Assembly (NCBI RefSeq): GCF_023101665.1
Contig: NZ_CP082163.1
Location: forward strand, 124,001 to 188,000
Length of the DNA: 64,000 nt
Direction: 5' to 3'
Source of the DNA: Bradyrhizobium sp. 195
Lineage (GTDB): Bacteria > Pseudomonadota > Alphaproteobacteria > Rhizobiales > Xanthobacteraceae
In this document: positions 1 through 64,000 of the stretch, piece by piece
How positions within the stretch are numbered: position 1 is the stretch's first letter
Layout: each line of letters opens with the position of its first letter
Program-made: the position numbers and the translations under genes
The notes under the pieces: model-generated
Databases searched by the model: none
Seen by the model: only the letters and a program-made list of their open reading frames with translations
Told to the model about the DNA's origin: nothing

Positions 1-676
1 CCGACCTGCCCCTCTTCCACAACTTCGTACTTGGCATGCTCCCCGGTGATATCGTGGGGCACGAGACCATGGGCGAAGTGGTCGAGGTCGGCTCCGGGGT
101 CGATGGCAAGCTGACGAAAGGCGACCGCATCGTCGCTCCGTTCACCATCATTTGCGGCGAATGTGACCAGTGCAAGCGCGGGAATTTCTCGGTTTGCGAG
201 ACGACCAACCGCAAGCGGCATCTCGGCGACAAGGTGTTCGGGCATACGAAGGCGGGCCTATTCGGCTACACGCACCTCACCGGCGGTTATCCGGGCGGCC
301 AAGCCGAGTATCTGCGCGTGCCCTATGCCGATGCCACGCACATCAAGGTTCCCGTCGGCATTCCCGACGAGCAGCTGTTGTTTCTCAGCGACATCTTCCC
401 GACCGGCTGGCAAGCCGCCGTCCAATGCGACATCGAGCCGACCGACACCGTCGCGATCTGGGGCTGCGGTCCGGTCGGGCAGATGGCGATCCGCAGCGCC
501 ATCCTGCTCGGCGCCAATCAGGTGATCGCGATCGACTGCCTGCCTGAACGGCTCAGCATGGCGGAGGCCGGGGGCGCCACCACGATCAATTTCGAGACCG
601 AGAGCGTGGTCGGACGCTGAACGAGCTTACCGACAGCAAAGGGCCGGAGAAATGCATCGATTGCGTCGGCATGGAA
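1..676 (+). pseudogene. Zinc-dependent alcohol dehydrogenase, 3'-truncated and frameshifted copy
   Basis: The reading frame is open from the window edge and encodes an MDR-family zinc alcohol dehydrogenase (formaldehyde/threonine dehydrogenase-like), missing its first ~45 residues to the window edge. It has the structural-zinc cysteine cluster ([15 protein letters not shown]), the [13 protein letters not shown] segment and the Rossmann GCGPVGQMA motif. It closely matches the intact gene at 27574-28749. Near base 613 one base is missing relative to that copy, giving an early stop at 618-620. Homology continues in another frame to about 676 and then ends, so roughly the last 120 codons are gone. 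Being both frameshifted and cut off, it is unlikely to make an active enzyme. Confidence 0.85.
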
Positions 677-685
677 CGACGCGGT

Positions 686-1094
686 TCATTTCTGCGCCGT
701 GACGACGAGTTTGCTTTCGACGGTACCCGTCTCGCCCTGCACCTTGGCGCCTAGCGAAAGTTGCCAGCGGCCAGCCATGCTGACAGTGGCCTTAAACCGG
801 TACGTGCCGGGCTCCTTCCCGGGCATGGGCGTCACCTTGGTGACCATCTCCTGCATGCCGTCCGGTGCCCATGTCGAGCCTGGAGGCGAAGATGACAGCG
901 TCCGGTACCGGCTTGCCGGTCTTCGTGTTCAACAGCCGAACTGAAATGACCTTGTCGGCGCCGGCCTGGACGGTCGGCTCCACGAGCTGGAATTCGCAGT
1001 CTTTGATGTCGGCAAAGGCGGGCTTCGGCGCCCCCATGATCGAAAGGCCGATCAGCGCGGCAGCGAACGCGTGCGCAGCAGTGGTAGTCTTCAT
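686..1094 (-). pseudogene. FixH/YtkA-like exported protein, single-base frameshift
   Basis: The protein starts at MKTTTAAHAF (1094) with a signal peptide ending near AFA, followed by a beta-sandwich domain of the FixH/YtkA-like kind often found beside copper-handling genes (features such as VRLLNTKTGKPVPDAVIFASRLDM). Around base 870 the frame shifts. Removing one G restores a matching C-terminal half (APDGMQEMVTKVTPMPG, then FKATVSMAGRWQLSLGAKVQ) that runs to a stop at 686-688. The frame is lost at a run of Gs, so a sequencing error is possible. It is the most distal gene of a leftward metal-related series beginning near 2490. Family assignment is by pattern only. Confidence 0.65.
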
Positions 1095-1277
1095 GATGCT
1101 GTCCTCGAAACGTCTGATGTACCGCCGAAGCGGCATGCGGCGACGCAATCCAGCCTTCACGGCCGTGCGTCGACGTTCCGGCGCAGCGGCGCCGGTCAGA
1201 CGTTCGATCGAGGGGGCTGATCCGGAGGGGGACGGGTTAGGCCGTCGGCGATCACGTCATCAAGCGGCTGCAGCAGT

Positions 1278-1553
1278 TCACGCGCAGGCTGTCCGATTCT
1301 CACTGTCGCCGCCGAAGGTCCAGTCTGGAGTAACCTTCAACATGCAGATCGCGACGAGAGGACAGTCCTGGCATTGCTTGTTGTTCTGCTTGTCGGGGCA
1401 GCACGCCATGTCATCCGGCATGTCCTGCGCGTCTGCCATCTGCATCGCGCCCATCGAATGTCCCGCCGCCGCCAGCGTCACCAGCGGTGCGACCGTCAGC
1501 CCCGTAGTCACAAGTACCGCGACCAGAAACCTGAGGAGGCGGCGAGCATTCAT
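1278..1553 (-). CDS. Small exported Cys/Met/His-rich protein
   Basis: The 91-residue product has an N-terminal signal peptide or membrane anchor (residues 1-31) followed by a short region rich in Met, His and Cys (HSMGAMQMADAQDMPDDMACC, then CQDCPLVAICML). This composition fits periplasmic metal binding, probably copper, but no named family was recognised. It lies between the DUF411 gene and the FixH-like gene on the same strand, which supports a shared metal role. No strong ribosome-binding site is visible before the start. Confidence 0.6.
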   Translation of the reverse strand: MNARRLLRFLVAVLVTTGLTVAPLVTLAAAGHSMGAMQMADAQDMPDDMACCPDKQNNKQCQDCPLVAICMLKVTPDWTFGGDSENRTACA

Positions 1554-1644
1554 GGTGTCGCAGTCTCATAGGGCGGGACGCTGGAAAGTGCCCCCGTTCA
1601 CAAACGCGCGAGCCGGGCGCCCAGTGGTTAACTTTCCAAGACGG

Positions 1645-2139
1645 TCAGCCGATGGCTTCCTTGCCGAGGAACCGCATGAACGTCGCACGACCTGCCGGTC
1701 CGAACAGCACGACCGTGTAAGGCTCGGGGTGTCCACCTTCCATCCCCGGCGACCCTACGGGCATGCCGGACACGGCAAGCCCCAGAGCCTTCGGGCGCTC
1801 TGTCAGCAACCGCCTCACCGCCGGCGCAGGTACGTGTCCCTCGAGAACGTAGCCGCCCACCTCCGCCGTATGGCATGCGGCCAGATCGGTCGGGACGCCC
1901 AAGCGTCTCCGGACGCCCGCAAGATCGGAAGCGTCGTCCACCTGGACCGTGAATCCGGCGTCGCGCAAGTGTTGTACCCAGCCCGAGCAACAGCCGCAGT
2001 TCGGATCCTGGACCTTGATCATGGGTTCAGCGGCAACGGCGGGGCGTACCACCGCTCCAACTGTCCCGGCAACGATCAGGGCCAGAAAGGATCGTCGCGC
2101 AAAGCAGGCCTTCTCCGCGCCTCGTTCTTGGTAGCTCAT
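1645..2139 (-). CDS. DUF411 family metal-binding protein
   Basis: This 164-residue DUF411 protein is of the kind found next to copper and silver resistance genes. The start MSYQERG was chosen because a GGAG ribosome-binding site precedes it. Residues 15-35 form a twin-arginine-like export signal (ARRSFLALIVAG). The mature domain opens with VQDPNCGCCSGWVQHL, where Cys48, Cys50 and Cys51 are the likely metal ligands, and ends with an intact hydrophobic C-terminal segment. Its neighbours on the same strand are the small secreted gene at 2320-2490 and the Cys-rich gene at 1278-1553. It may be read from the sigma-F-type promoter at 2545-2570. Confidence 0.85.
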   Translation of the reverse strand: MSYQERGAEKACFARRSFLALIVAGTVGAVVRPAVAAEPMIKVQDPNCGCCSGWVQHLRDAGFTVQVDDASDLAGVRRRLGVPTDLAACHTAEVGGYVLEGHVPAPAVRRLLTERPKALGLAVSGMPVGSPGMEGGHPEPYTVVLFGPAGRATFMRFLGKEAIG

Positions 2140-2319
2140 CGGACATCTCTCCGTGAAGAAGAGGAGGGATTGCGGAGGTAATTGTATTCCGCGATCCCTC
2201 GTCGGCCAATCAGCGAACGTCGCCCACGAAACTAGCGGGATTTGGGTCCTCCATGATAGCGCCATGGGGACTCACCCGCCATCGGAGTGGTCGTGGCCTG
2301 ATACTCCGGCGTTCCGCGA

Positions 2320-2490
2320 TCATAGGCGAACGCCGAATATGGACTGCGCTGCGGGAGAGACGGTGCTCGCTTGCGCGGTTTGCCTGGCCTCGTCTGGCCA
2401 ATAGCTCTTGTCTGAGATCGTCGAGCCCGCCTGGGCGCTGGCGGACAACGCCGCCAGAATAGTGATTGCGAGAAGGCTTTTCGTCAACAT
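2320..2490 (-). CDS. Small secreted protein, first gene of the metal series
   Basis: The 56-residue product has a clear signal peptide (MLTKSLLAITILAALSASAQA) and a mature part of about 35 residues with a SYWPDEA segment. No family was recognised. The start at 2490 has a GGAG box upstream; a longer in-frame start at 2559 would sit inside the promoter element. It lies 55 bases downstream of a GTAACC-N16-CGAA element and leads a series of leftward metal-linked genes, so it is probably under the ECF sigma factor encoded at 3244-3798. Confidence 0.55.
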   Translation of the reverse strand: MLTKSLLAITILAALSASAQAGSTISDKSYWPDEARQTAQASTVSPAAQSIFGVRL

Positions 2491-2544
2491 GGTCCCGGCT
2501 CCATCATCTTGCTGAAACGCATGCGTTGCGCTTCTAATGAGGAG

Positions 2545-2570
2545 TTCGGAACCGATCATCCGGTGGTTAC
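2545..2570 (-). promoter_or_regulatory. Sigma-F-type ECF promoter upstream of the metal series
   Basis: Read on the minus strand, the element is GTAACC, 16 bases, CGAA. It is identical in both boxes and in spacing to the element upstream of the ECF sigma gene at 3820-3845. As I recall, the same arrangement is described for Caulobacter SigF, whose anti-sigma factor is NrsF. The element directs transcription toward the small secreted gene at 2490. Confidence 0.65.
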
Positions 2571-2605
2571 AGGTTCACGCCGACGTGAGAGGCGTCAATC
2601 CGTCG

Positions 2606-3247
2606 TTACCAGCGCAGCAGCCGCGGTCCCAAGATAGCGCCGGCGAGCGTGCACAGCACGATCGTGCTGCCATACCAGAGCGCGATAAAGGGCAGCGAGT
2701 CGTCGGTGCAGTGAAGCGCATAGCCGATCGCACTCACACCACCTGCGAGCAGCCCGCTGAAGGCGCCTGTGCGTACCAGATTTGTCGGAGCCGCCTGTCG
2801 CACCGCCCAAATGACGACCGCAAAGGGAAGGACCGCGATGATCGGAATGGAAATGAGGCATTCAAGCCAGTCGTTCCCCATCACGATCTTGTCCCAGTGC
2901 GAGCTGGGCGCCTGTCCAAGGCTGACGCCGGCGAGCAGCAGGATCGCCATGAATGGTAGCGCGGCGAGTCCAGACGAAACTCTTCGCTCCCCTCCCGGAC
3001 GGGCAAGTCGCATCAAATAGACGGACGCCGCGCCTACCGTTCCGATCGCGAACGCGAGCTTCAGGAACAGGAAAATCACGGCGCGAGGCGTGGTCAGGTC
3101 CTCGCGGACGCCCAGCGCGATGAACATGATCCCAATCGCAACGACAATGCCAACCGCAAGCGCGACGCCCACGCTTCGACCGACCAGCCGCCTATTGATC
3201 GGCTCCACGTTGGTGCTGAGTGCGGCGATCAATTCGTCTGTCTTCAT
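2606..3247 (-). CDS. nrsF: NrsF-family (DUF1109) anti-sigma factor
   Basis: This 213-residue protein is predicted to span the inner membrane six times (hydrophobic blocks near residues 25-50, 55-80, 95-115, 130-155, 160-180 and 188-208), as expected for NrsF/DUF1109 proteins that hold an ECF sigma factor inactive at the membrane. The N-terminus MKTDELIAALSTNVEPI is typical of the family. The start codon overlaps the stop of the sigma gene (ATGA at 3244-3247), so the pair is translationally coupled. Two cysteines (in WLECLISIP and ALHCTDDS) match the general picture of a redox- or metal-sensing membrane anti-sigma factor. That sensing role is inferred from the family. Confidence 0.88.
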   Translation of the reverse strand: MKTDELIAALSTNVEPINRRLVGRSVGVALAVGIVVAIGIMFIALGVREDLTTPRAVIFLFLKLAFAIGTVGAASVYLMRLARPGGERRVSSGLAALPFMAILLLAGVSLGQAPSSHWDKIVMGNDWLECLISIPIIAVLPFAVVIWAVRQAAPTNLVRTGAFSGLLAGGVSAIGYALHCTDDSLPFIALWYGSTIVLCTLAGAILGPRLLRW

Positions 3248-3798
3248 CTTTGCGCTCTCTGGGCGATTAATGCCGCCAACGCTTTTAGTCCACGATGGAT
3301 ATTGACCTTCACGCTGGATTCGGAGATGCGGCATCGCCGTGCGGCTTCGGCCACAGTTAGGCAGTCGACCTTCACGGCCTCGATCGCGCATGCAATCTGC
3401 TCAGGCAATTGCTTTAGCAGACGCGCCAGGTCAAAACTGCTCTCTGCGCTCAGGTGATCGTCACGCGCCGTGACTTCACTGGCTTCGTCGATCGGCACAT
3501 TGGCCATGGGCGCCCGGTCCCGGCGCAGGAAATCGATCAGTTTGTAGCGCGCAATCGCGTGCACCCAGGGCGTCAGCGGCTCACCCGGATCGTACGTGTG
3601 TCGCTGCGTGTGGATAGCCAAGACGGCCTCCTGAACCAGATCCTCCGCTTCCGTCGCACCTCGGCCGATCTTCGCGAGCTTGCCTTTGTAATAGGCACGC
3701 AAGTGTCGGCTCAGCCGCTCAAGCAGCATGCGATGCGCGGCGGCGTCACCCTCCTGACTGGCAAGCATGAGCGCCTTCAGCTCGGTTTCCGCGGTCAT
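3244..3798 (-). CDS. ECF RNA polymerase sigma factor of the SigF/EcfF type
   Basis: This 184-residue ECF sigma factor has region 2 at about residues 25-95 (AEDLVQEAVLAIHTQRHTYD, then PLTPWVHAIARYKLIDFLRR) and region 4 at about residues 128-180 (LTVAEAARRCRISESSVKVNIHRGLKAL). It is cotranscribed with nrsF through a 4-base overlap. A GTAACC-N16-CGAA element lies immediately upstream, so it likely activates its own gene. The nearby DUF411, Cys-rich and DUF326 genes suggest a response to metal or oxidative stress, as known for the Caulobacter SigF and Bradyrhizobium EcfF groups. Confidence 0.92.
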   Translation of the reverse strand: MTAETELKALMLASQEGDAAAHRMLLERLSRHLRAYYKGKLAKIGRGATEAEDLVQEAVLAIHTQRHTYDPGEPLTPWVHAIARYKLIDFLRRDRAPMANVPIDEASEVTARDDHLSAESSFDLARLLKQLPEQIACAIEAVKVDCLTVAEAARRCRISESSVKVNIHRGLKALAALIAQRAQR

Positions 3799-3819
3799 GC
3801 TCGCCTATCTACGTTTTAG

Positions 3820-3845
3820 TTCGATCGCCCAGTCGTTTCGGTTAC
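3820..3845 (-). promoter_or_regulatory. Autoregulatory sigma-F-type ECF promoter
   Basis: On the minus strand GTAACC is followed by exactly 16 bases and CGAA, 22 bases upstream of the sigma factor start codon. The boxes and spacing equal those at 2545-2570. ECF sigma genes commonly activate their own promoter, which supports the assignment. Confidence 0.7.
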
Positions 3846-4117
3846 AGCCAATCGGAAAATCTTACTTTAGGTCCGACGCTGGCGAGAATGAGACCTTCGG
3901 ATTGGTTTCCGCCACAACCCGCAACGAGCCCGCAAGCGACGAGAGATGCTGCAGATCGGCAATTTCCTGCGTCACCTTCTCCAGGCTCACCGGCGCGAAC
4001 CATACCCCGTAGGAACCGTCCCTGCGGCCCCCGCATTTGCGTGATCGTAGAAACCATTCCTTCGACCGTCGATTGGAAGAGCGGGGCGGGAGCGTTCCGG
4101 AAGGATGGAGATTTTCC
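3846..4117 (+). other. Divergent intergenic region before the DUF326 gene
   Basis: No convincing gene was found. A minus-strand open frame ending at 3862 (GSYGVWFAPVSLEKVTQEIADL) has a protein-like composition and could be the tail of a lost gene, but it has no recognised family or convincing start. A strong ribosome-binding site (AAGGATGGAG at 4101-4110) serves the DUF326 gene. No GTAACC-N16-CGAA element points toward that gene. Confidence 0.35.
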
Positions 4118-4522
4118 ATGCATGCGCAACAAATGATCAGCACTCATCCCCACGTGCGCGGACAGACAAACGACGCGCTCATCCGCTGCATTGAGGAGTG
4201 CTACTCCTGCGCGCAAACCTGCACATCCTGTGCTGACGCCTGTCTGGCGGAGGACAATATCAAGTCGCTTACGCAATGCGTCCGCCTGAACCTGGACTGC
4301 GCCGACATCTGCAACGTCACCGGCAGGATATCGACCCGCCGCACCGGATCGGACGAGGAGACCATCCGCAGGATGCTGCACGCCTGCGCTGCGGCGTGCC
4401 GGCTCTGCGCCGAGGGATGCGAGAAGCACGCCAAGATGCATGAGCACTGTCGAATCTGCGCGGAAGCATGCCGGCGGTGCATGAGCGCTTGTGAAGAGGC
4501 AGGTCGCAGCATGGCGCACTGA
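4118..4522 (+). CDS. Four-helix bundle copper-binding protein (DUF326)
   Basis: This 134-residue cysteine-rich protein has repeated CxxxC and CxxC spacing along four predicted helices (for example CIEECYSCAQTCTSCADACL, and CRICAEACRRCMSACEEAG). That is the hallmark of DUF326 proteins, related to the Csp copper storage proteins that fill a helical bundle with Cu(I). There is no signal peptide, so it should act in the cytosol. The start at 4118 was chosen over the longer in-frame ATG at 4037 because of the ribosome-binding site at 4101-4110. It stands divergent from the ECF sigma operon in a metal-handling neighbourhood. Confidence 0.88.
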   Translation: MHAQQMISTHPHVRGQTNDALIRCIEECYSCAQTCTSCADACLAEDNIKSLTQCVRLNLDCADICNVTGRISTRRTGSDEETIRRMLHACAAACRLCAEGCEKHAKMHEHCRICAEACRRCMSACEEAGRSMAH

Positions 4523-4950
4523 TGCATTGGGCCCTGCTCTCTTCGAGCGCAACCAGCACATTCGAAACGGCTGCCGACCTGCTCAAGCTGGAAGTAGGTC
4601 GGCCCCGAACTCAGGCCGAGTGAAATTCGCCTAGCCCCGGTGCTGCGCAACTTGAGCATGGCAGCGGCTGGTTTGGGGAATCTACGGAAACGAGCCGTCC
4701 CTGACGACCGCCGGGTCGTTCCCACGATTATGACCCGTTTTCGCCCCGGATGCAGTTTCGCCTCGTCATCAACCGGCATAGTCGGGCCGCTTGGCGTGTT
4801 GGTTTCCGTACGATCGATGGTTCCGAGCGTCGCCTCGGCAGCAGGCGCTTGGCCGCGGGAAGGAACCTGTTCGGCTTCTTCCGATTGGCTTCTCGCACCA
4901 GAACTCCGACGGAGGCTGCGCTGGCCGAATTCGTCCAACTTGGCGACCGC
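4523..4950 (+). other. Intergenic region with a relaxed GGAAC promoter-like element
   Basis: No gene is supported here. The open frame running into the next gene from 4750 is arginine-rich and shows no family resemblance before about 4940. GGAAC at 4862-4866, 15 bases, then CGATTG at 4882-4887 forms one of four identical-format elements in the window (see also 23363, 27442 and 36465). It also fits the relaxed GGAAC-N18-TT form of general-stress promoters. Confidence 0.4.
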
Positions 4951-6912
4951 ATGGTCGAGGTTCAACTTGCCGGCCGCGGCATCCGCGACCGACGCGTCCT
5001 GAAGGCCATGGCACAGGTCCCTCGGGAGCGGTTCGTGGAATCCGGCTTCGAGGAATTCGCCTATGAGGATGGGGCGCTGCCGATCGCGAACGCCCAGACC
5101 ATCTCGCAGCCCTATATCGTCGCATTGATGAGCGAAGCGGCAGAACTGAAACCGGCAGACAAGGTGCTCGAGGTCGGGACCGGTTCGGGCTATGCCGCGG
5201 CGGTCGCCTCGCGCCTCGCCGGATCAGTTCACACAATCGAGCGACATGCCGATCTGGCCAGGATCGCCGCCCTGCGTCTGGCGGCGCAAGGATACGACAA
5301 CTGCGTGGTTCACACCGGCGACGGCACCCGCGGCCTGCCCGCAGAAGCGCCATTCGACGCGATCCTGGTAGCCGCTGGCGGCCCGACGGTGCCGAATGCG
5401 CTCAAGAGCCAATTGGCCGTCGGCGGGCGGCTCGTCATCCCCGTCGGCGCTCGCGAAGACGAACAGTCGCTGCTGCGGGTCACGCGCCGGAGCGAAGCGG
5501 AATACGACGAAGAGACCTTCGGTGCCGTCCATTTCGTGCCCCTGATCGGAGAGCACGGATGGGCCGAGGACGGCACGCGCGCCGCCAGCAATCACATCCC
5601 CGGGCGCACACGCTTCCGCTCGCTGCCGGAGATGATCGGCGCCGCCATCGAACCCTTGCCGGCCCTCGAAGATCCCGCCTTCGGCGCCCTCTTTGATCGT
5701 TTCGCGCAGTGCCGCGTCGTCCTGCTGGGCGAAGCCAGTCATGGCACGTCGGAATTCTACCAGGCGCGCGCCGCGATCACGCGCCACCTGATCGAGAAGC
5801 ACGGCTTTACGATCGTTGCGGTCGAGGCGGATTGGCCGGACGCCGCCGCCATCGACCGCTACGTTCGCCATCGGGCGTCCCGCGGCTCCGGCGAAAGGCC
5901 GTTCGAGCGTTTCCCGACCTGGATGTGGCGCAACACGGATGTCGCGGCCTTCGTGGCGTGGATGCGCAAACACAATGAAGGAAAGCCGACAGGCGAGCCG
6001 GCCGGATTCTTCGGCCTCGACATCTACAACATGCGAAGCTCGATCGCGGCCGTTCTCGCCTACCTCGACGGCGTGGATCCCGAAGCCGCGGCCGTGGCCC
6101 GCGAACGCTACGGCTGCCTGACCCCTTGGCAGCGCGAACCTTCGACCTACGGCCGTGCCGTCCTGACCGAAGGCTACCGGAAATGCGAGGCGGAGATCCT
6201 TCGGCAGTGCCAGGATATCCTGAAGAAGGAGTTGGACTACGCGGCGAGCGATCCGGACAGCTTCCTGGACGCCGCGCAGAACGCGCGGCTGATCGCCTCG
6301 GCCGAGCGCTACTACCGCATCATGTACTACGGCGGCGCCGAATCCTGGAATCTCCGCGACACGCACATGTTCGAGACCCTGGGCCATATCCTGGACGCAC
6401 AAGGTCCCCGATCCAAGGCCGTGGTCTGGGCGCATAACTCCCACATCGGAGACGCCCGTTTCACCGAGATGGGCGCGGTCCGCGACGAACTCAACATCGG
6501 TCAGCTTTGTCGGGAGAAGTTTGCCGAAGCAGCGTGTCTGATCGGGTTCGGCACCCATACGGGCACCGTCGCCGCCGCGTCGGATTGGGACGGCGAGATG
6601 GAAGTGATGCAGGTGCGGCCGTCCCGGCCGGACAGCTATGAGCGGCTGTTCCACGACGCGGGAGCGGCGAGCGGTTTTCTCGAATTCCGCCGGGACGAGA
6701 GCCTTCGACGTTGCCTGCTGGAGCCGCGCCTCGAACGGTTCATCGGCGTCATCTACCGCCCGAGCACCGAGTTGCAAAGCCACTATGCGGAAGCTTCGAT
6801 GCCTCAGCAGTTCGACGCGTTCTTGTGGTTCGACGAGACGCACTCGGTCCGTCCTTTGGGACCAGAGCATCGCCCTAGCGGCGTCCCGGACACCTATCCA
6901 TTCGGACTCTGA
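4951..6912 (+). CDS. Protein-L-isoaspartate O-methyltransferase fused to an erythromycin esterase-like domain
   Basis: The product is a two-domain protein of about 653 residues. Residues 1-215 are a PCMT domain (MVEVQLAGRGIRDRRVLKAM, and the SAM-binding VLEVGTGSGYAAAVA at 72-86), which repairs isoaspartyl damage in aged proteins. Residues 240-653 form an erythromycin esterase (EreA/EreB-like) domain with VLLGEASHGTSEFY at 258-271, a VEADWPD segment and a later WAHNSHIGD motif that supplies active-site histidines. The actual esterase substrate is unknown, and resistance should not be assumed. The start is uncertain: an upstream in-frame ATG at 4750 would add 67 residues of unusual composition, so 4951, where the PCMT consensus begins, is preferred. 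A relaxed GGAAC element lies 64 bases before it. Confidence 0.85.
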   Translation: MVEVQLAGRGIRDRRVLKAMAQVPRERFVESGFEEFAYEDGALPIANAQTISQPYIVALMSEAAELKPADKVLEVGTGSGYAAAVASRLAGSVHTIERHADLARIAALRLAAQGYDNCVVHTGDGTRGLPAEAPFDAILVAAGGPTVPNALKSQLAVGGRLVIPVGAREDEQSLLRVTRRSEAEYDEETFGAVHFVPLIGEHGWAEDGTRAASNHIPGRTRFRSLPEMIGAAIEPLPALEDPAFGALFDRFAQCRVVLLGEASHGTSEFYQARAAITRHLIEKHGFTIVAVEADWPDAAAIDRYVRHRASRGSGERPFERFPTWMWRNTDVAAFVAWMRKHNEGKPTGEPAGFFGLDIYNMRSSIAAVLAYLDGVDPEAAAVARERYGCLTPWQREPSTYGRAVLTEGYRKCEAEILRQCQDILKKELDYAASDPDSFLDAAQNARLIASAERYYRIMYYGGAESWNLRDTHMFETLGHILDAQGPRSKAVVWAHNSHIGDARFTEMGAVRDELNIGQLCREKFAEAACLIGFGTHTGTVAAASDWDGEMEVMQVRPSRPDSYERLFHDAGAASGFLEFRRDESLRRCLLEPRLERFIGVIYRPSTELQSHYAEASMPQQFDAFLWFDETHSVRPLGPEHRPSGVPDTYPFGL

Positions 6913-7130
6913 TGGCGACGCCGCGGACCTGCTCGCTGCCACATAGCAGCGTCAGATCGATATGCGCGTCCCGAGATGCACCACGACCAACAACGTCAAG
7001 ACGCGACGAGAAGGATGCCGGCCGACATCTGCCTCAGCCCAGCCGACTTCCCGACTACATGAATGTTGGTGGATCTGTTTTGCCGCAGAACAACAGCTCG
7101 CGCGCAAAGAACTCCTGATAGCGGCCTTCC

Positions 7131-7244
7131 TCAGAACGTTCCGAGAAGGGTGAACAGCGCGACCTCGGCCAAGAAGGCGACGGTCATGATCACGATCGTG
7201 CCGAACACATCGCCTATCGGCATGAGGGGCATGGCGGGTCTCAT
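7131..7244 (-). CDS. Candidate 37-residue membrane peptide
   Basis: A short open frame, MRPAMPLMPIGDVFGTIVIM then TVAFLAEVALFTLLGTF, is almost entirely one hydrophobic segment. An AGGGG box lies 8 bases before the ATG. No family was recognised. Composition and the ribosome-binding site are the only support. It lies in the 560-base gap between the PCMT fusion and a truncated kinase. Confidence 0.35.
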   Translation of the reverse strand: MRPAMPLMPIGDVFGTIVIMTVAFLAEVALFTLLGTF

Positions 7245-7354
7245 GTCCTGCGCCCCTGTCGTGAACCGCAAAGCCACGCAAAGGTTTCGGTTCCGGCTGC
7301 CGAGTTCCAGGTATAAGGTCGGCAGCCGGGCAGGCCGTGCACAGAGGGCGCATC

Positions 7355-7429
7355 ATGCGGGTCCTTGAATTGTCATGCTGGTGTGTGACCGCGGCAGGCG
7401 TGGTCGTGGCCGTAATGGCGCTGCTGTGA
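7355..7429 (+). other. Possible 24-residue hydrophobic peptide; rest of the gap empty
   Basis: This tiny open frame (MRVLELSCWCVTAAGVVVAV, then MALL) has AGAGG at a good distance upstream. A second hydrophobic stretch follows in a shifted frame, so this may be a broken single-span membrane protein. Apart from this and the minus-strand peptide at 7131-7244, nothing else was recognised in 6913-7471. Confidence 0.2.
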
Positions 7430-7471
7430 CCGTCATCCTTGGCGCCTGCTACCTGAACTCCACGTGAAGGA

Positions 7472-9047
7472 TCAGTTCGGATCATATTGGCCAGCCACCA
7501 CTTCGCTGTGAGCCGCCACATAGGCTTCATCGATGTGGGTGTTGCCGGTCTCCAGTGTCAGCCTTCCGCCGTTCGGCATGGCATCCCGCGCGTTGACGGC
7601 GAGGTTGAGGATGGCGGCCTCGAGTTCGTTCGGATCGGCTTCCGCGCGCCACAAACCAGCACCGAGCACCGTCTCTACGGAAATGGTCTCGCCGAGGGTG
7701 CGATGGATCATCTCGGAAAGCCCATTGACCAAAAGGTTGACGTCGATCGGCTTGGGATCGAGCGGCTGCCTTCGCGAAAACGCGAGAAGCCGCTGGGTAA
7801 GCGAGGCCGCTCGCTGGGCACCCGTCATGGCGTGACGCACGGCGCGCTGCAGATGGGCGGAATTGGAAGGAATATTCCGCTGCAGCGTGTCGAGATTTCC
7901 GATGATCACCTGGAGGAGGTTGTTGAAATCGTGGGCGATGCCTCCCGTCAACTGCCCCACGGCTTCCATCTTCTGGGATTGCCGCAGCGCCTCCTCGTTG
8001 CGCTTGAGCTGTTCGGTGCGCTCGAGCACTTGCTTTTCCAGCGTCGCGTTCAGCTCGACCAGCGCCTCCTGGGCGCGCTTGCGTTCGGCGATCTCGCGTT
8101 GCGAGGCCTGCGACAGGCGGACATTGTCGATCGCAACCGCCGCTTCGGCCGCAAGCCCCGAAAGCCCCCGCTCCGAGCGCTCCGAAAAGACGCCGGCCTT
8201 GCCGTGGCCGAAGAACAGCCCTCCGATCACGCCCCCGGTCCGCGAGATCACGGGAACGGCGAGATAGCTGCGCACGGGCAGACGGCCTTCGGGCATGCCC
8301 TTAAGCGGCGGGGTTTTTGCCGTAGCGCGGATCCTTGGTGATATCGTCGGAGCGGACGATGCCCTCGCCGTTGAAGGTCGGCGCGAACACTTCGGTGTTT
8401 CGCGGCATCGGAAACTTCGAGAATGCCTCCAGCGGCGCGCCCGACAGCGTGTAGAGCACGTAGCTCTCGCCGGCCTCGTTGGTAAGATTGTAGAAGAACG
8501 CGCCGAACTCGGCGCCGCTGAGTTCGACGCCCGCGTCCGTGACGATCTGCACCAAGCGCTGAAGATCGGTCTTGAGGGCAAGAGTGGATCCGGCGCGGTT
8601 GAGCACTTCGAGCGCATGCCGCTCCTCGCGAATAATTTCCTCGCTCTCCCGCTGGACCGTTCGGTCGCGCAGGATCTTGACGAAACCGATGATCTCCGTG
8701 CCTTCGCGGATCGGGCTTAGTTCGCCGACCGCCCAGAAGCGGCTCCCGTCCTTGCGGACGCGCCAACCTTCCTCGCCACCGTCCCTGCCGTGGGCGATCG
8801 CATCGTCCATTTCCCGGCCCAACCGGGCCTGTCCCTCGTCTCCGGCAAAGATGCGCCCCAGGGACTTGCCGAGCATCTCGGGCTCGCTCCACCCCAGAAT
8901 GCGGCTTGCGCCGCTATTCCAACTGGTGACAAGCCCTCGTTGGTCCGTGCTGATGATGGCCGTGTCAGTGGCGCCGTTGACGATTTGACGCCACTGGGCC
9001 GCGGTGATGTCACCGGGCGAGCTCGCGAGGTCGTCAACTTCGATCAC
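7472..9047 (-). pseudogene. PAS-GAF hybrid histidine kinase, frameshifted and C-terminally truncated
   Basis: The N-terminal part (9047 to about 8310) carries a PAS domain (DTAIISTDQRGLVTSWNSGA) and the first half of a GAF domain. A single extra C in a CCCC run near 8313-8316 breaks the frame. The continuation has the rest of GAF (VRSYLAVPVISRTGGVIGGL), a coiled coil, the phospho-acceptor motif (GGIAHDFNNLLQVIIGNLD) and the N box of the ATPase domain (EAAILNLAVNARDAMPNGG). The protein ends just after GQYDPN, where relatives continue into the D and G boxes and usually a receiver domain. The catalytic ATP site is therefore incomplete even if the frameshift is an artefact. Confidence 0.85.
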
Positions 9048-9522
9048 GCTGCTCCTCCCACACTGCGACCGCGGATGCCCATCCCGGACGGGCCTGACGC
9101 TCCGGACGCTGCCGGCGCCGGCTGCTCGAAGTTATTTTGATCCCCCAACGATTGCTTGGAGTTGCCTTGGCCAACGCAGCGCGCCAGCAGCGGGTTCCCA
9201 CCGGCAGCGGTTGCCTGGGACGACGAAACTGAAGGGAACAAAGGGCGGTCGGCCCGCAGAACATCGGCCTTCCCCTCGTGAAGCGGTGGCGCTGCCGTCC
9301 CTAACCCAATCCTTCCCGGTCCCAAGCATTCTTTCACGGGCAGCATCGGCGGAGATCATCCCTAGGCGGCTCTGGCGCGCATCTCTCCGGGCGGATGCGG
9401 CTTCGAAGAGCGGAGATTGTCAACTTGCGGGCTAATCGAAAAACATCGATGGAGGTGGATTCCCATGAACGGATGCGGCGGGATGGCTCGCCCGCAAGCT
9501 CCGTCGTCGACAGACCGGTGCG
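9048..9522 (+). other. Intergenic region, no gene recognised
   Basis: Both strands were read and no protein-like frame was found. A 27-codon frame at 9465-9548 follows a GGAGGTGG sequence but its product is not convincing. The region probably holds the leader of the kinase pseudogene and the end of the response regulator transcript. Confidence 0.3.
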
Positions 9523-9909
9523 CTAAGCGGGCGGCGGCGCCGCATTGAGCAGTTGCGAAACAGCAGTCACCAGCTGCGCCGGCGCGAAGGGCTTTTGCAG
9601 CAGAACGCTGTTGGGGACGCCTTGCGAGGTCCACTCGTTGCCGGCCGCTCCGGTCATGTACACGACCGGGAAATCAGCGACGATCTCCCTGATCTGCCTC
9701 GCGACATCCCATCCGCTCAGCCTGCCTTTGAGGTTCACGTCGGTGACCAGCGCCTTGTATTCGGCGACCTTGCCCCTGAACAGAGTCAGTGCCTCCTCTC
9801 CGGACGACAAGGCATGGGTCTCGAACCCGCCCTCGCGCAGGAAATCTTCGACCACGCCCTGCAACGGGTAGTCATCCTCGACGATGAGGACCAATGGCGC
9901 TTCAGGCAC
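9523..9909 (-). CDS. Single-domain response regulator (CheY-like receiver)
   Basis: The 128-residue product is a lone receiver domain. The acidic pocket is at Glu11, Asp12 and Asp13 (VLIVEDDYPL), the phospho-acceptor is Asp57 (YKALVTDVNL), a threonine sits in VVYMTGAAG and the conserved lysine in LLQKPFAP. There is no output domain, so it most likely passes phosphate to, or competes with, another regulator. It sits upstream of the truncated hybrid kinase, which has lost any receiver of its own, so the two may once have worked together. A GGAAC box at 9987-9991 on the same strand is followed by a TT-rich region at the right distance, only a weak promoter match. Confidence 0.88.
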   Translation of the reverse strand: MPEAPLVLIVEDDYPLQGVVEDFLREGGFETHALSSGEEALTLFRGKVAEYKALVTDVNLKGRLSGWDVARQIREIVADFPVVYMTGAAGNEWTSQGVPNSVLLQKPFAPAQLVTAVSQLLNAAPPPA

Positions 9910-10446
9910 GCACAGCTCTCGTTGGTTGGAGCCCCCAGGGGCGAAGTCGCTTCACGGCCAATGTACAAAAGTGAACCTACGGGAAAGTTCCGGAATCCGG
10001 TTTTGGGATCATTCTAAGTTGCCTTCCCCGCCGTGGCCGACCGCCGCGAAGAGGAAGGAGACGCGGCCGGCCGGTCTCCTCAGTCGCCGAGCAGCGTGCC
10101 GACGAGCTTCAGCGCGCCTGGTGCTCCGGGCCGCCGGCCCCGCATCGCAGGAATTTGCCCATGTCCGTGTAGGACGTCTGCCCACCTGAACTGGCGTTCG
10201 GCTGGTGTTTCACGACAGGCATCTTCGATGCGGGGTCGCGCGCCAAACGTCGCCATTGCTGCTCTCGTAGATAAGTCGCTCCATGCCGATCAATCGGGTG
10301 GGCGCAATTCCGTTCCGATGTCGAAGGGGACTTGGACCCTCGCATGTGTCATCATATCGCCCTTCCCTGCTCGGGCAGCTGAGTGAGATGCTGGCCGAGA
10401 GACAGCCGCTTCCGGCAGCGCCATGAAGTCGAAGAAAGGATCGTCG
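9910..10446 (+). other. Divergent intergenic region, no gene recognised
   Basis: The stretch lies between the leftward response regulator and the rightward HWE kinase. No frame on either strand shows a recognisable protein. It presumably carries both promoters; no strict GGAAC-N16/17-CGTT element was found. Confidence 0.35.
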
Positions 10447-11549
10447 ATGTCCGACCAATCTTCGGAGCTATCCGGGACGGCCCAGCAGATCAACGATCTG
10501 TTCGACTTGGCCGAACTATCGAATGCCATCGAGACGGCAGAGTTCAAGCAATTCCTCGATCACATCCCGATCGCCATCGTGGTCTCGAAGTTTTTTCGCG
10601 GCGATAGCGCATCTGCTACGCCAACAAAGCCTCCGAAACTCTCTTGGGCCAGGATGCGAAGGATTGCGCGGGCAAGGGCTGGTCGATTTTGGCCGCGTTC
10701 AAGGACGAACACGATCCGAACGTCACGCTCGAGGCAGCCATGCTGAAAGGCGGAGAGGAGTTTCTCGGCACCTTCCGGGCGGAGCCGCCGAGGCCGCTTC
10801 TCGTCGAGGCTTTCTCCGGTCTCATTCAAAAGGAGGACGGAAGCGAGAATTATCGCATAGCCGCGCTGATCGACATAACCGACCGGGCGCGGGCCGAGCG
10901 CGAGGAATATGCGCGCCGGATTCGCGACAAGGATATCCTGCTGCGGGAACTGCAACACCGCGTGAAGAACAATCTTCAACTGATCGTCGCACTCATACGG
11001 CTCGAAGCGCGCAACGAAAGACGGGGCGGAAGGGCCGACCTGCAGACGCTTGCCGGCCGTATCGAGTCCTTGCATCTGCTTTATCAGGCTCTGTCGAACG
11101 ATGCCGTCGGCGAAGAGACCGACCTCGGCCACTACCTGAGCCAGATCGCCGCCGCTGTCATGAACACGTGCGCCGTCGACGGAATTCGACTGGAGCAGAA
11201 AATGGAGCCTGCGCGGGTGTCGGTCAACACGGCGCTGTCCGTGGGTCTCGTCGAGAACGAGGTCCTGACCAACTCCTTCAAACATGCCTTCAATGGTCGC
11301 GGGCATGGCGTGATCACAATCGAATGTCTGCGCCAGGGCGAGGAAAGGCATCGCGTCGTCGTAGCGGACGATGGAGTCGGGTTGCCCAAGGGCGTCACGT
11401 GGCCGATCCCGGGAAAGATCGGCGCCCTCATCGTTCAAACCCTGAGGGAAAATACGAAAGCGGACTTCAGCGTCGTGTCCGCGCCAGAAAAGGGCGTTCG
11501 CGTAACGATGAACGTCGACCGAAATGTAGTCGCGCGAGACCCGGTCTGA
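10447..11549 (+). pseudogene. PAS/HisKA_2 sensor histidine kinase, single-base frameshift
   Basis: The start MSDQSSEL at 10447 follows AAAGGA at a good distance. The N-terminal part reads into a PAS domain (FKQFLDHIPIAIVVSKFFRG); about one base is missing near 10607, after which the next frame continues the PAS domain (GQDAKDCAGKGWSILAAFKD). The kinase core belongs to the HisKA_2/HWE group (LRELQHRVKNNLQLIVALIRL), with a complete ATPase domain (LSVGLVENEVLTNSFKHAF, and VVADDGVGLP). Kinases of this type often feed the PhyR-NepR-EcfG general stress pathway in Alphaproteobacteria, which would fit the EcfG sites in this window; that link is inference. An internal start could still give a soluble kinase core. 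Confidence 0.8.
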
Positions 11550-11726
11550 AGTTGTTCTTGGAGCTCGAGCAGGGTTCCAGCCGCCGCAAACGGCCCTCGC
11601 TTGCCGGAGCGGCGCGCGCCGAACTAGACGAGTTCTGGGCGAGGCGACCGAATCTTGACCGCGAAACGATGTTGCCGGTCAGACGCGAACCTTCAAATGA
11701 ATGGATAGCCGCCGACTGAGGCACCC

Positions 11727-11942
11727 TTACTCTTCCAACTCGCGCAAAATGCGGTCTCGGTGCTGAATGTGTTGGGCTTGGGTGAAGTAGAAATTTTCGA
11801 GTAGCTTCTTGGCTTCGGTAACGTCCGCTCCGAGGCAGGCCAAGTCCGCAATCCGCTCTTCCTGCTCGGCAATGTGTCGCTTGCCTTCGGCAATGTGCCG
11901 GTCGGCTTGTTCCAAATGCCGAAGTTGCATTTCTCGATCCAT
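11727..11942 (-). CDS. Small coiled-coil protein
   Basis: This 71-residue, highly charged and helical product (MDREMQLRHLEQADRHIAEG through EERIADLACLGADVTEAKKL) is of a type frequently annotated as hypothetical in Bradyrhizobiaceae. Its heptad-like spacing suggests a dimeric coiled coil. No catalytic residues are evident. It runs in the same direction as, and 15 bases downstream of, the CCVFCSYG protein gene, so they may share a transcript. Confidence 0.65.
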   Translation of the reverse strand: MDREMQLRHLEQADRHIAEGKRHIAEQEERIADLACLGADVTEAKKLLENFYFTQAQHIQHRDRILRELEE

Positions 11943-11957
11943 CTGCCTGACCTCGGA

Positions 11958-12170
11958 TCAGTGGCCGCAGCACGCGCCCTTGCCGTTCTCTTGGATCGGC
12001 GGGCACGGCACGGTGCCGTAGGAGCAGAACACGCAGCAATCGCGCCGCCTTGGCTTGAGCCGGCCTCCGCAGCCCTTGCAGTCGTAAAAGAACTGGCAGG
12101 CATCGATCGGCATCGGCTCAGTGGCTTGGTAGCCGCAGCCTGGGCAAGTCAAGGTCGATTGGAGTTGCAT
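11958..12170 (-). CDS. GDCCVFCSYG-type zinc-ribbon-like small protein
   Basis: The 70-residue product has two paired-cysteine regions. The first is CPGCGY followed by CKGCGG; the second is DCCVFCSYGTVPCPPIQ near the C-terminus, ending in CCGH. The CCVFCSYGxVPCPPIQ signature is common in small proteins encoded beside mercury and other metal resistance genes. The usual Gly before Asp is Arg here. Its function is unknown; metal binding is inferred from the cysteines. Confidence 0.72.
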   Translation of the reverse strand: MQLQSTLTCPGCGYQATEPMPIDACQFFYDCKGCGGRLKPRRRDCCVFCSYGTVPCPPIQENGKGACCGH

Positions 12171-12263
12171 CCGGTATCGATACCCGATCCCTCAAATTAG
12201 GCCAGCCCACATTTTTTCTGAACGCCGGCGGACCGCCAGCATAGCTGTCGGGTCGGACGAGCG

Positions 12264-12288
12264 GGAACGTTCCGCCACGGCGCCTGTT
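12264..12288 (+). promoter_or_regulatory. Weak EcfG-like promoter before yihY
   Basis: GGAAC, 16 bases, then TGTT, 41 bases before the yihY start. It differs from the CGTT consensus at one -10 position. Confidence 0.3.
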
Positions 12289-12328
12289 GCCCGACCGGGC
12301 AGGCTTGGGTCAGCAGCCGAGCCAATCC

Positions 12329-13428
12329 ATGACCACCGCAGCCAAGATGGGAAGACACGTTGCAGCCGCCGAGCGGGAGCGGTCGGCTCCGCCGGACAAG
12401 TGGACCGTCATCTTGGGGGTGGCTCTCCTGATGGCAGCGGCCCTGACCGCCGTCCTGCTACCGGAAGAACGTCGCCATATCGAAACCCCCGGCGGAAGAA
12501 ACCCCTTGCGCAAGGGCTCCCGTGACACGACTGCTCCCGAGGCGTTAGGCGCAAACGACCGCGGCCGGCAGGCGAGTTCACCCTCCGAGATCCCGGCGCG
12601 CGGGTGGAAGGACATTCTGCTGCGGGTCTACTCCAACATCTCCGAGCACCGCGTCCTGGCGCTGGCCGCTGGCATGACCTACTACAGCCTGCTGGCGATC
12701 TTTCCCGCGCTCTCCGGAGTCCTGCCCGGCGGCGCGGTGGACGTCGCCTGGGACCAGCTCACGCGGGTCGCCTCGAAGGGTGGCGGGACGCTCGGGGCGA
12801 CCTTCGCCATCGGGCTCGGGACCTCCCTTTGGAGTGCCAACGCCGCGATGAAGTCGCTGTTCGACACTTTGAACATCGTCTACGGCGAGCATGAGAAGCG
12901 AGGCTTTCTGACCCTGAACGCAATCTCGCTGTCTTTTACGCTCGCCGGATCCTGTTCGTGCTCACGGCGCTGGGCGCCGTCGTGGTCATTCCAGTCGTGC
13001 TCAACTTCATCGGGCTGTCGAACTTCGCCGACCTTATGCTGCGCATCGCCCGCTGGCCGGCGATGTTCATCGCGGTCGCGCTGGCGCTGGCGTTGATCTA
13101 TCGCTACGGGCCGAGCCGCGAGGCGCCGCGCTGGCGCTGGATCACGTGGGGCAGCGCCGTGGCCGCGGTGCTCTGGCTCGGAGCGTCCGCGCTATTCTCC
13201 TGGTATGCGGGCAGTTTCGGAAAGTTCAACGAGACCTATGGCTCGCTCGGCGCGGTGATCGGCTTCATGACCTGGCTCTGGATCTCCGCCATCGTCATTC
13301 TGATTGGCGCCGAGCTGGACGCCGAGATGGAGCACCAGACCGCGCGCGATACGACAACCGGCTCGCCAAAGCCGATGGGCGCGCGGGGCGCCAGAATGGC
13401 CGATACGGTGGGTCCCGCACGCAGCTAA
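12329..13428 (+). pseudogene. YihY/BrkB-family membrane protein with an internal deletion and a frameshift
   Basis: The first ~95 residues are an extension with one transmembrane segment (WTVILGVALLMAAALTAVLL), followed by the YihY core (HRVLALAAGMTYYSLLAIFP). Between FPAL and SGVLPGGAVDV about 20-25 residues normally present in this family appear to be missing in frame. Near base 12948 one base is missing, and the rest of the core continues in another frame (LTALGAVVVIPVVLNFIGLS through to VILIGAELDAEMEHQTARD). Intact relatives are multi-span inner-membrane proteins once misnamed ribonuclease BN. With two lesions, this copy is unlikely to fold. Confidence 0.78.
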
Positions 13429-13453
13429 GGCGCCGTTGGTCGCAGCGCGCTCT

Positions 13454-13678
13454 TCACCGCCGCGCGGTCACGCGCGGAAGATCCTGACCGGCCGGCTGCG
13501 CGAGCTGGCCGACATCTTGCGCGATGGCCGGCGACGTCGGCGATACCGAGGGCGTCCGGGTGCCGTCCACGAGCGCGGCTGTCGAGGCGACGAGCACCAG
13601 CAGCGCCGCGGCGATCAGGGCGAGGAATGCGTTTTTCCATCCGCTGCCAACGGGCTGCCGACCATTCAGTTTCCGCAT
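13454..13678 (-). CDS. Small single-span membrane protein
   Basis: The 74-residue product starts at MRKLNGRQ and has one hydrophobic span (AFLALIAAALLVLVASTAAL) followed by a Thr/Ser/Pro-rich tail likely outside the cytoplasm. No family was recognised. It resembles in layout the small protein at 33606-33812, but the sequences are not clearly related. The longer frame reaching 13891 looks like chance extension. Confidence 0.5.
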   Translation of the reverse strand: MRKLNGRQPVGSGWKNAFLALIAAALLVLVASTAALVDGTRTPSVSPTSPAIAQDVGQLAQPAGQDLPRVTARR

Positions 13679-14070
13679 AGGTAGCGAGCGCCCGACTAAT
13701 CCGAATGTCCGTAGAGGGCGCTCGGCCAGCCGCACGGAACCGCTTGCCTGCCGTTTCGGACGGAGTGCAGTAGTCTTCCGGGCAGAAGAAGGACCACTTC
13801 TGTGGTAATGCGCGCGCAGCACCGGGGCTGGCGATTTCAGTACGACAAAGCATACTTCGAGCCGGTGGGCCGCCGAGAAATCGGCGGCCATTTCGCTTTC
13901 AGGAGGACGTTCTAGGGGGCCAGCGTAGCGCCCTCAGTCTTCTTTCAGGCCGCCGCGGGCCGCTGGAATGACCTGCTGGACTCTCGATGGGACGGTGAAT
14001 CGCGCACACCGCGTCAGTACGGATGGGTCCGGTCGGCAGGGACAGATCGCCCGTGCGAAGCGCACCAGGC

Positions 14071-14244
14071 CTACTCGCATTCGTGTCCGAGCAGCTTGTG
14101 GGTACTTCGATTCACGAAGTGCAGCTTGCCGCAAGCGGGACAATCCACGATGACGTACGAATTGCGCGCACCATCCGGATCGTCGTCGATCCAGCGCTGG
14201 ACGTTTTCTCCGGAGACGGGACATCGGAACATGTAGTGGGACAT
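14071..14244 (-). CDS. Small two-cysteine-cluster protein (putative zinc ribbon)
   Basis: This 57-residue protein, MSHYMFRCPVSGENVQRWID and onward, has CPVSG and VDCPACGKLHF clusters that together resemble a zinc ribbon. Similar small proteins are common in Bradyrhizobium genomes without known function. It is one of several tiny leftward genes between 13.4 and 14.9 kb. Confidence 0.6.
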   Translation of the reverse strand: MSHYMFRCPVSGENVQRWIDDDPDGARNSYVIVDCPACGKLHFVNRSTHKLLGHECE

Positions 14245-14369
14245 GCCTGCACTCTGCTTCCGGACGGTGTCGTCGCCATGAGGCAGATCAACGTTTTGAC
14301 TGCATCCGGCGGCGCCCGTCGTTGGCGCGGAGCCGGCTTCGACTGGTTTTGTTTCTCGCTGCAGGCGCG

Positions 14370-14615
14370 TCAGCCGTCCTTGAGTGCGGACTTGACCTCG
14401 CGCACCGGCCAGCTTTCTCCGGCGGGTATCGCACGCACCATACCGTCGTCGCCGACCAGCGCGTGAGAACTGACTTCGTCTTCGATCGGAACGACGGCAA
14501 GTTCGGTCTCCGGCTTCCAGTCGAGGGTAAGGTTGAGATCGCCCGGAAAGATCTGCCAGCGCGACCCATCGTCGAGTTCGACGATGTGGCTCTCGGAATG
14601 CGATCGGATCTTCAT
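14370..14615 (-). CDS. Small hypothetical protein
   Basis: The 81-residue soluble product (MKIRSHSESHIVELDDGSRW, then QIFPGDLNLTLDWKPETELA) is probably beta-rich. No family or motif was identified. It has a plausible length and neighbours for a small conserved Rhizobiales protein. Confidence 0.6.
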   Translation of the reverse strand: MKIRSHSESHIVELDDGSRWQIFPGDLNLTLDWKPETELAVVPIEDEVSSHALVGDDGMVRAIPAGESWPVREVKSALKDG

Positions 14616-14641
14616 GAGGGGCTTCGCTGTATCTCCGACGG

Positions 14642-14863
14642 CTACTTCTGTCCCGACGGGGACTCGGCGTTCGAGTTGTTGGGGTTCTGCTTGTTGGCCT
14701 GGTGATGACCGATGACGCATCCCGCCGCGGCACCGAGCTTGCCGTTGCCGGCCAGGTGGCCGGCAACGCCGCCGACGATGGCGCCCTTGATGCATCCCTT
14801 GGCCTCCGCCGGCGAAACCAGGGCGAGTGCGAACAGGCAGATAGTGGCCAAGATCGCTTTCAT
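14642..14863 (-). CDS. Small exported glycine-zipper-like protein
   Basis: The 73-residue product has a signal peptide (MKAILATICLFALALVSPAEA) followed by a glycine-rich segment (GAIVGGVAGHLAGNGKLGAA) like the glycine-zipper motif of 17-kDa surface antigens, then an Asn/Ser-rich tail. GGAGAAGG precedes the ATG. It is probably anchored in the envelope; the role is unknown. Confidence 0.68.
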   Translation of the reverse strand: MKAILATICLFALALVSPAEAKGCIKGAIVGGVAGHLAGNGKLGAAAGCVIGHHQANKQNPNNSNAESPSGQK

Positions 14864-15173
14864 GATCCTTCTCCGAGACAATGGTGTCGGTGGGCCAAGC
14901 CGCCTGATGGCTGTTCCGTTCGTCCCCCTGTAGACGGGATCGGCGCGCCGCCGCAGTCAATCGAAACGCTGGATGGGCGCAGCCCCGCCTTTGGGGGTTT
15001 TGGGGGCTTGGGGGGGCGGAGCCGCGCAGGCCGCGCATTCGCGCGCAGACCCGGAGAATCAATCCGGATCAAGCGCGCTCGTTCCTCACGTCGGAGGACG
15101 GAAGATCTTCGATCATGAAAATTGAAGACTCTGGCTGCGGGCATCGTATGATCCGTTTCCAGGGGTTTCAGGG

Positions 15174-15347
15174 ATGACTGCCACGATCAACGCGCGACCG
15201 ATGTGTCCGGTATGCAAACACCGGATGGCGCGCATCTCTCCCGGCCAGCGCGGATTCGAGGAGCGCACCTTCGAGTGCTCGACCTGCGAGCGTACGGAAG
15301 TGATCCGCTTCGCCGTCGACCCGATGCAGACGGATGCGGTCGGCTAG
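15174..15347 (+). CDS. Small zinc-ribbon protein
   Basis: This 57-residue frame starts MTATINARPMCPVCKHRMAR and has a second pair, ECSTCERTEVIRF. The two CxxC pairs 28 residues apart form a classic zinc ribbon. Proteins of this size and pattern are common in Bradyrhizobiaceae; no function is known. The gene is preceded by a CAGGGG sequence. Confidence 0.65.
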   Translation: MTATINARPMCPVCKHRMARISPGQRGFEERTFECSTCERTEVIRFAVDPMQTDAVG

Positions 15348-15413
15348 CTCGCCGGCGAACTGAAGCCGCCGCAGTGACGTTCGACGAAGCTTGTGTGAGT
15401 GGAGCGTAGGGTG

Positions 15414-15626
15414 ATGGACGAGGACTTCTGCAGAGAACAGGTGCAGCGCATCCGCGCTCTGGCCGAGCGGGCCGATCCTTTCACCCGGCGTCGCCTGCTT
15501 GCGCTGGTCGGCCGATACGACGCCAAGCCTAGCGGTCCGTCGCGCCCGTCGAGGGCCGCGGAGCGGCCGCTGCCGACGCGCACCACGCCGCCTGCATCCA
15601 TCGTCTCAGGGTCGGGCGAGGCATGA
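15414..15626 (+). CDS. Small hypothetical protein
   Basis: The 70-residue basic product starts MDEDFCREQVQRIRALAERA. The first half is helical and the tail is rich in Pro, Ser and Arg. No family was recognised. Its stop overlaps the ATG of a 37-codon frame at 15623-15736 by 4 bases. Confidence 0.5.
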   Translation: MDEDFCREQVQRIRALAERADPFTRRRLLALVGRYDAKPSGPSRPSRAAERPLPTRTTPPASIVSGSGEA

Positions 15627-15736
15627 TGAAGAGGCGGTGCGGCCGAGACCATGCCACGGCGGCGATCGGGATCGCCATGAACCTCGAAGACATCTACGCC
15701 GGTGCGGTTTTGGAGCAGCCGCGGCGCAATCCGTGA
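15623..15736 (+). CDS. Candidate 37-residue protein
   Basis: This frame (MMKRRCGRDHATAAIGIAMN, then LEDIYAGAVLEQPRRNP) begins in an ATGATGA overlap with the end of the previous gene, the only positive evidence for it. The product is unrecognised. Confidence 0.3.
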   Translation: MMKRRCGRDHATAAIGIAMNLEDIYAGAVLEQPRRNP

Positions 15737-16214
15737 TCGGGGCGTACGACTGTGCTCAAGGAGGGGACTTCGTCCTTGCGCGAAGCGGGCGAGCGGACGA
15801 TGGATACGTCGCCTCAGGCCGTCAGCATCAATTCTAGCCGGCTCCGGGCGCGGCGATGGTCCGATCGGGGGAGCCGCCCGCTGGCGTGCCTCGGGCTCGC
15901 CATGCTCAGCGACCCGGACACCTCCGACACAATGAAAGAGATGGTTTTGTCAGGCGAGTTCCGCCCAATTGCCATTTATTCCCGATTACAGCAGGTGAAA
16001 TCGAACCTTGGCCGAATCGACGAAACGCAACACTCCCCTCTCCCAAGGGCGAATGGGGATCGATGCCGGACAAGGTGACAGAGCAACTTCCAAGTCTTCC
16101 CGGCGTTGACGAAGCCGTCGGGCCTTGGCCCACTGCATCGGCTGGATCTTAGCGGGATCAAACGCGGCAGCCACCAGCAACGTGAGCGCGTCACCGCCCG
16201 TCAGGATCTTAGTA
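15737..16214 (+). other. Intergenic region with lower GC, no gene recognised
   Basis: From about 15900 the base composition becomes less GC-rich and continues so into the GH13 gene. Frames on both strands are short and do not resemble known proteins. The region could hold decayed mobile DNA, but no transposase or terminal repeat was identified. Confidence 0.3.
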
Positions 16215-17831
16215 ATGCTCGATCTTTGGTACAAGAATGCCGTGATTTACAGCCTCAACGTCGCCACCTACAAGGATGGCAACGGAGACGGCATCGGTGA
16301 TTTCAAGGGCCTGGCTGGGCAGCTCGATCATATTGCTCAGCTTGGCGTAAACTGTCTGTGGTTACTCCCTTTCTATCCGAGTCCCGGGCTGGACCACGGC
16401 TATGATGTGACCGACTACTACAACGTCGCTCCAGCCCTCGGCACCCTGGGCGACTTCGTCGAATTCAGTCACCAGGCGAGGCTTCGGGGATTGCGGCTGA
16501 TCATCGATCTCCCGATCAACCATACATCAGAGCGACACCCCTGGTTTCAGCAGGCGCGCGCCGATCCGTCATCGCCGTTTCGCGAATACTACGTTTGGTC
16601 TGACACCGAGCCAGAAAACAGCACGGATGGCGTTGTTTTTCCTGGCTTTCAGTTGAGCGTGTGGAACTACGATCTCTGTGCGCAGGCATGGTATTATCAC
16701 CGGTTTTACCAGCATCAGCCTGATCTAAACATTGGCTGCGCTGCGGTTCGCGAAGAGATCTTCAAGATTTGTGGTTTTTGGCTCGAACTGGGCGTGTCAG
16801 GATTCCGCATCGATGCTGCCCCGTTCGTGGTTGAGGAAGTTCGGCCGGATCGTCCGGCGACTCGCCGGTACGAATTTTTTGGAGAGCTTCGCGATTTCCT
16901 GTCCTGGCGCAAAGGTGACGCCGTCTTGCTGGCCGAAGCCAACGTTCTTCCGGCAGAGCTTGAGCACTATTTCGGCGACGGATCGCGCATCCATCTTCTG
17001 TTCGCGTTCTTGTTGAACCAACACCTGTTTCTTGCACTTGCGCGCGAAAGCGCCGAACCGTTGCAGCGCTGTCTGACCGCGCTGCCTCGGTTGCCGCAAT
17101 TCGCGCAATGGGCCCAGTTCCTTCGCAACCATGATGAGTTGGACCTTGGACGTCTGTCGTCCGAAGAGCGCGAAGAAGTCTACGCTGCGTTCGCTCCCAC
17201 TCGCAAAATGCAGCTCTACGGACGCGGAATTCGCCGCCGGCTTGCAGGCATGCTCGAAAATGACCGCCGCCGCATTGAGCTCGCATTCAGCCTGCTCTTT
17301 AGCCTTCCTGGCACACCGGTTATCTACTACGGGGACGAGCTGGGGATGGGTGACGATCTCGCGCTTCCCGAGCGATGGCCCGTGCGTACTTGCATGCAAT
17401 GGAGCGACGAGGAGAACGGCGGATTCTCCTCGCAACCCACGCGGTTGCTGCATCACATGATCCGCGACGGCGAATATGGTCCATCCAAGGTCAATGCCAT
17501 CGCTCAGCAACGTGATCCGGATTCGCTATTCAACTGGATGCGTCGGCTGGTTGAGATGCGCCAGTCTTGTGCAGAGATCGGTTGGGGCGAGTGGACCCTT
17601 CCCCAAAGCGATTGCCCCTCGGTTCTGATCCAGCATTTTGTCTGGGAGGGCCGGGCGGTGCTTATCCTGCACAATTTATCGCAGGACGAATGCAGCACAC
17701 ATGTCACAGATCTTCCAAAAGGACGAAAGCTGACCGATGTATTTGGCAACCGAATTTATCCATCGAAGCCTGGCACGGATGCCGCAATTGAACTTGATGG
17801 CTACGGCTATCGCTGGTTTCGGGTCGATTAG
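16215..17831 (+). CDS. GH13 alpha-amylase family enzyme, trehalose synthase-like
   Basis: The 538-residue product is a GH13 alpha-glucan enzyme. It opens with LWYKNAVIYSLNVATYKDGN and GDFKGLAGQLDHI, as in trehalose synthase (TreS), which interconverts maltose and trehalose. The catalytic triad is complete: nucleophile Asp200 (GFRIDAAPF), acid/base Glu241 (LLAEANVL) and transition-state Asp307 (LRNHDELDL). The start at 16215 fits the family; the longer frame to 16125 adds unrelated residues. It is followed by a GT4 gene, suggesting an alpha-glucan or trehalose module. Hydrolase or sucrose-phosphorylase-like specificity cannot be excluded from motifs alone. GC content is lower than in nearby genes. 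Confidence 0.85.
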   Translation: MLDLWYKNAVIYSLNVATYKDGNGDGIGDFKGLAGQLDHIAQLGVNCLWLLPFYPSPGLDHGYDVTDYYNVAPALGTLGDFVEFSHQARLRGLRLIIDLPINHTSERHPWFQQARADPSSPFREYYVWSDTEPENSTDGVVFPGFQLSVWNYDLCAQAWYYHRFYQHQPDLNIGCAAVREEIFKICGFWLELGVSGFRIDAAPFVVEEVRPDRPATRRYEFFGELRDFLSWRKGDAVLLAEANVLPAELEHYFGDGSRIHLLFAFLLNQHLFLALARESAEPLQRCLTALPRLPQFAQWAQFLRNHDELDLGRLSSEEREEVYAAFAPTRKMQLYGRGIRRRLAGMLENDRRRIELAFSLLFSLPGTPVIYYGDELGMGDDLALPERWPVRTCMQWSDEENGGFSSQPTRLLHHMIRDGEYGPSKVNAIAQQRDPDSLFNWMRRLVEMRQSCAEIGWGEWTLPQSDCPSVLIQHFVWEGRAVLILHNLSQDECSTHVTDLPKGRKLTDVFGNRIYPSKPGTDAAIELDGYGYRWFRVD

Positions 17832-17958
17832 ATCGGTTCGGAGGCATGGTCGAGGAACACGATAGTCTATCGCCTAAGCAGCGGCTGTGCGTCGCCGCGC
17901 TTGGCTCAACCGGAATGAAGAAGAGGCCCGCGGTCTTAGCTTCACTTGGAAGGTCTCC

Positions 17959-18987
17959 ATGAGAATAGCCCAGATTGCGCCCTTGGCTGAGAGCGTTCCG
18001 CCGAAACTTTATGGCGGCACGGAAAGGGTCGTCGCCTGGCTCGTCGATGCACTCGTCGACCTTGGGCATGAGGTCACGCTCTTTGCGAGCGGCGACTCGA
18101 AGACAAGCGCTACGCTTCATCCGGTTTGGCCACGTGCGCTTCGCCTTGGGCGACCGCGGACAGACCCGAATGCGGCCATGGCTGTTCTGTTGGAGGCAGT
18201 ATCGCGTAGGGCTCATGAATTCGAGGTCATTCACGCCCACATCGACTGGCTGCACCTGCCATTGCTCAGCCGGTTGGGCATTCCCTTCGTGACGACGATG
18301 CATGGTCGATTGGATCTTCCAGGTTTGCCGGCTCTGATTGACGAATTTCCGGGGGCCTGTCTTGTCTCAATCTCCGATGATCAACGCATTCCGCTCGCGA
18401 ACGCGAACTGGTGCGGAACGGTATATCACGGCTTGCCCATCGAGCAGTTTCGCGCCTCGTTTACCTCCGGGTCGTACTTGGCCTTTCTGGGCCGGCTGAG
18501 CCCCGACAAAGGCCCCGAAGACGCCATTCGCATTGCGCGCGCAGCAGGAATCCCGCTGCGCATCGCGGCCAAAATCCCGCGGGCCGAGACAGGCTATTTC
18601 AAGGAGCGCATTGAACCTCACGTCGACGGCGAGCAAGTCCAGGTCGTCGGGGAAGTGAATGATGAGACGAAACAGCCGTTCCTCGCGGATGCAGCGGCGT
18701 TGCTATTCCCGATCCGGTGGCCCGAACCTTTCGGACTGGTGATGATCGAGGCCATGGCCTGCGGCACGCCGGTCATTGCCTATCGGTCCGGATCGGTGCC
18801 GGAGGTGATTGATGAAGGCGTGACCGGCTTCATCGTCGAAAATGAAGGCGAAGCCGCTGCAGCCGTGGCACAACTCGCAAGCTTGGATCGGCGGCGCATC
18901 CGCGCAAAATTCGAGGAGCGCTTCACCGCGCGGCGGATGGCAGAGGATTACGTCCGACATTACCAACAGATGTTGGGCGCACACTAG
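17959..18987 (+). CDS. Glycosyltransferase family 4
   Basis: The 342-residue product has a GT-B fold. The N-terminal half starts MRIAQIAPLAESVPPKLYGG with the TERVVAWLVDALVDLGHEVT segment typical of GT4 enzymes. The C-terminal half has the donor-binding motif (EPFGLVMIEAMACGTPVIAY) with its EX7E pattern. GGAAGG lies before the ATG. The donor and acceptor are unknown. It is 127 bases downstream of the TreS-like gene in the same direction, so a role in storage or protective glucan chemistry is plausible. Confidence 0.88.
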   Translation: MRIAQIAPLAESVPPKLYGGTERVVAWLVDALVDLGHEVTLFASGDSKTSATLHPVWPRALRLGRPRTDPNAAMAVLLEAVSRRAHEFEVIHAHIDWLHLPLLSRLGIPFVTTMHGRLDLPGLPALIDEFPGACLVSISDDQRIPLANANWCGTVYHGLPIEQFRASFTSGSYLAFLGRLSPDKGPEDAIRIARAAGIPLRIAAKIPRAETGYFKERIEPHVDGEQVQVVGEVNDETKQPFLADAAALLFPIRWPEPFGLVMIEAMACGTPVIAYRSGSVPEVIDEGVTGFIVENEGEAAAAVAQLASLDRRRIRAKFEERFTARRMAEDYVRHYQQMLGAH

Positions 18988-19424
18988 CGTCCTCTGTGTG
19001 AGGTCCGCCGATCGCTGCATCCGGCGCTTGGATCGCGTCCTCCTGTTGGCCGAGCCATAGACCTGGATTACGCCGACCTCGGTTGCTGTCTGCCGGCCGA
19101 CTTCTTCGCCGCCGACTCTCTCCTCGGTCTCCTGCCCGCGGTCGGCACGAAAGGAGTTGGGGGTCCAAATTGGACCGCGCTCGCCCCTGGTCTTGGTTCA
19201 AGCTTCAGCGCTTGCTCCCACGACGTCGATTGCCGACGCGTTGGCAGTCAATACAGCAAAGCCCCAGATAGGGGCTAGACCCTTTGAATACGGCTGGATA
19301 CGAGGTTCAGCCTCGATGGCTTTCGTGGTGGGTACGTTGTCCGTCGGGCAACTGATGAGTTTGCTTGTGGGCAACAGGCGACACCGACGATGAGGGAGGG
19401 CCATCAAGCGAGCCGGGACGCAGG
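18988..19424 (+). other. Intergenic region, no gene recognised
   Basis: Frames on both strands are short and unrecognised. The plus-strand frame around 19157-19393 (SIADALAVNTAKPQIGARPF) has a somewhat protein-like stretch but no family and no ribosome-binding site. Confidence 0.3.
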
Positions 19425-19658
19425 TCACCAGCTTTCAGCCTCGTCAATGAGGGCACAGACTCTCAGGAGAATGCCGGCGTTATTTCTAACCACAATCGCG
19501 ATGCTGCCCGGACGAGCAGCAAGGGTAAAATCGCGCACGGCTTCGCCCAAGGCAACCATGGCCATCCTGCGGGCTACATCGGCAGTCTGCAGTTCCTGGC
19601 CCACCTCGTCGATAGTGACGCGTTCCGCTTCATGATAGTCGAAATGAAAGCGCGGCAT
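19425..19658 (-). CDS. DUF6894 family protein
   Basis: The 77-residue product begins MPRFHFDYHEAERVTIDEVG, the usual DUF6894 opening (aromatic-His-Phe-Asp near the start, then DEVG/DEEG), and continues with the AxxMAMVALGEAV helix and a beta hairpin (SIAIVVRNNAG). It is one of five such proteins in this window. It lies 60 bases downstream of a Crp/Fnr-type gene on the same strand. Function is unknown. Confidence 0.75.
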   Translation of the reverse strand: MPRFHFDYHEAERVTIDEVGQELQTADVARRMAMVALGEAVRDFTLAARPGSIAIVVRNNAGILLRVCALIDEAESW

Positions 19659-19718
19659 GCCCGGCCTAAATCAGTCGCCGCCCGGACGTTCCTAAACTCC
19701 AAGCCGACTCGTTCATCT

Positions 19719-20447
19719 TCATCCTCCGCTTGGGTCCAGCTCGTGAAGATATTCAGAACTGAACTCGGCCACAGCTTTTAATTCCTCTGGGCGGAGCAGC
19801 GTCACATTGTGGCTTTCCCATTCAATGAGTGCCAAGTTCCTGAGTTCCTGGATGGTCCTGTTCACGTGAACTACTGAAAGCCCACATGCGTCGGCAACGT
19901 CTTGCTGCGTGAGAGGAAGTCGGAAGTTGCCGTTGTCCGCCAGCCCGACGAAACTCATGCGGGCGGCAAGCTCGCAAAGCAGATGCGCAACCCTCCCCAG
20001 GGCCTGGCGCGATCCGAGATTTTCAACCCATTCGCGGTAGATGGCAGCGTGTATCAGCGTCTCGCGCCAAAAAGCATGCGTAAGTCCCGGAGACTCGTTC
20101 ATCATCTCTCTAAGAGATGAATGGGGCACAGCGGCTATCATTGACTTGCCCACGCTGCAAAGATCAGAATCCGCGATCGGCAAATGCAGGGTAGGCAAGT
20201 CGGGCATGTCCCCCGCCAGGTAGAACGAGGAAATCTGGTTGCGTGCATTCACCACTCTCTGCCGAGATAGAAAGCCGTTAATCACAACGATGCAGCTACC
20301 GGGCTTGTCTCCCTCGCGTACCACATATTCGCCATCTGCCACGGACTTCACCTTGTACGGCATGCGCGTGAGCCTGAGCTGATCTTGTTCAGATAGACTG
20401 CCGACCGCCTGCAGGCGAGCTATTAGCTTGTGATGTGGCATAATCAC
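19719..20447 (-). CDS. Crp/Fnr-family regulator lacking the cAMP-binding signature
   Basis: The 242-residue product has an N-terminal cyclic-nucleotide-like beta-roll (VADGEYVVREGDKPGSCIVV) and a C-terminal winged helix with the recognition region LTQQDVADACGLSVVHVNRT. The phosphate-binding cassette of true CRP (FGExxL...RxA) is replaced by AGDMPDLPTLHLP, and there is no Fnr-type N-terminal Cys cluster, so it probably binds neither cAMP nor an iron-sulfur cluster. Three paralogs with the same PGDxPDLxxL feature lie at 32573, 37655 (a variant) and 42998. A DUF6894 gene follows. Confidence 0.85.
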   Translation of the reverse strand: MIMPHHKLIARLQAVGSLSEQDQLRLTRMPYKVKSVADGEYVVREGDKPGSCIVVINGFLSRQRVVNARNQISSFYLAGDMPDLPTLHLPIADSDLCSVGKSMIAAVPHSSLREMMNESPGLTHAFWRETLIHAAIYREWVENLGSRQALGRVAHLLCELAARMSFVGLADNGNFRLPLTQQDVADACGLSVVHVNRTIQELRNLALIEWESHNVTLLRPEELKAVAEFSSEYLHELDPSGG

Positions 20448-20812
20448 TCCGTGACAAATAGGTCCAAGCCCTAGGTTGCAGGTTAGCCTAAGGGGACCTT
20501 CCGTTCAGTATTATATTGTAGGTTAGCTCTTGGGTCAGCTTGGCGTTCAACTGGCTACGCTTAATTCTTAGTCCCCCATTGAGAGCCCCTCGCCCCGAGG
20601 CTCGTTAGCGGCCTGTCAAATACCAACCCGTCCGAGCCCTTTAGAGTCTCGTACGGAGACATTCCACGCACCACGCCAGCGGCTCATCCAAAGAACGAAT
20701 CGTTGCGCGGCCGCCGTCGATTTGTAGAGGGTCTACGATGCTCTCTGAGGGCGCCCCGGCGCGAGTTCGCCTGCCAGCCGGCACCAACTGATTTTCGCTC
20801 GTCCCAGATTAC
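20448..20812 (+). other. Intergenic region, no gene recognised
   Basis: This AT-richer stretch (around 20460-20560) upstream of the leftward Crp/Fnr gene presumably holds its promoter. No consensus site was identified. Confidence 0.35.
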
Positions 20813-21043
20813 CTAACCGCATCCGGGGCACCGGAACATAGCCATGGTTTGCCCGGTGCGGGAGTTGAGGAGTTCTGTGGCGACGACACGCGTACCCGCG
20901 TGGCACCGTCCGCAGGTGGGCAACGACGCGGCGGTGCGACCGAAGAATTCGGGGGCCACTGAAGAGTAGGCTCGAACCTTATCGGTCGCGCAATCCAGGT
21001 CCTGAAAGCGTTCCGAACGTGGCCCTCTGAACGAGAACGCCAC
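20813..21043 (-). CDS. Possible small zinc-ribbon protein
   Basis: The last ~35 residues (PTCGRCHAGTRVVATELLNS, then RTGQTMAMFRCPGCG) form a plausible two-CxxC zinc ribbon like several small Bradyrhizobium proteins. The first ~40 residues are not convincing, so the true start is probably internal or the gene is a remnant. The region to 21400 shows nothing else. Confidence 0.35.
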   Translation of the reverse strand: MAFSFRGPRSERFQDLDCATDKVRAYSSVAPEFFGRTAASLPTCGRCHAGTRVVATELLNSRTGQTMAMFRCPGCG

Positions 21044-21400
21044 CGAGCCAAATAATGCTCAGCGGCGCTTCGCTAGAACTGGAAATTGCAATCCTCCATT
21101 AGAGATTGGTCCCGGCCACCGGAGTTTAGGTCCCGCGCTTTCTGATTTCGTCCGCGATCTTTTTGATCAACCCATGCCGTCGAGTGCGGCGCGCTTGTAG
21201 CGCCCAACGATTGTCAACCCGCTCTCTGAAAAAAGTCGATCTTCCATTCATGGGAGGCGGGAGCATTGCGGCTCTCAATCACCGATAGATGCTACGGACC
21301 GGGCGCGGTGATGGCAGATGTTAGCGCGACGCCGGCGCATTGTCTGTACTTTTGATGAAGTTCAAGCGCCGGCTCGCGTTGGTTTCACAGAGGAGTCAAC

Positions 21401-22280
21401 ATGATGCAGCGAGCCCTACGTCCGTCGGCCCCGGTTCCTCGCGGGTTTGACGTGGAGAGCACCATCTGTGACGGCGCCACGACCGTGATCACCGTCCGTT
21501 CCATGAGCGGGACGAGTCTCCGTCCTGGAAGCGGAGCCAGTTCTGGGCGGATCCATAGCCGATATCAGCGACGCCTGACCGATCTGCCGCTGGCAGGCGG
21601 CGGGTTGGCCTGGTAGTCATGGCGCGCCGCTTCCGCTGCGTTACTGTTATGTGCGGTCGACGTATTTTCACCGAGCGTTTCGATGACGGCGCTCTGGCGT
21701 CGTGGGCGCGGCGAACGGCCCGGCTTGATCTGGTCGTCCATCACCTTGGGCTTGCCTTGGTGGCCGCCCGGCCGCGAGTTTTACTCGACTTATGCTGCCC
21801 GTGAGCAACGATACGTTACCTCGGATGGTTCGAAGGCGCGGGTGTCCGCCTTTTGCTGCGCCGAACGTGATTGGTATCGACGACTGGGCCTGGCGGCGCA
21901 ATCAGCGGTACGGAACAATCCTCTGCGACCTCGAGCGGCTACGACCAATCACTCTTACCCGACAGAGAACCAGCCACTGCGCAAGCCTGGCTCGCGGGGC
22001 AACCACAGATCGCTGTGGTCGCGCGCGACCCGGTGGCGGCTACGCCCTTGCTGCGACCAAGGCACTCCCGCAGGTCACCCAGGTCGCCGACCATCGGCAC
22101 CTCATGGAGAACAGCCAGGCCTTCCTCGATGCGGTTCGCAAATCTATGCGCCAGGTCCGCGTCGCGGTCGGCTCCGCGACCATAAATCCCAACTTGCTGA
22201 GCGCCGCCGAGCGCATCCAGTATGAAGGCTATCTTCGGCGTGAGGACACCAACGCGGCCATCCGCAAGCAGGCCGACTAA
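21401..22280 (+). mobile_element. ISL3-family transposase remnant (multiple frameshifts)
   Basis: The N-terminus MMQRALRPSAPVPRGFDVES with a degraded zinc-binding region is typical of ISL3 transposases. A one-base loss near 21590 shifts the frame, which resumes as MARRFRCVTVMCGRRIFTER. It shifts again before PNVIGIDDWAWRRNQRYGTI, the first catalytic Asp region, and a further segment (about 21950-22030) is out of frame before LMENSQAFLDAVRKSMRQVR. The frame ends at AAIRKQAD, about half the length of an intact enzyme. Terminal inverted repeats were not identified. The remnant abuts a PolX fragment. Confidence 0.8.
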
Positions 22281-22740
22281 GGAGTTCGGCAAGGACTTCC
22301 GGATCCTGAAGCGCATCGAGTCGGACATCCTGGCCGATGTACCCCGAAGAGGTGCTCGATCGGTTCGACTTCGTCATGGCCAACATCCACGGCCGCTTCA
22401 AGCCTGACTGGATGGCGCACCAGGGTCGACCGGGCTACGACATCGACGTGGAGAAAGTGCTGCGCGCCTGCACCAGGCACGGCGTGGCGGTGGAGATAAA
22501 GGCCCACCCGTGGCGGCTCGACCTGGACTGGCGCTGGCACCAGACCGCACTGGATTTCGGAGGCATGATGAGCATCATTCCGGACGCCCATTCGATCCGC
22601 GAGCTCGACCACATGCACTGGGCGTCGAGATGGCCCGAAAGGAAGGCGTTCCGGCCGACCGTGTCCTGAACGCGATGTCGCTGCCGCAAATTCAGCAGCA
22701 TCTCAGGCGCCGCCGCCGGGCGTTAGCGCGGGCCGACTGA
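22281..22740 (+). pseudogene. C-terminal PHP-domain fragment of a PolX-type DNA polymerase
   Basis: Three frames together spell the end of a family X DNA polymerase PHP domain: EFGKDFRILKRIESDILADV, then YPEEVLDRFDFVMANIHGRF, then RPGYDIDVEKVLRACTRHGV and LDFGGMMSIIPDAHSIRELD, then GVEMARKEGVPADRVLNAMS. About 30 residues expected between IHGRF and RPGYD are missing, and the polymerase and helix-hairpin-helix domains are absent. The fragment starts where the transposase remnant ends, so an insertion or rearrangement probably destroyed the gene. Confidence 0.75.
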
Positions 22741-23395
22741 CATTCGCTCCGAAGAGAGGACGACGATGATTAGAACTGTTGCTCGAAGCTCAGTGGTTGC
22801 GGCGCTTCCAATTGCCGCTACCGCTCTAGCCAGTCCGGAGGCCGAAGGGGGGCGAACCAGAGCCTGCTTCCACAGGTGAGCAGCGCCTTGCTGCCGGCGC
22901 GCCCCCATAGTCAAATCCGAGGCCGTCAGTTCGTCCCTGTAGACGCCCAACGTGCCTGAAAGATTGCCTCAGAGGCTGGGTAGGGCTGAAGCGCTTGGCC
23001 TTCCACCGGCAGGTGCTCGACGGCCTTAAACTATTCCGCCGGATCCAACAGCACGTCATGCGGCTGTCGGCGGACCGACAAGAGCGCCGGTGGTCAATGT
23101 CGCACTGAAACGATGGAAGAGACTTGCTCGGGCCCGAGCCTCGGCTCGCGCGATCATTCCGGCCAATCCCAAGTGGACCGTCCAGCTCACGGCAGCCTGA
23201 CGACAAGACGGCAACGGCGAAATTCGACTGAACACCACACAGCCCCGCTGATGTTTCCCGCGCCCCGGAGACCGGCCTTCTTAATAGGCCGGCCCTAAAG
23301 GCACGAAATCTGCAAAAGGTTGGGCCGACGATCCGGATCCATCGCGCAATGCCCTTGCCATAGGAACCGAGCAACCTGCAACCGATTGAAACTGG
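22741..23395 (+). other. Intergenic region with a relaxed GGAAC element before the SIR2-like gene
   Basis: No gene was recognised on either strand over about 650 bases. GGAAC at 23363-23367, 15 bases, CGATTG at 23383-23388 lies directly before the SIR2-like start. Its placement is so close to the ATG (8 bases) that the transcript would be leaderless or a later start would be used. Confidence 0.35.
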
Positions 23396-24253
23396 ATGAA
23401 CAGTTCGGTTGGAAAGAAACAAGTATCATCGTCCAAGAATATCTTGGCTGGTGCGATCAAGCGACGCCAGGCGATCCTGTTCGTTGGCGCAGGGGTTTCG
23501 ATGGCTGTTGGGCTGCCGTCGTGGCAGACCCTGATAGACCATCTGTTAAAGGAGCTCGAACTCGATTCCGCGGTGATAGACGGAATGAGCGACGGCTATC
23601 AAATGCTCGCCGAATTCTATCGGCTGAAGCAGGGTGGAATGGGCCCGTTACGAGGCTGGCTTGATCGAAACTGGAAGGTCGCGACAGACAAAGTCTCGCA
23701 CTCGGAGCTGCACAAACTCATTGTCGAACTCGACTTCCCGGCTATTTATACCACTAACTATGATCGAAACCTCGAGACAGCGTTCGAAGTCCACCATAAG
23801 CCTTATGCGAAGATTGCGAACGCCAAGCATATCGCAGACGCTGCCCAAGGCATTACGCATATAATTAAGTACCACGGTGATTTCGATGACGATGCATCAC
23901 TGGTTCTTACCGAGACCGATTTTCTGGATCGACTATCCTTCGATTCACCGCTAGATATCAAATTCCGCGCGGATGCTCTCGGTCGCACCATTCTCTTCAT
24001 TGGCTACAGCATGTCCGATCCCAATATCCGCCTGCTATTACATAGCATTTGGCAGACCTGGGAAAAATCAGGTCATAAGGACGATCGCCCGCCCTCGTTT
24101 GTGTTCATGCCAGCGTCTAACCCCGTGCAAGAGGCGATACTGGCACACTGGGGGATTACGCTTTTAACCCCCGAGAGCGGAAGCTGCCGGAGTGACTCAT
24201 TGACGGATTTCCTTGCCGATATCCGTGCGAGAATTCGTGACACTGATGATTAA
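23396..24253 (+). CDS. SIR2-like domain protein, candidate standalone NADase/defence gene
   Basis: The 285-residue product is a single SIR2-like (SIR2_2 type) domain. The NAD-binding motif is ILFVGAGVSMAVGLPSW at residues 27-43; IYTTNYDRNLE provides the TxNxD motif; the likely catalytic histidine is in IIKYHGDFDD, and LFIGYSMSDPNIRLLLHSI is a typical closing segment. Such domains are the NAD-depleting effectors of several phage defence systems, but they also occur alone with unknown roles. There is no partner gene beside it. GC content is visibly lower than the surroundings, and it sits between transposase remnants, which suggests recent transfer. It is the only intact gene of any size in the 20.5-25.4 kb graveyard. 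Confidence 0.85.
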   Translation: MNSSVGKKQVSSSKNILAGAIKRRQAILFVGAGVSMAVGLPSWQTLIDHLLKELELDSAVIDGMSDGYQMLAEFYRLKQGGMGPLRGWLDRNWKVATDKVSHSELHKLIVELDFPAIYTTNYDRNLETAFEVHHKPYAKIANAKHIADAAQGITHIIKYHGDFDDDASLVLTETDFLDRLSFDSPLDIKFRADALGRTILFIGYSMSDPNIRLLLHSIWQTWEKSGHKDDRPPSFVFMPASNPVQEAILAHWGITLLTPESGSCRSDSLTDFLADIRARIRDTDD

Positions 24254-24484
24254 ACGTGGGAGTCCGGGATGCTGCTGCGAGCCTTGCGCTCGGCTACCAT
24301 GATGCGCCAAGCTTCTTCCTTTAATTCGTCGACATCGTAGTCGTCGCCGGTATCCAGGTTTAAGGCGACCCTGCTCGCGAGCCACGACATGCTTCCCGCC
24401 CAGCCAGAACGTGGCGCCAGTCGGCGTATGGGTAAGCTTGTCGCCGTCAAGCACGAACTGCTCCTTCATCACTTTCATAGGCAT
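24250..24484 (-). pseudogene. Small hypothetical gene, frameshifted
   Basis: The N-terminal half (MPMKVMKEQFVLDGDKLTHT, then PTGATFWLGGKHVV) and a C-terminal half in another frame (ASRVALNLDTGDDYDVDELK, then EEAWRIMVAERKARSSIPDS) fit together as one protein of about 77 residues, broken near 24385-24400. It is convergent with the SIR2-like gene; the two stop codons overlap. No family name is known to me. Confidence 0.5.
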
Positions 24485-24643
24485 GATATTGTCCACCTGA
24501 CGAGCGTCCCATACTGACATCGCCGGGATTAGCGACGACCCTTGTTGCTGCCACGACGAGGTTCGTTACCTGCCGCCTGACGGCTCGCCCGTCCCACTTT
24601 GTTGGGGCCTCGCGCGTGCCCACTGCGGTTCCTGCCGCGTTTG

Positions 24644-25403
24644 CTAGGACGCGGACTCATAAAGACGCAGCCATAGCCTGACTGAGGCGAGCTGAACGAA
24701 GGCAAGGTAATTGGCGGCCAGCCTGACGTAGCGCGTCGCCACCCGACGACATTGTTTGATCCTGTTGAAGAACCGCTCGACGTGGTTGCGAGCCCGGTAG
24801 AGATAGGGGCTGAAGCAGATCGGATCGCTGCGGTTGCTTTTCGGCGGGATGCTGGCCCACGCGCCCTTCTTCATGGCAAGCTCCCTGATCAAGTCCGCGT
24901 CATAGCCACGTCGGCCAGCAGCATTGACCCAGATTTCAGACGAGAGAGCAGTTTTCCGGCAAGTAGAACGTCATGGGCCTCACCAAGGCTCAGCGCCAGC
25001 CGTACCGGCAGACCATTGCTATCGATCACCGCATGAATTTTGCTCGTCAAGCCGCCGCGTGACCTCCCCATCGATTGGCGCTGGTTTCGTGTGATGCAGG
25101 CTCCATGCTGATGTACACGGACAATGGAGGTGTCGATCATCTGGACAGGGCATCGTTGGCAGCGGCAAGTGCGTCTATGATGTGGCCCCAGACACCAGCC
25201 TGCCGCCGGCGGACGAAGCGGTTGTAGCTTGTGGTGTATGGGCCAAACGCTGTTGGCAGATCACGCCGGGTGCTCCTGATCGGAGGACCCAGAAGATACC
25301 CATTCAGGACCCGTCTGTCGTTCACCCGAGGAACGCCACGCTGTTTGTTTGGCAGCATCGGCTTGACGGCGGTCCATTCATGGTCGGCGAGTTCGTAGCG
25401 CAT
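24644..25403 (-). mobile_element. IS5-family transposase remnant in three frames
   Basis: Reading leftward, MRYELADHEWTAVKPMLPNK is the usual IS5 start. The frame is lost before MIDTSIVRVHQHGACITRNQ (the catalytic Asp is in MIDTS) and again after LLADVAMTRT, where a few bases of the expected ADRGYDADWIREL are missing. The last frame has YLYRARNHVERFFNRIKQCR, which supplies the catalytic Glu. Two breaks mean no functional enzyme. A partial match between GAGCCCCAGTTCGGGAG near 25412 and TCCCACTTTGTTGGGGCCTC near 24591 may represent decayed terminal repeats, but this is weak. Confidence 0.85.
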
Positions 25404-25858
25404 GATTCGAGCCCCAGTTCGGGAGTTTGAATTATGGCAGTCCGGCCAAACGCAACGCTCCTGGCCCGAGCCTTGTATGGCGCTTACGGACAGGAGCGGA
25501 CATCAACCAGCCCTCAATCTGACAAAGCCGTCGAAAATGACCCTTAGCGGACTACGAGCGAGCGCAGCCAGAAGTCGGCCAAAGCAGACCCCAAAGGCCG
25601 TCCCGCCGATAGCGACCAATGACATACCAGCTTCGAAGGAACTCGATTCGGTGTCACTGTCTTAATCTCTCACTAACGAGAGCAGCTCCATTGGCCCCGT
25701 TCGGGCCGTGCTTCCGAGGCCCGCGGCCACTGCGAAGTTCATAATGGTCTAATTTTGATTTGTATTCAGTCAGGAACAGACGAGAACTTGATCGCGTTTT
25801 AGGATCGGCGAGTGCTCAACCATGCGGGTTAGGACCCGCAGGCGCGAGGGAGGTTGTT
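25404..25858 (+). other. Intergenic region carrying an EcfG promoter
   Basis: No convincing gene lies here. Composition drops to AT-rich around 25741-25770, just before an exact GGAAC-N17-CGTT element. A hydrophobic 40-codon frame on the minus strand (25503-25625) has no ribosome-binding site. Confidence 0.35.
25773..25798 (+). promoter_or_regulatory. EcfG (general stress) promoter
   Basis: GGAAC at 25773-25777, 17 bases, CGTT at 25795-25798: an exact match to the alphaproteobacterial general-stress consensus (GGAAC-N16/17-CGTT). It lies 60 bases before the small helical protein at 25859, with a DUF6894 gene beyond. Confidence 0.7.
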
Positions 25859-26056
25859 ATGCAGCGTCGCCGTGTGAAGCAAACCTTGTCCCTTGAAGAG
25901 CGCCTTTCTGAAGAAGCAAAGCGCTTACGAGAGAAGGCGAGATCTCTTCCACCTGGCGCCGACCGTGAAGCCCTTCTACGCAAGGCCCGCCAAGCCGACA
26001 CGGGCTCGCACCTGAGCGAATGGCTGCAATCTCCCGGTCTCAGGCCACCGGAATAG
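25859..26056 (+). CDS. Small charged helical protein, stress-regulated
   Basis: The 65-residue product (MQRRRVKQTLSLEERLSEEA, then a run of charged helix, then DTGSHLSEWLQSPGLRPP) belongs to a small protein type very frequent in Bradyrhizobium, typically annotated as hypothetical. A GGGAGG sequence precedes the ATG at 25859. It is directly downstream of an exact EcfG promoter, so it should be induced in the general stress response. The molecular role is unknown. Confidence 0.8.
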   Translation: MQRRRVKQTLSLEERLSEEAKRLREKARSLPPGADREALLRKARQADTGSHLSEWLQSPGLRPPE

Positions 26057-26160
26057 GAACATTGTCAATCCCAAGCTATTGGCATGTACCACCGACACAG
26101 CAACCACAGGCGTCGATGGCTGAGAGATCCTTGCGCTCCCGCCTCAACTGGAGCGCAGCC

Positions 26161-26406
26161 ATGTCCCTGTATTTTTTCGATATGCTTAGTACTGACGGAC
26201 TGGCGCCGGACGAAGAAGGACTGGAACTCTCAACCATGGACGACGTCCAAAATGAGGCGGCATATGCGCTCGCTGACATGCTGAGAGATGACGTGCGAGC
26301 GACCATGGGCAATCCAACCGCTCGTGAACTGATGATCGTCGTTCGCGATGGCAGCGGCCCCGTGTTGCAAGCGAGGTATTCTTTTGAGGTTATGCGATTA
26401 CAGTAA
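26161..26406 (+). CDS. DUF6894 family protein
   Basis: The 81-residue product begins MSLYFFDMLSTDGLAPDEEG, a good DUF6894 start, followed by a helix (DVQNEAAYALADMLRDDVRA) and a terminal beta hairpin (ELMIVVRDGSGPVLQARYSF). It lies 104 bases after the EcfG-linked small protein and probably shares its transcript. A terminator hairpin follows the stop. Unlike three of the other DUF6894 genes here, it has no Crp/Fnr neighbour. Confidence 0.78.
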   Translation: MSLYFFDMLSTDGLAPDEEGLELSTMDDVQNEAAYALADMLRDDVRATMGNPTARELMIVVRDGSGPVLQARYSFEVMRLQ

Positions 26407-26430
26407 GGCCGCCCCAGGTGGCGGCCTCTT
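26407..26430 (+). terminator. Rho-independent terminator-like hairpin
   Basis: A perfect 7-bp stem (GGCCGCC / GGCGGCC) with a 6-base loop begins directly after the DUF6894 stop codon and is followed by TCTT. Confidence 0.65.
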
Positions 26431-26628
26431 GCGTGGCCTGCCCATCTCCGCTACTGCGCCCATCGCCGACTATTGCGCTGCCGCACGGAGTCGGTCGCTA
26501 TAGTGGCAAAGCAGACATTGCTTTAGTCGCATCACGCCGCCGGTTTATGATGGGGTGGACGCCCCGCCGACGGCATCGATGTGCCAAAGTGGAGATGTTG
26601 AGCACCACTTAAGGGAGGCGTCCGTCCG

Positions 26629-27411
26629 CTACGACTTCGCCGTGCCGGGCTCTGCCATCTTGCGATGCTGCTTGGCCAGCACCTCGTTGGGCGTGACGTT
26701 CGCGATCGTGGTCTGGAGCTTGTTCTTCATGCCGGTGACCACGTCGGACTCCCCGCTCATCATGGCACTGAACCCGGCCTTCGCGACATCACGCGCGTCG
26801 TCCTTTTTCTCGGTGCCGACCTTGGTGTCCATCATGTCGGCGCGGCGGAAGAATTCGGTTTCGGTCGCTCCCGGCATCAGACAGGTGACGGTGACGCCGC
26901 TGTCTCGAAGCTCCTCGCGCAGCGCGAAAGAGAACGAATCCAGGAAGGCCTTGCTGGCGTTGTAGACCGCCTGGAAACTGCCCGGCGTGAAGCCGGCGAT
27001 CGATCCCGTGATCAAGATACGTCCGGAATTGCGCCGGAGCATTTCGTTGCCGACCCGGTGGATCAGATAGAGCGTTCCCGTGATATTGGTGTCCACCACA
27101 CGCCTGATGCGCTGGAAATCCTGGTCGAGGAAGGCCTTGCCGAGACCCACGCCGGCATTCGCCAGCAGCGCGTCGATCGGCCGGCTTCCGGCCGCTGCGC
27201 ACAACTTGTCCACCCCCTCTGTGGTCGCCAGATCCGCCTGCACCGCCTGGACACTGCCGCCGAGGCGGCGGAGCTCCGCCGCGGCGCTTTCAATAGCAAC
27301 CTCGTCGGCGGCGATGACGAGATCGAAGCCGGCTTCAGCGGCACATTTCGCAAGTTCCAGACCTATGCCGGTAGATGCTCCCGTGACCAGGGCGAGTTGC
27401 TTGTCTCGCAT
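26629..27411 (-). CDS. Short-chain dehydrogenase/reductase
   Basis: The 260-residue classical SDR has the NAD(P)-binding TGASTGIG at residues 10-17, an NAG motif (LLANAGVGLG), a catalytic serine in ILITGSIAGF and the YNASK catalytic pair. Acidic residues at the end of the second strand (VIAADEV) do not clearly tell NAD from NADP. The substrate is unknown. It is divergent from the alcohol dehydrogenase at 27574 across 162 bases, an arrangement that suggests shared regulation. A relaxed GGAAC-N15-CGATTG element (27442-27467) points toward this gene. A longer frame reading back through the antisense of the alcohol dehydrogenase is an artefact. Confidence 0.9.
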   Translation of the reverse strand: MRDKQLALVTGASTGIGLELAKCAAEAGFDLVIAADEVAIESAAAELRRLGGSVQAVQADLATTEGVDKLCAAAGSRPIDALLANAGVGLGKAFLDQDFQRIRRVVDTNITGTLYLIHRVGNEMLRRNSGRILITGSIAGFTPGSFQAVYNASKAFLDSFSFALREELRDSGVTVTCLMPGATETEFFRRADMMDTKVGTEKKDDARDVAKAGFSAMMSGESDVVTGMKNKLQTTIANVTPNEVLAKQHRKMAEPGTAKS

Positions 27412-27441
27412 GACGCTATCCTCGATTGGCTTGATCACGTC

Positions 27442-27467
27442 CAATCGCGCGCCCACGCCGTCGTTCC
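27442..27467 (-). promoter_or_regulatory. Relaxed GGAAC-type promoter before the SDR gene
   Basis: On the minus strand GGAAC, 15 bases, CGATTG, 31 bases upstream of the SDR start. The format is identical to elements at 4862, 23363 and 36465, and fits the relaxed GGAAC-N18-TT form. Confidence 0.4.
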
Positions 27468-27573
27468 TATTCCTGCGCACATCCGCTGCGATGCGGCGAT
27501 TTTGCGGACCACGATAGCAACCATCGTTCTTCGTTCGACTTAGATGCCTCGTAACCGACCTCGGAGGACTGAG

Positions 27574-28749
27574 ATGAAGGCGCTGGTTTGGCACGGCAAG
27601 GAGGACATACGGTGCGACACGGTCACCGACCCTGAGATCCAGGACCCCCGTGACGCCATCATCAAGGTCACGAGCTGCGCCATCTGCGGCTCCGACCTCC
27701 ACCTCTTTCACAATTTCATCCCGGGGATGCTGCCGGGCGACATCATGGGCCACGAGACCATGGGCGAGGTCGTCGAGGTCGGTTCCGGTGTCGACGGCAA
27801 GATCAAGAAGGGCGACCGCGTCGTCGTGCCCTTCACCATCATTTGCGGCAAATGCGAGCAGTGCAAGCGCGGCAATTTCTCCGTCTGCGAAACCACCAAC
27901 CGGAAGCGTCACCTCGCCGACAAGGTGTTCGGACACACGACGGCCGGCCTGTTCGGCTACACGCATCTGACCGGCGGTTATCCCGGCGGACAGGCCGAGT
28001 ATCTGCGCGTGCCCTATGCCGACGCCACCCACATCAAGGTTCCAGCCGGCATCCCCGACGAGCAATTGCTGTTTCTCAGCGACATCTTCCCGACCGGCTG
28101 GCAGGCCGCCGTGCAATGCGACATCGAGCCGACCGACAGGGTCGCGATCTGGGGTTGCGGCCCGGTCGGGCAGATGGCGATCCGGAGCGCCATCCTGCTT
28201 GGCGCCAACCAGGTGATCGCGATCGACTGCCTGCCCGAGCGCCTCAGCATGGCGGAAGCCGGCGGGGCCACCACAATCAACTTCGAAACCGAAAGCGTGG
28301 TCGAGCGGCTCAACGAGCTGACCGACGGCAAGGGTCCGGAAAAATGCATCGATTGCGCCGGCATGGAGGCGCATGTGATGGCCTCGCAGCCGGATACGCT
28401 GCTCGATCGTGCCAAGCAGATGGTGATGCTCGAGAACGACCGCCCTCACGTTCTCCGCGAGATGATCTATGTCTGCCGTCCCGGCGGCATCATCTCGGTG
28501 GCCGGTGTCTACAGCGGCCTCTCCGACATGCTCCCGATGGGCGCGTTCATGAACAAGGGCCTGACGATGCGAACCGGTCAGACCCACGTCAATCGCTGGA
28601 CCGATGATCTGCTCCGCCGCATCGAGCAGGGCGAGATCGATCCGTCGTTCGTCATCACCCATACCGTGCCGCTGGAGCAGGGACCGGAGATGTACCAGGT
28701 GTTCCGCGACAAGCGGGACTCCTGCATCAAGGTCGTGCTGAAACCCTGA
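27574..28749 (+). CDS. Zinc-dependent alcohol dehydrogenase (formaldehyde/threonine dehydrogenase-like)
   Basis: The 391-residue MDR-family enzyme has the catalytic zinc site starting at ICGSDLH and [14 protein letters not shown], four structural-zinc cysteines in [15 protein letters not shown], and a Rossmann fold with [19 protein letters not shown]. The substrate is probably an alcohol or a glutathione-independent aldehyde; motifs do not decide. The start follows CGGAGGACTGAG, an excellent ribosome-binding site. A truncated near-copy lies at 1-676. The next gene begins 14 bases downstream, so they form an operon, likely continuing into the GH13 gene. Confidence 0.92.
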
Positions 28750-28763
28750 AGGAGGTGTCAGAC

Positions 28764-29318
28764 ATGTTTCATTTTTCCAACATCGTGCGCACCAAGAGCG
28801 ACCCGAAAATCATTGAGGGCGGACCGAGCCTGAAGCGACCGGCAGATCAACTCGCGCGCGCGCTCGGCTGGTTCAGCATCGGGCTTGGCGTCGTCGAATT
28901 GCTGGCGCCGCGTCGCGTCACCGAAACCTTGGGCATGGAAGGCAACGAGACCATGGTCAGGGCGTTCGGCCTCAGGGAGATCATGGCTGGAATCATGTCG
29001 CTGTCGGTGGACAAGAACGCGGGCCTTTGGGCCCGTGTCGGCGGAGATGGCCTGGATGCCGCAGCGCTGCTGTCCGGCTTGACAGCAGACAATCCCAAGA
29101 AGGGCAATATCGCGCTCGCGCTTATGATGGTCGGCGGCATTGCCATGCTCGACTATCGCGCCGCCCAGGATACCAAACCCCGCCGGCCGGCCCGCGACGC
29201 GAGGCGAAAACTTTTTCCGAACCGCAGCGGCTATCCCAAGGGACTTGAAGGCGCGCGAGGAGCCGCAAGACAAATCGCGGCCAATGCAGCGAAATCGCCT
29301 TCGCTAAATCCGACCTGA
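28764..29318 (+). CDS. Membrane-associated protein of the cyclase/dehydrase-associated type
   Basis: The 184-residue product has an amphipathic to hydrophobic core (LGWFSIGLGVVELLAPRRVT, then LREIMAGIMSLS, then NIALALMMVGGIAMLDY), seen in stress-operon proteins often labelled cyclase/dehydrase because relatives are fused to an SRPBCC domain. That domain is absent here. The tail is basic. AAGGAGG at 28749-28755 places the start at the ATG at 28764; the GTG at 28755 lies within the Shine-Dalgarno sequence and is unlikely. It lies between the dehydrogenase and the GH13 gene. Confidence 0.7.
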   Translation: MFHFSNIVRTKSDPKIIEGGPSLKRPADQLARALGWFSIGLGVVELLAPRRVTETLGMEGNETMVRAFGLREIMAGIMSLSVDKNAGLWARVGGDGLDAAALLSGLTADNPKKGNIALALMMVGGIAMLDYRAAQDTKPRRPARDARRKLFPNRSGYPKGLEGARGAARQIAANAAKSPSLNPT

Positions 29319-29322
29319 ACGC

Positions 29323-30951
29323 ATGAGGCACATCCAAGTCAAACAAGGCGAAACCGCCGAAGCTACCGCGGATAGGCCGTGGTGGCACTCCGCGACAATC
29401 TACGAGATCGCGCTGATCTCATTTCAGGATTCCAACGGAGACGGCAAAGGCGATCTGGCAGGCCTGCTGTCGCGCATCGACTATCTGACGTGGCTCGGCG
29501 TCGACGCGGTGTGGCTGACGCCGATCTACCGAAGTCCATTCCGGGATCTCGGCTACGACATCTCGGATTATTGCTCCATCGATCCCGCCTTCGGCACGCT
29601 CGATGATTTCGACCTCCTTGTTGGTCGATTGCACGACGCCGGAATTCGACTCATTCTCGACCTCGTCCCCAACCACACCGCGAACGACCATGCCTGGTTC
29701 GTTGAAAGCCGCAGCTCTCGCGACAACGCGAAGGCAGATTGGTACGTCTGGGCCGATCCGGCCGAGAATGGTGGACCGCCCAACAATTGGCTGAGCCGCT
29801 TTGGCGGCAGCGCATGGGAATGGTGCGAGACGCGGGGTCAATACTACTATCATTCCTTTCTCGTCGAGCAGCCCGACCTGAACTGGCGCAACCCGCAGGT
29901 CCGTGCTGCGATCGCCGATGTCATGCGCTTCTGGCTCGACCGGGGCGTCGATGGCTTTCGCGTCGATGCAAGCGCGGTCCTGATCAAGGACGAACTCTTG
30001 CGCGACAATCCACCGAATCCGGACGCGGGGGGCAAGCCGCCGCCGCAGCGCCTGACGCCAGTGTTCACCGACGACCGTCCGGAGACGATGCAGTGCATCG
30101 AGGACATCAGGAACGTGATCGACGAATATCCGGGACGGCTGTTGTGCGGCGAAGTGCAAGGCAAGACCGACCGCATCGGCCATTTCTACGGCAACCACCG
30201 GCCGCGTCTGCACTTGCCGTTGAACTTCGCGCTGCTCGATTCGCCGTGGAATGCTCTGTCGCTGCAGGCGGCGATCGATGCCTATCTCAATGCCCTGCCC
30301 TCGCAAGCCTGGCCCGTATGGGTGATCGGCGGGCATGACAAGCAGAGGATCGCGAGCAGAATCGGCGAGGCGCAGATGCGCATCCTGGCGATGCTGCTGA
30401 TGTCCCTGCGAGGAACGCCTTTCTTCTACATGGGCGACGAGATCGGCAGGGAGCGCGTCTCCATTCCCCCCGATCGTATCCGCGACCCCTTCGAGAAGCT
30501 GGTACCGGGCTATGGACTTTGCCGCGATCCGGAGCGCGCACCGATGCGTTGGGATGATAGCCCGAATGGCGGCTTCACCGACGGACGCCCATGGCTGCCG
30601 CTAGGTCCGAGCGACTCCAGGAATGTCGCCGGAGAGCAACGAGACGACCACTCGATCCTTGCCTTGTTTCGAAAGCTGATCGCGCTACGGCGGGAGCAGC
30701 CGTGCCTGCGCGAAGGCGAGCAGCAGCCGCTGCGTTCGCAGAATGACGTCTTTGCCTTCAAACGCGTGTGGAACGGAGACGAGATATTGGTCCTGCTCAA
30801 CATCTGCGCCGAACCTCGGAAATGGCACGGGCAGGGTCGCGGCCGGCTGCTGATGTCCACGCACCTGGATCGCCAGCCCCAGCCGCTGCCGGACGGCTCC
30901 GTCCTCCTTCGCGGTGATGAAGGCGTGATGATCGCCGTTGCGCGCCCGTAA
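29323..30951 (+). CDS. GH13 alpha-glucosidase-like enzyme
   Basis: This 542-residue GH13 enzyme resembles oligo-1,6-glucosidase/alpha-glucosidase. Its beginning is WWHSATIYEIALISFQDSNG followed by GDLAGLLSRIDYLTWLGVDA. The catalytic triad is intact: Asp215 (GFRVDASAV), Glu277 (LLCGEVQGKT) and Asp339 (IGGHDKQRIAS). It starts 4 bases after the previous stop and is therefore cotranscribed with the alcohol dehydrogenase operon. It is not closely related to the TreS-like GH13 enzyme at 16215, so the window holds two distinct alpha-glucan enzymes. The substrate is not determined. Confidence 0.9.
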   Translation: MRHIQVKQGETAEATADRPWWHSATIYEIALISFQDSNGDGKGDLAGLLSRIDYLTWLGVDAVWLTPIYRSPFRDLGYDISDYCSIDPAFGTLDDFDLLVGRLHDAGIRLILDLVPNHTANDHAWFVESRSSRDNAKADWYVWADPAENGGPPNNWLSRFGGSAWEWCETRGQYYYHSFLVEQPDLNWRNPQVRAAIADVMRFWLDRGVDGFRVDASAVLIKDELLRDNPPNPDAGGKPPPQRLTPVFTDDRPETMQCIEDIRNVIDEYPGRLLCGEVQGKTDRIGHFYGNHRPRLHLPLNFALLDSPWNALSLQAAIDAYLNALPSQAWPVWVIGGHDKQRIASRIGEAQMRILAMLLMSLRGTPFFYMGDEIGRERVSIPPDRIRDPFEKLVPGYGLCRDPERAPMRWDDSPNGGFTDGRPWLPLGPSDSRNVAGEQRDDHSILALFRKLIALRREQPCLREGEQQPLRSQNDVFAFKRVWNGDEILVLLNICAEPRKWHGQGRGRLLMSTHLDRQPQPLPDGSVLLRGDEGVMIAVARP

Positions 30952-31100
30952 GGGGCGCAGGAACCATCGGCCGTCCCATGAGTCTCACCAGAACCTTCGG
31001 CGTCCCCCCTGCTGCCGGAGGTCAACCGGAAGAAACCGCGACCCCGGCCCTTGCCCCCGTCCAGCGCCGGGGTCAGCGGCGCGAACTTCTGAGGTTGACG

Positions 31101-31274
31101 ATGAGCAAGATGAAGGGCCTGACGCAGCGGATCTCGGGTAAGGCGAAGCAGGCGGTCGGCGAAATCGTCGGAGATCAGGACCTGCACGAGCAAGGTAAGG
31201 TCGAGGCGGACCGCGGCCGTGACCATCCCGAGATACCGGGCCAGCCCCATCCGCCGAAGGAGCCCAAGCATTGA
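31101..31274 (+). CDS. CsbD family stress protein
   Basis: The 57-residue product (MSKMKGLTQRISGKAKQAVG, then EIVGDQDLHEQGKVEADRGR) is a CsbD-like protein. CsbD proteins are small, abundant, highly charged proteins made under general stress control in many bacteria; their mechanism is not known. GAGG precedes the ATG. Its stop lies 1 base before the GTG start of the next gene, so the two are coupled. Confidence 0.85.
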   Translation: MSKMKGLTQRISGKAKQAVGEIVGDQDLHEQGKVEADRGRDHPEIPGQPHPPKEPKH

Positions 31275-31275
31275 C

Positions 31276-32442
31276 GTGAACGCCGTGACAGCTCGCGGCC
31301 CGTCCGCACGGCAAGTCGATACGAGTGCAACGCCCGGCGAACCGTCGCACAGGTGCCGGCGGTGGCTTTCGGCCGCCGCGCTCGGTCTGATCAGCAGTAC
31401 CTTCTCCACCGTCGTAAGCCAGCTCTTTGCCGCGCGGATCGGCCGGGACGCGGCTGTCGACTGGATGACCGTCGCGGCGATTCCCGCCCGCGACTGGGCG
31501 CTTAGCGCGGAGCCATCATGGAGCGCGATCCTCACCGGCATCGCATTTCATCAATGGGCCGATTTTTCCTGGGCGCTGGTCTTCTTTGGCGTGCTCGGCC
31601 GATGGACCGCCGACTTACGGCCGCTGACGATCCTGGCCCTCGCGCTACCCTGGGCCGTCTTCTCCTCGGCGATGGAATGGTTCGTGCTGGTGCCGCTGCT
31701 TCCATTCTGGCAACCGCTGTTCACGCTGCAGCAACCATATTGGATCGGCCTGCTCGTCCATGGCTCGTCTGCCATCATGTACCCGCTGTTTGCACGGCTG
31801 CGGTGGAACGGGGACCACGCTCCGGCGCAAGACCTGCGCTTTACCGACGGCTGGATCACCGGCGGAGTGATGACAATCGTCGTGCTCGGGACGGTCGCAT
31901 TGTTCGGCGGTCTCGGCTACGAGCTACCCTGGGTCGGCCGCGCCAAGGATGCTGACCAGACCTATATCCGCCATATGAGTGCACACCACGCTCAGGGCAT
32001 CGAGCTGGCACAGATCGCCGCCGAGCGAGCGCAGGATCCGCATCTGCGGAAGCTTGCGATGCTGATGATCGCGAGTCAGGCCGGCGAGAACCGGATCTTC
32101 GAGAACTGGTGGCTGAGCTGGTTCGACACCCAGATGCCGGACTGCAGCAAGGAGGAACGTACGGCCATGCCCGGGTTTCTGACCGAAGCCGAGATGCGGC
32201 AGATCAAATCCGCGCCGGTCGAGTTCGATCCGGTCTTCGTGGAATTGATGAGCAAGCATCACAGGGGGGCGGTGAAGATGGCCGATCAGATGTGGCATAG
32301 CCGCGGCGACCCCCGTCTGCGCGTCATGGCTCATGCCATTCGTCACGAGCAGCAGGGCGAGATTGCGCTGATGCATCGTGTGCGCGGCACGGAAGCGGTC
32401 GCCACGGCCTTCCGCAACATGCTGGCAGACAACGTCAATTGA
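31276..32442 (+). CDS. DUF305 protein with a multi-span membrane N-terminus
   Basis: The product has about 388 residues. Residues 28-230 contain about five hydrophobic spans (for example IAFHQWADFSWALVFFGVLG, and MTIVVLGTVALFGGLGY). Residues 240-388 are a ferritin-like DUF305 domain with two His-rich motifs, YIRHMSAHHAQGIELAQIAA and VELMSKHHRGAVKMADQ. DUF305 proteins often accompany copper genes and are usually exported. The GTG at 31276 is preferred because it follows the CsbD stop directly; the in-frame ATG at 31219 lies inside csbD. The membrane domain fused ahead of DUF305 is less common than a simple signal peptide. Confidence 0.82.
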   Translation: MNAVTARGPSARQVDTSATPGEPSHRCRRWLSAAALGLISSTFSTVVSQLFAARIGRDAAVDWMTVAAIPARDWALSAEPSWSAILTGIAFHQWADFSWALVFFGVLGRWTADLRPLTILALALPWAVFSSAMEWFVLVPLLPFWQPLFTLQQPYWIGLLVHGSSAIMYPLFARLRWNGDHAPAQDLRFTDGWITGGVMTIVVLGTVALFGGLGYELPWVGRAKDADQTYIRHMSAHHAQGIELAQIAAERAQDPHLRKLAMLMIASQAGENRIFENWWLSWFDTQMPDCSKEERTAMPGFLTEAEMRQIKSAPVEFDPVFVELMSKHHRGAVKMADQMWHSRGDPRLRVMAHAIRHEQQGEIALMHRVRGTEAVATAFRNMLADNVN

Positions 32443-32528
32443 ACCACCTGTCACCGCGCATAATCCGCCATTCGAGCGCGCGCCGGGGTTACGTCCACTG
32501 AAGCAAATCTCTCACAGTCTGAGGCCCA

Positions 32529-32553
32529 GGAACCTTCGTTCTGAGATGGCGTT
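32529..32553 (+). promoter_or_regulatory. EcfG (general stress) promoter before a Crp/Fnr gene
   Basis: GGAAC at 32529-32533, 16 bases, CGTT at 32550-32553: an exact consensus match 19 bases before the ATG of the regulator. Confidence 0.72.
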
Positions 32554-32572
32554 TTCGGAGCGGGAGAGAGAG

Positions 32573-33304
32573 ATGACGAAAACGGAGATGACAGAACCTT
32601 TCTTGAAGCGGTTGAGGATCAACACCGAGATCGACGAGGAGGATGAGCGCGCGATCAACAGTCTCCCGATAGCCACCAAGCGGATGGCCAATGGTGAGCT
32701 CATCGCCTCCGTCGGTGATCGCCCTACCGCCTGCTGTCTGGTGATCGATGGATTTATTCTGCGGTCGAAGATTGTCGGCACGGGGCAGCGCCAAGTGCTG
32801 GCATTTCACCAGCCGGGTGACGTTCCCGATCTGCAGAGTTTGTTTCTGCACATCATGGATCACGACCTCACCGCTCTCGGCCATTGCGTGCTGGGTTTCA
32901 TTCCCCATGGCGCGCTGCGAGAGCTCATAAAACGTCGGCCCAGCGTTGCCCAGGCCCTTTGGCGCGAAACCCTCACTGACGCCGCGATCTTCCGCGAATG
33001 GATCTGCAATATCGGCCAGCGGGATGCAACAAGCCGGGTGGCGCATCTCGTGCTCGAATTGTATGCGAGGCTGAAGGCGATCGGACGTACTGACGGCCTC
33101 TCCTTCAACTTTCCGGCAACTCAAACGCTGTTCGCCGACGCCGTCGGGACGAGCGTGGTGCATATGAATCGTGTAGTCCAGGAATTGCGCAATCAGCGTC
33201 TTCTGGACTTCGACAGGGGCCGCATTTCCATACTGGACGAAGCCAGACTAAGGAAAACGGCCGACTTCGACGCACTCTACCTTCACCAGGATCCGTCGCT
33301 CTGA
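32573..33304 (+). CDS. Crp/Fnr-family regulator lacking the cAMP-binding signature
   Basis: The 243-residue product pairs a cyclic-nucleotide-like beta-roll (MANGELIASVGDRPTACCLV) with a winged helix (FPATQTLFADAVGTSVVHMN). The cAMP cassette is replaced by PGDVPDLQSLFLH with no RxA, as in the paralogs at 19719 and 42998. The start at 32573 follows a GGGAG box and sits just downstream of an exact EcfG promoter; a longer frame back to 32378 would cross that promoter. It is followed after 3 bases by a DUF6894 gene. It is probably a secondary regulator switched on by general stress. Confidence 0.88.
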   Translation: MTKTEMTEPFLKRLRINTEIDEEDERAINSLPIATKRMANGELIASVGDRPTACCLVIDGFILRSKIVGTGQRQVLAFHQPGDVPDLQSLFLHIMDHDLTALGHCVLGFIPHGALRELIKRRPSVAQALWRETLTDAAIFREWICNIGQRDATSRVAHLVLELYARLKAIGRTDGLSFNFPATQTLFADAVGTSVVHMNRVVQELRNQRLLDFDRGRISILDEARLRKTADFDALYLHQDPSL

Positions 33305-33307
33305 GCC

Positions 33308-33535
33308 ATGCGGTACTATTTCGACATCCAAGATGACTTTCTTGCGGTATCCGACAGCGAGGGAATCGAATATGGCAGCCTCGAAGTCGTGACCAAGGAA
33401 GCGATCATCGCCGCAACCTCGATCGGCAGGGACGTATTTACGTCCAAGGGATCACAGGTAACCTTGACCGTCAGAGACGAACACAGGCCTTTATTCGAAA
33501 TGACCCTCAGGATGACCCGCAAGGAATTGGGCTGA
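33308..33535 (+). CDS. DUF6894 family protein
   Basis: The 75-residue product begins MRYYFDIQDDFLAVSDSEGI, with the expected aromatic start, a helix (VVTKEAIIAATSIGRDVF) and a closing hairpin (VTLTVRDEHRPLFEMTLRM). It starts 4 bases after the Crp/Fnr gene, so both are read from the EcfG promoter at 32529. The direct coupling is the strongest evidence here that DUF6894 proteins work with these regulators. Confidence 0.75.
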   Translation: MRYYFDIQDDFLAVSDSEGIEYGSLEVVTKEAIIAATSIGRDVFTSKGSQVTLTVRDEHRPLFEMTLRMTRKELG

Positions 33536-33605
33536 CGCTCCTGGTCGGATCATGAATGCGGTAAGAGACCGCCACGCAAGCCGGATCGTTTGCTTGAATT
33601 CGGAC

Positions 33606-33812
33606 CTACGGCTGCGCAGGCTGCTTGGCGCCGGTCGTGACGCTGGGCGCAGAGTTCGGGTTCGACGTGGTCGTCTGGTCGCGGATGTCGCGGCCATTGT
33701 AAAAGACGATCGCCGCAACGACGGCAATTGTGAAAATTGCACCGATCGCCCAAGCCGTCGGGCTGGTGCGGCGCAACCGATCGCTTCTCGTTTCGCCGAT
33801 CTCTGACTTCAT
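33606..33812 (-). CDS. Small single-span membrane protein
   Basis: The 68-residue product has a charged N-terminus, one transmembrane span (AWAIGAIFTIAVVAAIVFY) and a Thr/Ser/Asn-rich tail. Proteins like this are common and uncharacterised in Bradyrhizobium. It is convergent with the preceding DUF6894 gene. Confidence 0.62.
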   Translation of the reverse strand: MKSEIGETRSDRLRRTSPTAWAIGAIFTIAVVAAIVFYNGRDIRDQTTTSNPNSAPSVTTGAKQPAQP

Positions 33813-33908
33813 GTGCGACTTCCCGAGAGTATAGTGCCCGCAAGACTCCCAAGCGGTGCGCGAGAGCGAGACGTCTCTTGTGGACCAATCAGCCGAGCCG
33901 AAAACGCT

Positions 33909-34169
33909 TCAGGCGGACAGTCCCGGTTCGTCGTCCAGCGTCACGCCTCGTTCAAGCATCGCCAACTCGGCGACGGCACGCTTGCCTGCCTCGGTCAGCG
34001 CATCGAGACTCTGCGTATGAGATCTCGCACACTCGACGATCCTCTCGGCCACATACGTTCGCGCACCGTGATGCGCCAACGTCTCGGGCAAGATCCTGCA
34101 AGCGCTCTCCAGCGCCATATCCATGCGGGAGATCGTGCGTTCGCTGAATTGTTCGGTGATCAGCATCAT
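33909..34169 (-). CDS. Small helical protein
   Basis: The product (about 86 residues; MMLITEQFSERTISRMDMAL, then a long helix with VAERIVECARSHTQSLDALT) looks like a small rhizobial protein family frequently annotated as hypothetical, with a conserved MDxALE start and an ERIxxCA segment. GAGAGGA precedes the start. No function is known. Confidence 0.65.
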   Translation of the reverse strand: MMLITEQFSERTISRMDMALESACRILPETLAHHGARTYVAERIVECARSHTQSLDALTEAGKRAVAELAMLERGVTLDDEPGLSA

Positions 34170-34352
34170 GTCCTCTCTGCGCTGGATCATATCACCGGTC
34201 GTGGCCTGTACCGGTCCGCCGGCCGAGCTCCCAATTGGCGCATTCGTGCCGGAGCCTAGAGAAATCGGACGCCTTGCTCATTCACAAAGGTTAACCGCGC
34301 CGCGCCGTCGCCTCGAACAATTCGGGCATCGATGCTCATCGATGTCTCCGCA

Positions 34353-34377
34353 GGAACCTCGCAGCAGCGCCTACGTT
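34353..34377 (+). promoter_or_regulatory. EcfG (general stress) promoter before DUF1003
   Basis: GGAAC at 34353-34357, 16 bases, CGTT at 34374-34377: an exact match. The expected transcription start is only a few bases before the ATG at 34386. Confidence 0.65.
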
Positions 34378-34385
34378 GGCGCCGC

Positions 34386-34922
34386 ATGCAAAGCGAGCTG
34401 ACTTACAAGACGCCGCCCCCGGATGGAATGAGCCCTGTTCTCGAACGGAATATTCGGGCGCTCGTCGAGCGCCGACGTCGCGAACAGGCCGGCGCCACCA
34501 AGCAACAGAAGCTGGCCGACGCCATTACCGCGTTTGCGGGCAGCATGATGTTTGTCTATCTCCATCTCGTGGCGTTCGGCTTCTGGATCATCGCAAATTT
34601 GCGATGGATTCCGGGGGTGACGGCGTGGGATCCGACCTTCGTCGTGCTGGGCATGATTGCGTCGGTCGAAGCCATCTTTCTTTCGACGTTCGTCCTGATC
34701 TCCCAGAACCGGATGGCCGCCGAGGCCGACAAGCGGGCGGATCTTGATCTGCAGATCAGCCTGCTGGCCGAGCATGAGCTTACCAAGGTGGCCGATGTGC
34801 TCAACGAGGTCGCGCGCCGCCTGCAAATTGACTCCAAGTCTCAGGCAGATCTCGACGAAGCGTCCCGCAGCATCGCTCCCGAACGCGTACTGGACAAGAT
34901 CGAGGAAACGAACCGGCAGTGA
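34386..34922 (+). CDS. DUF1003 inner-membrane protein
   Basis: The 178-residue product has the DUF1003 layout: a basic N-terminal helix, two transmembrane spans (AGSMMFVYLHLVAFGFWIIA, and TFVVLGMIASVEAIFLSTFV) and a C-terminal coiled coil beginning ISQNRMAAEADKRADLDLQI. Function is unknown, though the family recurs in stress regulons. The EcfG promoter implies either a nearly leaderless transcript from 34386 or use of the next ATG at 34428 (MSPVLERNIRALVE). A hairpin lies after the stop. Confidence 0.88.
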   Translation: MQSELTYKTPPPDGMSPVLERNIRALVERRRREQAGATKQQKLADAITAFAGSMMFVYLHLVAFGFWIIANLRWIPGVTAWDPTFVVLGMIASVEAIFLSTFVLISQNRMAAEADKRADLDLQISLLAEHELTKVADVLNEVARRLQIDSKSQADLDEASRSIAPERVLDKIEETNRQ

Positions 34923-34925
34923 ACC

Positions 34926-34946
34926 GGCCGCCTCGTGAACGCGGCC
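34926..34946 (+). terminator. Hairpin between convergent genes
   Basis: GGCCGC and GCGGCC form a 6-bp stem with a 9-base loop between the DUF1003 stop and the end of the leftward gene at 34964. There is no clear T run, so its strength as a terminator is uncertain. Confidence 0.35.
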
Positions 34947-34963
34947 TCGGGAACGCGTCGGCG

Positions 34964-35164
34964 TCATCTCCACATGGTCGGGGCGTCCACCAACGCTCGC
35001 TGTGCGACCAACTTGAGGCTCTCCGCGGAAATCTCGCCGTTCCTGGCACTTTCGAGCAGCTTCGATGCCACATGGACTCGTGCACCTGGATCGTCACGGT
35101 AAACGGCTGCGCAGACCTCATCGAAGATTTTCCGCAGCAGCGTGGTCGTTTCGGCATCAAGCAT
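34964..35164 (-). CDS. Small helical protein
   Basis: The 66-residue product (MLDAETTTLLRKIFDEVCAA, then HVASKLLESARNGEISAESL) is an all-helical small protein of a type widespread in Rhizobiales with no assigned function. The VASKLLExA segment is the recognisable feature. The longer upstream frame looks non-coding. Confidence 0.65.
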   Translation of the reverse strand: MLDAETTTLLRKIFDEVCAAVYRDDPGARVHVASKLLESARNGEISAESLKLVAQRALVDAPTMWR

Positions 35165-35359
35165 GGCGCTCCCCAATCCCGCAGGGGGATCATGCCCGAA
35201 AGCCGCAAGACGCGAATTCGCACATGTTAAAGCTTGCAGAAATGAGTAGCCGGCTCGACGTCTCCGGCGGAACGCCGTACGATTTTGCATCGCAAAAGGG
35301 ATGCTGCCGGGCGGCGCCGATGCGCGCATCCGCCTGGGGAGCGCCCCTCCAGCTCTAGC

Positions 35360-35855
35360 TCAGGCGGCTCGTCGCCGGTGCTCGAGGAATTCCATGGTGA
35401 CGTTCTCGACATTGGAGTCGATCCAGGCCGCCATGCGTTGCTCCTCCTTCAGCGAGGTCTCGAGGTCCGCCTTGGCGTCGGATGCACCCGCGGAGTCGCA
35501 CAGCGCGAGAAGAGACTTGTAGGCGGCGATCTCGAAATTCTCGAATGCGTTATTGGCGAAAGTGTTCTTGAGGATTTCATCCCCCGCGGCGGCATGCGCC
35601 ATCGCCTGCATGTTGGCCATCACGGACTGGGTGGTGTCCTTGAGAGCCGAAGTGCTCTCGCCACAGGCTTCGAGGCAACGTTCGAGCCGCTTGAGCTGTT
35701 CGTTGGTCTCGTGCAGATGAGCTGTCAGCTTGCTCTTGACCTCCGGGTATTCGTCGAGGCGCTCCGACTGGCGCTCCATCAGCTCGCGCGCTTGAACTTC
35801 CATCGCATGCGTTCCGTAGACCCACGATGAAGGTATCTCTGGCCGCGTTTGTCAT
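35360..35855 (-). pseudogene. DUF892 (YciF-like) ferritin-fold protein with a two-base deletion
   Basis: The first 15 residues, MTNAARDTFIVGLRNA, read from 35855. Two bases are missing near 35805, and the rest continues from MEVQARELMERQSERLDEYP in another frame to the stop at 35360. The body has the DUF892 four-helix ferritin-like fold with metal-ligand candidates in ERCLEACGES and FENFEIAAYKSLLALCDSAG. Relatives read NAHAMEVQ at this point, so restoring CA gives one continuous gene. Translation could start at the internal ATG at 35803 and still give most of the protein. A near-consensus EcfG element lies upstream. Confidence 0.8.
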
Positions 35856-35891
35856 CCTGGCTGATCCTTTGTGATTGGTGATCGCCGGGGC

Positions 35892-35916
35892 AACCTGTCG
35901 CCCGGGGCATCGTTCC
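35892..35916 (-). promoter_or_regulatory. EcfG-like promoter before the DUF892 gene
   Basis: On the minus strand GGAAC, 16 bases, GGTT: one mismatch at the least conserved -10 position, 37 bases before the start at 35855. Confidence 0.48.
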
Positions 35917-36022
35917 AAACGGCTTCCGGATCACGCGCGGGGGGCCCGCTGCGCGTTGTGGACATCGTCGTCCGAGAACGACGGCTCGCCTGCGTTGCCA
36001 GGCGTTTCAATCATGAGACATG

Positions 36023-36169
36023 CTATTCCATTCGGCCTTTCTGCCTGAGATCGTTGATGCGGGTCTCGGCCTCCTGCCTGGACTGGACCAACTCCGACCA
36101 GTCCTCCACCCGCGCCTCTCTGCTCAGGCGCTTGAGTTCGTCGAGTTGTTCCTGAGTTGGCTTTTCCAT
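36023..36169 (-). CDS. Small DUF3072-like protein
   Basis: The 48-residue product (MEKPTQEQLDELKRLSREAR, then SRQEAETRINDLRQ) resembles DUF3072, a short helix-rich domain with a TxxQxxxLxxLSxEA start and a KAEAxxRIDxL end. AAAGGA precedes the ATG. Function is unknown. Upstream, at 36218-36235, is a GGAACGATGCCCGGGG block nearly identical to the promoter region of the DUF892 gene, but its -10 equivalent (CGAT) is poor. Confidence 0.6.
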   Translation of the reverse strand: MEKPTQEQLDELKRLSREARVEDWSELVQSRQEAETRINDLRQKGRME

Positions 36170-36464
36170 GTCGGATCCTTTCTCTGCGGTGCTTCGCCGC
36201 AGCGAGGATATCGCGTCACCCCGGGCATCGTTCCACGCTGCTGCAATCGCAGACGCGCGTGCTCGCTGACGCGGACGGCTGGTTGCGGCCCCGCATAGAT
36301 CGTCAGGAACACGCCTCCGATCAGAACGAACGTCCACCACATGCTGAATGATAGGAGCAGCCGCCCTTCACCACATTCACGCAGGTTAAGTCCGGAGCTG
36401 CGGGCGCGTCGCCGTTCGGCCGCGCACGACCTGTCGATGCGGATCAAATCATTCCGACACCCTA

Positions 36465-36490
36465 GGAACGCTTGCAGCGGGGCTCGATTG
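36465..36490 (+). promoter_or_regulatory. Relaxed GGAAC-type promoter before the glycine-rich gene
   Basis: GGAAC, 15 bases, CGATTG, 34 bases upstream of the ATG at 36524. The format is the same as at 4862, 23363 and 27442. Confidence 0.42.
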
Positions 36491-36523
36491 GACGATTACA
36501 TTCAAACCTCAGGGAGCAACAAT

Positions 36524-36841
36524 ATGCGTAAGACAATCTTCACGATCTCCGTGGCGGCTCTGTTGGCTGGCGCATCAGTCGGTGCTGCCTTCGCGCAAGG
36601 CGCTGGCGCTGGCGGTGGTGGTGGTGGCGCGGGTGGCGGTGCCGGAGGTGCGGGCGCTGGAGCCGGAGCTGGTGGTGGCGCTGGTGCTGGTGCTGGTGAC
36701 GGCGGCAGCGGGGCCGGCGCCGCGGGCGCAGGGGGCGGCGGCATCACACATGTCGAGCGTGGCGGCCAAGGCGCCTCAAGTCCTTCCGGCATGCGCAACG
36801 AGACGACACCTCCATCAAACGGGGTCGTGCCCCGACGTTGA
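36524..36841 (+). CDS. Exported glycine/alanine-rich protein
   Basis: The 105-residue product has a signal peptide (MRKTIFTISVAALLAGASVG, then AAFAQ) and a mature region dominated by Gly and Ala, followed by a short tail (ITHVERGGQGASSPSGMRNE). Low complexity prevents family assignment. It is probably a structural or intrinsically disordered envelope protein. A relaxed GGAAC element lies just upstream. A plus-strand open frame overlapping its end is a shadow. Confidence 0.62.
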   Translation: MRKTIFTISVAALLAGASVGAAFAQGAGAGGGGGGAGGGAGGAGAGAGAGGGAGAGAGDGGSGAGAAGAGGGGITHVERGGQGASSPSGMRNETTPPSNGVVPRR

Positions 36842-37034
36842 CGGTTTGCCGACCGCGCAGGTTGAGGGGCCGATTGCTTCGACGTGCGCGGGGCACAGCG
36901 GCCACGGCGGGCCCTCTCCGCCGCCGGGGCCGCATCCATTTCGATCGCCTGGCGAGGGTACGAGTCTCGAAGACCTCCAGATCACTGCGCGAAAAGATTA
37001 GGAGCGCAACTTCCGGTGTCGGTTGCGCATTTGC

Positions 37035-37436
37035 GCCAACAACGTCGCGGCTGAATCCACGGACGGCGCTGGCGGTTCGGCTTTACAACTCGACCAGCGA
37101 CCCGGCATGCAGGAGATGCTGAGCTATCTCATCGCCCACGACACCGTGCATCAGCAGCAATGGCTCGCGGTGATCGACGACATGGGCGCCGATGCCGCGC
37201 TGCCGATTCCCAACAATTTCGATCGCAGCAAGGAGGCGACGGAATTCAGCTACATGTTCATGGGGACCGAACACCACGCAGCCTCGATCCAGCCGGGGCG
37301 CTATTGCGAGGGGTCTTCGATCGACGGTCGGGGTGAATTCAGCTTCCGCGCCGGGTTCGAACCTCTCGTCGAAGAGCCGGTTCCGGGGCCGGCGCGGCCC
37401 GACAGCGGCGCGCAAGTGGAACAGATGAAAGAACCG
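37035..37436 (+). pseudogene. Manganese catalase, C-terminal fragment
   Basis: The segment reads NVAAEST, then a short out-of-frame stretch, then PGMQEMLSYLIAHDTVHQQQ and FDRSKEATEFSYMFMGTEHH, then SIDGRGEFSFRAGFEP. This is the C-terminal half of a dimanganese catalase, with the metal-binding HDTVHQQQW helix. Around 37058-37108 the frame TALAVRLYNSTSDP, which relatives use, is displaced, and two compensating indels restore it. The N-terminal half, with the other metal ligands, is missing, so this is a remnant. It lies between the glycine-rich gene and an EcfG-driven regulator. Confidence 0.75.
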
Positions 37437-37589
37437 CCGGTGACCCATGCGCTGACGCTGATGGTGCCGAGCGCGAGCCGTCCGCCCCCAATGGGCGAGG
37501 TGGCGATAATCGCTTGCCCCCCGCAACTTCGAACCGCCCCTCTCCCCCTTCCGGCTCATCCCAACCGCGCGAGATTCTGGGAACAACGT

Positions 37590-37614
37590 GGAACCTGCCG
37601 CGCGAGATTTCGTT
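37590..37614 (+). promoter_or_regulatory. EcfG (general stress) promoter before a Crp/Fnr gene
   Basis: GGAAC at 37590-37594, 16 bases, CGTT at 37611-37614: an exact match 40 bases before the start at 37655. Confidence 0.72.
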
Positions 37615-37654
37615 TTTATGGCTTCAGGGCTCCGGAATATTCAGGGCTCCGGGA

Positions 37655-38605
37655 ATGTTGCACCGCCTGACACTCAAAGGCCGATCCTATGAAGAGCTTC
37701 GTCAACTCGCTGCCGAGCGGCGGACGCTTGCGACGTCCGAGGAGGGTCATCTCCGAGCGCTGCTTCTGAACGAGGCGGCGCTGCTGGACTTCTACGCCGA
37801 GTTGCGCGCGTGGATGGAGCGCACTCCGCCATCCGAAGGAGGTGCTCAATTCGCAGCCGCAACCTTGGCTCCGTCAGGCGCTTTCGATCTGTCTCCCTTG
37901 TTGGGCACCTTGGGCCGCCGAATGGGCCTGTCGATCGCAGACCAGCAGGCTCTGCTCTCGATTGTGCATGTGCGAAATGTCGTCAAGGACGAAATGATCA
38001 TCGAAGAAGGAGCGGGCCCTGTGCCGCTGCTCCTGCTGTGCAGTGGGGTGGCCCGTGCCACCCGCACCCTGGAAGACGGCGGCCAGCAGATCGTCGCACT
38101 ATGTCTCCCTGGCGATCCGCTCAATCCAGGAGACTTCATTCTGGGTCGGTCCGGAATTTCAATCAGCACGTTCTCGCCGGCTCTGGTCCTGTCGGTTTCG
38201 GCGGCCGAGTTGCTTCCGATCCTGGAACAGCGGCCGGCCATCGTACGGGGCCTCTGGCGCGAGACGGCATGGCGGGCTTCCGTTCAAAGGGAATGGCTGA
38301 TCTGGCTGGGCCGGAAACCGGCCGAGGCGCGCCTCGCTCATCTCCTATGTGAGATCGCTTGTCGTTCGGTCAGCAGCCGAAGGGAGACCGACGATGTCGA
38401 ATTCCCGCTAACGCAGCGCGAACTCGGCGACGTCCTTGGGCTCTCGACCGTGCACGTCAACAGGGTCCTGCAACAACTGCGAAACAGCAAGCTGGTTGAT
38501 TTCAGCCGGGGCCGGCTCGTCATCCGCGACCGGGCGGGGCTTTATCAGGCTGCTGAATTCGACCCGGCCTATCTCGAAATACCTGCGGGGGAGGGTAACG
38601 GTTGA
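37655..38605 (+). CDS. Crp/Fnr-family regulator with an N-terminal extension
   Basis: The 316-residue product is about 75 residues longer than its paralogs. Residues 1-80 form a charged helical extension (MLHRLTLKGRSYEELRQLAA, then LLNEAALLDFYAELRAWMER) of unknown role. The beta-roll follows (MIIEEGAGPVPLLLLCSGVA), then the winged helix (LTQREL GDVLGLSTVHVNRV). The cAMP cassette is absent; the equivalent loop is PGDPLNPGDFILG. It is driven by an exact EcfG promoter and is convergent with a DUF6894 gene whose end lies 2 bases away. Confidence 0.86.
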   Translation: MLHRLTLKGRSYEELRQLAAERRTLATSEEGHLRALLLNEAALLDFYAELRAWMERTPPSEGGAQFAAATLAPSGAFDLSPLLGTLGRRMGLSIADQQALLSIVHVRNVVKDEMIIEEGAGPVPLLLLCSGVARATRTLEDGGQQIVALCLPGDPLNPGDFILGRSGISISTFSPALVLSVSAAELLPILEQRPAIVRGLWRETAWRASVQREWLIWLGRKPAEARLAHLLCEIACRSVSSRRETDDVEFPLTQRELGDVLGLSTVHVNRVLQQLRNSKLVDFSRGRLVIRDRAGLYQAAEFDPAYLEIPAGEGNG

Positions 38606-38607
38606 AG

Positions 38608-39033
38608 TTAGCCGGCGCGCCTCTTCAGACGCTCCAGCTGTACGTGAATAGCACCCGACGTTGTACGCATCTTTCTCAACTCCTCCTGAATCTCAGCCTT
38701 GAGGCGTTTGCCGCGGGTCAGTTGCTGGTTGCAGGACTCAATGAGCTGATTGCCGCTCTGCCCGTGACTCTGATTCCGAGCCGCAGACAGCCGTGGCGGC
38801 TTCGGGCGCAAAACGTCCGAGAACGGCACCTGCATCAGGGAGTGGCGCTCGGCATCAAGTATCTCCACGGAATCGAGATTCGGATCGCAGCGCGCCCGGA
38901 GCTTCTCAAACGATATTTCCAGAGCCGAACGGCACGCGTCGAGATAGGCCTCTTCCAGCGAGGGGAATTCCGTCCCGACATCGTCCGCCTCGGTCGTTCC
39001 GCCCGAGGTAAAGTCGAAGAAGAAAAGCGGCAT
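38608..39033 (-). CDS. DUF6894 protein with a helical C-terminal extension
   Basis: The 141-residue product starts MPLFFFDFTSGGTTEADDVG, a DUF6894 opening, with the helix EEAYLDACRSALEISFEKLR and hairpin VEILDAERHSLMQVPF. About 65 further residues form a basic coiled helix (SCNQQLTRGKRLKAEIQEEL). The start at 39033 is preferred over 39060. It is convergent with the Crp/Fnr gene at 37655, the third DUF6894 gene adjacent to such a regulator. Confidence 0.7.
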   Translation of the reverse strand: MPLFFFDFTSGGTTEADDVGTEFPSLEEAYLDACRSALEISFEKLRARCDPNLDSVEILDAERHSLMQVPFSDVLRPKPPRLSAARNQSHGQSGNQLIESCNQQLTRGKRLKAEIQEELRKMRTTSGAIHVQLERLKRRAG

Positions 39034-39419
39034 CGGGAATCGTTTCCCAGCAGGCATCAAGTCGCCATAACGCAGTCAACGAGTTTTTGTGCCTGGCATC
39101 TGGAATTGCTCGGATTCTCATTCGGGATGGCGTTGGCGCAGACACAACGGCCGGTCAGGAACTCCCGTCGAAACCGTTCTTGACACTCTCCTGTTTGGTG
39201 CGAGGGTAGAACAGATTGTCACCCCTGCGGAGATCGAATGCCCGACCAGCACATTTTGATGGCGCTCCCTGCAGCCGTACCCGGTCAGTGCGGGGAGCTC
39301 GAAGCCGGGAGGGCATCGCGCCTGCTGGATGAAGGGATGTCGAGGTCACGGACTGCATTGGCGCTCGCTCGTGCCAAGCGCGCGCAGGGTCTGGCATCGA
39401 TGCCGTGGAGCGCACGGCC
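39034..39419 (+). other. Divergent intergenic region, no gene recognised
   Basis: The stretch lies between the leftward DUF6894 gene and the large hybrid kinase. No protein-like frame or strict stress promoter was found on either strand. A GGAG box before the ATG at 39420 supports that start over the GTG at 39405. Confidence 0.35.
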
Positions 39420-42400
39420 ATGACGGTGGCGGATACCTTTCCAATCGTTGGCATCGGCGCGTCGGCCGGCGGAATCGAAGCGCTCGAAGGGTTCTTTCGC
39501 GGCTTGCCCCCGGCGCCGGGTCTCGCGCTGGTTGTCGTGACGCATCTCAGCCCGGAGCGGGAAAGCCTGCTGCCTGAGATCGTCGGTCGTTACACGGCCC
39601 TGCCGGTGCAGGTGGCCACCGATGGGATGCAGGTCCGGAATGACCACGTCTACGTCATGCCGGCCAAAGCCATTCTCGGCATCGAAAACCGCCGGCTGAC
39701 GCTTCGCAAGAGCAGCAGCTACCGTCAGCACAAGCCGATCGATATTTTCATGAGCGCGCTGGCGGTCGATATCGGCGAGCTCGCAGGCGGCGTCGTCCTC
39801 TCGGGAGGGGACGCGGACGGCACGCTTGGCGTCAAGGCCATCAAGGAGCGCGGCGGGATTACGTTCGCGCAGATCGGCGACGGCTTCGGCCCGCAGCATC
39901 CCGATATGCCCGACGCTGCAATCTCCTCCGGCCTCATCGATTTCGCGATACCGGTCGAAGACATGGGCGCCAAACTGGTCGAGTTCGCCCGTGGCACCGA
40001 CCTGTTCAGCCAAATCCGCGACGACGGCGCCGAGAACTCCGAAGATCAGGGGATCAGCCAGTCGTTGCCGGAGATCTACGCAATATTGCGCAATCAGATC
40101 GGGCACGATTTCAGCGGGTACAAGATCAAGACCTTCATTCGCCGCGTCCAGCGCCGCATGCAGGTCACCCAACTCGCCACCATCGAGGCCTATGTCGAGC
40201 GGCTACGGCAGGAGCCGACGGAAGTCGGCGCCCTTTTCCGGGACCTGCTCATCAACGTGACGAACTTCTTCCGGGACGCGGACGCCTTCGAGGCGCTCGC
40301 AACGACGGTCATTCCCAAGATCTTCGAAGGACGGGGCGCGGACGACACGGTCCGGATCTGGGTTCCAGGCTGTGCCACTGGAGAGGAGGTTTTTTCGATT
40401 GCAATCCTGGCGCGCGAACATATGGAAACACTCACGGCCGTACCGCGCGTGCAGATCTTTGCCACGGACATCGACGAACGGGCCCTCGCGGTGGCGCGAA
40501 CTGCCCGCTATCCCGGCCCGCTGCTCGACAGCGTATCGGCCGAACGCCGCAAGCGCTTCTTCGTGTCGGATGGCGTTAGCTATGTCGTCTCCAAGGACGT
40601 GCGCGACCTCTGCATCTTCTCACCCCACAGCGTCATCCGCGACCCGCCATTCTCGCGCATCGATCTGGTGTCCTGCCGCAACCTGCTGATCTATTTCGGC
40701 GTGGACGTGCAGAATCAGGTGATCCCGACCTTCCACTATGCGCTGCGTCCGGAGGGCTACCTGTTCCTCGGCTCGGCCGAGAATGCCAGCCAGTTCGCGG
40801 ATTTGTTTGCACCGATCGAAAAGCGGCATCGTATCTTTCGCCGACGCTCCGATTCCGCCTCTCCGAGGCTTCCCATCGCGCTAAGCGGCGTGCGTCCCGG
40901 GGCCGGTACGGACCTGCTTCCGCGGCGCCAACCCCTCGCCGGCCTCGCTTTACGGCAGGCCGTCGAGGAGCACGTCGTGGAGCACTTTGCCCCGCCGCAT
41001 GTCGTCGTCAATCACGACGGTGACGTGGTCTACTACTCGACCCGGACCGGAAAATATCTGGAAGCGCCTGCCGGAGCTCCGACGCGGCAGCTTCTGACCA
41101 TGGCACGAAGGGGCCTCCGGCTGGATCTGAGAACGCTGTTCCGGGAGGTGATCGAGGCCGGACGAGCCGCAACGCGGAGCGGCGTTTCACTCGACAGCGA
41201 AGACGGCGGGATGCAGCTAGTCAACTTGACAATCAAGCCGCTGGACGACCGCGACGGCGGCGAGCCGCTCTATCTGGTGCTCTTCTCCGATCATGGACCG
41301 GCGCTCAGTCGGGAGGAAGCTCTGAACCGGGCCCAGGTCGGCCACAGCGATGCGGCTGCGCACATCGAGCGCGAACTGCGCGAGACCCGGGACCGCCTGC
41401 AATCCATGATCGAGGAGTACGAGACCGCGCTGGAGGAACTGAAGTCTTCGAACGAGGAGCTCGTCTCCGTCAACGAAGAGATGCAATCGACCAACGAGGA
41501 GCTGGAGGCCTCCAAGGAAGAATTGCACTCGGTGAACGAGGAGCTTCATACCGTCAATGCCGAACTCCACGGCAAGGTGGACGCGCTGGATCGGGCGAAC
41601 AGCGACCTGCAGAACCTGTTCGAAAGCACCGAGGTCGCGACCATTTTCCTGGACAGGAAGCTCGTCATTAGAAGCTTTACTCCTGCGGTCACGAAGGTGT
41701 TCAACATCCTTCCGACGGACAAGGGACGGCCGATCACCGATCTTTCGAGCCGACTGAACCTGACCGGCTTTTCGGACGATATCGCCAAGGTGTTCGCGGG
41801 TGCGGATCCGATTGAGAGAAGGGTCGGCGGCGCGGGACAAGATCCGCACTATCTGGTGCGGCTAGCGCCCTACCGCGACGGTGATCGGAAAATCCGGGGC
41901 GTCGTCGTGACCTTCATCGACGTGACGAGCCTGACCCGTTCGGAAGCAAGGCAGCGCGTTCTCATTGCCGAGCTGCAGCACCGGACTCGCAATTTTCTTT
42001 CGATTGTCCAGGCGCTTGCTCAACAAACGCTCGGAAACGGCGGATCCCTGCAGGAATTCTCGACCCGGCTTGCAGCCCTCGGGCGCGTCCAGAGTCTCGT
42101 CACCAAGGCAAGCGAGCGCCAGCTCGATTTTGGCGATATCATCCGCTCGGAACTGCAAGCGGTCGGTGCCACCGAGGACAAGGTGTCGGTCTCCGGTCCC
42201 GCGGTTCCCTTGGGATTCGAACTCGTCCAAACGATCGGACTTGCCCTGCATGAACTGACCACGAACGCAGTCAAACACGGCGCTCTCAAGGAGAACCAGG
42301 GCCGGCTCGATATCTCCTGGCGTATTCAACCGAACGGTCAGAGCACCACTCCCAATCTATTGCTGACCTGGAAGGAGAGCGGGGTTCTCAAGCTGCCGAA

Positions 42401-42566
42401 GCCTTCGCGGAACGGATTTGGGCGCAACCTGATCGAGCGGGCGCTCGCACGCAGCTCGGGCGCAAAGATCGAATTTCGCTTCGGCGAAGACGGAATTTTG
42501 TGCCAGATCGAACTCCCGCTGTCGGGAGCAACTGATTTCGCCGCGAACCAGGAAGCGGGCGAATGA
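39420..42566 (+). CDS. CheB-CheR-PAS-HWE hybrid sensor kinase
   Basis: The protein is 1048 residues long. Residues 1-195 are a CheB-type methylesterase domain with catalytic Ser15 (GIGASAGG), His42 (VVTHLSPE) and Asp133 ([10 protein letters not shown]), but no receiver domain. Residues 215-470 are a CheR-type methyltransferase ([19 protein letters not shown], and [11 protein letters not shown]). Residues 640-730 are a long coiled coil rich in SNEEL repeats. A PAS domain follows, and residues 855-1048 are an HWE kinase core ([20 protein letters not shown], the ATPase helix [18 protein letters not shown] when aligned, and the LTWKESG WxE signature). Such proteins link methyl-type adaptation chemistry to phosphorylation and may feed the EcfG pathway. 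The frame is intact. Confidence 0.93.
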
Positions 42567-42570
42567 CACC

Positions 42571-42588
42571 AGAAGCCGCAAGGCTTCT
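42571..42588 (+). terminator. Hairpin after the hybrid kinase
   Basis: AGAAGCC and GGCTTCT form a perfect 7-bp stem with a 4-base loop, 4 bases after the stop. It is not followed by Ts. Confidence 0.5.
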
Positions 42589-42997
42589 CGGGGCGGGCTG
42601 TCCGTCAGCGGCGCGCCTGTTATGTGATCATCATCCAAACGATCGCGATGACATCACCAGAAAGCCCGCGACCGCAGTGCCGATGAAGATGCATTCCCAC
42701 GCGGTCCATGCCGCTGCTCCCCCGCTCTAGGCCGAGAGCTTTGACAGCTTGCGAGGAGTGAACATTAATATATGTGAATCGACCGATTCCCTTTGGATCA
42801 GCGGAGATGAGATAGACATCCTACGCCTTTTTGGGTCCCTCGCTGCAGCAACTGATTTGCCGAACTGGTCGGCAAGTCTTGGATCGCCGATTACCCTGCA
42901 ACAGAGAAACGCCGCAGCCGGCATAATTTATCAAACGTTAATGCAAGTTTCGCCGGCCTCCGCCAAATGGGAATTGACAACGTGTAATGGACCGGTA

Positions 42998-43777
42998 ATG
43001 CAAGCAGGGTTCGCCTTCTCCAAGCTCGCAGACCGATTGGCGAGTCTTACCAATCTGACCGCCCATGATCTCGAGCGGCTGGCCGATATGCCGAGTGCCA
43101 TTGCGCACGTTGGAACTCATCAGGCGGTTCTGCGGCGCCATGACGAGACGGACCGTTGTTGTCTCGTGCTTCAAGGCTACCTCGCGTGGTACCTTGCCGA
43201 AGGCCAGCACGGACAAATTACGTCCATACATGTTCCCGGCGACATTCCCGATCTGCACACGCTTTATCAACCGCATGCCGAGGGCAACCTGGTCGCGCTC
43301 GGATCTGCCGTCGTTGCCTTGGTTCCACATAGCTTCTTTCATGAGCTGTCCGCGCGATCTGCCGCAATGTCTCGCGCGCTGCTTCTCATGCAGCTCACTG
43401 ATCTCGCGATCCAGCGCGATTGGACGTTGAATCTCGGCAGCCGCGATGCTCTCGCGCGTGTCGCCCATCTGATCTGCGAAATCACCGAGCGTCTCCAGTC
43501 CGTCGGACTTGCGACGGACCTCAGTCTCGCATCGCCGTTCACGCAATCCGATCTCGCTGCGGCATGCGGCATATCTCCGGTGCACGCAAATCGCACCGTT
43601 CAGGAACTGCGGCGCCGCAACTTGCTGAGATGGCATGGAAAAATCATGACGATCGTGGACTGGCCGGGCTTGGTGCGTCTCGCGGGCTTCGATCCGGCCT
43701 ATTTGCGGACCCGGCCTCTCGCCGACAGAGCACCTTCGCAATGCGAGCCGGTATCGACAGCCGTCGCGGTCGCGTGA
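42998..43777 (+). CDS. Crp/Fnr-family regulator lacking the cAMP-binding signature
   Basis: The 259-residue product has an N-terminal helix (LADRLASLTNLTAHDLERLA), a beta-roll (AVLRRHDETDRCCLVLQGYL) with PGDIPDLHTLYQP in place of the cAMP cassette, and a winged helix (FTQSDLAAACGISPVHANRT). It is the fourth paralog in the window. An in-frame start at 42749 would add 83 residues without counterparts in two of the other paralogs; the AT-rich stretch 42760-42990 is more likely promoter. Unlike the others, it has no DUF6894 neighbour and no strict EcfG site. It is convergent with a glycosyltransferase gene. Confidence 0.8.
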   Translation: MQAGFAFSKLADRLASLTNLTAHDLERLADMPSAIAHVGTHQAVLRRHDETDRCCLVLQGYLAWYLAEGQHGQITSIHVPGDIPDLHTLYQPHAEGNLVALGSAVVALVPHSFFHELSARSAAMSRALLLMQLTDLAIQRDWTLNLGSRDALARVAHLICEITERLQSVGLATDLSLASPFTQSDLAAACGISPVHANRTVQELRRRNLLRWHGKIMTIVDWPGLVRLAGFDPAYLRTRPLADRAPSQCEPVSTAVAVA

Positions 43778-43781
43778 CTGA

Positions 43782-44720
43782 TCATCCAGCCCGCGGCGTT
43801 AGCTCCGCTCGGGCGAGCAGCATCTGCCGCACCTCTTCGATAACGTCGTCCCAATTGCCTTGGGTCCTCTGGTGGAAAAGGCGCAAGCTGGGGTACCAGA
43901 ACGTGCGAGAGCCGGAGATCGGCCAGCGCCAATCGCAGTCGGCATGCAGCAGCACCCATGCTTCACATCCCAGCGCTCCCGCGAGATGCGCGACCATGGT
44001 GTCAACGCAAATGACGAGGTCGAGCTGTCGGATCAGATGACCGAGAGCCACGATATCGGGCGTGCTGATATCCCGCGCGACCATCTCGGGGAGCCGCTCA
44101 GCGCCTCCTCCTCGCTGAAGCGAATACAAACTTCTGCCATCACCGGCAAGGCGTCTCAATAGCGCCAGCGGAACGGCACGCCGCTTGTCCCAGGCACCGA
44201 CCTCCCAGACCAGACCGACAGCCAGGCCCTGGCAATGTTGAAGTGGCCCTGCGGATGGGCCGCCCGGAGGCAGCGTCAGATAGGGCGCGGGCATCTCGAC
44301 CGTTCCGCGTCCGGCCCTGATTGCGTGCGGAACCTCCATGATCTCGATATCGGCATCGAACTCGGTGCAAGGCGCACCGTTGTGAAGCGGAATGGCGAGA
44401 CTGACGCCTTCGATCCGCTCGACCAGCGGCAATAGCTCGGCTGGGCACCAGACCGTCAAGCTGCGAGCTATCATCCTGAGCGCAGGCATGAAGCGCAGGA
44501 ACTGGATGGTGTCGCCGAGCCCGTGATAGCAGCGGACCAGCACGCGTTTGTTTGCCAGTTCCTCCCCGCGCCATATCCGCTGCAGATGGCGCGGACCAGT
44601 GTGCTTGGGAGCAACGGCAAGCGCCGGCAGATCGCGATCGGTCATGGCCCAGGCGCAAGCGAAATCCCCTGCACGCATCGCCTCCGTCCAGTTGTTCGTG
44701 CTTGCCCCCGTCGGGCGCAT
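43782..44720 (-). CDS. GT9-like (heptosyltransferase-fold) glycosyltransferase
   Basis: The 312-residue product has the GT9 layout seen at the C-terminus of many TPR-containing glycosyltransferases: RVLVRCYHGLGDTIQFLRFM near residue 59, a GLAVGLVWEVGAWDKRRAVP segment where the C-terminal lobe begins, and VICVDTMVAHLAGALGCEAW near residue 235. It lacks the TPR repeats. Donor and acceptor are unknown. It faces away from the glycan operon at 45354 but may contribute to the same product. Confidence 0.75.
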   Translation of the reverse strand: MRPTGASTNNWTEAMRAGDFACAWAMTDRDLPALAVAPKHTGPRHLQRIWRGEELANKRVLVRCYHGLGDTIQFLRFMPALRMIARSLTVWCPAELLPLVERIEGVSLAIPLHNGAPCTEFDADIEIMEVPHAIRAGRGTVEMPAPYLTLPPGGPSAGPLQHCQGLAVGLVWEVGAWDKRRAVPLALLRRLAGDGRSLYSLQRGGGAERLPEMVARDISTPDIVALGHLIRQLDLVICVDTMVAHLAGALGCEAWVLLHADCDWRWPISGSRTFWYPSLRLFHQRTQGNWDDVIEEVRQMLLARAELTPRAG

Positions 44721-44725
44721 CCCTC

Positions 44726-45022
44726 CTAAGCTTTCACGAATTTATGGAAGCGACTGAGCTCCCCGTCCTTGGTTCGGTCCTGATGAAGGAACGCGATGCC
44801 GGCATCGTCGAATTTCTCGAAGAAGTCGTCCCAGCTGATCCGGTCGAGAGCTTCATCCGGAGGATCGAAGTCGATCCGCAGGATTCCTGCATGCCCGTTC
44901 TCTTCAGTCGCCTTCACCGTCGCCGGCTTGCCACCACGCTCTTCCGCCCATTTTCGAATAACGTCGTGGTTGGTGGTGTGCTGCGCTTCGCTGCTGTGCA
45001 TCTTTGAATGACTTGAGTCCAT
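44726..45022 (-). CDS. Conserved small protein (sometimes mislabelled branching enzyme)
   Basis: The 98-residue product contains the conserved segment HDVIRKWAEERGGKPATVKA followed by ILRIDFDPPDEALDRISWDD and FFEKFDDAGIAFLHQD. Proteins with this pattern are widespread in Proteobacteria as hypothetical proteins; I recall some being misannotated as 1,4-alpha-glucan branching enzyme, although no GH13 features are present. It ends 6 bases before the GT9-like gene start on the same strand, so the two may be cotranscribed. Confidence 0.75.
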   Translation of the reverse strand: MDSSHSKMHSSEAQHTTNHDVIRKWAEERGGKPATVKATEENGHAGILRIDFDPPDEALDRISWDDFFEKFDDAGIAFLHQDRTKDGELSRFHKFVKA

Positions 45023-45353
45023 CTGACACCTTCCTCGCTGTCGCTGGAACTCGACATGATGACGAGTTCGTCCACTTTCGCTGAACGTCGGCCGACAGGA
45101 TTTGTTCTTGTTACAATTGCCGGTGCGGGTCGGCATCATCACCTTCATCTTCTTCTTGTTCTTCAACCGGGAAGAAGATCGTTCCTTGAAAGCGCCCGCA
45201 AATTCTAATCCAGGTTAAGACTATCGCTTTTTGTCGGGTTTTGACGCGATCATCCCGCTACACAGCGTGATCGATGCAGGAACGAACATACCTTCCGCAC
45301 GTTCGCCGATCTACTTACGTTGACCGCGCTGCTTTTCCGGAGGGCATCAGTTC
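45023..45353 (+). other. Promoter region of the glycan operon
   Basis: No gene lies here. This AT-richer divergent region separates the leftward small gene from the rightward inositol/glycan operon and contains an exact EcfG promoter at 45279-45303 and a GGAGGG ribosome-binding site near 45340. Confidence 0.6.
45279..45303 (+). promoter_or_regulatory. EcfG (general stress) promoter of the glycan operon
   Basis: GGAAC at 45279-45283, 16 bases, CGTT at 45300-45303: an exact consensus match 50 bases upstream of the inositol-3-phosphate synthase start. No other promoter-like element is evident in the divergent region. Confidence 0.75.
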
Positions 45354-46454
45354 ATGCATTCACGTCTTCAAGACAGGCAACGCGTACGCGTCGGTATTGT
45401 CGGCGTCGGCAATTGTGCGAGCTCCCTGATCCAGGGTCTCACCTACTACCGGAATGCGAAGTCGAACGAGCCGGTGCCCGGATTGATGAACGCCGATGTC
45501 GGTGGCTACCACATCAGCGACGTCCAGATCGCGTCGGCATTCGACGTCAACGCCAATAAGGTCGGGCGCGATGTCGCCGAGGCGATCTGGGCGAGACCGA
45601 ACAACACCCACCGCTTTGCCGAAGTCGCCGCCACCGGCGTGATCGTGCAGCGCGGGCCGGTCATGGATGGCGTGGGCCGCTATCTGCAAGATGACATTCC
45701 ACTTTCCGATGCGCCCGAGGCGGACGTGGCGGAGGTGCTGGCGACGTCGCGCACCGACGTGCTAGTGTCCTATCTTCCGGTCGGCTCGCAGCAGGCCAGT
45801 GAATGGTATGCCGCCCGCGCGATCGAGGCCGGTTGCGGCTATGTCAACTGCATCCCGGTTTTCATCGCCTCCAATCCGGATTGGCGAGCACGGTTCGAGC
45901 AGGCCGGCCTGCCGATCATCGGCGACGACATCAAGAGCCAGGTCGGCGCTACCATCCTTCACCGTGTGCTCGCCAACCTGTTCCGCGACCGCGGCGTCCG
46001 CCTCGACCGCACCTATCAACTCAACGTCGGCGGCAACACCGATTTCAAGAACATGCTCGAACGCGAGCGTCTGACATCCAAGAAGATCTCGAAGACCCAG
46101 GCCGTCACCAGTCAGTTCGACGTTCCCATGGACGCCGACAACATCCATGTCGGGCCGAGCGATCACGTCCCCTGGCTGACCGACCGGAAGCTCGCCTATA
46201 TCCGGCTGGAGGGTACGACCTTTGGCGGCGTTCCCCTGAGCGCCGAGGTGAAGCTCGAGGTCTGGGATTCTCCGAACTCGGCGGGCGTCGTCATCGACGC
46301 GGTGCGTTGCGCCAAGCTCGCCATGGACCGCGGCATGGCCGGCGCACTGACCGGGCCTTCGAGCTACTTCATGAAGTCGCCGCCGCAACAGTTCACCGAC
46401 GAGGAAGCCGGGCGCCGAACCCGCGCCTTCATCGACGACAAGGCCTACGCGTAA
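45354..46454 (+). CDS. ino1: Inositol-3-phosphate synthase
   Basis: The 366-residue product is the compact prokaryotic form of myo-inositol-3-phosphate synthase, which converts glucose 6-phosphate to inositol 3-phosphate using NAD. The N-terminal Rossmann motif is [17 protein letters not shown]; later family segments are [36 protein letters not shown] and [13 protein letters not shown], which carry substrate- and metal-binding residues. It is the first gene of the operon, 50 bases after an exact EcfG promoter. Its stop overlaps the start of the next gene by one base, tying inositol supply to the phosphatase and glycosyltransferases that follow. Confidence 0.93.
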
Positions 46455-47050
46455 TGGCGAGAATCATTCATCTCGTGCGTCACGGTCGTCACCCCCTGCT
46501 CGGCCGCACGCTGTGCGGCCGGATGAAAGGCGTCGCGCTCGACGAGCTCGGCTGCGAGGAGATCGCGCGCTGCGCCGATGCGATCGGCCCCCAGCCGACC
46601 CTGGTTCAATCGAGTCCACAGCGGCGCTGTCTGCAGTCAGCCTGCATCTTGGCCGCGCATTACGGTCTCTCGGTCGAGATCGTGCCAGCTCTCGATGAAC
46701 TGGGATACGGCGATTGGACCGGGCGATCGTTTGACGACCTCGCCCGGGATCCGCGATGGTCGGTCTGGAACACGCAGCGCGGCACGAGCCGGCCACCCGG
46801 CGGCGAGAGCATGCGAGCTCTTCAGCGACGCGTCATCGACCATCTCGAGCATCTGTGGAGCGACCCCGGCAGCGACACCGTCGTCGTCGTCAGTCATGCA
46901 GAGCCGATCCGTGCCGCACTCCTGCATTATCAGGGCATTGAGCTCGACGACTTTCTCTCCGTCGAGATCGAACCGGGCAGCGTCAGCACGCTCACTGCCG
47001 ATCACAACAAGATCAAGATCACCGGAATCAATCAGCGGGTAACAGCGTGA
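46454..47050 (+). CDS. Histidine phosphatase family protein
   Basis: The 198-residue phosphoglycerate-mutase-like phosphatase has the phospho-histidine motif LVRHGRHPL at residues 7-15, the SSPQRRCLQSA segment with the second arginine, the acidic ELGYGDWTG segment and the second catalytic histidine in VVVVSHAEPIRAAL. Placed directly after ino1 with overlapping codons, it may dephosphorylate inositol 3-phosphate to free inositol, standing in for an inositol monophosphatase. That substrate is inferred from position only; a sugar phosphate is equally possible. Confidence 0.9.
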   Translation: MARIIHLVRHGRHPLLGRTLCGRMKGVALDELGCEEIARCADAIGPQPTLVQSSPQRRCLQSACILAAHYGLSVEIVPALDELGYGDWTGRSFDDLARDPRWSVWNTQRGTSRPPGGESMRALQRRVIDHLEHLWSDPGSDTVVVVSHAEPIRAALLHYQGIELDDFLSVEIEPGSVSTLTADHNKIKITGINQRVTA

Positions 47051-48147
47051 GGATCGTCATATTCGGTCTGACTATCTCCTCCTCCTGGGGCAACGGTCAC
47101 GCAACCTTGTGGCGGGGCCTATGCAAGCACCTGGTGCGACTGGGGCACACCATCGTGTTTTTCGAGCGCGATACGCCGTATTATGCCGGCGCTCGGGATC
47201 TCCACGAACTGCCGGGTGGTCAGTTGAAGTTGTTTTCGGACTGGGAGCCCGTCCGCCCGGTTGCAAAGCAATATCTCCGCGATGCGGACGTCGCGATCGT
47301 CACGTCCTATTGTCCGGATGCAATCGCGGCGACCGACTTGATCCTCGAGGGACGCGCGATTCCGGTATTCTACGACCTCGACACTCCGGTGACGCTGTCG
47401 AGGATCGTGGCGGGAGAGGCAGTGCCGTATATCAGTCCGCGCGGCCTCAGGGATTTCGATTTGGTCCTGAGCTTCACCGGCGGCCCGGGCATCTTGCACG
47501 AATTCCGCTCAAGGCTCGGCGCGCGCCACATCGAGCCGCTCTATGGTCACGTCGATACCGACATTCATCGGCCGGTCGCACCGCAAGCCCATTACAGTGC
47601 GGATCTGTCCTATCTCGGCACCTACTCCGATGATCGTCAGCGGACGCTCGAAGCGCTGTTCGTTGCACCCGCGCGTAACAGGCACGATCTGCGCTTTCTG
47701 ATCGGCGGCGCCCAGTATCCGGACGATTTTCCGTGGTCTCCCAACATCTATTTCGTCCGGCATCTGCCGCCGTCCGAACATGCCGCGTTCTTCGCATCGT
47801 CCCGCCTGACGCTCAATGTCACGCGCCGGGCGATGGCGGAGATGGGGTGGTGCCCCTCCGGCCGTCTGTTCGAGGCCGCAGCCTGCGGAGTTCCTTTGCT
47901 CAGCGACAGTTGGGCAGGCATTGATACGTTCTTCGTCCCCGGCGACGAAATCCTGCTTGCGAAGAGCGAAGACGATACGCTCGCCGCCCTGGCGATGCCT
48001 GATGCCAAGTTGCGACGCATCGCGCAACGGGGGCGCGAGCGGACCATGGACCAGCACACATCGGAGAAGCGAGCGAATGAACTCGTTGCGCTACTCGAAC
48101 GCGCAGCGTCCGGTCGCATGTGCCAGCGGCAAACCGAGGAGGCCTAG
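47047..48147 (+). CDS. CgeB-like glycosyltransferase (copy 1)
   Basis: The 366-residue GT-B enzyme starts at a GTG that overlaps the upstream stop (GTGA). The N-terminus reads MRIVIFGLTISSSWGNGHAT with RGLCKHLVRLGHTIVFFERD. The C-terminal lobe has the Glyco_trans_1_2 pattern GRLFEAAACGVPLLSDSWAG. It is clearly paralogous to the gene at 58836 (shared SSWGNGHAT, FFERD/FLERD, YDLDTPVTLSR and LGTYSxDRQ segments) and more distantly to 56627 and 57751. Donor and acceptor are unknown. Confidence 0.88.
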   Translation: MRIVIFGLTISSSWGNGHATLWRGLCKHLVRLGHTIVFFERDTPYYAGARDLHELPGGQLKLFSDWEPVRPVAKQYLRDADVAIVTSYCPDAIAATDLILEGRAIPVFYDLDTPVTLSRIVAGEAVPYISPRGLRDFDLVLSFTGGPGILHEFRSRLGARHIEPLYGHVDTDIHRPVAPQAHYSADLSYLGTYSDDRQRTLEALFVAPARNRHDLRFLIGGAQYPDDFPWSPNIYFVRHLPPSEHAAFFASSRLTLNVTRRAMAEMGWCPSGRLFEAAACGVPLLSDSWAGIDTFFVPGDEILLAKSEDDTLAALAMPDAKLRRIAQRGRERTMDQHTSEKRANELVALLERAASGRMCQRQTEEA

Positions 48148-48150
48148 ACC

Positions 48151-48960
48151 ATGTGGGGAATCGTCCCGGCTGCCGGTCGCGGCAGCCGCATCCAGCCGCT
48201 CGCCTTTTCAAAGGAACTGCTTCCCGTCGGCAGCCGCGGCGATGACGGCACTGCACGTCCTTGCGCGGTCTCCGAGTATCTCCTCGAGCGCTTGATCCTG
48301 GGAGGAGCCGACAAGATCTGCTTCGTCATTTCGCCGGGCAAGTCCGACATTCTCGAATATTTCGGCGACCATTACGGCAGCGCCCAGCTCGCCTACGTGG
48401 TGCAGCCGGAGCCTCTCGGCCTGTGCGATGCCGTGTTCAGGGCGAGTACGGTTGTCGGTAGAGACGAGGACGTGACAGTGGGGCTGCCCGACACGGTCTG
48501 GTTTCCCGCCGCTGCCCTGCGCGCGCTGCCGGACGCCGATCTGTCGTTCCTGCTATTTCCCGTAGAACACCCGGAATTCTTCGATGCGGTGGTGCTCGAT
48601 GGCGATCGTGTGACCGAGATCCAGGTCAAGCAACGCAGCGCGAGCTCCAAATGGATCTGGGGTGCATTCCGGATGTCTGCACGCGGATTTCGTGAGCTGC
48701 ATGCGTTGTGGAAGGAGCGCGATCGCAGCGACGAATATTTTGGAACGTTGGTCAATGCCTATCTTGCCGCCGGCGGCCGCGGCACCGGCGTCAAGGCTGG
48801 AGATTCCTATGTCGATGTCGGCACGATCGACGGCTATCGCACGGCGATGGCCCTGCTTGCCGAGCCCGGTGCCGGGAACGCTCGTTCGCGCCTGTGGGCC
48901 GGCGCATCGCCCGAGACCATGCCGGCATCATCCATCACAAACGACGGAGTGATCGCATGA
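48151..48960 (+). CDS. Sugar-1-phosphate nucleotidyltransferase
   Basis: The 269-residue RmlA-like enzyme would activate a sugar 1-phosphate as an NDP-sugar. It starts MWGIVPAAGRGSRIQPLAFS, the GxGxRxxP loop with a lysine in FSKELLPVG. It also has VVQPEPLGLCDAVFRA, the acidic pair in VGLPDTVWFP and the late VDVGTIDGYRTAM, all as expected. Its sugar is unknown. It lies 3 bases after the glycosyltransferase and overlaps the methyltransferase start by 4 bases. Confidence 0.88.
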   Translation: MWGIVPAAGRGSRIQPLAFSKELLPVGSRGDDGTARPCAVSEYLLERLILGGADKICFVISPGKSDILEYFGDHYGSAQLAYVVQPEPLGLCDAVFRASTVVGRDEDVTVGLPDTVWFPAAALRALPDADLSFLLFPVEHPEFFDAVVLDGDRVTEIQVKQRSASSKWIWGAFRMSARGFRELHALWKERDRSDEYFGTLVNAYLAAGGRGTGVKAGDSYVDVGTIDGYRTAMALLAEPGAGNARSRLWAGASPETMPASSITNDGVIA

Positions 48961-49721
48961 GCCGATCGGCCCTTTCCCGTGACGAAATCCGTCGGCGCGT
49001 CGATGCGCTCGGGCAATGGTTTCACAATCTCGATCTCAATGGCGTCCCGACCGCGCCGGCGCATTTTCTCGGCGATTATCCCAACGTCAAATGGCGGCGT
49101 TTCTCGGGAATTATCCCGGACCGGCTCGAAGGCAAGACCGTGCTGGATATCGGCTGCAATGCCGGCTTCTACGCGATGGAAATGAAGCGCCGTGGCGCCG
49201 AGCGCGTGCTCGGCCTCGACACCGACGATGAATATCTGGCGCAGGCCCGCTTCGCCGCGGAGGTCAACGGGCTGCGTATCGAGTTCCGCAAGATGTCCGC
49301 ATACGACGTCGGACAGCTCCGCGAAAAATTCGACCTGGTGATCTTCATGGGCGTGCTCTATCACCTGCGGCATCCCCTGCTCGCTCTCGATCTAATCCAC
49401 GAACATGTCGCGGGCGATCTCCTGCTGTTCCAGTCGATGCTTCGCGGTGCCGGGCAGGTCGAGCCGATCGAGAAGAACTACGACTTCTGGACCACGGATC
49501 AATTCGATGCTCCGGGCTATCCCAAGCTTCACTTCGTCGAGCACAAATATGCCGACGATCCTACCAATTGGTGGGTCCCCAACCGCGCGTGCGTGGAAGC
49601 GATGCTCCGCAGCTCCGGTTTTGCCATCACGGCGCATCCCGAAGACGAGGTCTATCTCTGCAAGCGAACGGAGCGGCCGCAGGCCGACGGGCCTGTCTAT
49701 CCTTTGCGGAAGGTGGGCTGA
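48957..49721 (+). CDS. Class I SAM-dependent methyltransferase
   Basis: The 254-residue product resembles the CmoB-type methyltransferase family: LEGKTVLDIGCNAGFYAMEM is the SAM-binding motif I and LVIFMGVLYHLRHPLLALDL is the typical post-motif segment. DEYLAQARFAAEVNG provides the acidic end of the second strand. In this operon the acceptor is more likely a sugar or glycan intermediate than tRNA; that is inference from neighbours. Starts overlap by ATGA with the gene before and TGATG with the gene after. I recall a TIGRFAM built for methyltransferases in similar clusters but cannot verify it. Confidence 0.87.
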   Translation: MSRSALSRDEIRRRVDALGQWFHNLDLNGVPTAPAHFLGDYPNVKWRRFSGIIPDRLEGKTVLDIGCNAGFYAMEMKRRGAERVLGLDTDDEYLAQARFAAEVNGLRIEFRKMSAYDVGQLREKFDLVIFMGVLYHLRHPLLALDLIHEHVAGDLLLFQSMLRGAGQVEPIEKNYDFWTTDQFDAPGYPKLHFVEHKYADDPTNWWVPNRACVEAMLRSSGFAITAHPEDEVYLCKRTERPQADGPVYPLRKVG

Positions 49722-50671
49722 TGATCGAAGCTGCCAAAATCTGGAACGAGCCGAACAACAAATCGCATTGGGACCTCCTGATCGATCCGGACTGGGCAAT
49801 GTTTGCAGACACTGCGATCGCTGCGGGCAAGGCCATCCGCACGGCACATCCGACCCTGCCGCGCGTGCTGGGCGGCATATCGCCGATCGATCCGTCCTTC
49901 ATCCGTAACATGCAGGCGCGCGGCGTTCTCGAACATGTCGATGCGGTGGCCGTGCATGGCTTTCCGCTCGATTGGAATTTATGGCAGATCGGGGAATGGC
50001 CGAATAAGCTCAAGGAGATCAAGGCGGTGACCCCCCTTCCGGTCTGGGTCACCGAGGTCGGCGTGTCATCGTTCGGTGCTGAGGAGGTCCAGGCCTGGGG
50101 CCTGTCGCGCACCGCCGAGCTCCTGATCGGCCGGGCGCCGCGGATCCATTGGTACAGCCTCTATGACTTGCCCGCCGCCTGGGAGGCGACGACCCGGCAC
50201 AAGGAGGCCGAAGGTTCCTCCTACTACCGGCATTTCCACATGGGTCTGCTGCGGGAAGACGGCACCCCAAAGGCGGCGCTGGACAAGTTCGGCCAATACG
50301 CGCGAGACCTCGGCCTCTGCCAATGGTTTCACTTCGAGGATCATCGTCTGTACCAGGCCGCGGAATGGATGCGCCGCCTCGGCGTGACCCATCTGCGGAC
50401 GGGACTCTCCTGGGCCGACAGTTTCCGTCCCAATGCGCTGGATTGGTTTGACCGGCAAATGGATGCCGTGGCCGAATTCCAGGTCACGGTGACATTCTGC
50501 TTCACCCCGGCACATCGCGGTCTCGCGCCCCATCACACCAGCCCGCCAAGGGACGCAAACGAGTTCGCAGATTTCTGCGCCCAGATGATCGAACGCTATT
50601 GCACGAGGACCGGCTTGGCGCCCGTAGCCGAGCCGCAACCGATCACCACGGAGCCGACATGCGTGCCCTGA
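49721..50671 (+). CDS. Glycoside hydrolase-like protein with an apparently permuted TIM barrel
   Basis: The 316-residue product starts almost directly at a strand-4 motif: [18 protein letters not shown], where Glu10 corresponds to the acid/base of clan A hydrolases. WVTEVGVSS around residue 118 supplies the nucleophile, and HWYSLYDLP follows as strand 8. The segments normally found at the start of such enzymes appear at the end instead: [40 protein letters not shown], then [14 protein letters not shown] and a helix [12 protein letters not shown] that would lead into strand 4. The ATG overlaps the upstream stop (TGATG), so the start is firm. It may be a catabolic, transferase or structural protein; the substrate is unknown. 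Confidence 0.78.
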
Positions 50672-51864
50672 TCCTGGTGATGGATTCGGTCGGCATCGGC
50701 GCTGCGCCCGACGCCGCGCGCTATGGTGATGAGGGCGCCGATACGATCGGCCACATCGCCGAAGCCTGTCTTGCCGGGGTAGCCGACAATGCGAGCCGGA
50801 AGGGTCCCCTTCGCGTTCCCAATCTCGATGCGCTCGGCCTCGGCGAGGCCTGCCATCTTGCCACCGGGCGCACACCGGCAGGCCTCGAGGCCCGGACCAG
50901 GAGCTCGCAATCGGGATGCGCGAGCGAGATATCGAAAGGCAAAGACACTCCTTCGGGCCATTGGGAAATCGCCGGCGTACCCGTCCCATTCGAATGGGGA
51001 TATTTCCCGAAGAGCGTACCCTGTTTTCCCGACGACCTGGTGCAGCGCCTGTGCGCCGAGGCCGCCCTGCCCGGGATTCTCGGAAACTGTCATGCATCAG
51101 GGACGCAGATCATCGCCCAATTTGGCGAGTGCCACATGCGAAGTGGCGAACCGATCTGCTACACCTCCGCCGACAGCGTGTTCCAGATTGCGGCGCATGA
51201 GGCCACGTTTGGGCTCGAGCACCTTTACGACGTCTGCCTGACCGCGCGCAGACTGGTTGATCCCCTCAATATCGGGCGCGTGATTGCGCGGCCGTTCGTC
51301 GGCGGCGCCGGCACCGGCTTCAGACGAACCGGGCACCGACGGGATTTCTCCGTCCCTCCCCCGGAACGCACGCTCCTGGACATCGCCGAAAGTGAGCATC
51401 GTGACATCGTCACCATCGGCAAGATCGACGACATCTTTGCGCATCGCGGGACCGGACGGAATATGCGAGGTGATGGCAACGAAGCTCTGTTTGATGCCAC
51501 CCTTGAGGGGCTAGATGGCTTGGCGGAGGGCGGACTGTTGTTTGCCAACTTCGTCGATTTCGATACGACCTACGGACACCGCAGGGACGTCGCTGGATAC
51601 GCCGCGGCCCTCGAAGCATTCGACGCAAGGCTGCCGCAACTGATTGATCGACTGCGAAGCGATGACCTCCTGATCATCACCGCGGATCACGGCTGCGATC
51701 CTACTTGGGCCGGCACAGATCACACGCGCGAGCAGGTCCCGGTTCTCGTGGCGAATGCCAAGCGCTCCTATCATATCGGTCGACGCACGGGCTTTGCAGA
51801 TATCGCGGCCACCGTTGCGAGACATCTCGAACTACCGGCCCCGCTCCATGGCATCAGTTTTTGA
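50659..51864 (+). CDS. deoB: Phosphopentomutase
   Basis: The 401-residue member of the alkaline phosphatase superfamily has [13 protein letters not shown] (metal ligand Asp9), DTPSGHWE with the phospho-acceptor Thr97, [20 protein letters not shown] near residue 335 with the C-terminal metal ligands, and the DeoB cap domain between. It interconverts ribose (or arabinose) 1- and 5-phosphates. In a glycan operon it could supply pentose 1-phosphate for nucleotidyl transfer rather than act in nucleoside salvage; the operon has no nucleoside phosphorylase. It overlaps the previous gene by 13 bases. Confidence 0.9.
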
Positions 51865-51932
51865 ACGCTCGATCGCCGATTCACTCAGGTTATTGATCCA
51901 GGTTAGAGAAACTTTCGTTTGTACATTTTGCA

Positions 51933-51957
51933 GGAACCAACATTCCTTGCACCGCTT
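51933..51957 (+). promoter_or_regulatory. Possible degenerate EcfG promoter inside the operon
   Basis: GGAAC, 16 bases, GCTT within the only long gap (about 200 bases) of the operon. Its spacer, CAACATTCCTTGCACC, resembles that of the strong promoter at 45279 (GAACATACCTTCCGCA). It fits only the relaxed GGAAC-N18-TT form. Confidence 0.3.
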
Positions 51958-52067
51958 CTAACTTCGAACGTGACTGGCGCGCGGGTCGCCCGACCGAAGC
52001 AGAGCGCGCTTCCACACTCATCCAGGTCGATCCCGCAGGATCGGTCGCCATGCGCACGGAGCGGTGA

Positions 52068-53180
52068 ATGACGCGAGTATTGATCACGGGCGGCGCGGGC
52101 TTCATCGGATCGCATGCGGCCGACAGCCTTTTGGCCGCCGGCTACGAGGTCAGACTGCTCGACAATCTTTCGCCACAGGTCCACGGCGGCAACCGTCAGC
52201 GCCCCTCCTATCTCGCCGCCGACGCGGAGCTCATCATCGGAGACGTGACCGATGCCAACGCTGTCGAACGCGCTCTGCGAGGGACCAACATGGTCCTGCA
52301 CCTAGCCTCCGTGGTCGGCGTCGGCCAGAGCATGTACGACATCGAGCCCTACGTCAGGACCAACGAGGTCGGCACCGCCGTGCTGCTGCAAGCGCTATCA
52401 AAGCGTCCTGTCGAACGGCTGGTGGTGGCCTCCTCGATGAGCATCTATGGAGAAGGCCTCTATCGCAGTGCCGATCAAAGCGTGATCGCTTGTGAAGAAC
52501 GGCCGATCGAACAACTCCGTAACGGCGACTGGGAATTGCGCGACAAGGCCGGCAATCCCCTTGAGCCCGTTCCGACGCCAGAGACCAAGCAGCCAACGTT
52601 GAGCTCGATCTATGCGCTGAACAAATATGCGCAGGAGCGGATGTGCCTGATCACGGGCAAGGCCTACGGCATTCCGACCCTGGCGCTGCGCTTGTTCAAC
52701 GTGTTCGGCCCTCGCCAGGCTCTGTCGAACCCCTACACAGGCGTGCTCGCGATCTTCGCCGCCCGGCTGCTCAACGGACGACCGCCTCTGGTGTTCGAGG
52801 ACGGCCTCCAGCGCCGCGATTTCGTTCATGTGCATGATGTCGCTCGTGCGTGCCGCATGGCGCTCGAGGCCGATCATGCCCAGGACGTCTTCAACGTCGG
52901 TTCAGGCCAGAGCCGTAACATCTTGTCGGTGGCCCAGGACCTAGCGGAAGTCATGGCGCGGCCCGACATCGAACCCGAGATCACCCGAAAATACCGTGCA
53001 GGCGACATTCGACACTGCTTTGCCGATATCGGCAAATCTCGCGACGTGCTCGGTTTTGTTCCGCACATCCACTTCAAGGACGGCCTTGAAGAGCTCGCAG
53101 AATACCTTGCTGACCAGATCGCCGACGATCAAGCCGAGCGCGCTACCCGCGAGTTGCTGCAACGAGGATTGGTTGCGTGA
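52068..53180 (+). CDS. NAD-dependent sugar epimerase/dehydratase (extended SDR)
   Basis: The 370-residue extended SDR has [16 protein letters not shown] at the start, LHLASVVGVGQSMYD, catalytic serine in VVASSMSIYGEG and YALNKYAQERM for the YxxxK pair, with RLFNVFGPRQALSNPYTGVL and RRDFVHVHDVARA as substrate-side motifs. It probably modifies an NDP-hexose or NDP-uronate. It begins the second half of the operon after a 203-base gap that holds a weak promoter candidate and overlaps the next gene by one base (TGATG). Confidence 0.9.
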   Translation: MTRVLITGGAGFIGSHAADSLLAAGYEVRLLDNLSPQVHGGNRQRPSYLAADAELIIGDVTDANAVERALRGTNMVLHLASVVGVGQSMYDIEPYVRTNEVGTAVLLQALSKRPVERLVVASSMSIYGEGLYRSADQSVIACEERPIEQLRNGDWELRDKAGNPLEPVPTPETKQPTLSSIYALNKYAQERMCLITGKAYGIPTLALRLFNVFGPRQALSNPYTGVLAIFAARLLNGRPPLVFEDGLQRRDFVHVHDVARACRMALEADHAQDVFNVGSGQSRNILSVAQDLAEVMARPDIEPEITRKYRAGDIRHCFADIGKSRDVLGFVPHIHFKDGLEELAEYLADQIADDQAERATRELLQRGLVA

Positions 53181-54238
53181 TGACTGACAACAGACCTGTT
53201 CTGATCACCGGAGGCTGCGGCTTCATCGGCTCCAATCTTGCCGACCGGCTCGCCGAACGAGGCGACAACGTGCTGGTGCTCGACAACCTTGCCCGCGCTG
53301 GCGTGCGCGAGAATGCTCAGTGGCTGAAGTCGAGGCACGGAGACCGGGTGGCGGTGACCATCGCCGACATCCGCGATCCGATTCCTGTCATCGACGCGGT
53401 GCGCGAATCCCGTGCGGTTCTGCACCTGGCGGCCCAGGTCGCCGTCACTGATAGCGTGAGCGATCCCGCTTCCGACTTCGAGATCAATGCCCGCGGCACG
53501 CTGAACGTGCTTGAAGCCGTTCGCCTGCACAATCCGCCGGCGCCTGTCATCTTCGCCTCGACCAACAAGGTCTACGGTCGTCTGATCGACGACAGCGCGA
53601 TCACGCTGTCCGGCCGGCGCTATGTGCCGATGAGTGACGGTCTGGCTGGCGGTGTTTCCGAAGAGACGCCGCTCGATTTCTATAGCCCCTACGGTTGCTC
53701 CAAGGGCACTGCGGACCAGTACGTTCACGATTACGCCCGCGTGTTCGGACTTCGTACGGTCGTGATGCGCATGAGCTGCATCTACGGCCCGCGTCAGTTC
53801 GGCACCGAGGACCAAGGCTGGATTGCACACTTTTTGCTGAGCGCGATTCGAGGAAATCCGCTCACGATCTATGGCGACGGCAAGCAGGTTCGCGACGCGC
53901 TCCACGTCTCGGATGCGGTCAATGCCTGGCTAGCAGCGCTTGATCGCATCGAGCTAGTCCGCGGACGGGTCTTCAATCTCGGTGGCGGTCCGCGCAATGC
54001 GATCAGTCTGCTAGAATTGATCGACCAGATTGGTGAGCTAACAGGCCGGGACGTCGCCTACAGTTTCGCTGACTGGCGTCCGGGCGATCAGCCCTGGTAC
54101 GTCACGGATACAAGCGCCTCGTCCGCGGCGCTTGGCTGGGCGCCGCAGGTTGGGCTCGCGGAAGGACTTCGCTCGCTCCACACCTGGCTGTACAGCCGCT
54201 TCGGATCATCAGATAGCAGCCGCGAGGCCTTGGCATGA
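53180..54238 (+). CDS. NAD-dependent sugar epimerase (CDP-paratose/tyvelose epimerase-like)
   Basis: The 352-residue extended SDR has TGGCGFIGSNLADRLAERG, VLHLAAQVAVTDSVSDP, FASTNKVYGR and YSPYGCSKGTADQYVHDYAR. The FASTNKVYG and YGCSKGxADQY segments are those of CDP-paratose 2-epimerase-like enzymes that invert C2 of a deoxy sugar. The sugar here is unknown. The ATG at 53180 overlaps the upstream stop; the GTG one codon earlier is less likely. It overlaps the radical SAM gene by 4 bases. Confidence 0.9.
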   Translation: MTDNRPVLITGGCGFIGSNLADRLAERGDNVLVLDNLARAGVRENAQWLKSRHGDRVAVTIADIRDPIPVIDAVRESRAVLHLAAQVAVTDSVSDPASDFEINARGTLNVLEAVRLHNPPAPVIFASTNKVYGRLIDDSAITLSGRRYVPMSDGLAGGVSEETPLDFYSPYGCSKGTADQYVHDYARVFGLRTVVMRMSCIYGPRQFGTEDQGWIAHFLLSAIRGNPLTIYGDGKQVRDALHVSDAVNAWLAALDRIELVRGRVFNLGGGPRNAISLLELIDQIGELTGRDVAYSFADWRPGDQPWYVTDTSASSAALGWAPQVGLAEGLRSLHTWLYSRFGSSDSSREALA

Positions 54239-55521
54239 CCCGGGTCGCCCTCATCAATCCCAACTGGGAGTTCGGCGGCAGCATTTATTTCGGCTGCCGA
54301 TCGCCTCACCTGCCGCTGGAGCTCGGCATATCCGAACACCACCTGAAGGCGGCTGGACACGAGACGCTGCTGATTGACGCCCACATGTTCGACCTGTCGC
54401 TTACCGACATCGAAGCCGAGCTGCGCGCGTTCGATCCGGATCTGGTCGCCATCACCACAGCCCCGACCTATCTGTTCTGGCGTTGCGCCCCCCCTGAGCT
54501 CCGTGTGCCGCAGCAGCTCGCGCTTACGGTTCGGGACCTCGCACCTGTCCTGGTCGCGGTCGGCCCTCACGGCTCGACCACACCAAAGGCGGCGCTGAAA
54601 AAGCTCGGTGCCGACATCGTCATCATGGGAGAATGCGAGATCTCGTTGCTCCGCCTGGCCAACGGCGAACGCGACTTTGCTGGCCTGTGCCTTCGGGACG
54701 GAGCTTCCGTCCAGGTCAATGGTGGCCCCCAGGCTGCCCGCTTTACGGATCAGCCGCCGCTGCACTGGCCCGACGAGATGATTCGCCGGCATCACCATCA
54801 CCATCATCGCTTTGAAGCCGAGCCGCTTGCACCTGGTGCCGAGGTCGAGGCCTCGCGAGGTTGTCCTTACAGCTGCACGTTCTGCGCCAAGGACAACTTC
54901 CGCAACGCCTATCGCAAGCGTCCGCCCGCTATCATTCTCGATGAGATCGACGGCCTCCGTAGCCAGGGCATCGAATATGTCTACTTCATCGACGAGATCT
55001 TTCTCCCGAACGCCGAGCTGCTGCAGGAGCTGACGACGCGGGATCTGAAATTCGGCGTGCAGACCCGGATCGACCTTTGGAAACCGGACATGCTCGCCCT
55101 GCTCGGCCGCGCCGGTTGCGTTTCGATCGAGGCCGGGATCGAGAGCCTGACAGTTGAGGGGCGCGCTGCGCTTGCCAAGAACTGCAGAATGAGCACCGAT
55201 CAGCTGGCAGAGCGGCTGTCCGAAGCGCGTCGTCACGTTCCCTTCGTGCAGGCCAATTTGATTGAAATGCCCGAGGACGACGATCCGGTCGTGCAGCGCT
55301 GGCGTCGCCAGATGCAGGACGCCGGCGTCTGGGCCAATGACCCAGTCCCTCTCTATCCCTACCCGGGATCGCCGGACTACCGCAAATTATGGGGCGAGCC
55401 CGACGACTTCGCCTGGGAGCGCGCCCATCAGCATTATCTCGCGATGTTCGACCGGTTCAGCGACGTCCAGAACGATCGCCCCGTTCCGCTCGATGCACTC
55501 GAACTCCAGGTGGCGCCATGA
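54235..55521 (+). CDS. B12-binding domain radical SAM protein
   Basis: The 428-residue product has an N-terminal cobalamin-binding-like domain (INPNWEFGGSIYFGC, then LGISEHHLKAAGHETLLIDA) and a radical SAM domain with the iron-sulfur motif Cys210-Cys214-Cys217 (SRGCPYSCTFCAKDNF). The region VYFIDEIFLPN is typical of B12-type radical SAM enzymes. Residues 186-191 are six consecutive histidines. Such enzymes often methylate or rearrange unactivated carbons; on a sugar, inositol or lipid the reaction is unknown. I recall a TIGRFAM subfamily in similar clusters but cannot verify it. It overlaps both neighbours by ATGA. Confidence 0.9.
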   Translation: MTRVALINPNWEFGGSIYFGCRSPHLPLELGISEHHLKAAGHETLLIDAHMFDLSLTDIEAELRAFDPDLVAITTAPTYLFWRCAPPELRVPQQLALTVRDLAPVLVAVGPHGSTTPKAALKKLGADIVIMGECEISLLRLANGERDFAGLCLRDGASVQVNGGPQAARFTDQPPLHWPDEMIRRHHHHHHRFEAEPLAPGAEVEASRGCPYSCTFCAKDNFRNAYRKRPPAIILDEIDGLRSQGIEYVYFIDEIFLPNAELLQELTTRDLKFGVQTRIDLWKPDMLALLGRAGCVSIEAGIESLTVEGRAALAKNCRMSTDQLAERLSEARRHVPFVQANLIEMPEDDDPVVQRWRRQMQDAGVWANDPVPLYPYPGSPDYRKLWGEPDDFAWERAHQHYLAMFDRFSDVQNDRPVPLDALELQVAP

Positions 55522-56555
55522 GCCGCAGTTCGCACATCAGGCTGCTGATGACCACCGACACCGTGGGGGGCGTGTGGACCTATTCCTGCGGTCTCGCCTC
55601 CGATCTCGCAAACGCTGGTGTCAACGTCGTCCTGGTCACGATGGGTCCTCGCGCGCGGACAGACGAGCGGGAGCGCCTGCAGCGGTCCCGCGTGCGTCTG
55701 ATCGAGACGGATCTTGCGCTCGAGTGGCAGGACCCTGAAGGCGCCGATGTGGCCGACGCGAGCCGCGTGCTCGCCAGCCTCGAAGCCAAGCTCAGGCCGG
55801 ATGTCGTTCACCTCAATAGCTTCCGCGAAGCAGGTTTCGGCTGGCATGCGCCGACGGTGCTGGTGGCGCATTCCTGCGTCAATTCCTGGGCGCAAGCGTG
55901 CCGGGACACGACGTGGCTTGAGGAGCCGCGGTGGCGCCGCTACACCGAACGCGTTGCCGCGGCTCTCGACCAGGCGCAGGCCTGGGTGTGCCCGAGCCAA
56001 TCCTTTCACGACACGATTGATGATATCTATGGTCCTCGTTCCAGAGGCACAGTGATCTGGAACGGGATCGCGCCGGGCGATTTCGTCGGACGAAAACAGG
56101 AGCTGATCTTCGCGGCCGGACGGCTTTGGGACCGCGCCAAGAACATCCAAGCTCTTGCGACCGCGGCGCGTGGATTGGCTTGGCCTGTCGAAGTCGCAGG
56201 TGCCGCCGATGCGAGCCCCTCCCCTTCGGTCACCTGGCTGGGCCACCTGTCGCCGGAAGCCCTGCACGCCCGCCTTCGGCATGGAGCAATTTTTGTGAGT
56301 CCGGCGCTCTATGAGCCGTTCGGCCTTTCGGTGCTGGAGGCCGCGGCAGCCGGCTGCGCGCTCGTCCTGTCCGACATCTCGACGTTCAGGGAGCTCTGGA
56401 ACGGAGCCGCCATCTTCGTCGATCCGGCCGACACCGACGCGCTGTATCATGTCCTCGCGGATCTTTGCGCGGACGCGCGCGAGCGCTCGCGGCTCCAGCG
56501 CGCTGCCTACGAGCATTCGCTGACCTATTCGCGGGCGCGAATGACCAGCGCTTAA
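55518..56555 (+). CDS. Glycosyltransferase family 4, apparently cut short by a nonsense codon
   Basis: The 345-residue GT4 enzyme has LLMTTDTVGGVWTYSCGLAS at the start, HLNSFREAGFGWHAPTVLVA, WNGIAPGDF, and EPFGLSVLEAAAAGCALVLS for donor binding. It ends RARMTSA at a TAA (56553-56555). The same frame continues for 24 more codons (LRLYESLIATQSVATREDRI) to a TGA that overlaps the next ATG exactly as at other junctions of this operon, so the ancestral protein probably ended there. Relatives often have a YLRLYxSL tail. The catalytic lobes are complete, so activity may be retained. Confidence 0.88.
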   Translation: MSRSSHIRLLMTTDTVGGVWTYSCGLASDLANAGVNVVLVTMGPRARTDERERLQRSRVRLIETDLALEWQDPEGADVADASRVLASLEAKLRPDVVHLNSFREAGFGWHAPTVLVAHSCVNSWAQACRDTTWLEEPRWRRYTERVAAALDQAQAWVCPSQSFHDTIDDIYGPRSRGTVIWNGIAPGDFVGRKQELIFAAGRLWDRAKNIQALATAARGLAWPVEVAGAADASPSPSVTWLGHLSPEALHARLRHGAIFVSPALYEPFGLSVLEAAAAGCALVLSDISTFRELWNGAAIFVDPADTDALYHVLADLCADARERSRLQRAAYEHSLTYSRARMTSA

Positions 56556-56626
56556 TTGAGACTCTACGAAAGCTTGATCGCGACGCAGTCTGTCGCGACC
56601 AGAGAAGACCGGATCGAGGTGCGGGC

Positions 56627-57754
56627 ATGAAATGCGTTCTGTTCTACCATGCGTTCACCTCGTGCTGGAACAATGGCAACGCACACTTTCTCCGCGGCTA
56701 CGCGCGCGAGTTGCATGCGCTGGGTCATGAGGTCGTCGTCTTCGAGCCGATCGATGGCTGGAGCCGATTGAATGCGATACGAGAAGGCGGTCCGCATGCA
56801 CTCGACGACATCCCGGCGCTGCTGCCCGGGATCGACATTCGCCGCTATGATGCCTTCCCCGACCTCGACCGTGCCATTGACGGCGCAAATCTTGTGATCG
56901 TCCACGAGTGGAATTCCCCCGGTCTGATCGCGCAGCTCGGACGCAGGCGCGCGCAAGGGGCTCCCTACACGCTGCTGTTTCACGATACCCACCACCGCGC
57001 GGTCAGCGCGCCAGACGAATTGGCACAGTTCGACCTCGATGGCTTCGACGGCGTGCTTGCCTTCGGCGAGGTGCTTCGGCAGATCTACCTGAAGCTTGGA
57101 TGGGCGGACCGCGTCTTCACTTGGCACGAGGCGGCGGATACCGCCTTGTACCACCCGCTGCCGGACATCGCGCGCACCGACGATCTGATCTGGATCGGCA
57201 ATTGGGGCGACGGCGAGCGCGGCGCCGAGCTCAACGAGTTCCTCGTCGAGCCGGTCGCCGAATTGAAGCTCCGGGCCAGCATCTATGGCGTCCGGTACTC
57301 GGACGCGGCTCTCGAGACGATTCGAGCGGCCGGTATCCGATACGGCGGCTGGCTGCCGGCACATTGGGCTCCCGCGGCCTTTGCCAGCGCACGTGCGACG
57401 GTGCATGTGCCACGGGCGCCCTATGTCCGTTCTCTTCCGGGCATACCCACCATCCGCGTCTTCGAAGCGATGGCCTGCGGCATTCCCCTGGTCTCCGCAT
57501 CCTGGTCGGATGCGGAGGGCCTATTCCCCGAGGGCGCCTATCTCGGGGTTGCCGATGGCGCACAGATGAAACAGGCATTGCGCGCCCTCCTGGATGACCA
57601 CGAGATGTCGTCAGCGATGGTGCAAACAGGGTTCCGTGTGATCCGCGAAAAGCACACCTGCCGCCATCGCGCGCACCAGCTCCTTGAAATCGTCGAGGGC
57701 ATCCGGGCCACGGGCCAGTCGCAGCGCAAGTCAACCATCGGAGCGGTCGCATGA
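56627..57754 (+). CDS. CgeB-like glycosyltransferase (copy 2)
   Basis: The 375-residue product starts MKCVLFYHAFTSCWNNGNAH and RGYARELHALGHEVVVFEPI. Its C-terminal donor lobe has IRVFEAMACGIPLVSASWSD. It shares the SxxxNGxAxxxRG start with the copies at 47047, 57751 and 58836 and is most like 57751. Its ATG overlaps a TGA that would end the uninterrupted upstream GT4 frame. It overlaps the next gene by 4 bases. Confidence 0.87.
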   Translation: MKCVLFYHAFTSCWNNGNAHFLRGYARELHALGHEVVVFEPIDGWSRLNAIREGGPHALDDIPALLPGIDIRRYDAFPDLDRAIDGANLVIVHEWNSPGLIAQLGRRRAQGAPYTLLFHDTHHRAVSAPDELAQFDLDGFDGVLAFGEVLRQIYLKLGWADRVFTWHEAADTALYHPLPDIARTDDLIWIGNWGDGERGAELNEFLVEPVAELKLRASIYGVRYSDAALETIRAAGIRYGGWLPAHWAPAAFASARATVHVPRAPYVRSLPGIPTIRVFEAMACGIPLVSASWSDAEGLFPEGAYLGVADGAQMKQALRALLDDHEMSSAMVQTGFRVIREKHTCRHRAHQLLEIVEGIRATGQSQRKSTIGAVA

Positions 57755-58839
57755 GGATCTGTTTCTTCGGATCGAGCCTCGTATCGTCCTACTGGAACGG
57801 CGCTGCGACCTACTATCGCGGCATGCTGAAGGAAATTGCGACGCTCGGACACGAGGTCACCTTCTTCGAGCCGGACGCGTTCGAACGACAGGCGCATCGC
57901 GACATCGACGACCCCGACTGGGCGCGGGTGGTCGTCTATCCGGCAACGTCGGACGGCTGGCGCGGCAGCCTGGAAGCCGCCGCCAAGTCTGCCGACATGC
58001 TGATCAAGGCCAGCGGCGTCGGGGTCTTCGACGAGGAGCTTGAGATTGCGGCCGCGACCATCCCCTCGAGAGCCATGCGCATCTACTGGGATGTCGACGC
58101 GCCGGCGACGCTCGAAGCGATCGATCAGAGCCCGCAGCATCATTTGCGCAGCGTCATCGCGTCCTATGACATGGTGCTGACCTATGGCGGCGGCGAGCCG
58201 GTCGTGTCCGCATACCGCGCCAGGGGTGCTCGCGATTGCATACCGATCTACAATGCGCTGGATCCAGCAACCCACTTCCCCGCACCGCGGATCGCGCGCT
58301 ACGCCTGCGATCTCAGTCTGCTGGCGAACCGGCTCCCCGATCGCGAGCAGCGCGTCGAGCGCTTCTTCATCGAGGTCGCGCGTCACTTGCCGGAAAAGAG
58401 CTTCGTGCTCGGCGGCTCCGGCTGGGAGACCAAGCAGACGCCGGCCAATCTGCGCAAAGTCGGACACGTCGGCACCGCCGATCACAACGGCTTCTTCGGC
58501 TCGGCTCTCGCCACGCTCAACGTCAATCGCGACAGCATGGCGCGCTACGGCTTCTCGCCGCCGACACGCGTGTTCGAGGCCGTCGGCGCCGGCGCCTGCC
58601 TGATCACCGATCAATGGGAAGGAATCGATTATTTTCTGGAGCCCGACCACGAGGTTCTGGTCGCGGCGACCGCAGCGGAGGTGGCCGGCCACATCAACGC
58701 TTTGACCCCCGATCGCGCCCGGGCCATCGCCGGCCGCGCCCGCGCGCGCATCCTCAATCACCACACCTACCGGCATCGCGCGCGCCAGTTCAACGAACTC
58801 TTTGTCGGAAGCAGCTCACGCATAGAGGCAGCAGAATGA
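57751..58839 (+). CDS. CgeB-like glycosyltransferase (copy 3)
   Basis: The 362-residue product starts MRICFFGSSLVSSYWNGAAT and RGMLKEIATLGHEVTFFEPD, with IYWDVDAPATLEAIDQ in the linker region and TRVFEAVGAGACLITDQWEG in the donor lobe (Glyco_trans_1_2 type). It is one of four related enzymes in the operon, so the product may carry several similar sugars or a repeating unit. It overlaps genes on both sides by ATGA. Confidence 0.88.
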   Translation: MRICFFGSSLVSSYWNGAATYYRGMLKEIATLGHEVTFFEPDAFERQAHRDIDDPDWARVVVYPATSDGWRGSLEAAAKSADMLIKASGVGVFDEELEIAAATIPSRAMRIYWDVDAPATLEAIDQSPQHHLRSVIASYDMVLTYGGGEPVVSAYRARGARDCIPIYNALDPATHFPAPRIARYACDLSLLANRLPDREQRVERFFIEVARHLPEKSFVLGGSGWETKQTPANLRKVGHVGTADHNGFFGSALATLNVNRDSMARYGFSPPTRVFEAVGAGACLITDQWEGIDYFLEPDHEVLVAATAAEVAGHINALTPDRARAIAGRARARILNHHTYRHRARQFNELFVGSSSRIEAAE

Positions 58840-59960
58840 ACCTCAACATCGTCGTCATCGGTCTTTCGGTCACATCCTCATGGGGCAACGGTCATGCCAC
58901 GACCTACCGCGCCCTGATCGAAGCCCTGGCACAGCGAGGCCACCGCGTCAGCTTCCTTGAGCGCGACGTCGCCTGGTATCGGAATCATCGCGATCTGGTC
59001 AATCCCTCCGCGTGGAACGTCCACCTCTATCAATCGCTCAGCGACATCCCATCCCGCTTCGGATCGCTCATCCGCGCTGCCGATCTGGTGATGGTCGGCT
59101 CGTACGTGCCTGACGGCATCGCGATCTCTGACTGGGTGACGAGCCATGCTCAGGGAATTACCGCCTTCTACGACATCGATACGCCGGTCACGCTGTCTCG
59201 CCTCGAGCAAGGCCTCGATTACATTTCTGCGGCAATGATTCCGCGTTTTGATTTGTATCTGTCCTTTACCGGCGGTCCGGTCCCGCAGATGATCGAGGAG
59301 AACTACGGCAGCCCGCTGGCGCGAGCGCTTTATTGCAGCGCTGATACGAATCTGTACGCACCCAGGCCAGCGAAGCCAAAATGGTCGCTGGGTTACCTCG
59401 GAACGTACAGCGGCGACAGGCAGCCTGTTCTCGAGGAGTTGCTTCTGGCGCCTGCCCGCGCCTTGCCGGCTGAGCAATTTGTGGTCGCAGGGGCACAATA
59501 CCCCGAGCACATCAGTTGGCCCGCCAATGTGACCCGGATCGAGCATCTCACGCCGCAGCAGCATCCGACGTTCTATTCCGAACAGCGCTTCACCCTGAAT
59601 GCGACGCGGAGCGACATGCGCGCGCTTGGCTTCTCACCCAGCGTTCGCCTGTTCGAGGCGGCGGCCTGCGGAACACCGATTATTTCGGACCGATGGCCAG
59701 GCCTTGAAACGATATTCGAGCCGTCCTCCGAAATCCTCATCGTCTCCGAGCCAAAGGAGGTGATCGAGATCCTGCGGGACATCCCTGAAGAACGCCGACG
59801 ACAGATTGCGGAGAACGCGAGACGGCGGGTTCTTGCTGATCACACGTCGGAGCATCGGGCGCAGCAGCTGGAGACCTTCTATCTGGAGGCTTCCGCGCGG
59901 CGGCGTCGGAAATCCAAGCGACTGCCTGAAATCCGGCCGGTGCAGGTCGCCGAACTCTAA
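58836..59960 (+). CDS. CgeB-like glycosyltransferase (copy 4)
   Basis: The 374-residue product, MNLNIVVIGLSVTSSWGNGH onward, is the closest paralog of the enzyme at 47047: both have RGHRVSFLERD or an equivalent, YDIDTPVTLSR, LSFTGGP, LGTYSGDRQ and RLFEAAACGTPIISDRWPGL. The C-terminus is basic. The two related enzymes flank the operon, which suggests an ancient internal duplication. A 12-base gap separates it from the UDP-xylose synthase gene, which has its own AGGGAGA box. Confidence 0.88.
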   Translation: MNLNIVVIGLSVTSSWGNGHATTYRALIEALAQRGHRVSFLERDVAWYRNHRDLVNPSAWNVHLYQSLSDIPSRFGSLIRAADLVMVGSYVPDGIAISDWVTSHAQGITAFYDIDTPVTLSRLEQGLDYISAAMIPRFDLYLSFTGGPVPQMIEENYGSPLARALYCSADTNLYAPRPAKPKWSLGYLGTYSGDRQPVLEELLLAPARALPAEQFVVAGAQYPEHISWPANVTRIEHLTPQQHPTFYSEQRFTLNATRSDMRALGFSPSVRLFEAAACGTPIISDRWPGLETIFEPSSEILIVSEPKEVIEILRDIPEERRRQIAENARRRVLADHTSEHRAQQLETFYLEASARRRRKSKRLPEIRPVQVAEL

Positions 59961-59972
59961 AGGGAGACGACC

Positions 59973-61037
59973 ATGACGTTTCAGACTCGCATTCGTGCCC
60001 CGCGCCCGACCCCGACCACGTTGGTCGCCGGTGGCGCCGGGTTTATCGGCTCGCATCTGTGCGACGCGCTCCTGCAGCACGGACACAGGGTGATTTGTCT
60101 CGACAACCTGTTCACCGGCACGATGGCAAACATCCGGCCACTGCTCAACCATCCGAATTTCCGCTTCATCGACCAGGACGTGCGTGAGCCGCTGGACATC
60201 GACGAACCCGTCGATCGGATCTACAGCCTGGCCTGCCCGGCCTCGCCGCGCAGTTACCAGAAGGATCCGATCGGCACGATGAACACCTGCGTGATCGGCA
60301 CCATGAACATGCTCGAGCTTGCGCGCCGGAAGTCGGCGCGCGTGCTCCAGGCATCTACCAGCGAGGTGTATGGCGACCCTGAAATCCACCCCCAGCCGGA
60401 ATCCTACCTCGGCAACGTCAATCCAATCGGTCCGCGCGCCTGTTACGACGAGGGCAAGCGCGCCGCAGAAACACTGATGTTCGACTACCACCGGCAGCAC
60501 GGGGTCGAGATCAAGGTCGCGCGCATTTTCAATACCTATGGACCACGCATGCTCGAGAACGACGGGCGGGTCGTGTCGAACTTCATCGTACAGGCCTTGC
60601 GCGGCGAACCGATCACCATCTACGGCCGTGGGACCCAGACCAGAAGCTTCTGCTTCGTCGACGATCTCGTGCGCGGATTGCAGCTTCTGATGGAGAGCCC
60701 GGCCGAGGTCACTGGCCCGTGCAACCTGGGCAACCCGCATGAGGTCACGATCGAAGCCATCGCCCGCGAAGTCCTGTCGTACACCCGTTCGACGTCCCCG
60801 CTTCGCTTCGAGGCGCTGCCCACGGACGATCCCAAGCGTCGCAAGCCCGTCATCGACATCGCCGAACGGTCACTGGGATGGCGCCCGCGCGTGCCGCTGA
60901 AAGACGGCCTGCAGGCGACCATTGCCTATTTCGCGCTTCGCATCGCGACCGATGCCCCGGCGCTGACGCCGGCAATCGCCGCAGGCAGGACGGGCCGTAC
61001 GGCCCGCGGACGACTAACCCTTGCGGAGCGCACGTGA
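59973..61037 (+). CDS. UDP-glucuronate decarboxylase (UDP-xylose synthase)
   Basis: The 354-residue extended SDR has [36 protein letters not shown], the [20 protein letters not shown] segment diagnostic of UDP-xylose synthase, [40 protein letters not shown] and RTQ-like end [18 protein letters not shown]. It converts UDP-glucuronate to UDP-xylose. The Arg-rich tail (about 30 residues) is an extension. As the last gene of the operon it points to xylose, or a pentose made from it, as a component of the final glycan. Confidence 0.92.
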
Positions 61038-61199
61038 TGACGTTCTAAAACGCGAAAACAACCCCATGCACAGTAGCCGGGCCAAGCAAAATCAATGACT
61101 TAGCGTGCGTCGCGTGATGTTGCGGATTTTACGAACTCCTGGTTGCGACGTCGGGCAAATCAGGGGCATGATGTCATCCTCGCGCGCCGCCGTTTGGAA

Positions 61200-61227
61200 G
61201 CCGGCCGATGCTTCATTCTCGGCCGGC
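61200..61227 (-). terminator. Inverted repeat after the phosphoesterase gene
   Basis: A 9-bp perfect stem, GCCGGCCGA with TCGGCCGGC and a 10-base loop, lies 9 bases beyond the leftward phosphoesterase stop (61237). It faces the end of the rightward glycan operon, so it could end both transcripts. There is no T run. Confidence 0.45.
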
Positions 61228-61236
61228 CCGGCCCCG

Positions 61237-61706
61237 TCAAACGTGGTCGAGGTCGTGGATGACGGGGCGGAGGGGACCGTCCTCGTCCCATTCGAGCGTT
61301 GCCAGTGTGATCGGCAGCTTGAACCTGCGTCGCCCGGCGCTTCCCGGGTTGAGGTAAAGCACGCCGTCCCGAGTGCTGATCTGCACGTGATGGGAATGGC
61401 CCGACACCACGACATCGATGCCGAGATCAGCCGGGACAATGCTCAGGGCGTTGAGGTCATGCAGAATGTAAAAGCAGCGCCCGCCAAGGGCAGGGTTTCA
61501 GTCTCAGGATAGGATCTTGCCCACGCGCCGCTGTCGACATTTCCCCTGATCGCTGTGACCGGTGCAATTCGGCGAAGTCTCTCAACGACCTCGGCAGCGC
61601 CGATGTCGCCGGCATGAATGATATGGGATACGCCGGCCAAGCGGCGCTCCGCCTCCGGCCGCAGCAGGCCGTGCGTGTCGGAGATCACGCCGATGGTCAA
61701 CGACAT
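61237..61706 (-). pseudogene. YfcE/MJ0936-type metallophosphoesterase, single-base frameshift
   Basis: The first part reads MSLTIGVISDTHGLLRPEAE with IIHAGDIGAAEVVERL and IRGNVDS, the metal-binding motifs of this phosphodiesterase family. Near 61465 a T appears to be missing from a TTTT run. The correct frame would read FYILHDLNALSIVP and continue with VVSGHSHHVQISTRDGVLYL and NPGSAGRRRF to a stop at 61237. All motifs of the family are present across the two frames, so this may be a functional gene with one sequencing error. Confidence 0.82.
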
Positions 61707-61746
61707 CTCACATCAAACCTTTCGGAGAGCCTTGCCGAACCAGACC

Positions 61747-61971
61747 TCAGTGCAGGAGGTCCAAGGGCACCTGGCCAATCTCGTCGCCTTCCTGGTTGGT
61801 CACAAGGATCGCGAAGTGACGGCCTCGTAGCTCGGGACGCTCCTTGGAGAGGCGTCTTGCAATCTCTTCAGCGACATCGAGCGCCTGAATGTCGTCCGCC
61901 AACTCGGCACCACCCTCGTCGGTCACCGTCCTGGAATCCACCAAATCAAAATGATAGCGCGGCACGTTCAA
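61747..61971 (-). CDS. DUF6894 family protein
   Basis: The 74-residue product begins MNVPRYHFDLVDSRTVTDEG and has the IQALDVAEEIARRLSKERPE helix and the HFAILVTNQEGDEIGQVPLD hairpin, typical of DUF6894. It is the fifth in the window and has no regulator beside it. Upstream, GGAAC-N16-GCTT (61994-62018, minus strand) is only a relaxed promoter match. Confidence 0.75.
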   Translation of the reverse strand: MNVPRYHFDLVDSRTVTDEGGAELADDIQALDVAEEIARRLSKERPELRGRHFAILVTNQEGDEIGQVPLDLLH

Positions 61972-62111
61972 CCCGTCGAGTTTTCTGTCAAGAAAGCCCG
62001 CTAGCGCGGCTTCGTTCCGGCGTGGTCGTGACGGTGACGGTCAAACCACGTCAGAACAGGAACCTCCCGGTCGCCGCAACATTGCAGAAGCGATCGAGCG
62101 AGGAGCGATAC

Positions 62112-62234
62112 ATGCTGGAAGAGCTGCGCGTGCTCGCCCAACCAGGCGCCATGATCGCTGTCCTTGCCATCCTGCTGCTGATGGCGGCCGGGGACGCAGC
62201 CATCTTCGTCGCCGCCAGAGGTTGGCCGTTCTAG
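62112..62234 (+). CDS. Candidate 40-residue single-span membrane protein
   Basis: The frame MLEELRVLAQPGAMIAVLAI then LLLMAAGDAAIFVAARGWPF has one strong hydrophobic helix and is preceded by GCGAGGAGCGATAC, a good ribosome-binding site. GGAAC at 62059 with TT at the right distance is a weak stress-promoter match. It sits 69 bases before the oxidase operon and may be a small accessory subunit, though nothing in the sequence proves it. Confidence 0.5.
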   Translation: MLEELRVLAQPGAMIAVLAILLLMAAGDAAIFVAARGWPF

Positions 62235-62245
62235 CGCCGCGATTA

Positions 62246-62270
62246 GGAACCTTTGTAGGATTGGTCGGTT
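62246..62270 (+). promoter_or_regulatory. EcfG-like promoter before the oxidase operon
   Basis: GGAAC, 16 bases, GGTT, 34 bases before the subunit II start: one mismatch from the consensus at the least conserved position. Confidence 0.42.
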
Positions 62271-62303
62271 CCGCCCCTGAAGCGGGAGTTCGGCGAAGCG
62301 TCT

Positions 62304-63314
62304 ATGCCAGTCTGGGTGCGAACGGTTCTGATACTGTGCACGACCTGGCCGCTGGCCGCCTGTGCGGGTCGGCAGTCAGCGCTCGACCCGCAGGGGCTGC
62401 AATCCGACCAGGTCCGATCCACGCTTTTCATTTTCCTCGCCGTCTCGGCGATCGTCTGGATCGCAGTTGTCCTCGTCCTCGCCGTTGGAATGCTGCGCCG
62501 GAAGCGTGCCACCCATACGCCGCTCGACCTCCACGAGGGCTTCGAGCAACGTGCAGGCCGCCTCGTCCTGGGGCTCGGCGTGGCAACAACCGTGATCGTG
62601 CTCGGGCTCTCCTTTGTCAGCTATGCCGGCCAGCGTGACGTCTTCGCCAAGGACGAGCACGCCCTCACACTCAAGATCATCGGCCACCAATGGTGGTGGG
62701 AGGTTCACTATGAAGCCGACAGTCCGCACCAGAGCTTCGTGACTGCGAACGAGATCCGGATCCCCACCGGTCAACCGATCAAAGTCGAGCTGGAATCGGC
62801 CGATGTGATCCACAGCTTCTGGGTGCCCAGCCTGACCGGCAAGATGGACCTCATCACCGGCCAAAAAAACGAGCTGCAGTTCACGGCGAAGAATGCCGGG
62901 GTCTATCGCGGACAATGCGCCGAGTTCTGCGGCCTCCAGCATGCCCACATGGCTTTTGATATCATCGCCTTGCCGCCGGACGAATTCGGCCGCTGGCGCG
63001 ATCACCAGAACCAGAGCGCGCAAAGCCCTGCGGATCAGCTCGGCAGGCAGGGCGAGGCGTTGTTCCGCGCGCGGGGCTGCGCGCTGTGCCACAACATTAG
63101 CGGCACGCTGGCCGGCGGGCACCTTGGTCCCGATCTCACGCATGTCGGCAGCCGCACGACCATCGCGGCGGGAACGCTGCCGAACAATCCAGCGACGCTC
63201 GGTGCGTGGATCTCCGACCCTCAGCATATCAAGCCGGGCAATCTCATGCCGAAGATGCCGCTGCAATCGAACGAGCTCATTGCGATCCTTCACTATCTGG
63301 AGCAGCTCAAGTGA
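62304..63314 (+). CDS. coxM: Cytochrome c oxidase subunit II with fused cytochrome c domain
   Basis: The 336-residue product has a lipoprotein-like signal (LAACAG), two membrane spans (TLFIFLAVSAIVWIAVVLVL, and LGVATTVIVLGLSFVSYAGQ), and a cupredoxin domain with GHQWWWEVHYE and the CuA site GQCAEFCGLQHAHM. A C-terminal cytochrome c domain has CALCHN for heme attachment and a Met in NLMPKMPL as the likely axial ligand. It is a caa3-type subunit II, matching the alternative CoxMNOP oxidases of Bradyrhizobium; the symbol is by analogy. The subunit I gene follows after 2 bases. Confidence 0.92.
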   Translation: MPVWVRTVLILCTTWPLAACAGRQSALDPQGLQSDQVRSTLFIFLAVSAIVWIAVVLVLAVGMLRRKRATHTPLDLHEGFEQRAGRLVLGLGVATTVIVLGLSFVSYAGQRDVFAKDEHALTLKIIGHQWWWEVHYEADSPHQSFVTANEIRIPTGQPIKVELESADVIHSFWVPSLTGKMDLITGQKNELQFTAKNAGVYRGQCAEFCGLQHAHMAFDIIALPPDEFGRWRDHQNQSAQSPADQLGRQGEALFRARGCALCHNISGTLAGGHLGPDLTHVGSRTTIAAGTLPNNPATLGAWISDPQHIKPGNLMPKMPLQSNELIAILHYLEQLK

Positions 63315-63316
63315 GC

Positions 63317-64000
63317 ATGGCCGCTGAAAAAAACCAGCTGCGCGACGACGTCCTGAACGGCTTCCAGCTCTCCCAGCAACTCGAGCGGATCTGGCGCACA
63401 CCATCGGGGCTGCCCGGCGCGCTCATGTCGGTGGATCACAAGGTCGTGGGGCGCCGCTACATCGTGACCGCCTTCGTCTTCCTGCTTCTCGGCGGCATTC
63501 TTGCGGTCCTGATGCGCATTCAACTCGCAGGCCCCGAGAACACTTTCCTGTCGGCGGACAAATACAACCAGATCTTCACGATGCACGGCTCGACCATGAT
63601 GTTCCTGTTCGCCGTGCCGGTCATGGAGGCGTTCGCCGTCTACCTCGTGCCGCTGATGGTCGGCACGCGCAACATCGCCTTCCCACGCCTGAATGCCTTC
63701 AGCTACTGGATGTTCCTGTTCGGAGGCTGCTTCCTCTGGATCTCCTTCGCGCTCAATGTCGGTCCGGACGTGGGTTGGTTTGCCTACGTTCCGCTGTCCT
63801 CGTTGCAGTACACGCCGACGAAGCGCCCGGACGTCTGGGCGCAGATGATCACCTTCACCGAGGTCGCCGCGCTCGCCGTTGCCGTGGAGATCATCGTGAC
63901 CGTGTTCAAGCAGCGCGCACCCGGCATGACGCTCGACCGCATTCCCCTCTTCGTCTGGGCGATGCTGGTCACGGCCTTCCTGGTGATGTTCGCAATGCCC
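63317..64000 (+). CDS. coxN: Cytochrome c oxidase subunit I, cut by the window edge
   Basis: The first 228 codons are present from ATG at 63317. The first ~60 residues lead to VDHKVVGRRYIVTAFVFLLL, and the first metal-ligand helix is YNQIFTMHGSTMMFLFAVPV, where the His in TMHGS would bind low-spin heme. Further spans continue to the edge. It follows subunit II by 2 bases, as expected for a cox operon. The symbol is by analogy to the Bradyrhizobium coxMNOP set; ctaD would also be reasonable. Confidence 0.92.
   Translation, partial: MAAEKNQLRDDVLNGFQLSQQLERIWRTPSGLPGALMSVDHKVVGRRYIVTAFVFLLLGGILAVLMRIQLAGPENTFLSADKYNQIFTMHGSTMMFLFAVPVMEAFAVYLVPLMVGTRNIAFPRLNAFSYWMFLFGGCFLWISFALNVGPDVGWFAYVPLSSLQYTPTKRPDVWAQMITFTEVAALAVAVEIIVTVFKQRAPGMTLDRIPLFVWAMLVTAFLVMFAMP

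Follow-up and report, generated by a model that had tools for sequence, protein, structure and literature searches.

A run of 15 genes on the forward strand, at 45354–61037 of the 64-kb window (the whole stretch of Bradyrhizobium sp. 195 DNA analyzed), consists of two modules, A (genes 01–07) and B (genes 08–14, mostly with 15), each with its own EcfG-type site. We see about an even chance that it encodes a cytosolic pathway to a small methylated oligosaccharide belonging to the general stress response; on our best reading, this product would contain pentose, often be inositol-linked, and be made in the cytosol under general stress. Profile matches bore out the original prediction of 15 same-strand genes and their families, namely inositol-3-phosphate synthase (Ino1), a histidine phosphatase, a phosphopentomutase, a nucleotidyltransferase, two SDR epimerases, a UDP-GlcA decarboxylase-like SDR, a methyltransferase, a B12-binding radical SAM protein, a hydrolase-like protein, and five glycosyltransferases (one GT4 and four CgeB-like, the label used in that prediction and here for PF13524, which Pfam names 'Glycosyl transferase-like'). 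With the chosen starts, the expected overlaps of mostly 1–4 bases held at 9 of 14 junctions, but 06/07 overlap by 13 bases and the other four junctions are gaps of 3, 203, 71, and 12 bases. Hydropathy indicated no membrane segment in any of the 15 proteins (KD19 maximum of 1.6), and by this criterion no exporter, polymerase, or priming transferase is among them, in line with the predicted lack of Wzx/Wzy, ABC exporter, and priming transferase. Another contig of the same genome carries a second full copy of the cluster.

To judge from gene order and co-occurrence, the cluster genes behave as a co-conserved unit. Locus counts describe the 80 best-scoring loci out of 454 encoding stretches, 42 of the 80 being titled Bradyrhizobium. 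Within these best 80, genes 08–14 were complete in 69 loci, among them one acidobacterial MAG and one cyanobacterial MAG, gene order was widely conserved, and module A usually adjoined module B, being elsewhere divergent or at a separate place. The cluster is present in many genera. In Bradyrhizobium, the radical SAM gene is patchily distributed (24 of 117 genomes). Ino1 was found in all 24 of those genomes versus 6 of the 93 without the radical SAM gene (Fisher p = 1e-19, kinship ignored). The proposed co-occurrence of CgeB-like transferases, radical SAM protein, and Ino1 was upheld, but the inositol of the suggested, possibly inositol-headed product is not universal: of 31 genomes outside Bradyrhizobium that carry the radical SAM gene, 7 (five of them MAGs) had no cluster-type Ino1. 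Many bacteria of soil and plants carry the set. These genes mark a widespread product, uncharacterized as far as the literature searched shows, in root and leaf bacteria.

The single unit originally envisaged is co-conserved, but appears to be split between two promoters. The exact EcfG-type promoter predicted (GGAAC-N16-CGTT) lies at 45279–45303, 50 bases upstream of the ino1 ATG. A second, EcfG-like site, additional to that prediction (GGAAC-N16-GCTT, 51933–51957, forward strand), is carried upstream of module B by the 203 bases separating gene 07 from gene 08, a gap that is also the module boundary. A looser pattern (GGAAC-N15/19-GTT) occurred 13 times in the window versus 6.07 expected, a count reached in none of 100 shuffles. 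Among the best 80 of 454, GGAAC-N16/17-CGTT with a diverged spacer preceded ino1 in 48 of 63 ino1 loci, these being 48 of the 49 from Bradyrhizobium and its relatives, against none of 14 elsewhere (Methylobacterium/Methylorubrum, Belnapia, Azospirillum, and one Hyphomicrobiales MAG). At the other 14 gene starts of these 80 loci, the exact pattern was absent for 12, and was found at gene 12 in 4/79 and at gene 08 in 10/79. When GCTT or CGTT was accepted after GGAAC-N16/17, gene 08 was preceded by a site in 47 of the 51 loci from Bradyrhizobium and its relatives, and an EcfG-like site stood there in 4 of 28 loci of the remaining groups (best 80 of 454). Both sites are kept in Bradyrhizobium and relatives while their spacer sequences drift. 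Conservation of the promoter is supported in bradyrhizobia and their relatives, and stress control is not evident beyond them.

Some neighboring genes are also of stress type. De novo clustering of neighbors (39 loci) returned only ten families outside the 15 genes, in 3–6 loci each, and recognized no transporter among them. Four were antisense shadows of cluster genes; of the other six, scanning of members identified one as topoisomerase IB (3 of 6 scanned), one as Crp-type regulators (2 of 5), and one as DUF1003 (1 of 4), and Pfam gave no match for the scanned members of the remaining three, all small. The stress-type families are topoisomerase IB, which neighbors the cluster in 7 loci, and DUF1003. 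Topoisomerase IB is listed among the EcfG targets of Sphingomonas melonis (PMC6599016).

Module A, entirely on the forward strand, opens with Ino1 (gene 01, 45354–46454; PF01658; TIGR03450 at 529 bits, under the curated cutoff of 638) and the histidine phosphatase (gene 02, 46454–47050; PF00300, 2.2e-39), which adjoin on one strand in 61 of the 63 loci having gene 01 (best 80 of 454). It also includes the SAM methyltransferase TIGR04290 (gene 05, 48957–49721; 376 bits versus a cutoff of 300) and an optional sub-module, recognized by its presence pattern, of CgeB-like glycosyltransferase A (gene 03, 47047–48147; PF13524), a weakly RmlA-like sugar-1-phosphate nucleotidyltransferase (gene 04, 48151–48960; PF00483), and phosphopentomutase (gene 07, 50659–51864; NF003766, 510 bits). 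At E 1e-20, the genome has no phosphopentomutase match other than gene 07 and the copy of it in the second cluster. In the 71 loci scored from the best 80 of 454, gene 07 never occurred without 03 and 04; these two occurred without 07 in two loci, plus three where the locus end may conceal 07, and 03 stood alone in one. For this scoring, L161 represents the same genome as L084, and L078 was left out, as gene 01 is missing from its contig; that contig starts at gene 04, with 04 and 07 present and 03 absent. In Belnapia, genes 03, 04, and 07 lie side by side at the far end of module A in three of four loci. Since the three tend to co-travel, they suggest a dedicated NDP-pentose supply, and 07-04-03 is a directly testable candidate for making NDP-pentose out of pentose-1-phosphate. 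No literature support for NDP-ribose donors was found.

Gene 06 (49721–50671, forward strand) is, by sequence similarity, Glu10/Glu112, and rotation alignments, a circularly permuted PslG/GH39-like glycosidase. In GH39/PslG-like enzymes, the two catalytic Glu residues lie at the ends of strands 4 and 7. Glu10 and Glu112 of gene 06 are invariant across 41 sequences (homolog gene starts being script-picked near the alignment start) and sit where model strands 1 and 4 end, thereby retaining the three-strand spacing of the catalytic pair but not the canonical order of barrel strands. When rotated in silico, the protein aligned in one piece to all four unpermuted relatives (134–148 bits), versus two pieces for the native form. 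Unpermuted relatives are fused to epimerase 09 in other lineages, and both the permuted and the epimerase-fused forms occur in one genome. No circularly permuted GH39 enzyme was among the literature matches listed, and gene 06 with these relatives illustrates how a TIM-barrel enzyme can be circularly permuted in nature.

Module B, also on the forward strand, begins with a GalE-like NDP-sugar epimerase (gene 08, 52068–53180; PF01370), whose closest relatives of solved structure are epimerase/dehydratase proteins, a number of them carrying the name UDP-glucose 4-epimerase, followed by a CDP-tyvelose 2-epimerase-like protein (gene 09, 53177–54238, starting at GTG 53177 or ATG 53180; 287 and 279 bits to 9rl0 and 1orr). 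The B12-binding radical SAM protein TIGR04295 (gene 10, 54235–55521; 715 bits versus a cutoff of 400) has Cys210/214/217 invariant across 16 sequences; it is related both to methyltransferases and to a diol-dehydratase family (AprD4), and its chemistry could be other than C-methylation. The GT4 glycosyltransferase (gene 11, 55518–56555; PF13439, PF00534) precedes CgeB-like glycosyltransferases B, C, and D (genes 12–14, 56627–57754, 57751–58839, and 58836–59960; PF13524). Gene 15 (59973–61037) matches a solved UDP-glucuronic acid decarboxylase 1 at 377 bits, pointing to a UDP-glucuronate decarboxylase (UDP-xylose synthase); no NCBIfam equivalog scored above cutoff.

From these families we infer substrates and an order of steps. 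Module B would perform core synthesis: enzyme 15 would convert UDP-glucuronate to UDP-xylose, 08 (4-epimerase-like) and 09 (2-epimerase-like) would re-shape NDP-sugars, GT4 enzyme 11 and the three CgeB-like transferases 12–14 would assemble the chain, and radical SAM enzyme 10 would modify it at carbon, most likely by C-methylation. Module A would complete the molecule, with Ino1 and the phosphatase supplying myo-inositol as acceptor or cap, methyltransferase 05 adding O-methyl groups, and rotated glycosidase 06 trimming or transglycosylating. Where present, 07, 04, and 03 would lead from pentose-5-phosphate through pentose-1-phosphate to NDP-pentose, perhaps NDP-ribose, and its transfer. As the set has no lipid carrier, flippase, or exporter, the product probably remains soluble within the cell as a protectant, although genes outside the cluster could provide an exporter or a lipid acceptor. 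We tentatively raise the possibility of an undescribed class of intracellular glycan, inositol-linked, pentose-rich, and both O- and C-methylated (the latter by B12 radical SAM chemistry), that would use a donor of NDP-ribose type supplied by its own dedicated phosphopentomutase and nucleotidyltransferase, be finished by a permuted glycosidase, and serve as a cytosolic general-stress protectant. Should the product protect against stress, it would matter for how well inoculants survive in dry soil.

A somewhat unlikely alternative is that the soluble transferases work at the inner leaflet, putting together the headgroup of a membrane glycolipid whose lipid could be, for example, a hopanoid or an inositol lipid. 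Ino1 can feed inositol lipids, GT4-type transferases can associate with membranes without transmembrane helices, and gene 10 has hits, far under cutoff in both cases, to HpnR (70 bits) and to a lipid-biosynthesis B12 radical SAM model (64 bits). However, no lipid enzyme or flippase was recognized in the recurrent neighbors, three small families of which lack a Pfam match, and the cluster is present in an Azospirillum brasilense strain, whereas only adenosylhopane is reported to have been detected in A. brasilense Sp7 (PMC12583986).

We consider it unlikely that the product is instead a secondary metabolite, secreted or intracellular, such as a glycosylated cyclitol or a nucleoside-like compound. 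Nucleoside antibiotics employ nucleotidyl activation of ribose-1-phosphate (LipM; no paper on LipM-type activation was found), B12 radical SAM C-methylation is common in such metabolites, and the patchy distribution in Bradyrhizobium is compatible with one; the widely conserved order, the stress-type promoters, and the recurrent neighbors, with no resistance or export gene recognized, argue against it. Biosynthesis of O-antigen, capsule, or bradyrhizose is very unlikely. The epimerases, UDP-xylose synthase, and Ino1 would suit it, but the capsule/O-antigen assignment was lowered by the 15 genes containing no export or priming gene, and the cluster occurs in many genera. PMC4743980 describes bradyrhizose as an inositol-fused sugar and assumes that an 11-gene locus found in photosynthetic bradyrhizobia makes it; that locus lies beside rfaD/E/F, about 44 kb away from rfaL. 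STM 3809, a strain named there, carries the cluster (L071); yet in two of four genomes (L072 and L076) the heptose epimerase gene, taken as a proxy, is much more than 100 kb distant from the cluster, and in the other two (L070 and L071) contig ends leave the distance undecided. A mycothiol-like route to a glycosyl-inositol bearing a cofactor or redox group is scarcely credible, given that gene 11 reaches only 29 bits to MshA, the module core occurs without Ino1, and the TIGR03450 cutoff was missed.

Compared with the start of the mycothiol pathway (Ino1, MshA, phosphatase), the cluster is alike in an Ino1 whose nearest model is the mycothiol one and in the phosphatase gene that follows, and differs in the Ino1 score and in having no later mycothiol gene among its 15. 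Gene 06 resembles PslG/GH39 glycosidases in sequence and in its conserved catalytic-type Glu pair, but begins at strand 4 of its unpermuted relatives, the order being rotated by three strands, has no signal peptide by eye, and is set among soluble pathway proteins. Gene 09 resembles CDP-tyvelose 2-epimerase (TyvE), matching 1orr and 9rl0 at about 280 bits, but has no CDP-dideoxysugar genes beside it among the 15 and is fused to a glycosidase domain in other lineages. The pathway was predicted to be undescribed, and no product was found in the literature searched, which yielded only general papers (e.g., PMC8092242, PMC4814048, PMC8707904, PMC6599016, and PMC12583986). The cassette is nonetheless not unnoticed, because NCBIfam and JGI carry names: NCBIfam covers the radical SAM protein (TIGR04295) and the methyltransferase (TIGR04290), both exceeding their curated cutoffs in the window, and JGI gives close relatives of gene 10 the product name 'rhizo-twelve system'. 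No product or paper for these names was found in the literature searched; to this cassette the present analysis adds the two-module structure, the pair of promoters, the permutation in gene 06, and the sub-module of genes 03, 04, and 07.

Pfam and NCBIfam assignments bore out the original prediction as to gene content: 15 genes, all on the + strand, lie at 45354-61037. Genes 01-05 encode Ino1, a histidine phosphatase, a CgeB-like glycosyltransferase (GT), a nucleotidyltransferase and a TIGR04290 methyltransferase, and genes 07-15 a phosphopentomutase, two SDR epimerases, a TIGR04295 B12-radical SAM protein (gene 10), a GT4, three CgeB-like GTs and a further SDR; gene 06 matched no Pfam or NCBIfam family. 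Among solved structures, gene 09 matched CDP-tyvelose 2-epimerase (287 and 279 bits), gene 15 UDP-glucuronic acid decarboxylase 1 (377 bits) and gene 04, weakly, RmlA. Four chains were matched by the radical SAM protein, namely a tryptophan-C2-methyltransferase, an apramycin oxidoreductase (which we take to be AprD4), a radical SAM core protein and TokK. A hydropathy scan gave no peak of membrane-segment strength in any of the 15 proteins.

Counting the window's own genome each time, the radical SAM gene was above cut-off in 6 of 41 relatives, 24 of 117 Bradyrhizobium genomes, 13 of 289 at class level and 7 of 299 at phylum level. Scores among the 41 relatives left the range between 66 and 708 bits empty, and the genus search gave a single partial match (485 bits). 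Our locus counts use the best 80 of 454 encoding stretches from a genome-collection scan, some of the incomplete ones being cut by contig ends. In this set, all 15 genes were found in 43 loci, exactly 15 in order in 38, and genes 08-14 were complete in 69, showing that the genes proposed to form one pathway are co-conserved. By record title, the loci extend to Acidobacteria (L103, L104) and one cyanobacterium (L117), all three MAGs. A second complete 15-gene copy, 72%–89% identical to that of the window, occurs in the same genome (locus L015, contig C2); it lies on a 602-kb contig, and the window's copy on a 221-kb contig. The near-identical copy in Bradyrhizobium sp. 164 (L040) is 99%–100% identical in genes 10-15 and 86%–98% in genes 01-09, a step in sequence identity that suggests recombination within the cluster. 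One Bradyrhizobium (L160) carries a decaying copy, in which the radical SAM gene, GT4 and GT D match piecewise only.

The cluster divides into module A (genes 01-07) and module B (genes 08-14, mostly with 15), separated in the window by the cluster's longest gap (203 bases). Module A points away from B in three Azospirillum and four Belnapia loci, lies downstream of B in six Methylobacterium/Methylorubrum loci, and is on a separate contig in Azospirillum rugosum as well as in the genomes of L091 and L100. Conservation of the predicted stress promoter was seen in one group of loci: of 63 examined, 48 carry the EcfG-type site GGAAC-N16/17-CGTT (45279-45303 in the window) ahead of ino1, comprising 48 of 49 in Bradyrhizobium, Rhodopseudomonas, Rhodoplanes and relatives, but none of the 14 others. 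A GGAAC site with GCTT or CGTT at -10 also precedes gene 08 (51933-51957) in 47 of 51 loci of Bradyrhizobium and relatives and 4 of 28 others, against a background averaging 0.019 per stretch and strand; before the other thirteen genes it was found in one locus (gene 15) and four loci (gene 12) in all. The GCTT form deviates from the EcfG consensus.

The proposal of a possibly inositol-headed product agrees with the Bradyrhizobium genomes, but less well with those beyond the genus. Ino1 (≥85% identical) accompanies the radical SAM gene in all 24 Bradyrhizobium genomes that have it, on the same contig and about 7-9 kb away, one of these Ino1 genes carrying an internal stop; of genomes without the radical SAM gene, six have only a 65%–76% Ino1 relative and 87 have neither (117 genomes, Fisher p=1e-19, kinship ignored). 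Of 31 non-Bradyrhizobium genomes carrying the radical SAM gene, 24 had Ino1 (65%–81%) and 7, five of these MAGs, lacked it. The core and methyltransferase occur without Ino1 in loci L098 and L117, and we therefore favour inositol as an acceptor or cap over inositol as the invariant centre. Genes 01 and 02 sit side by side in 61 of 63 loci, so that the simplest use of the phosphatase would be to free inositol, or to remove phosphate following transfer.

Genes 03, 04 and 07 behave as a sub-module. Among the 71 scored loci, all three genes are present in 52 and all are missing from 13 (5 near a locus end); 03 and 04 occur without 07 in 5 (3 near a locus end) and 03 stands alone in 1, and in none did 07 occur without both 03 and 04. 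Three Belnapia loci have the order 01-02-05-06-03-04-07, with a more distant 07 (44%–46%). No further phosphopentomutase beyond the cluster type was matched in this genome at E 1e-20. We infer that 07 and 04 would activate pentose-1-phosphate to an NDP-pentose, which 03 would then transfer; NDP-ribose is the natural guess, with LipM as a precedent.

Gene 06 encodes a circularly permuted, PslG-like predicted glycosidase. All 66 long homologues in the best 80 of 454 loci start with a WNEPN strand, and in L091, L098, L115 and L121 a relative (~33% identical) is fused ahead of epimerase 09 with its halves in opposite order. Native 06 aligns with these relatives in two pieces (90-99 and 55-61 bits), whereas rotated 06 aligns in one (134-148 bits). 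Rotated 06 matched PslG residues 27-184, across the join (E 0.0002), and the unpermuted profile in turn matched PslG residues 28-305 (E 3e-9). The AlphaFold2 model (pLDDT 83, pTM 0.84; residues 156-169 and 298-311 poorly predicted) has eight barrel strands, with Glu10 directly past strand 1 and Glu112 where strand 4 ends; in GH-A enzymes the relevant strands are 4 and 7, and the modelled spacing is the same. Both forms coexist in the L091 genome, and the L100 genome has a fused copy lacking both motifs beside an intact-looking permuted one.

Beyond the 15 genes, few families recur beside the cluster (topoisomerase IB, DUF1003 and Crp-type regulators), and no transporters were recognised among recurrent neighbours. 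Topoisomerase IB, odd for a glycan locus, lies next to or inside the cluster in seven loci (L090, L091, L101, L102, L106, L107 and L121; three members Pfam-scanned): within module A in four Belnapia loci, in L090 and L091, and, by annotation, in Tistrella L121. In L121 and on a Geminicoccaceae plasmid (L168), the minimal cassette has further stress genes beside it (Ku, LigD; manganese catalase, ferritin-like). Window positions 1-45000 (20 ORFs scanned) look like a stress island too, with a PCMT-erythromycin esterase fusion (4750-6912), two alpha-amylase family proteins (16125-17831, 29323-30951), a GT4 (17887-18987), a SIR2-like domain protein (23396-24253), DUF1003 (34332-34922), a CheB/CheR-PAS-HWE kinase (39405-42566) and three Crp-type regulators. 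Directly upstream of ino1 and divergent from it are two genes without Pfam match (43782-45166, - strand). GGAAC-N-GTT sites are in excess in the window; one of them (62246-62272), ahead of a cytochrome oxidase subunit II-like gene, can be read on either strand.

As to the product, a glycolipid pathway, a secondary metabolite and a mycothiol-like route were considered, as was LPS or bradyrhizose biosynthesis. One report places the bradyrhizose locus close to rfaL (PMC4743980); the heptose epimerase gene, taken as a proxy for the rfaL neighbourhood, is distant from the cluster in two of four genomes, contig ends limiting the comparison in the other two. The radical SAM protein exceeds the TIGR04295 cut-off by 315 bits and the methyltransferase that of TIGR04290 by 76 bits, and close relatives of the former bear the JGI product name 'B12-binding domain/radical SAM domain protein of rhizo-twelve system'; a literature search for the TIGR04295, TIGR04290 and 'rhizo-twelve' names found no paper using them. 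The cassette is thus familiar to annotators, who had flagged it before; the cluster is real, co-conserved and promoter-linked. Relative to those existing names, the modular anatomy, second promoter, permuted glycosidase and travelling pentose sub-module are, as far as could be seen, new.
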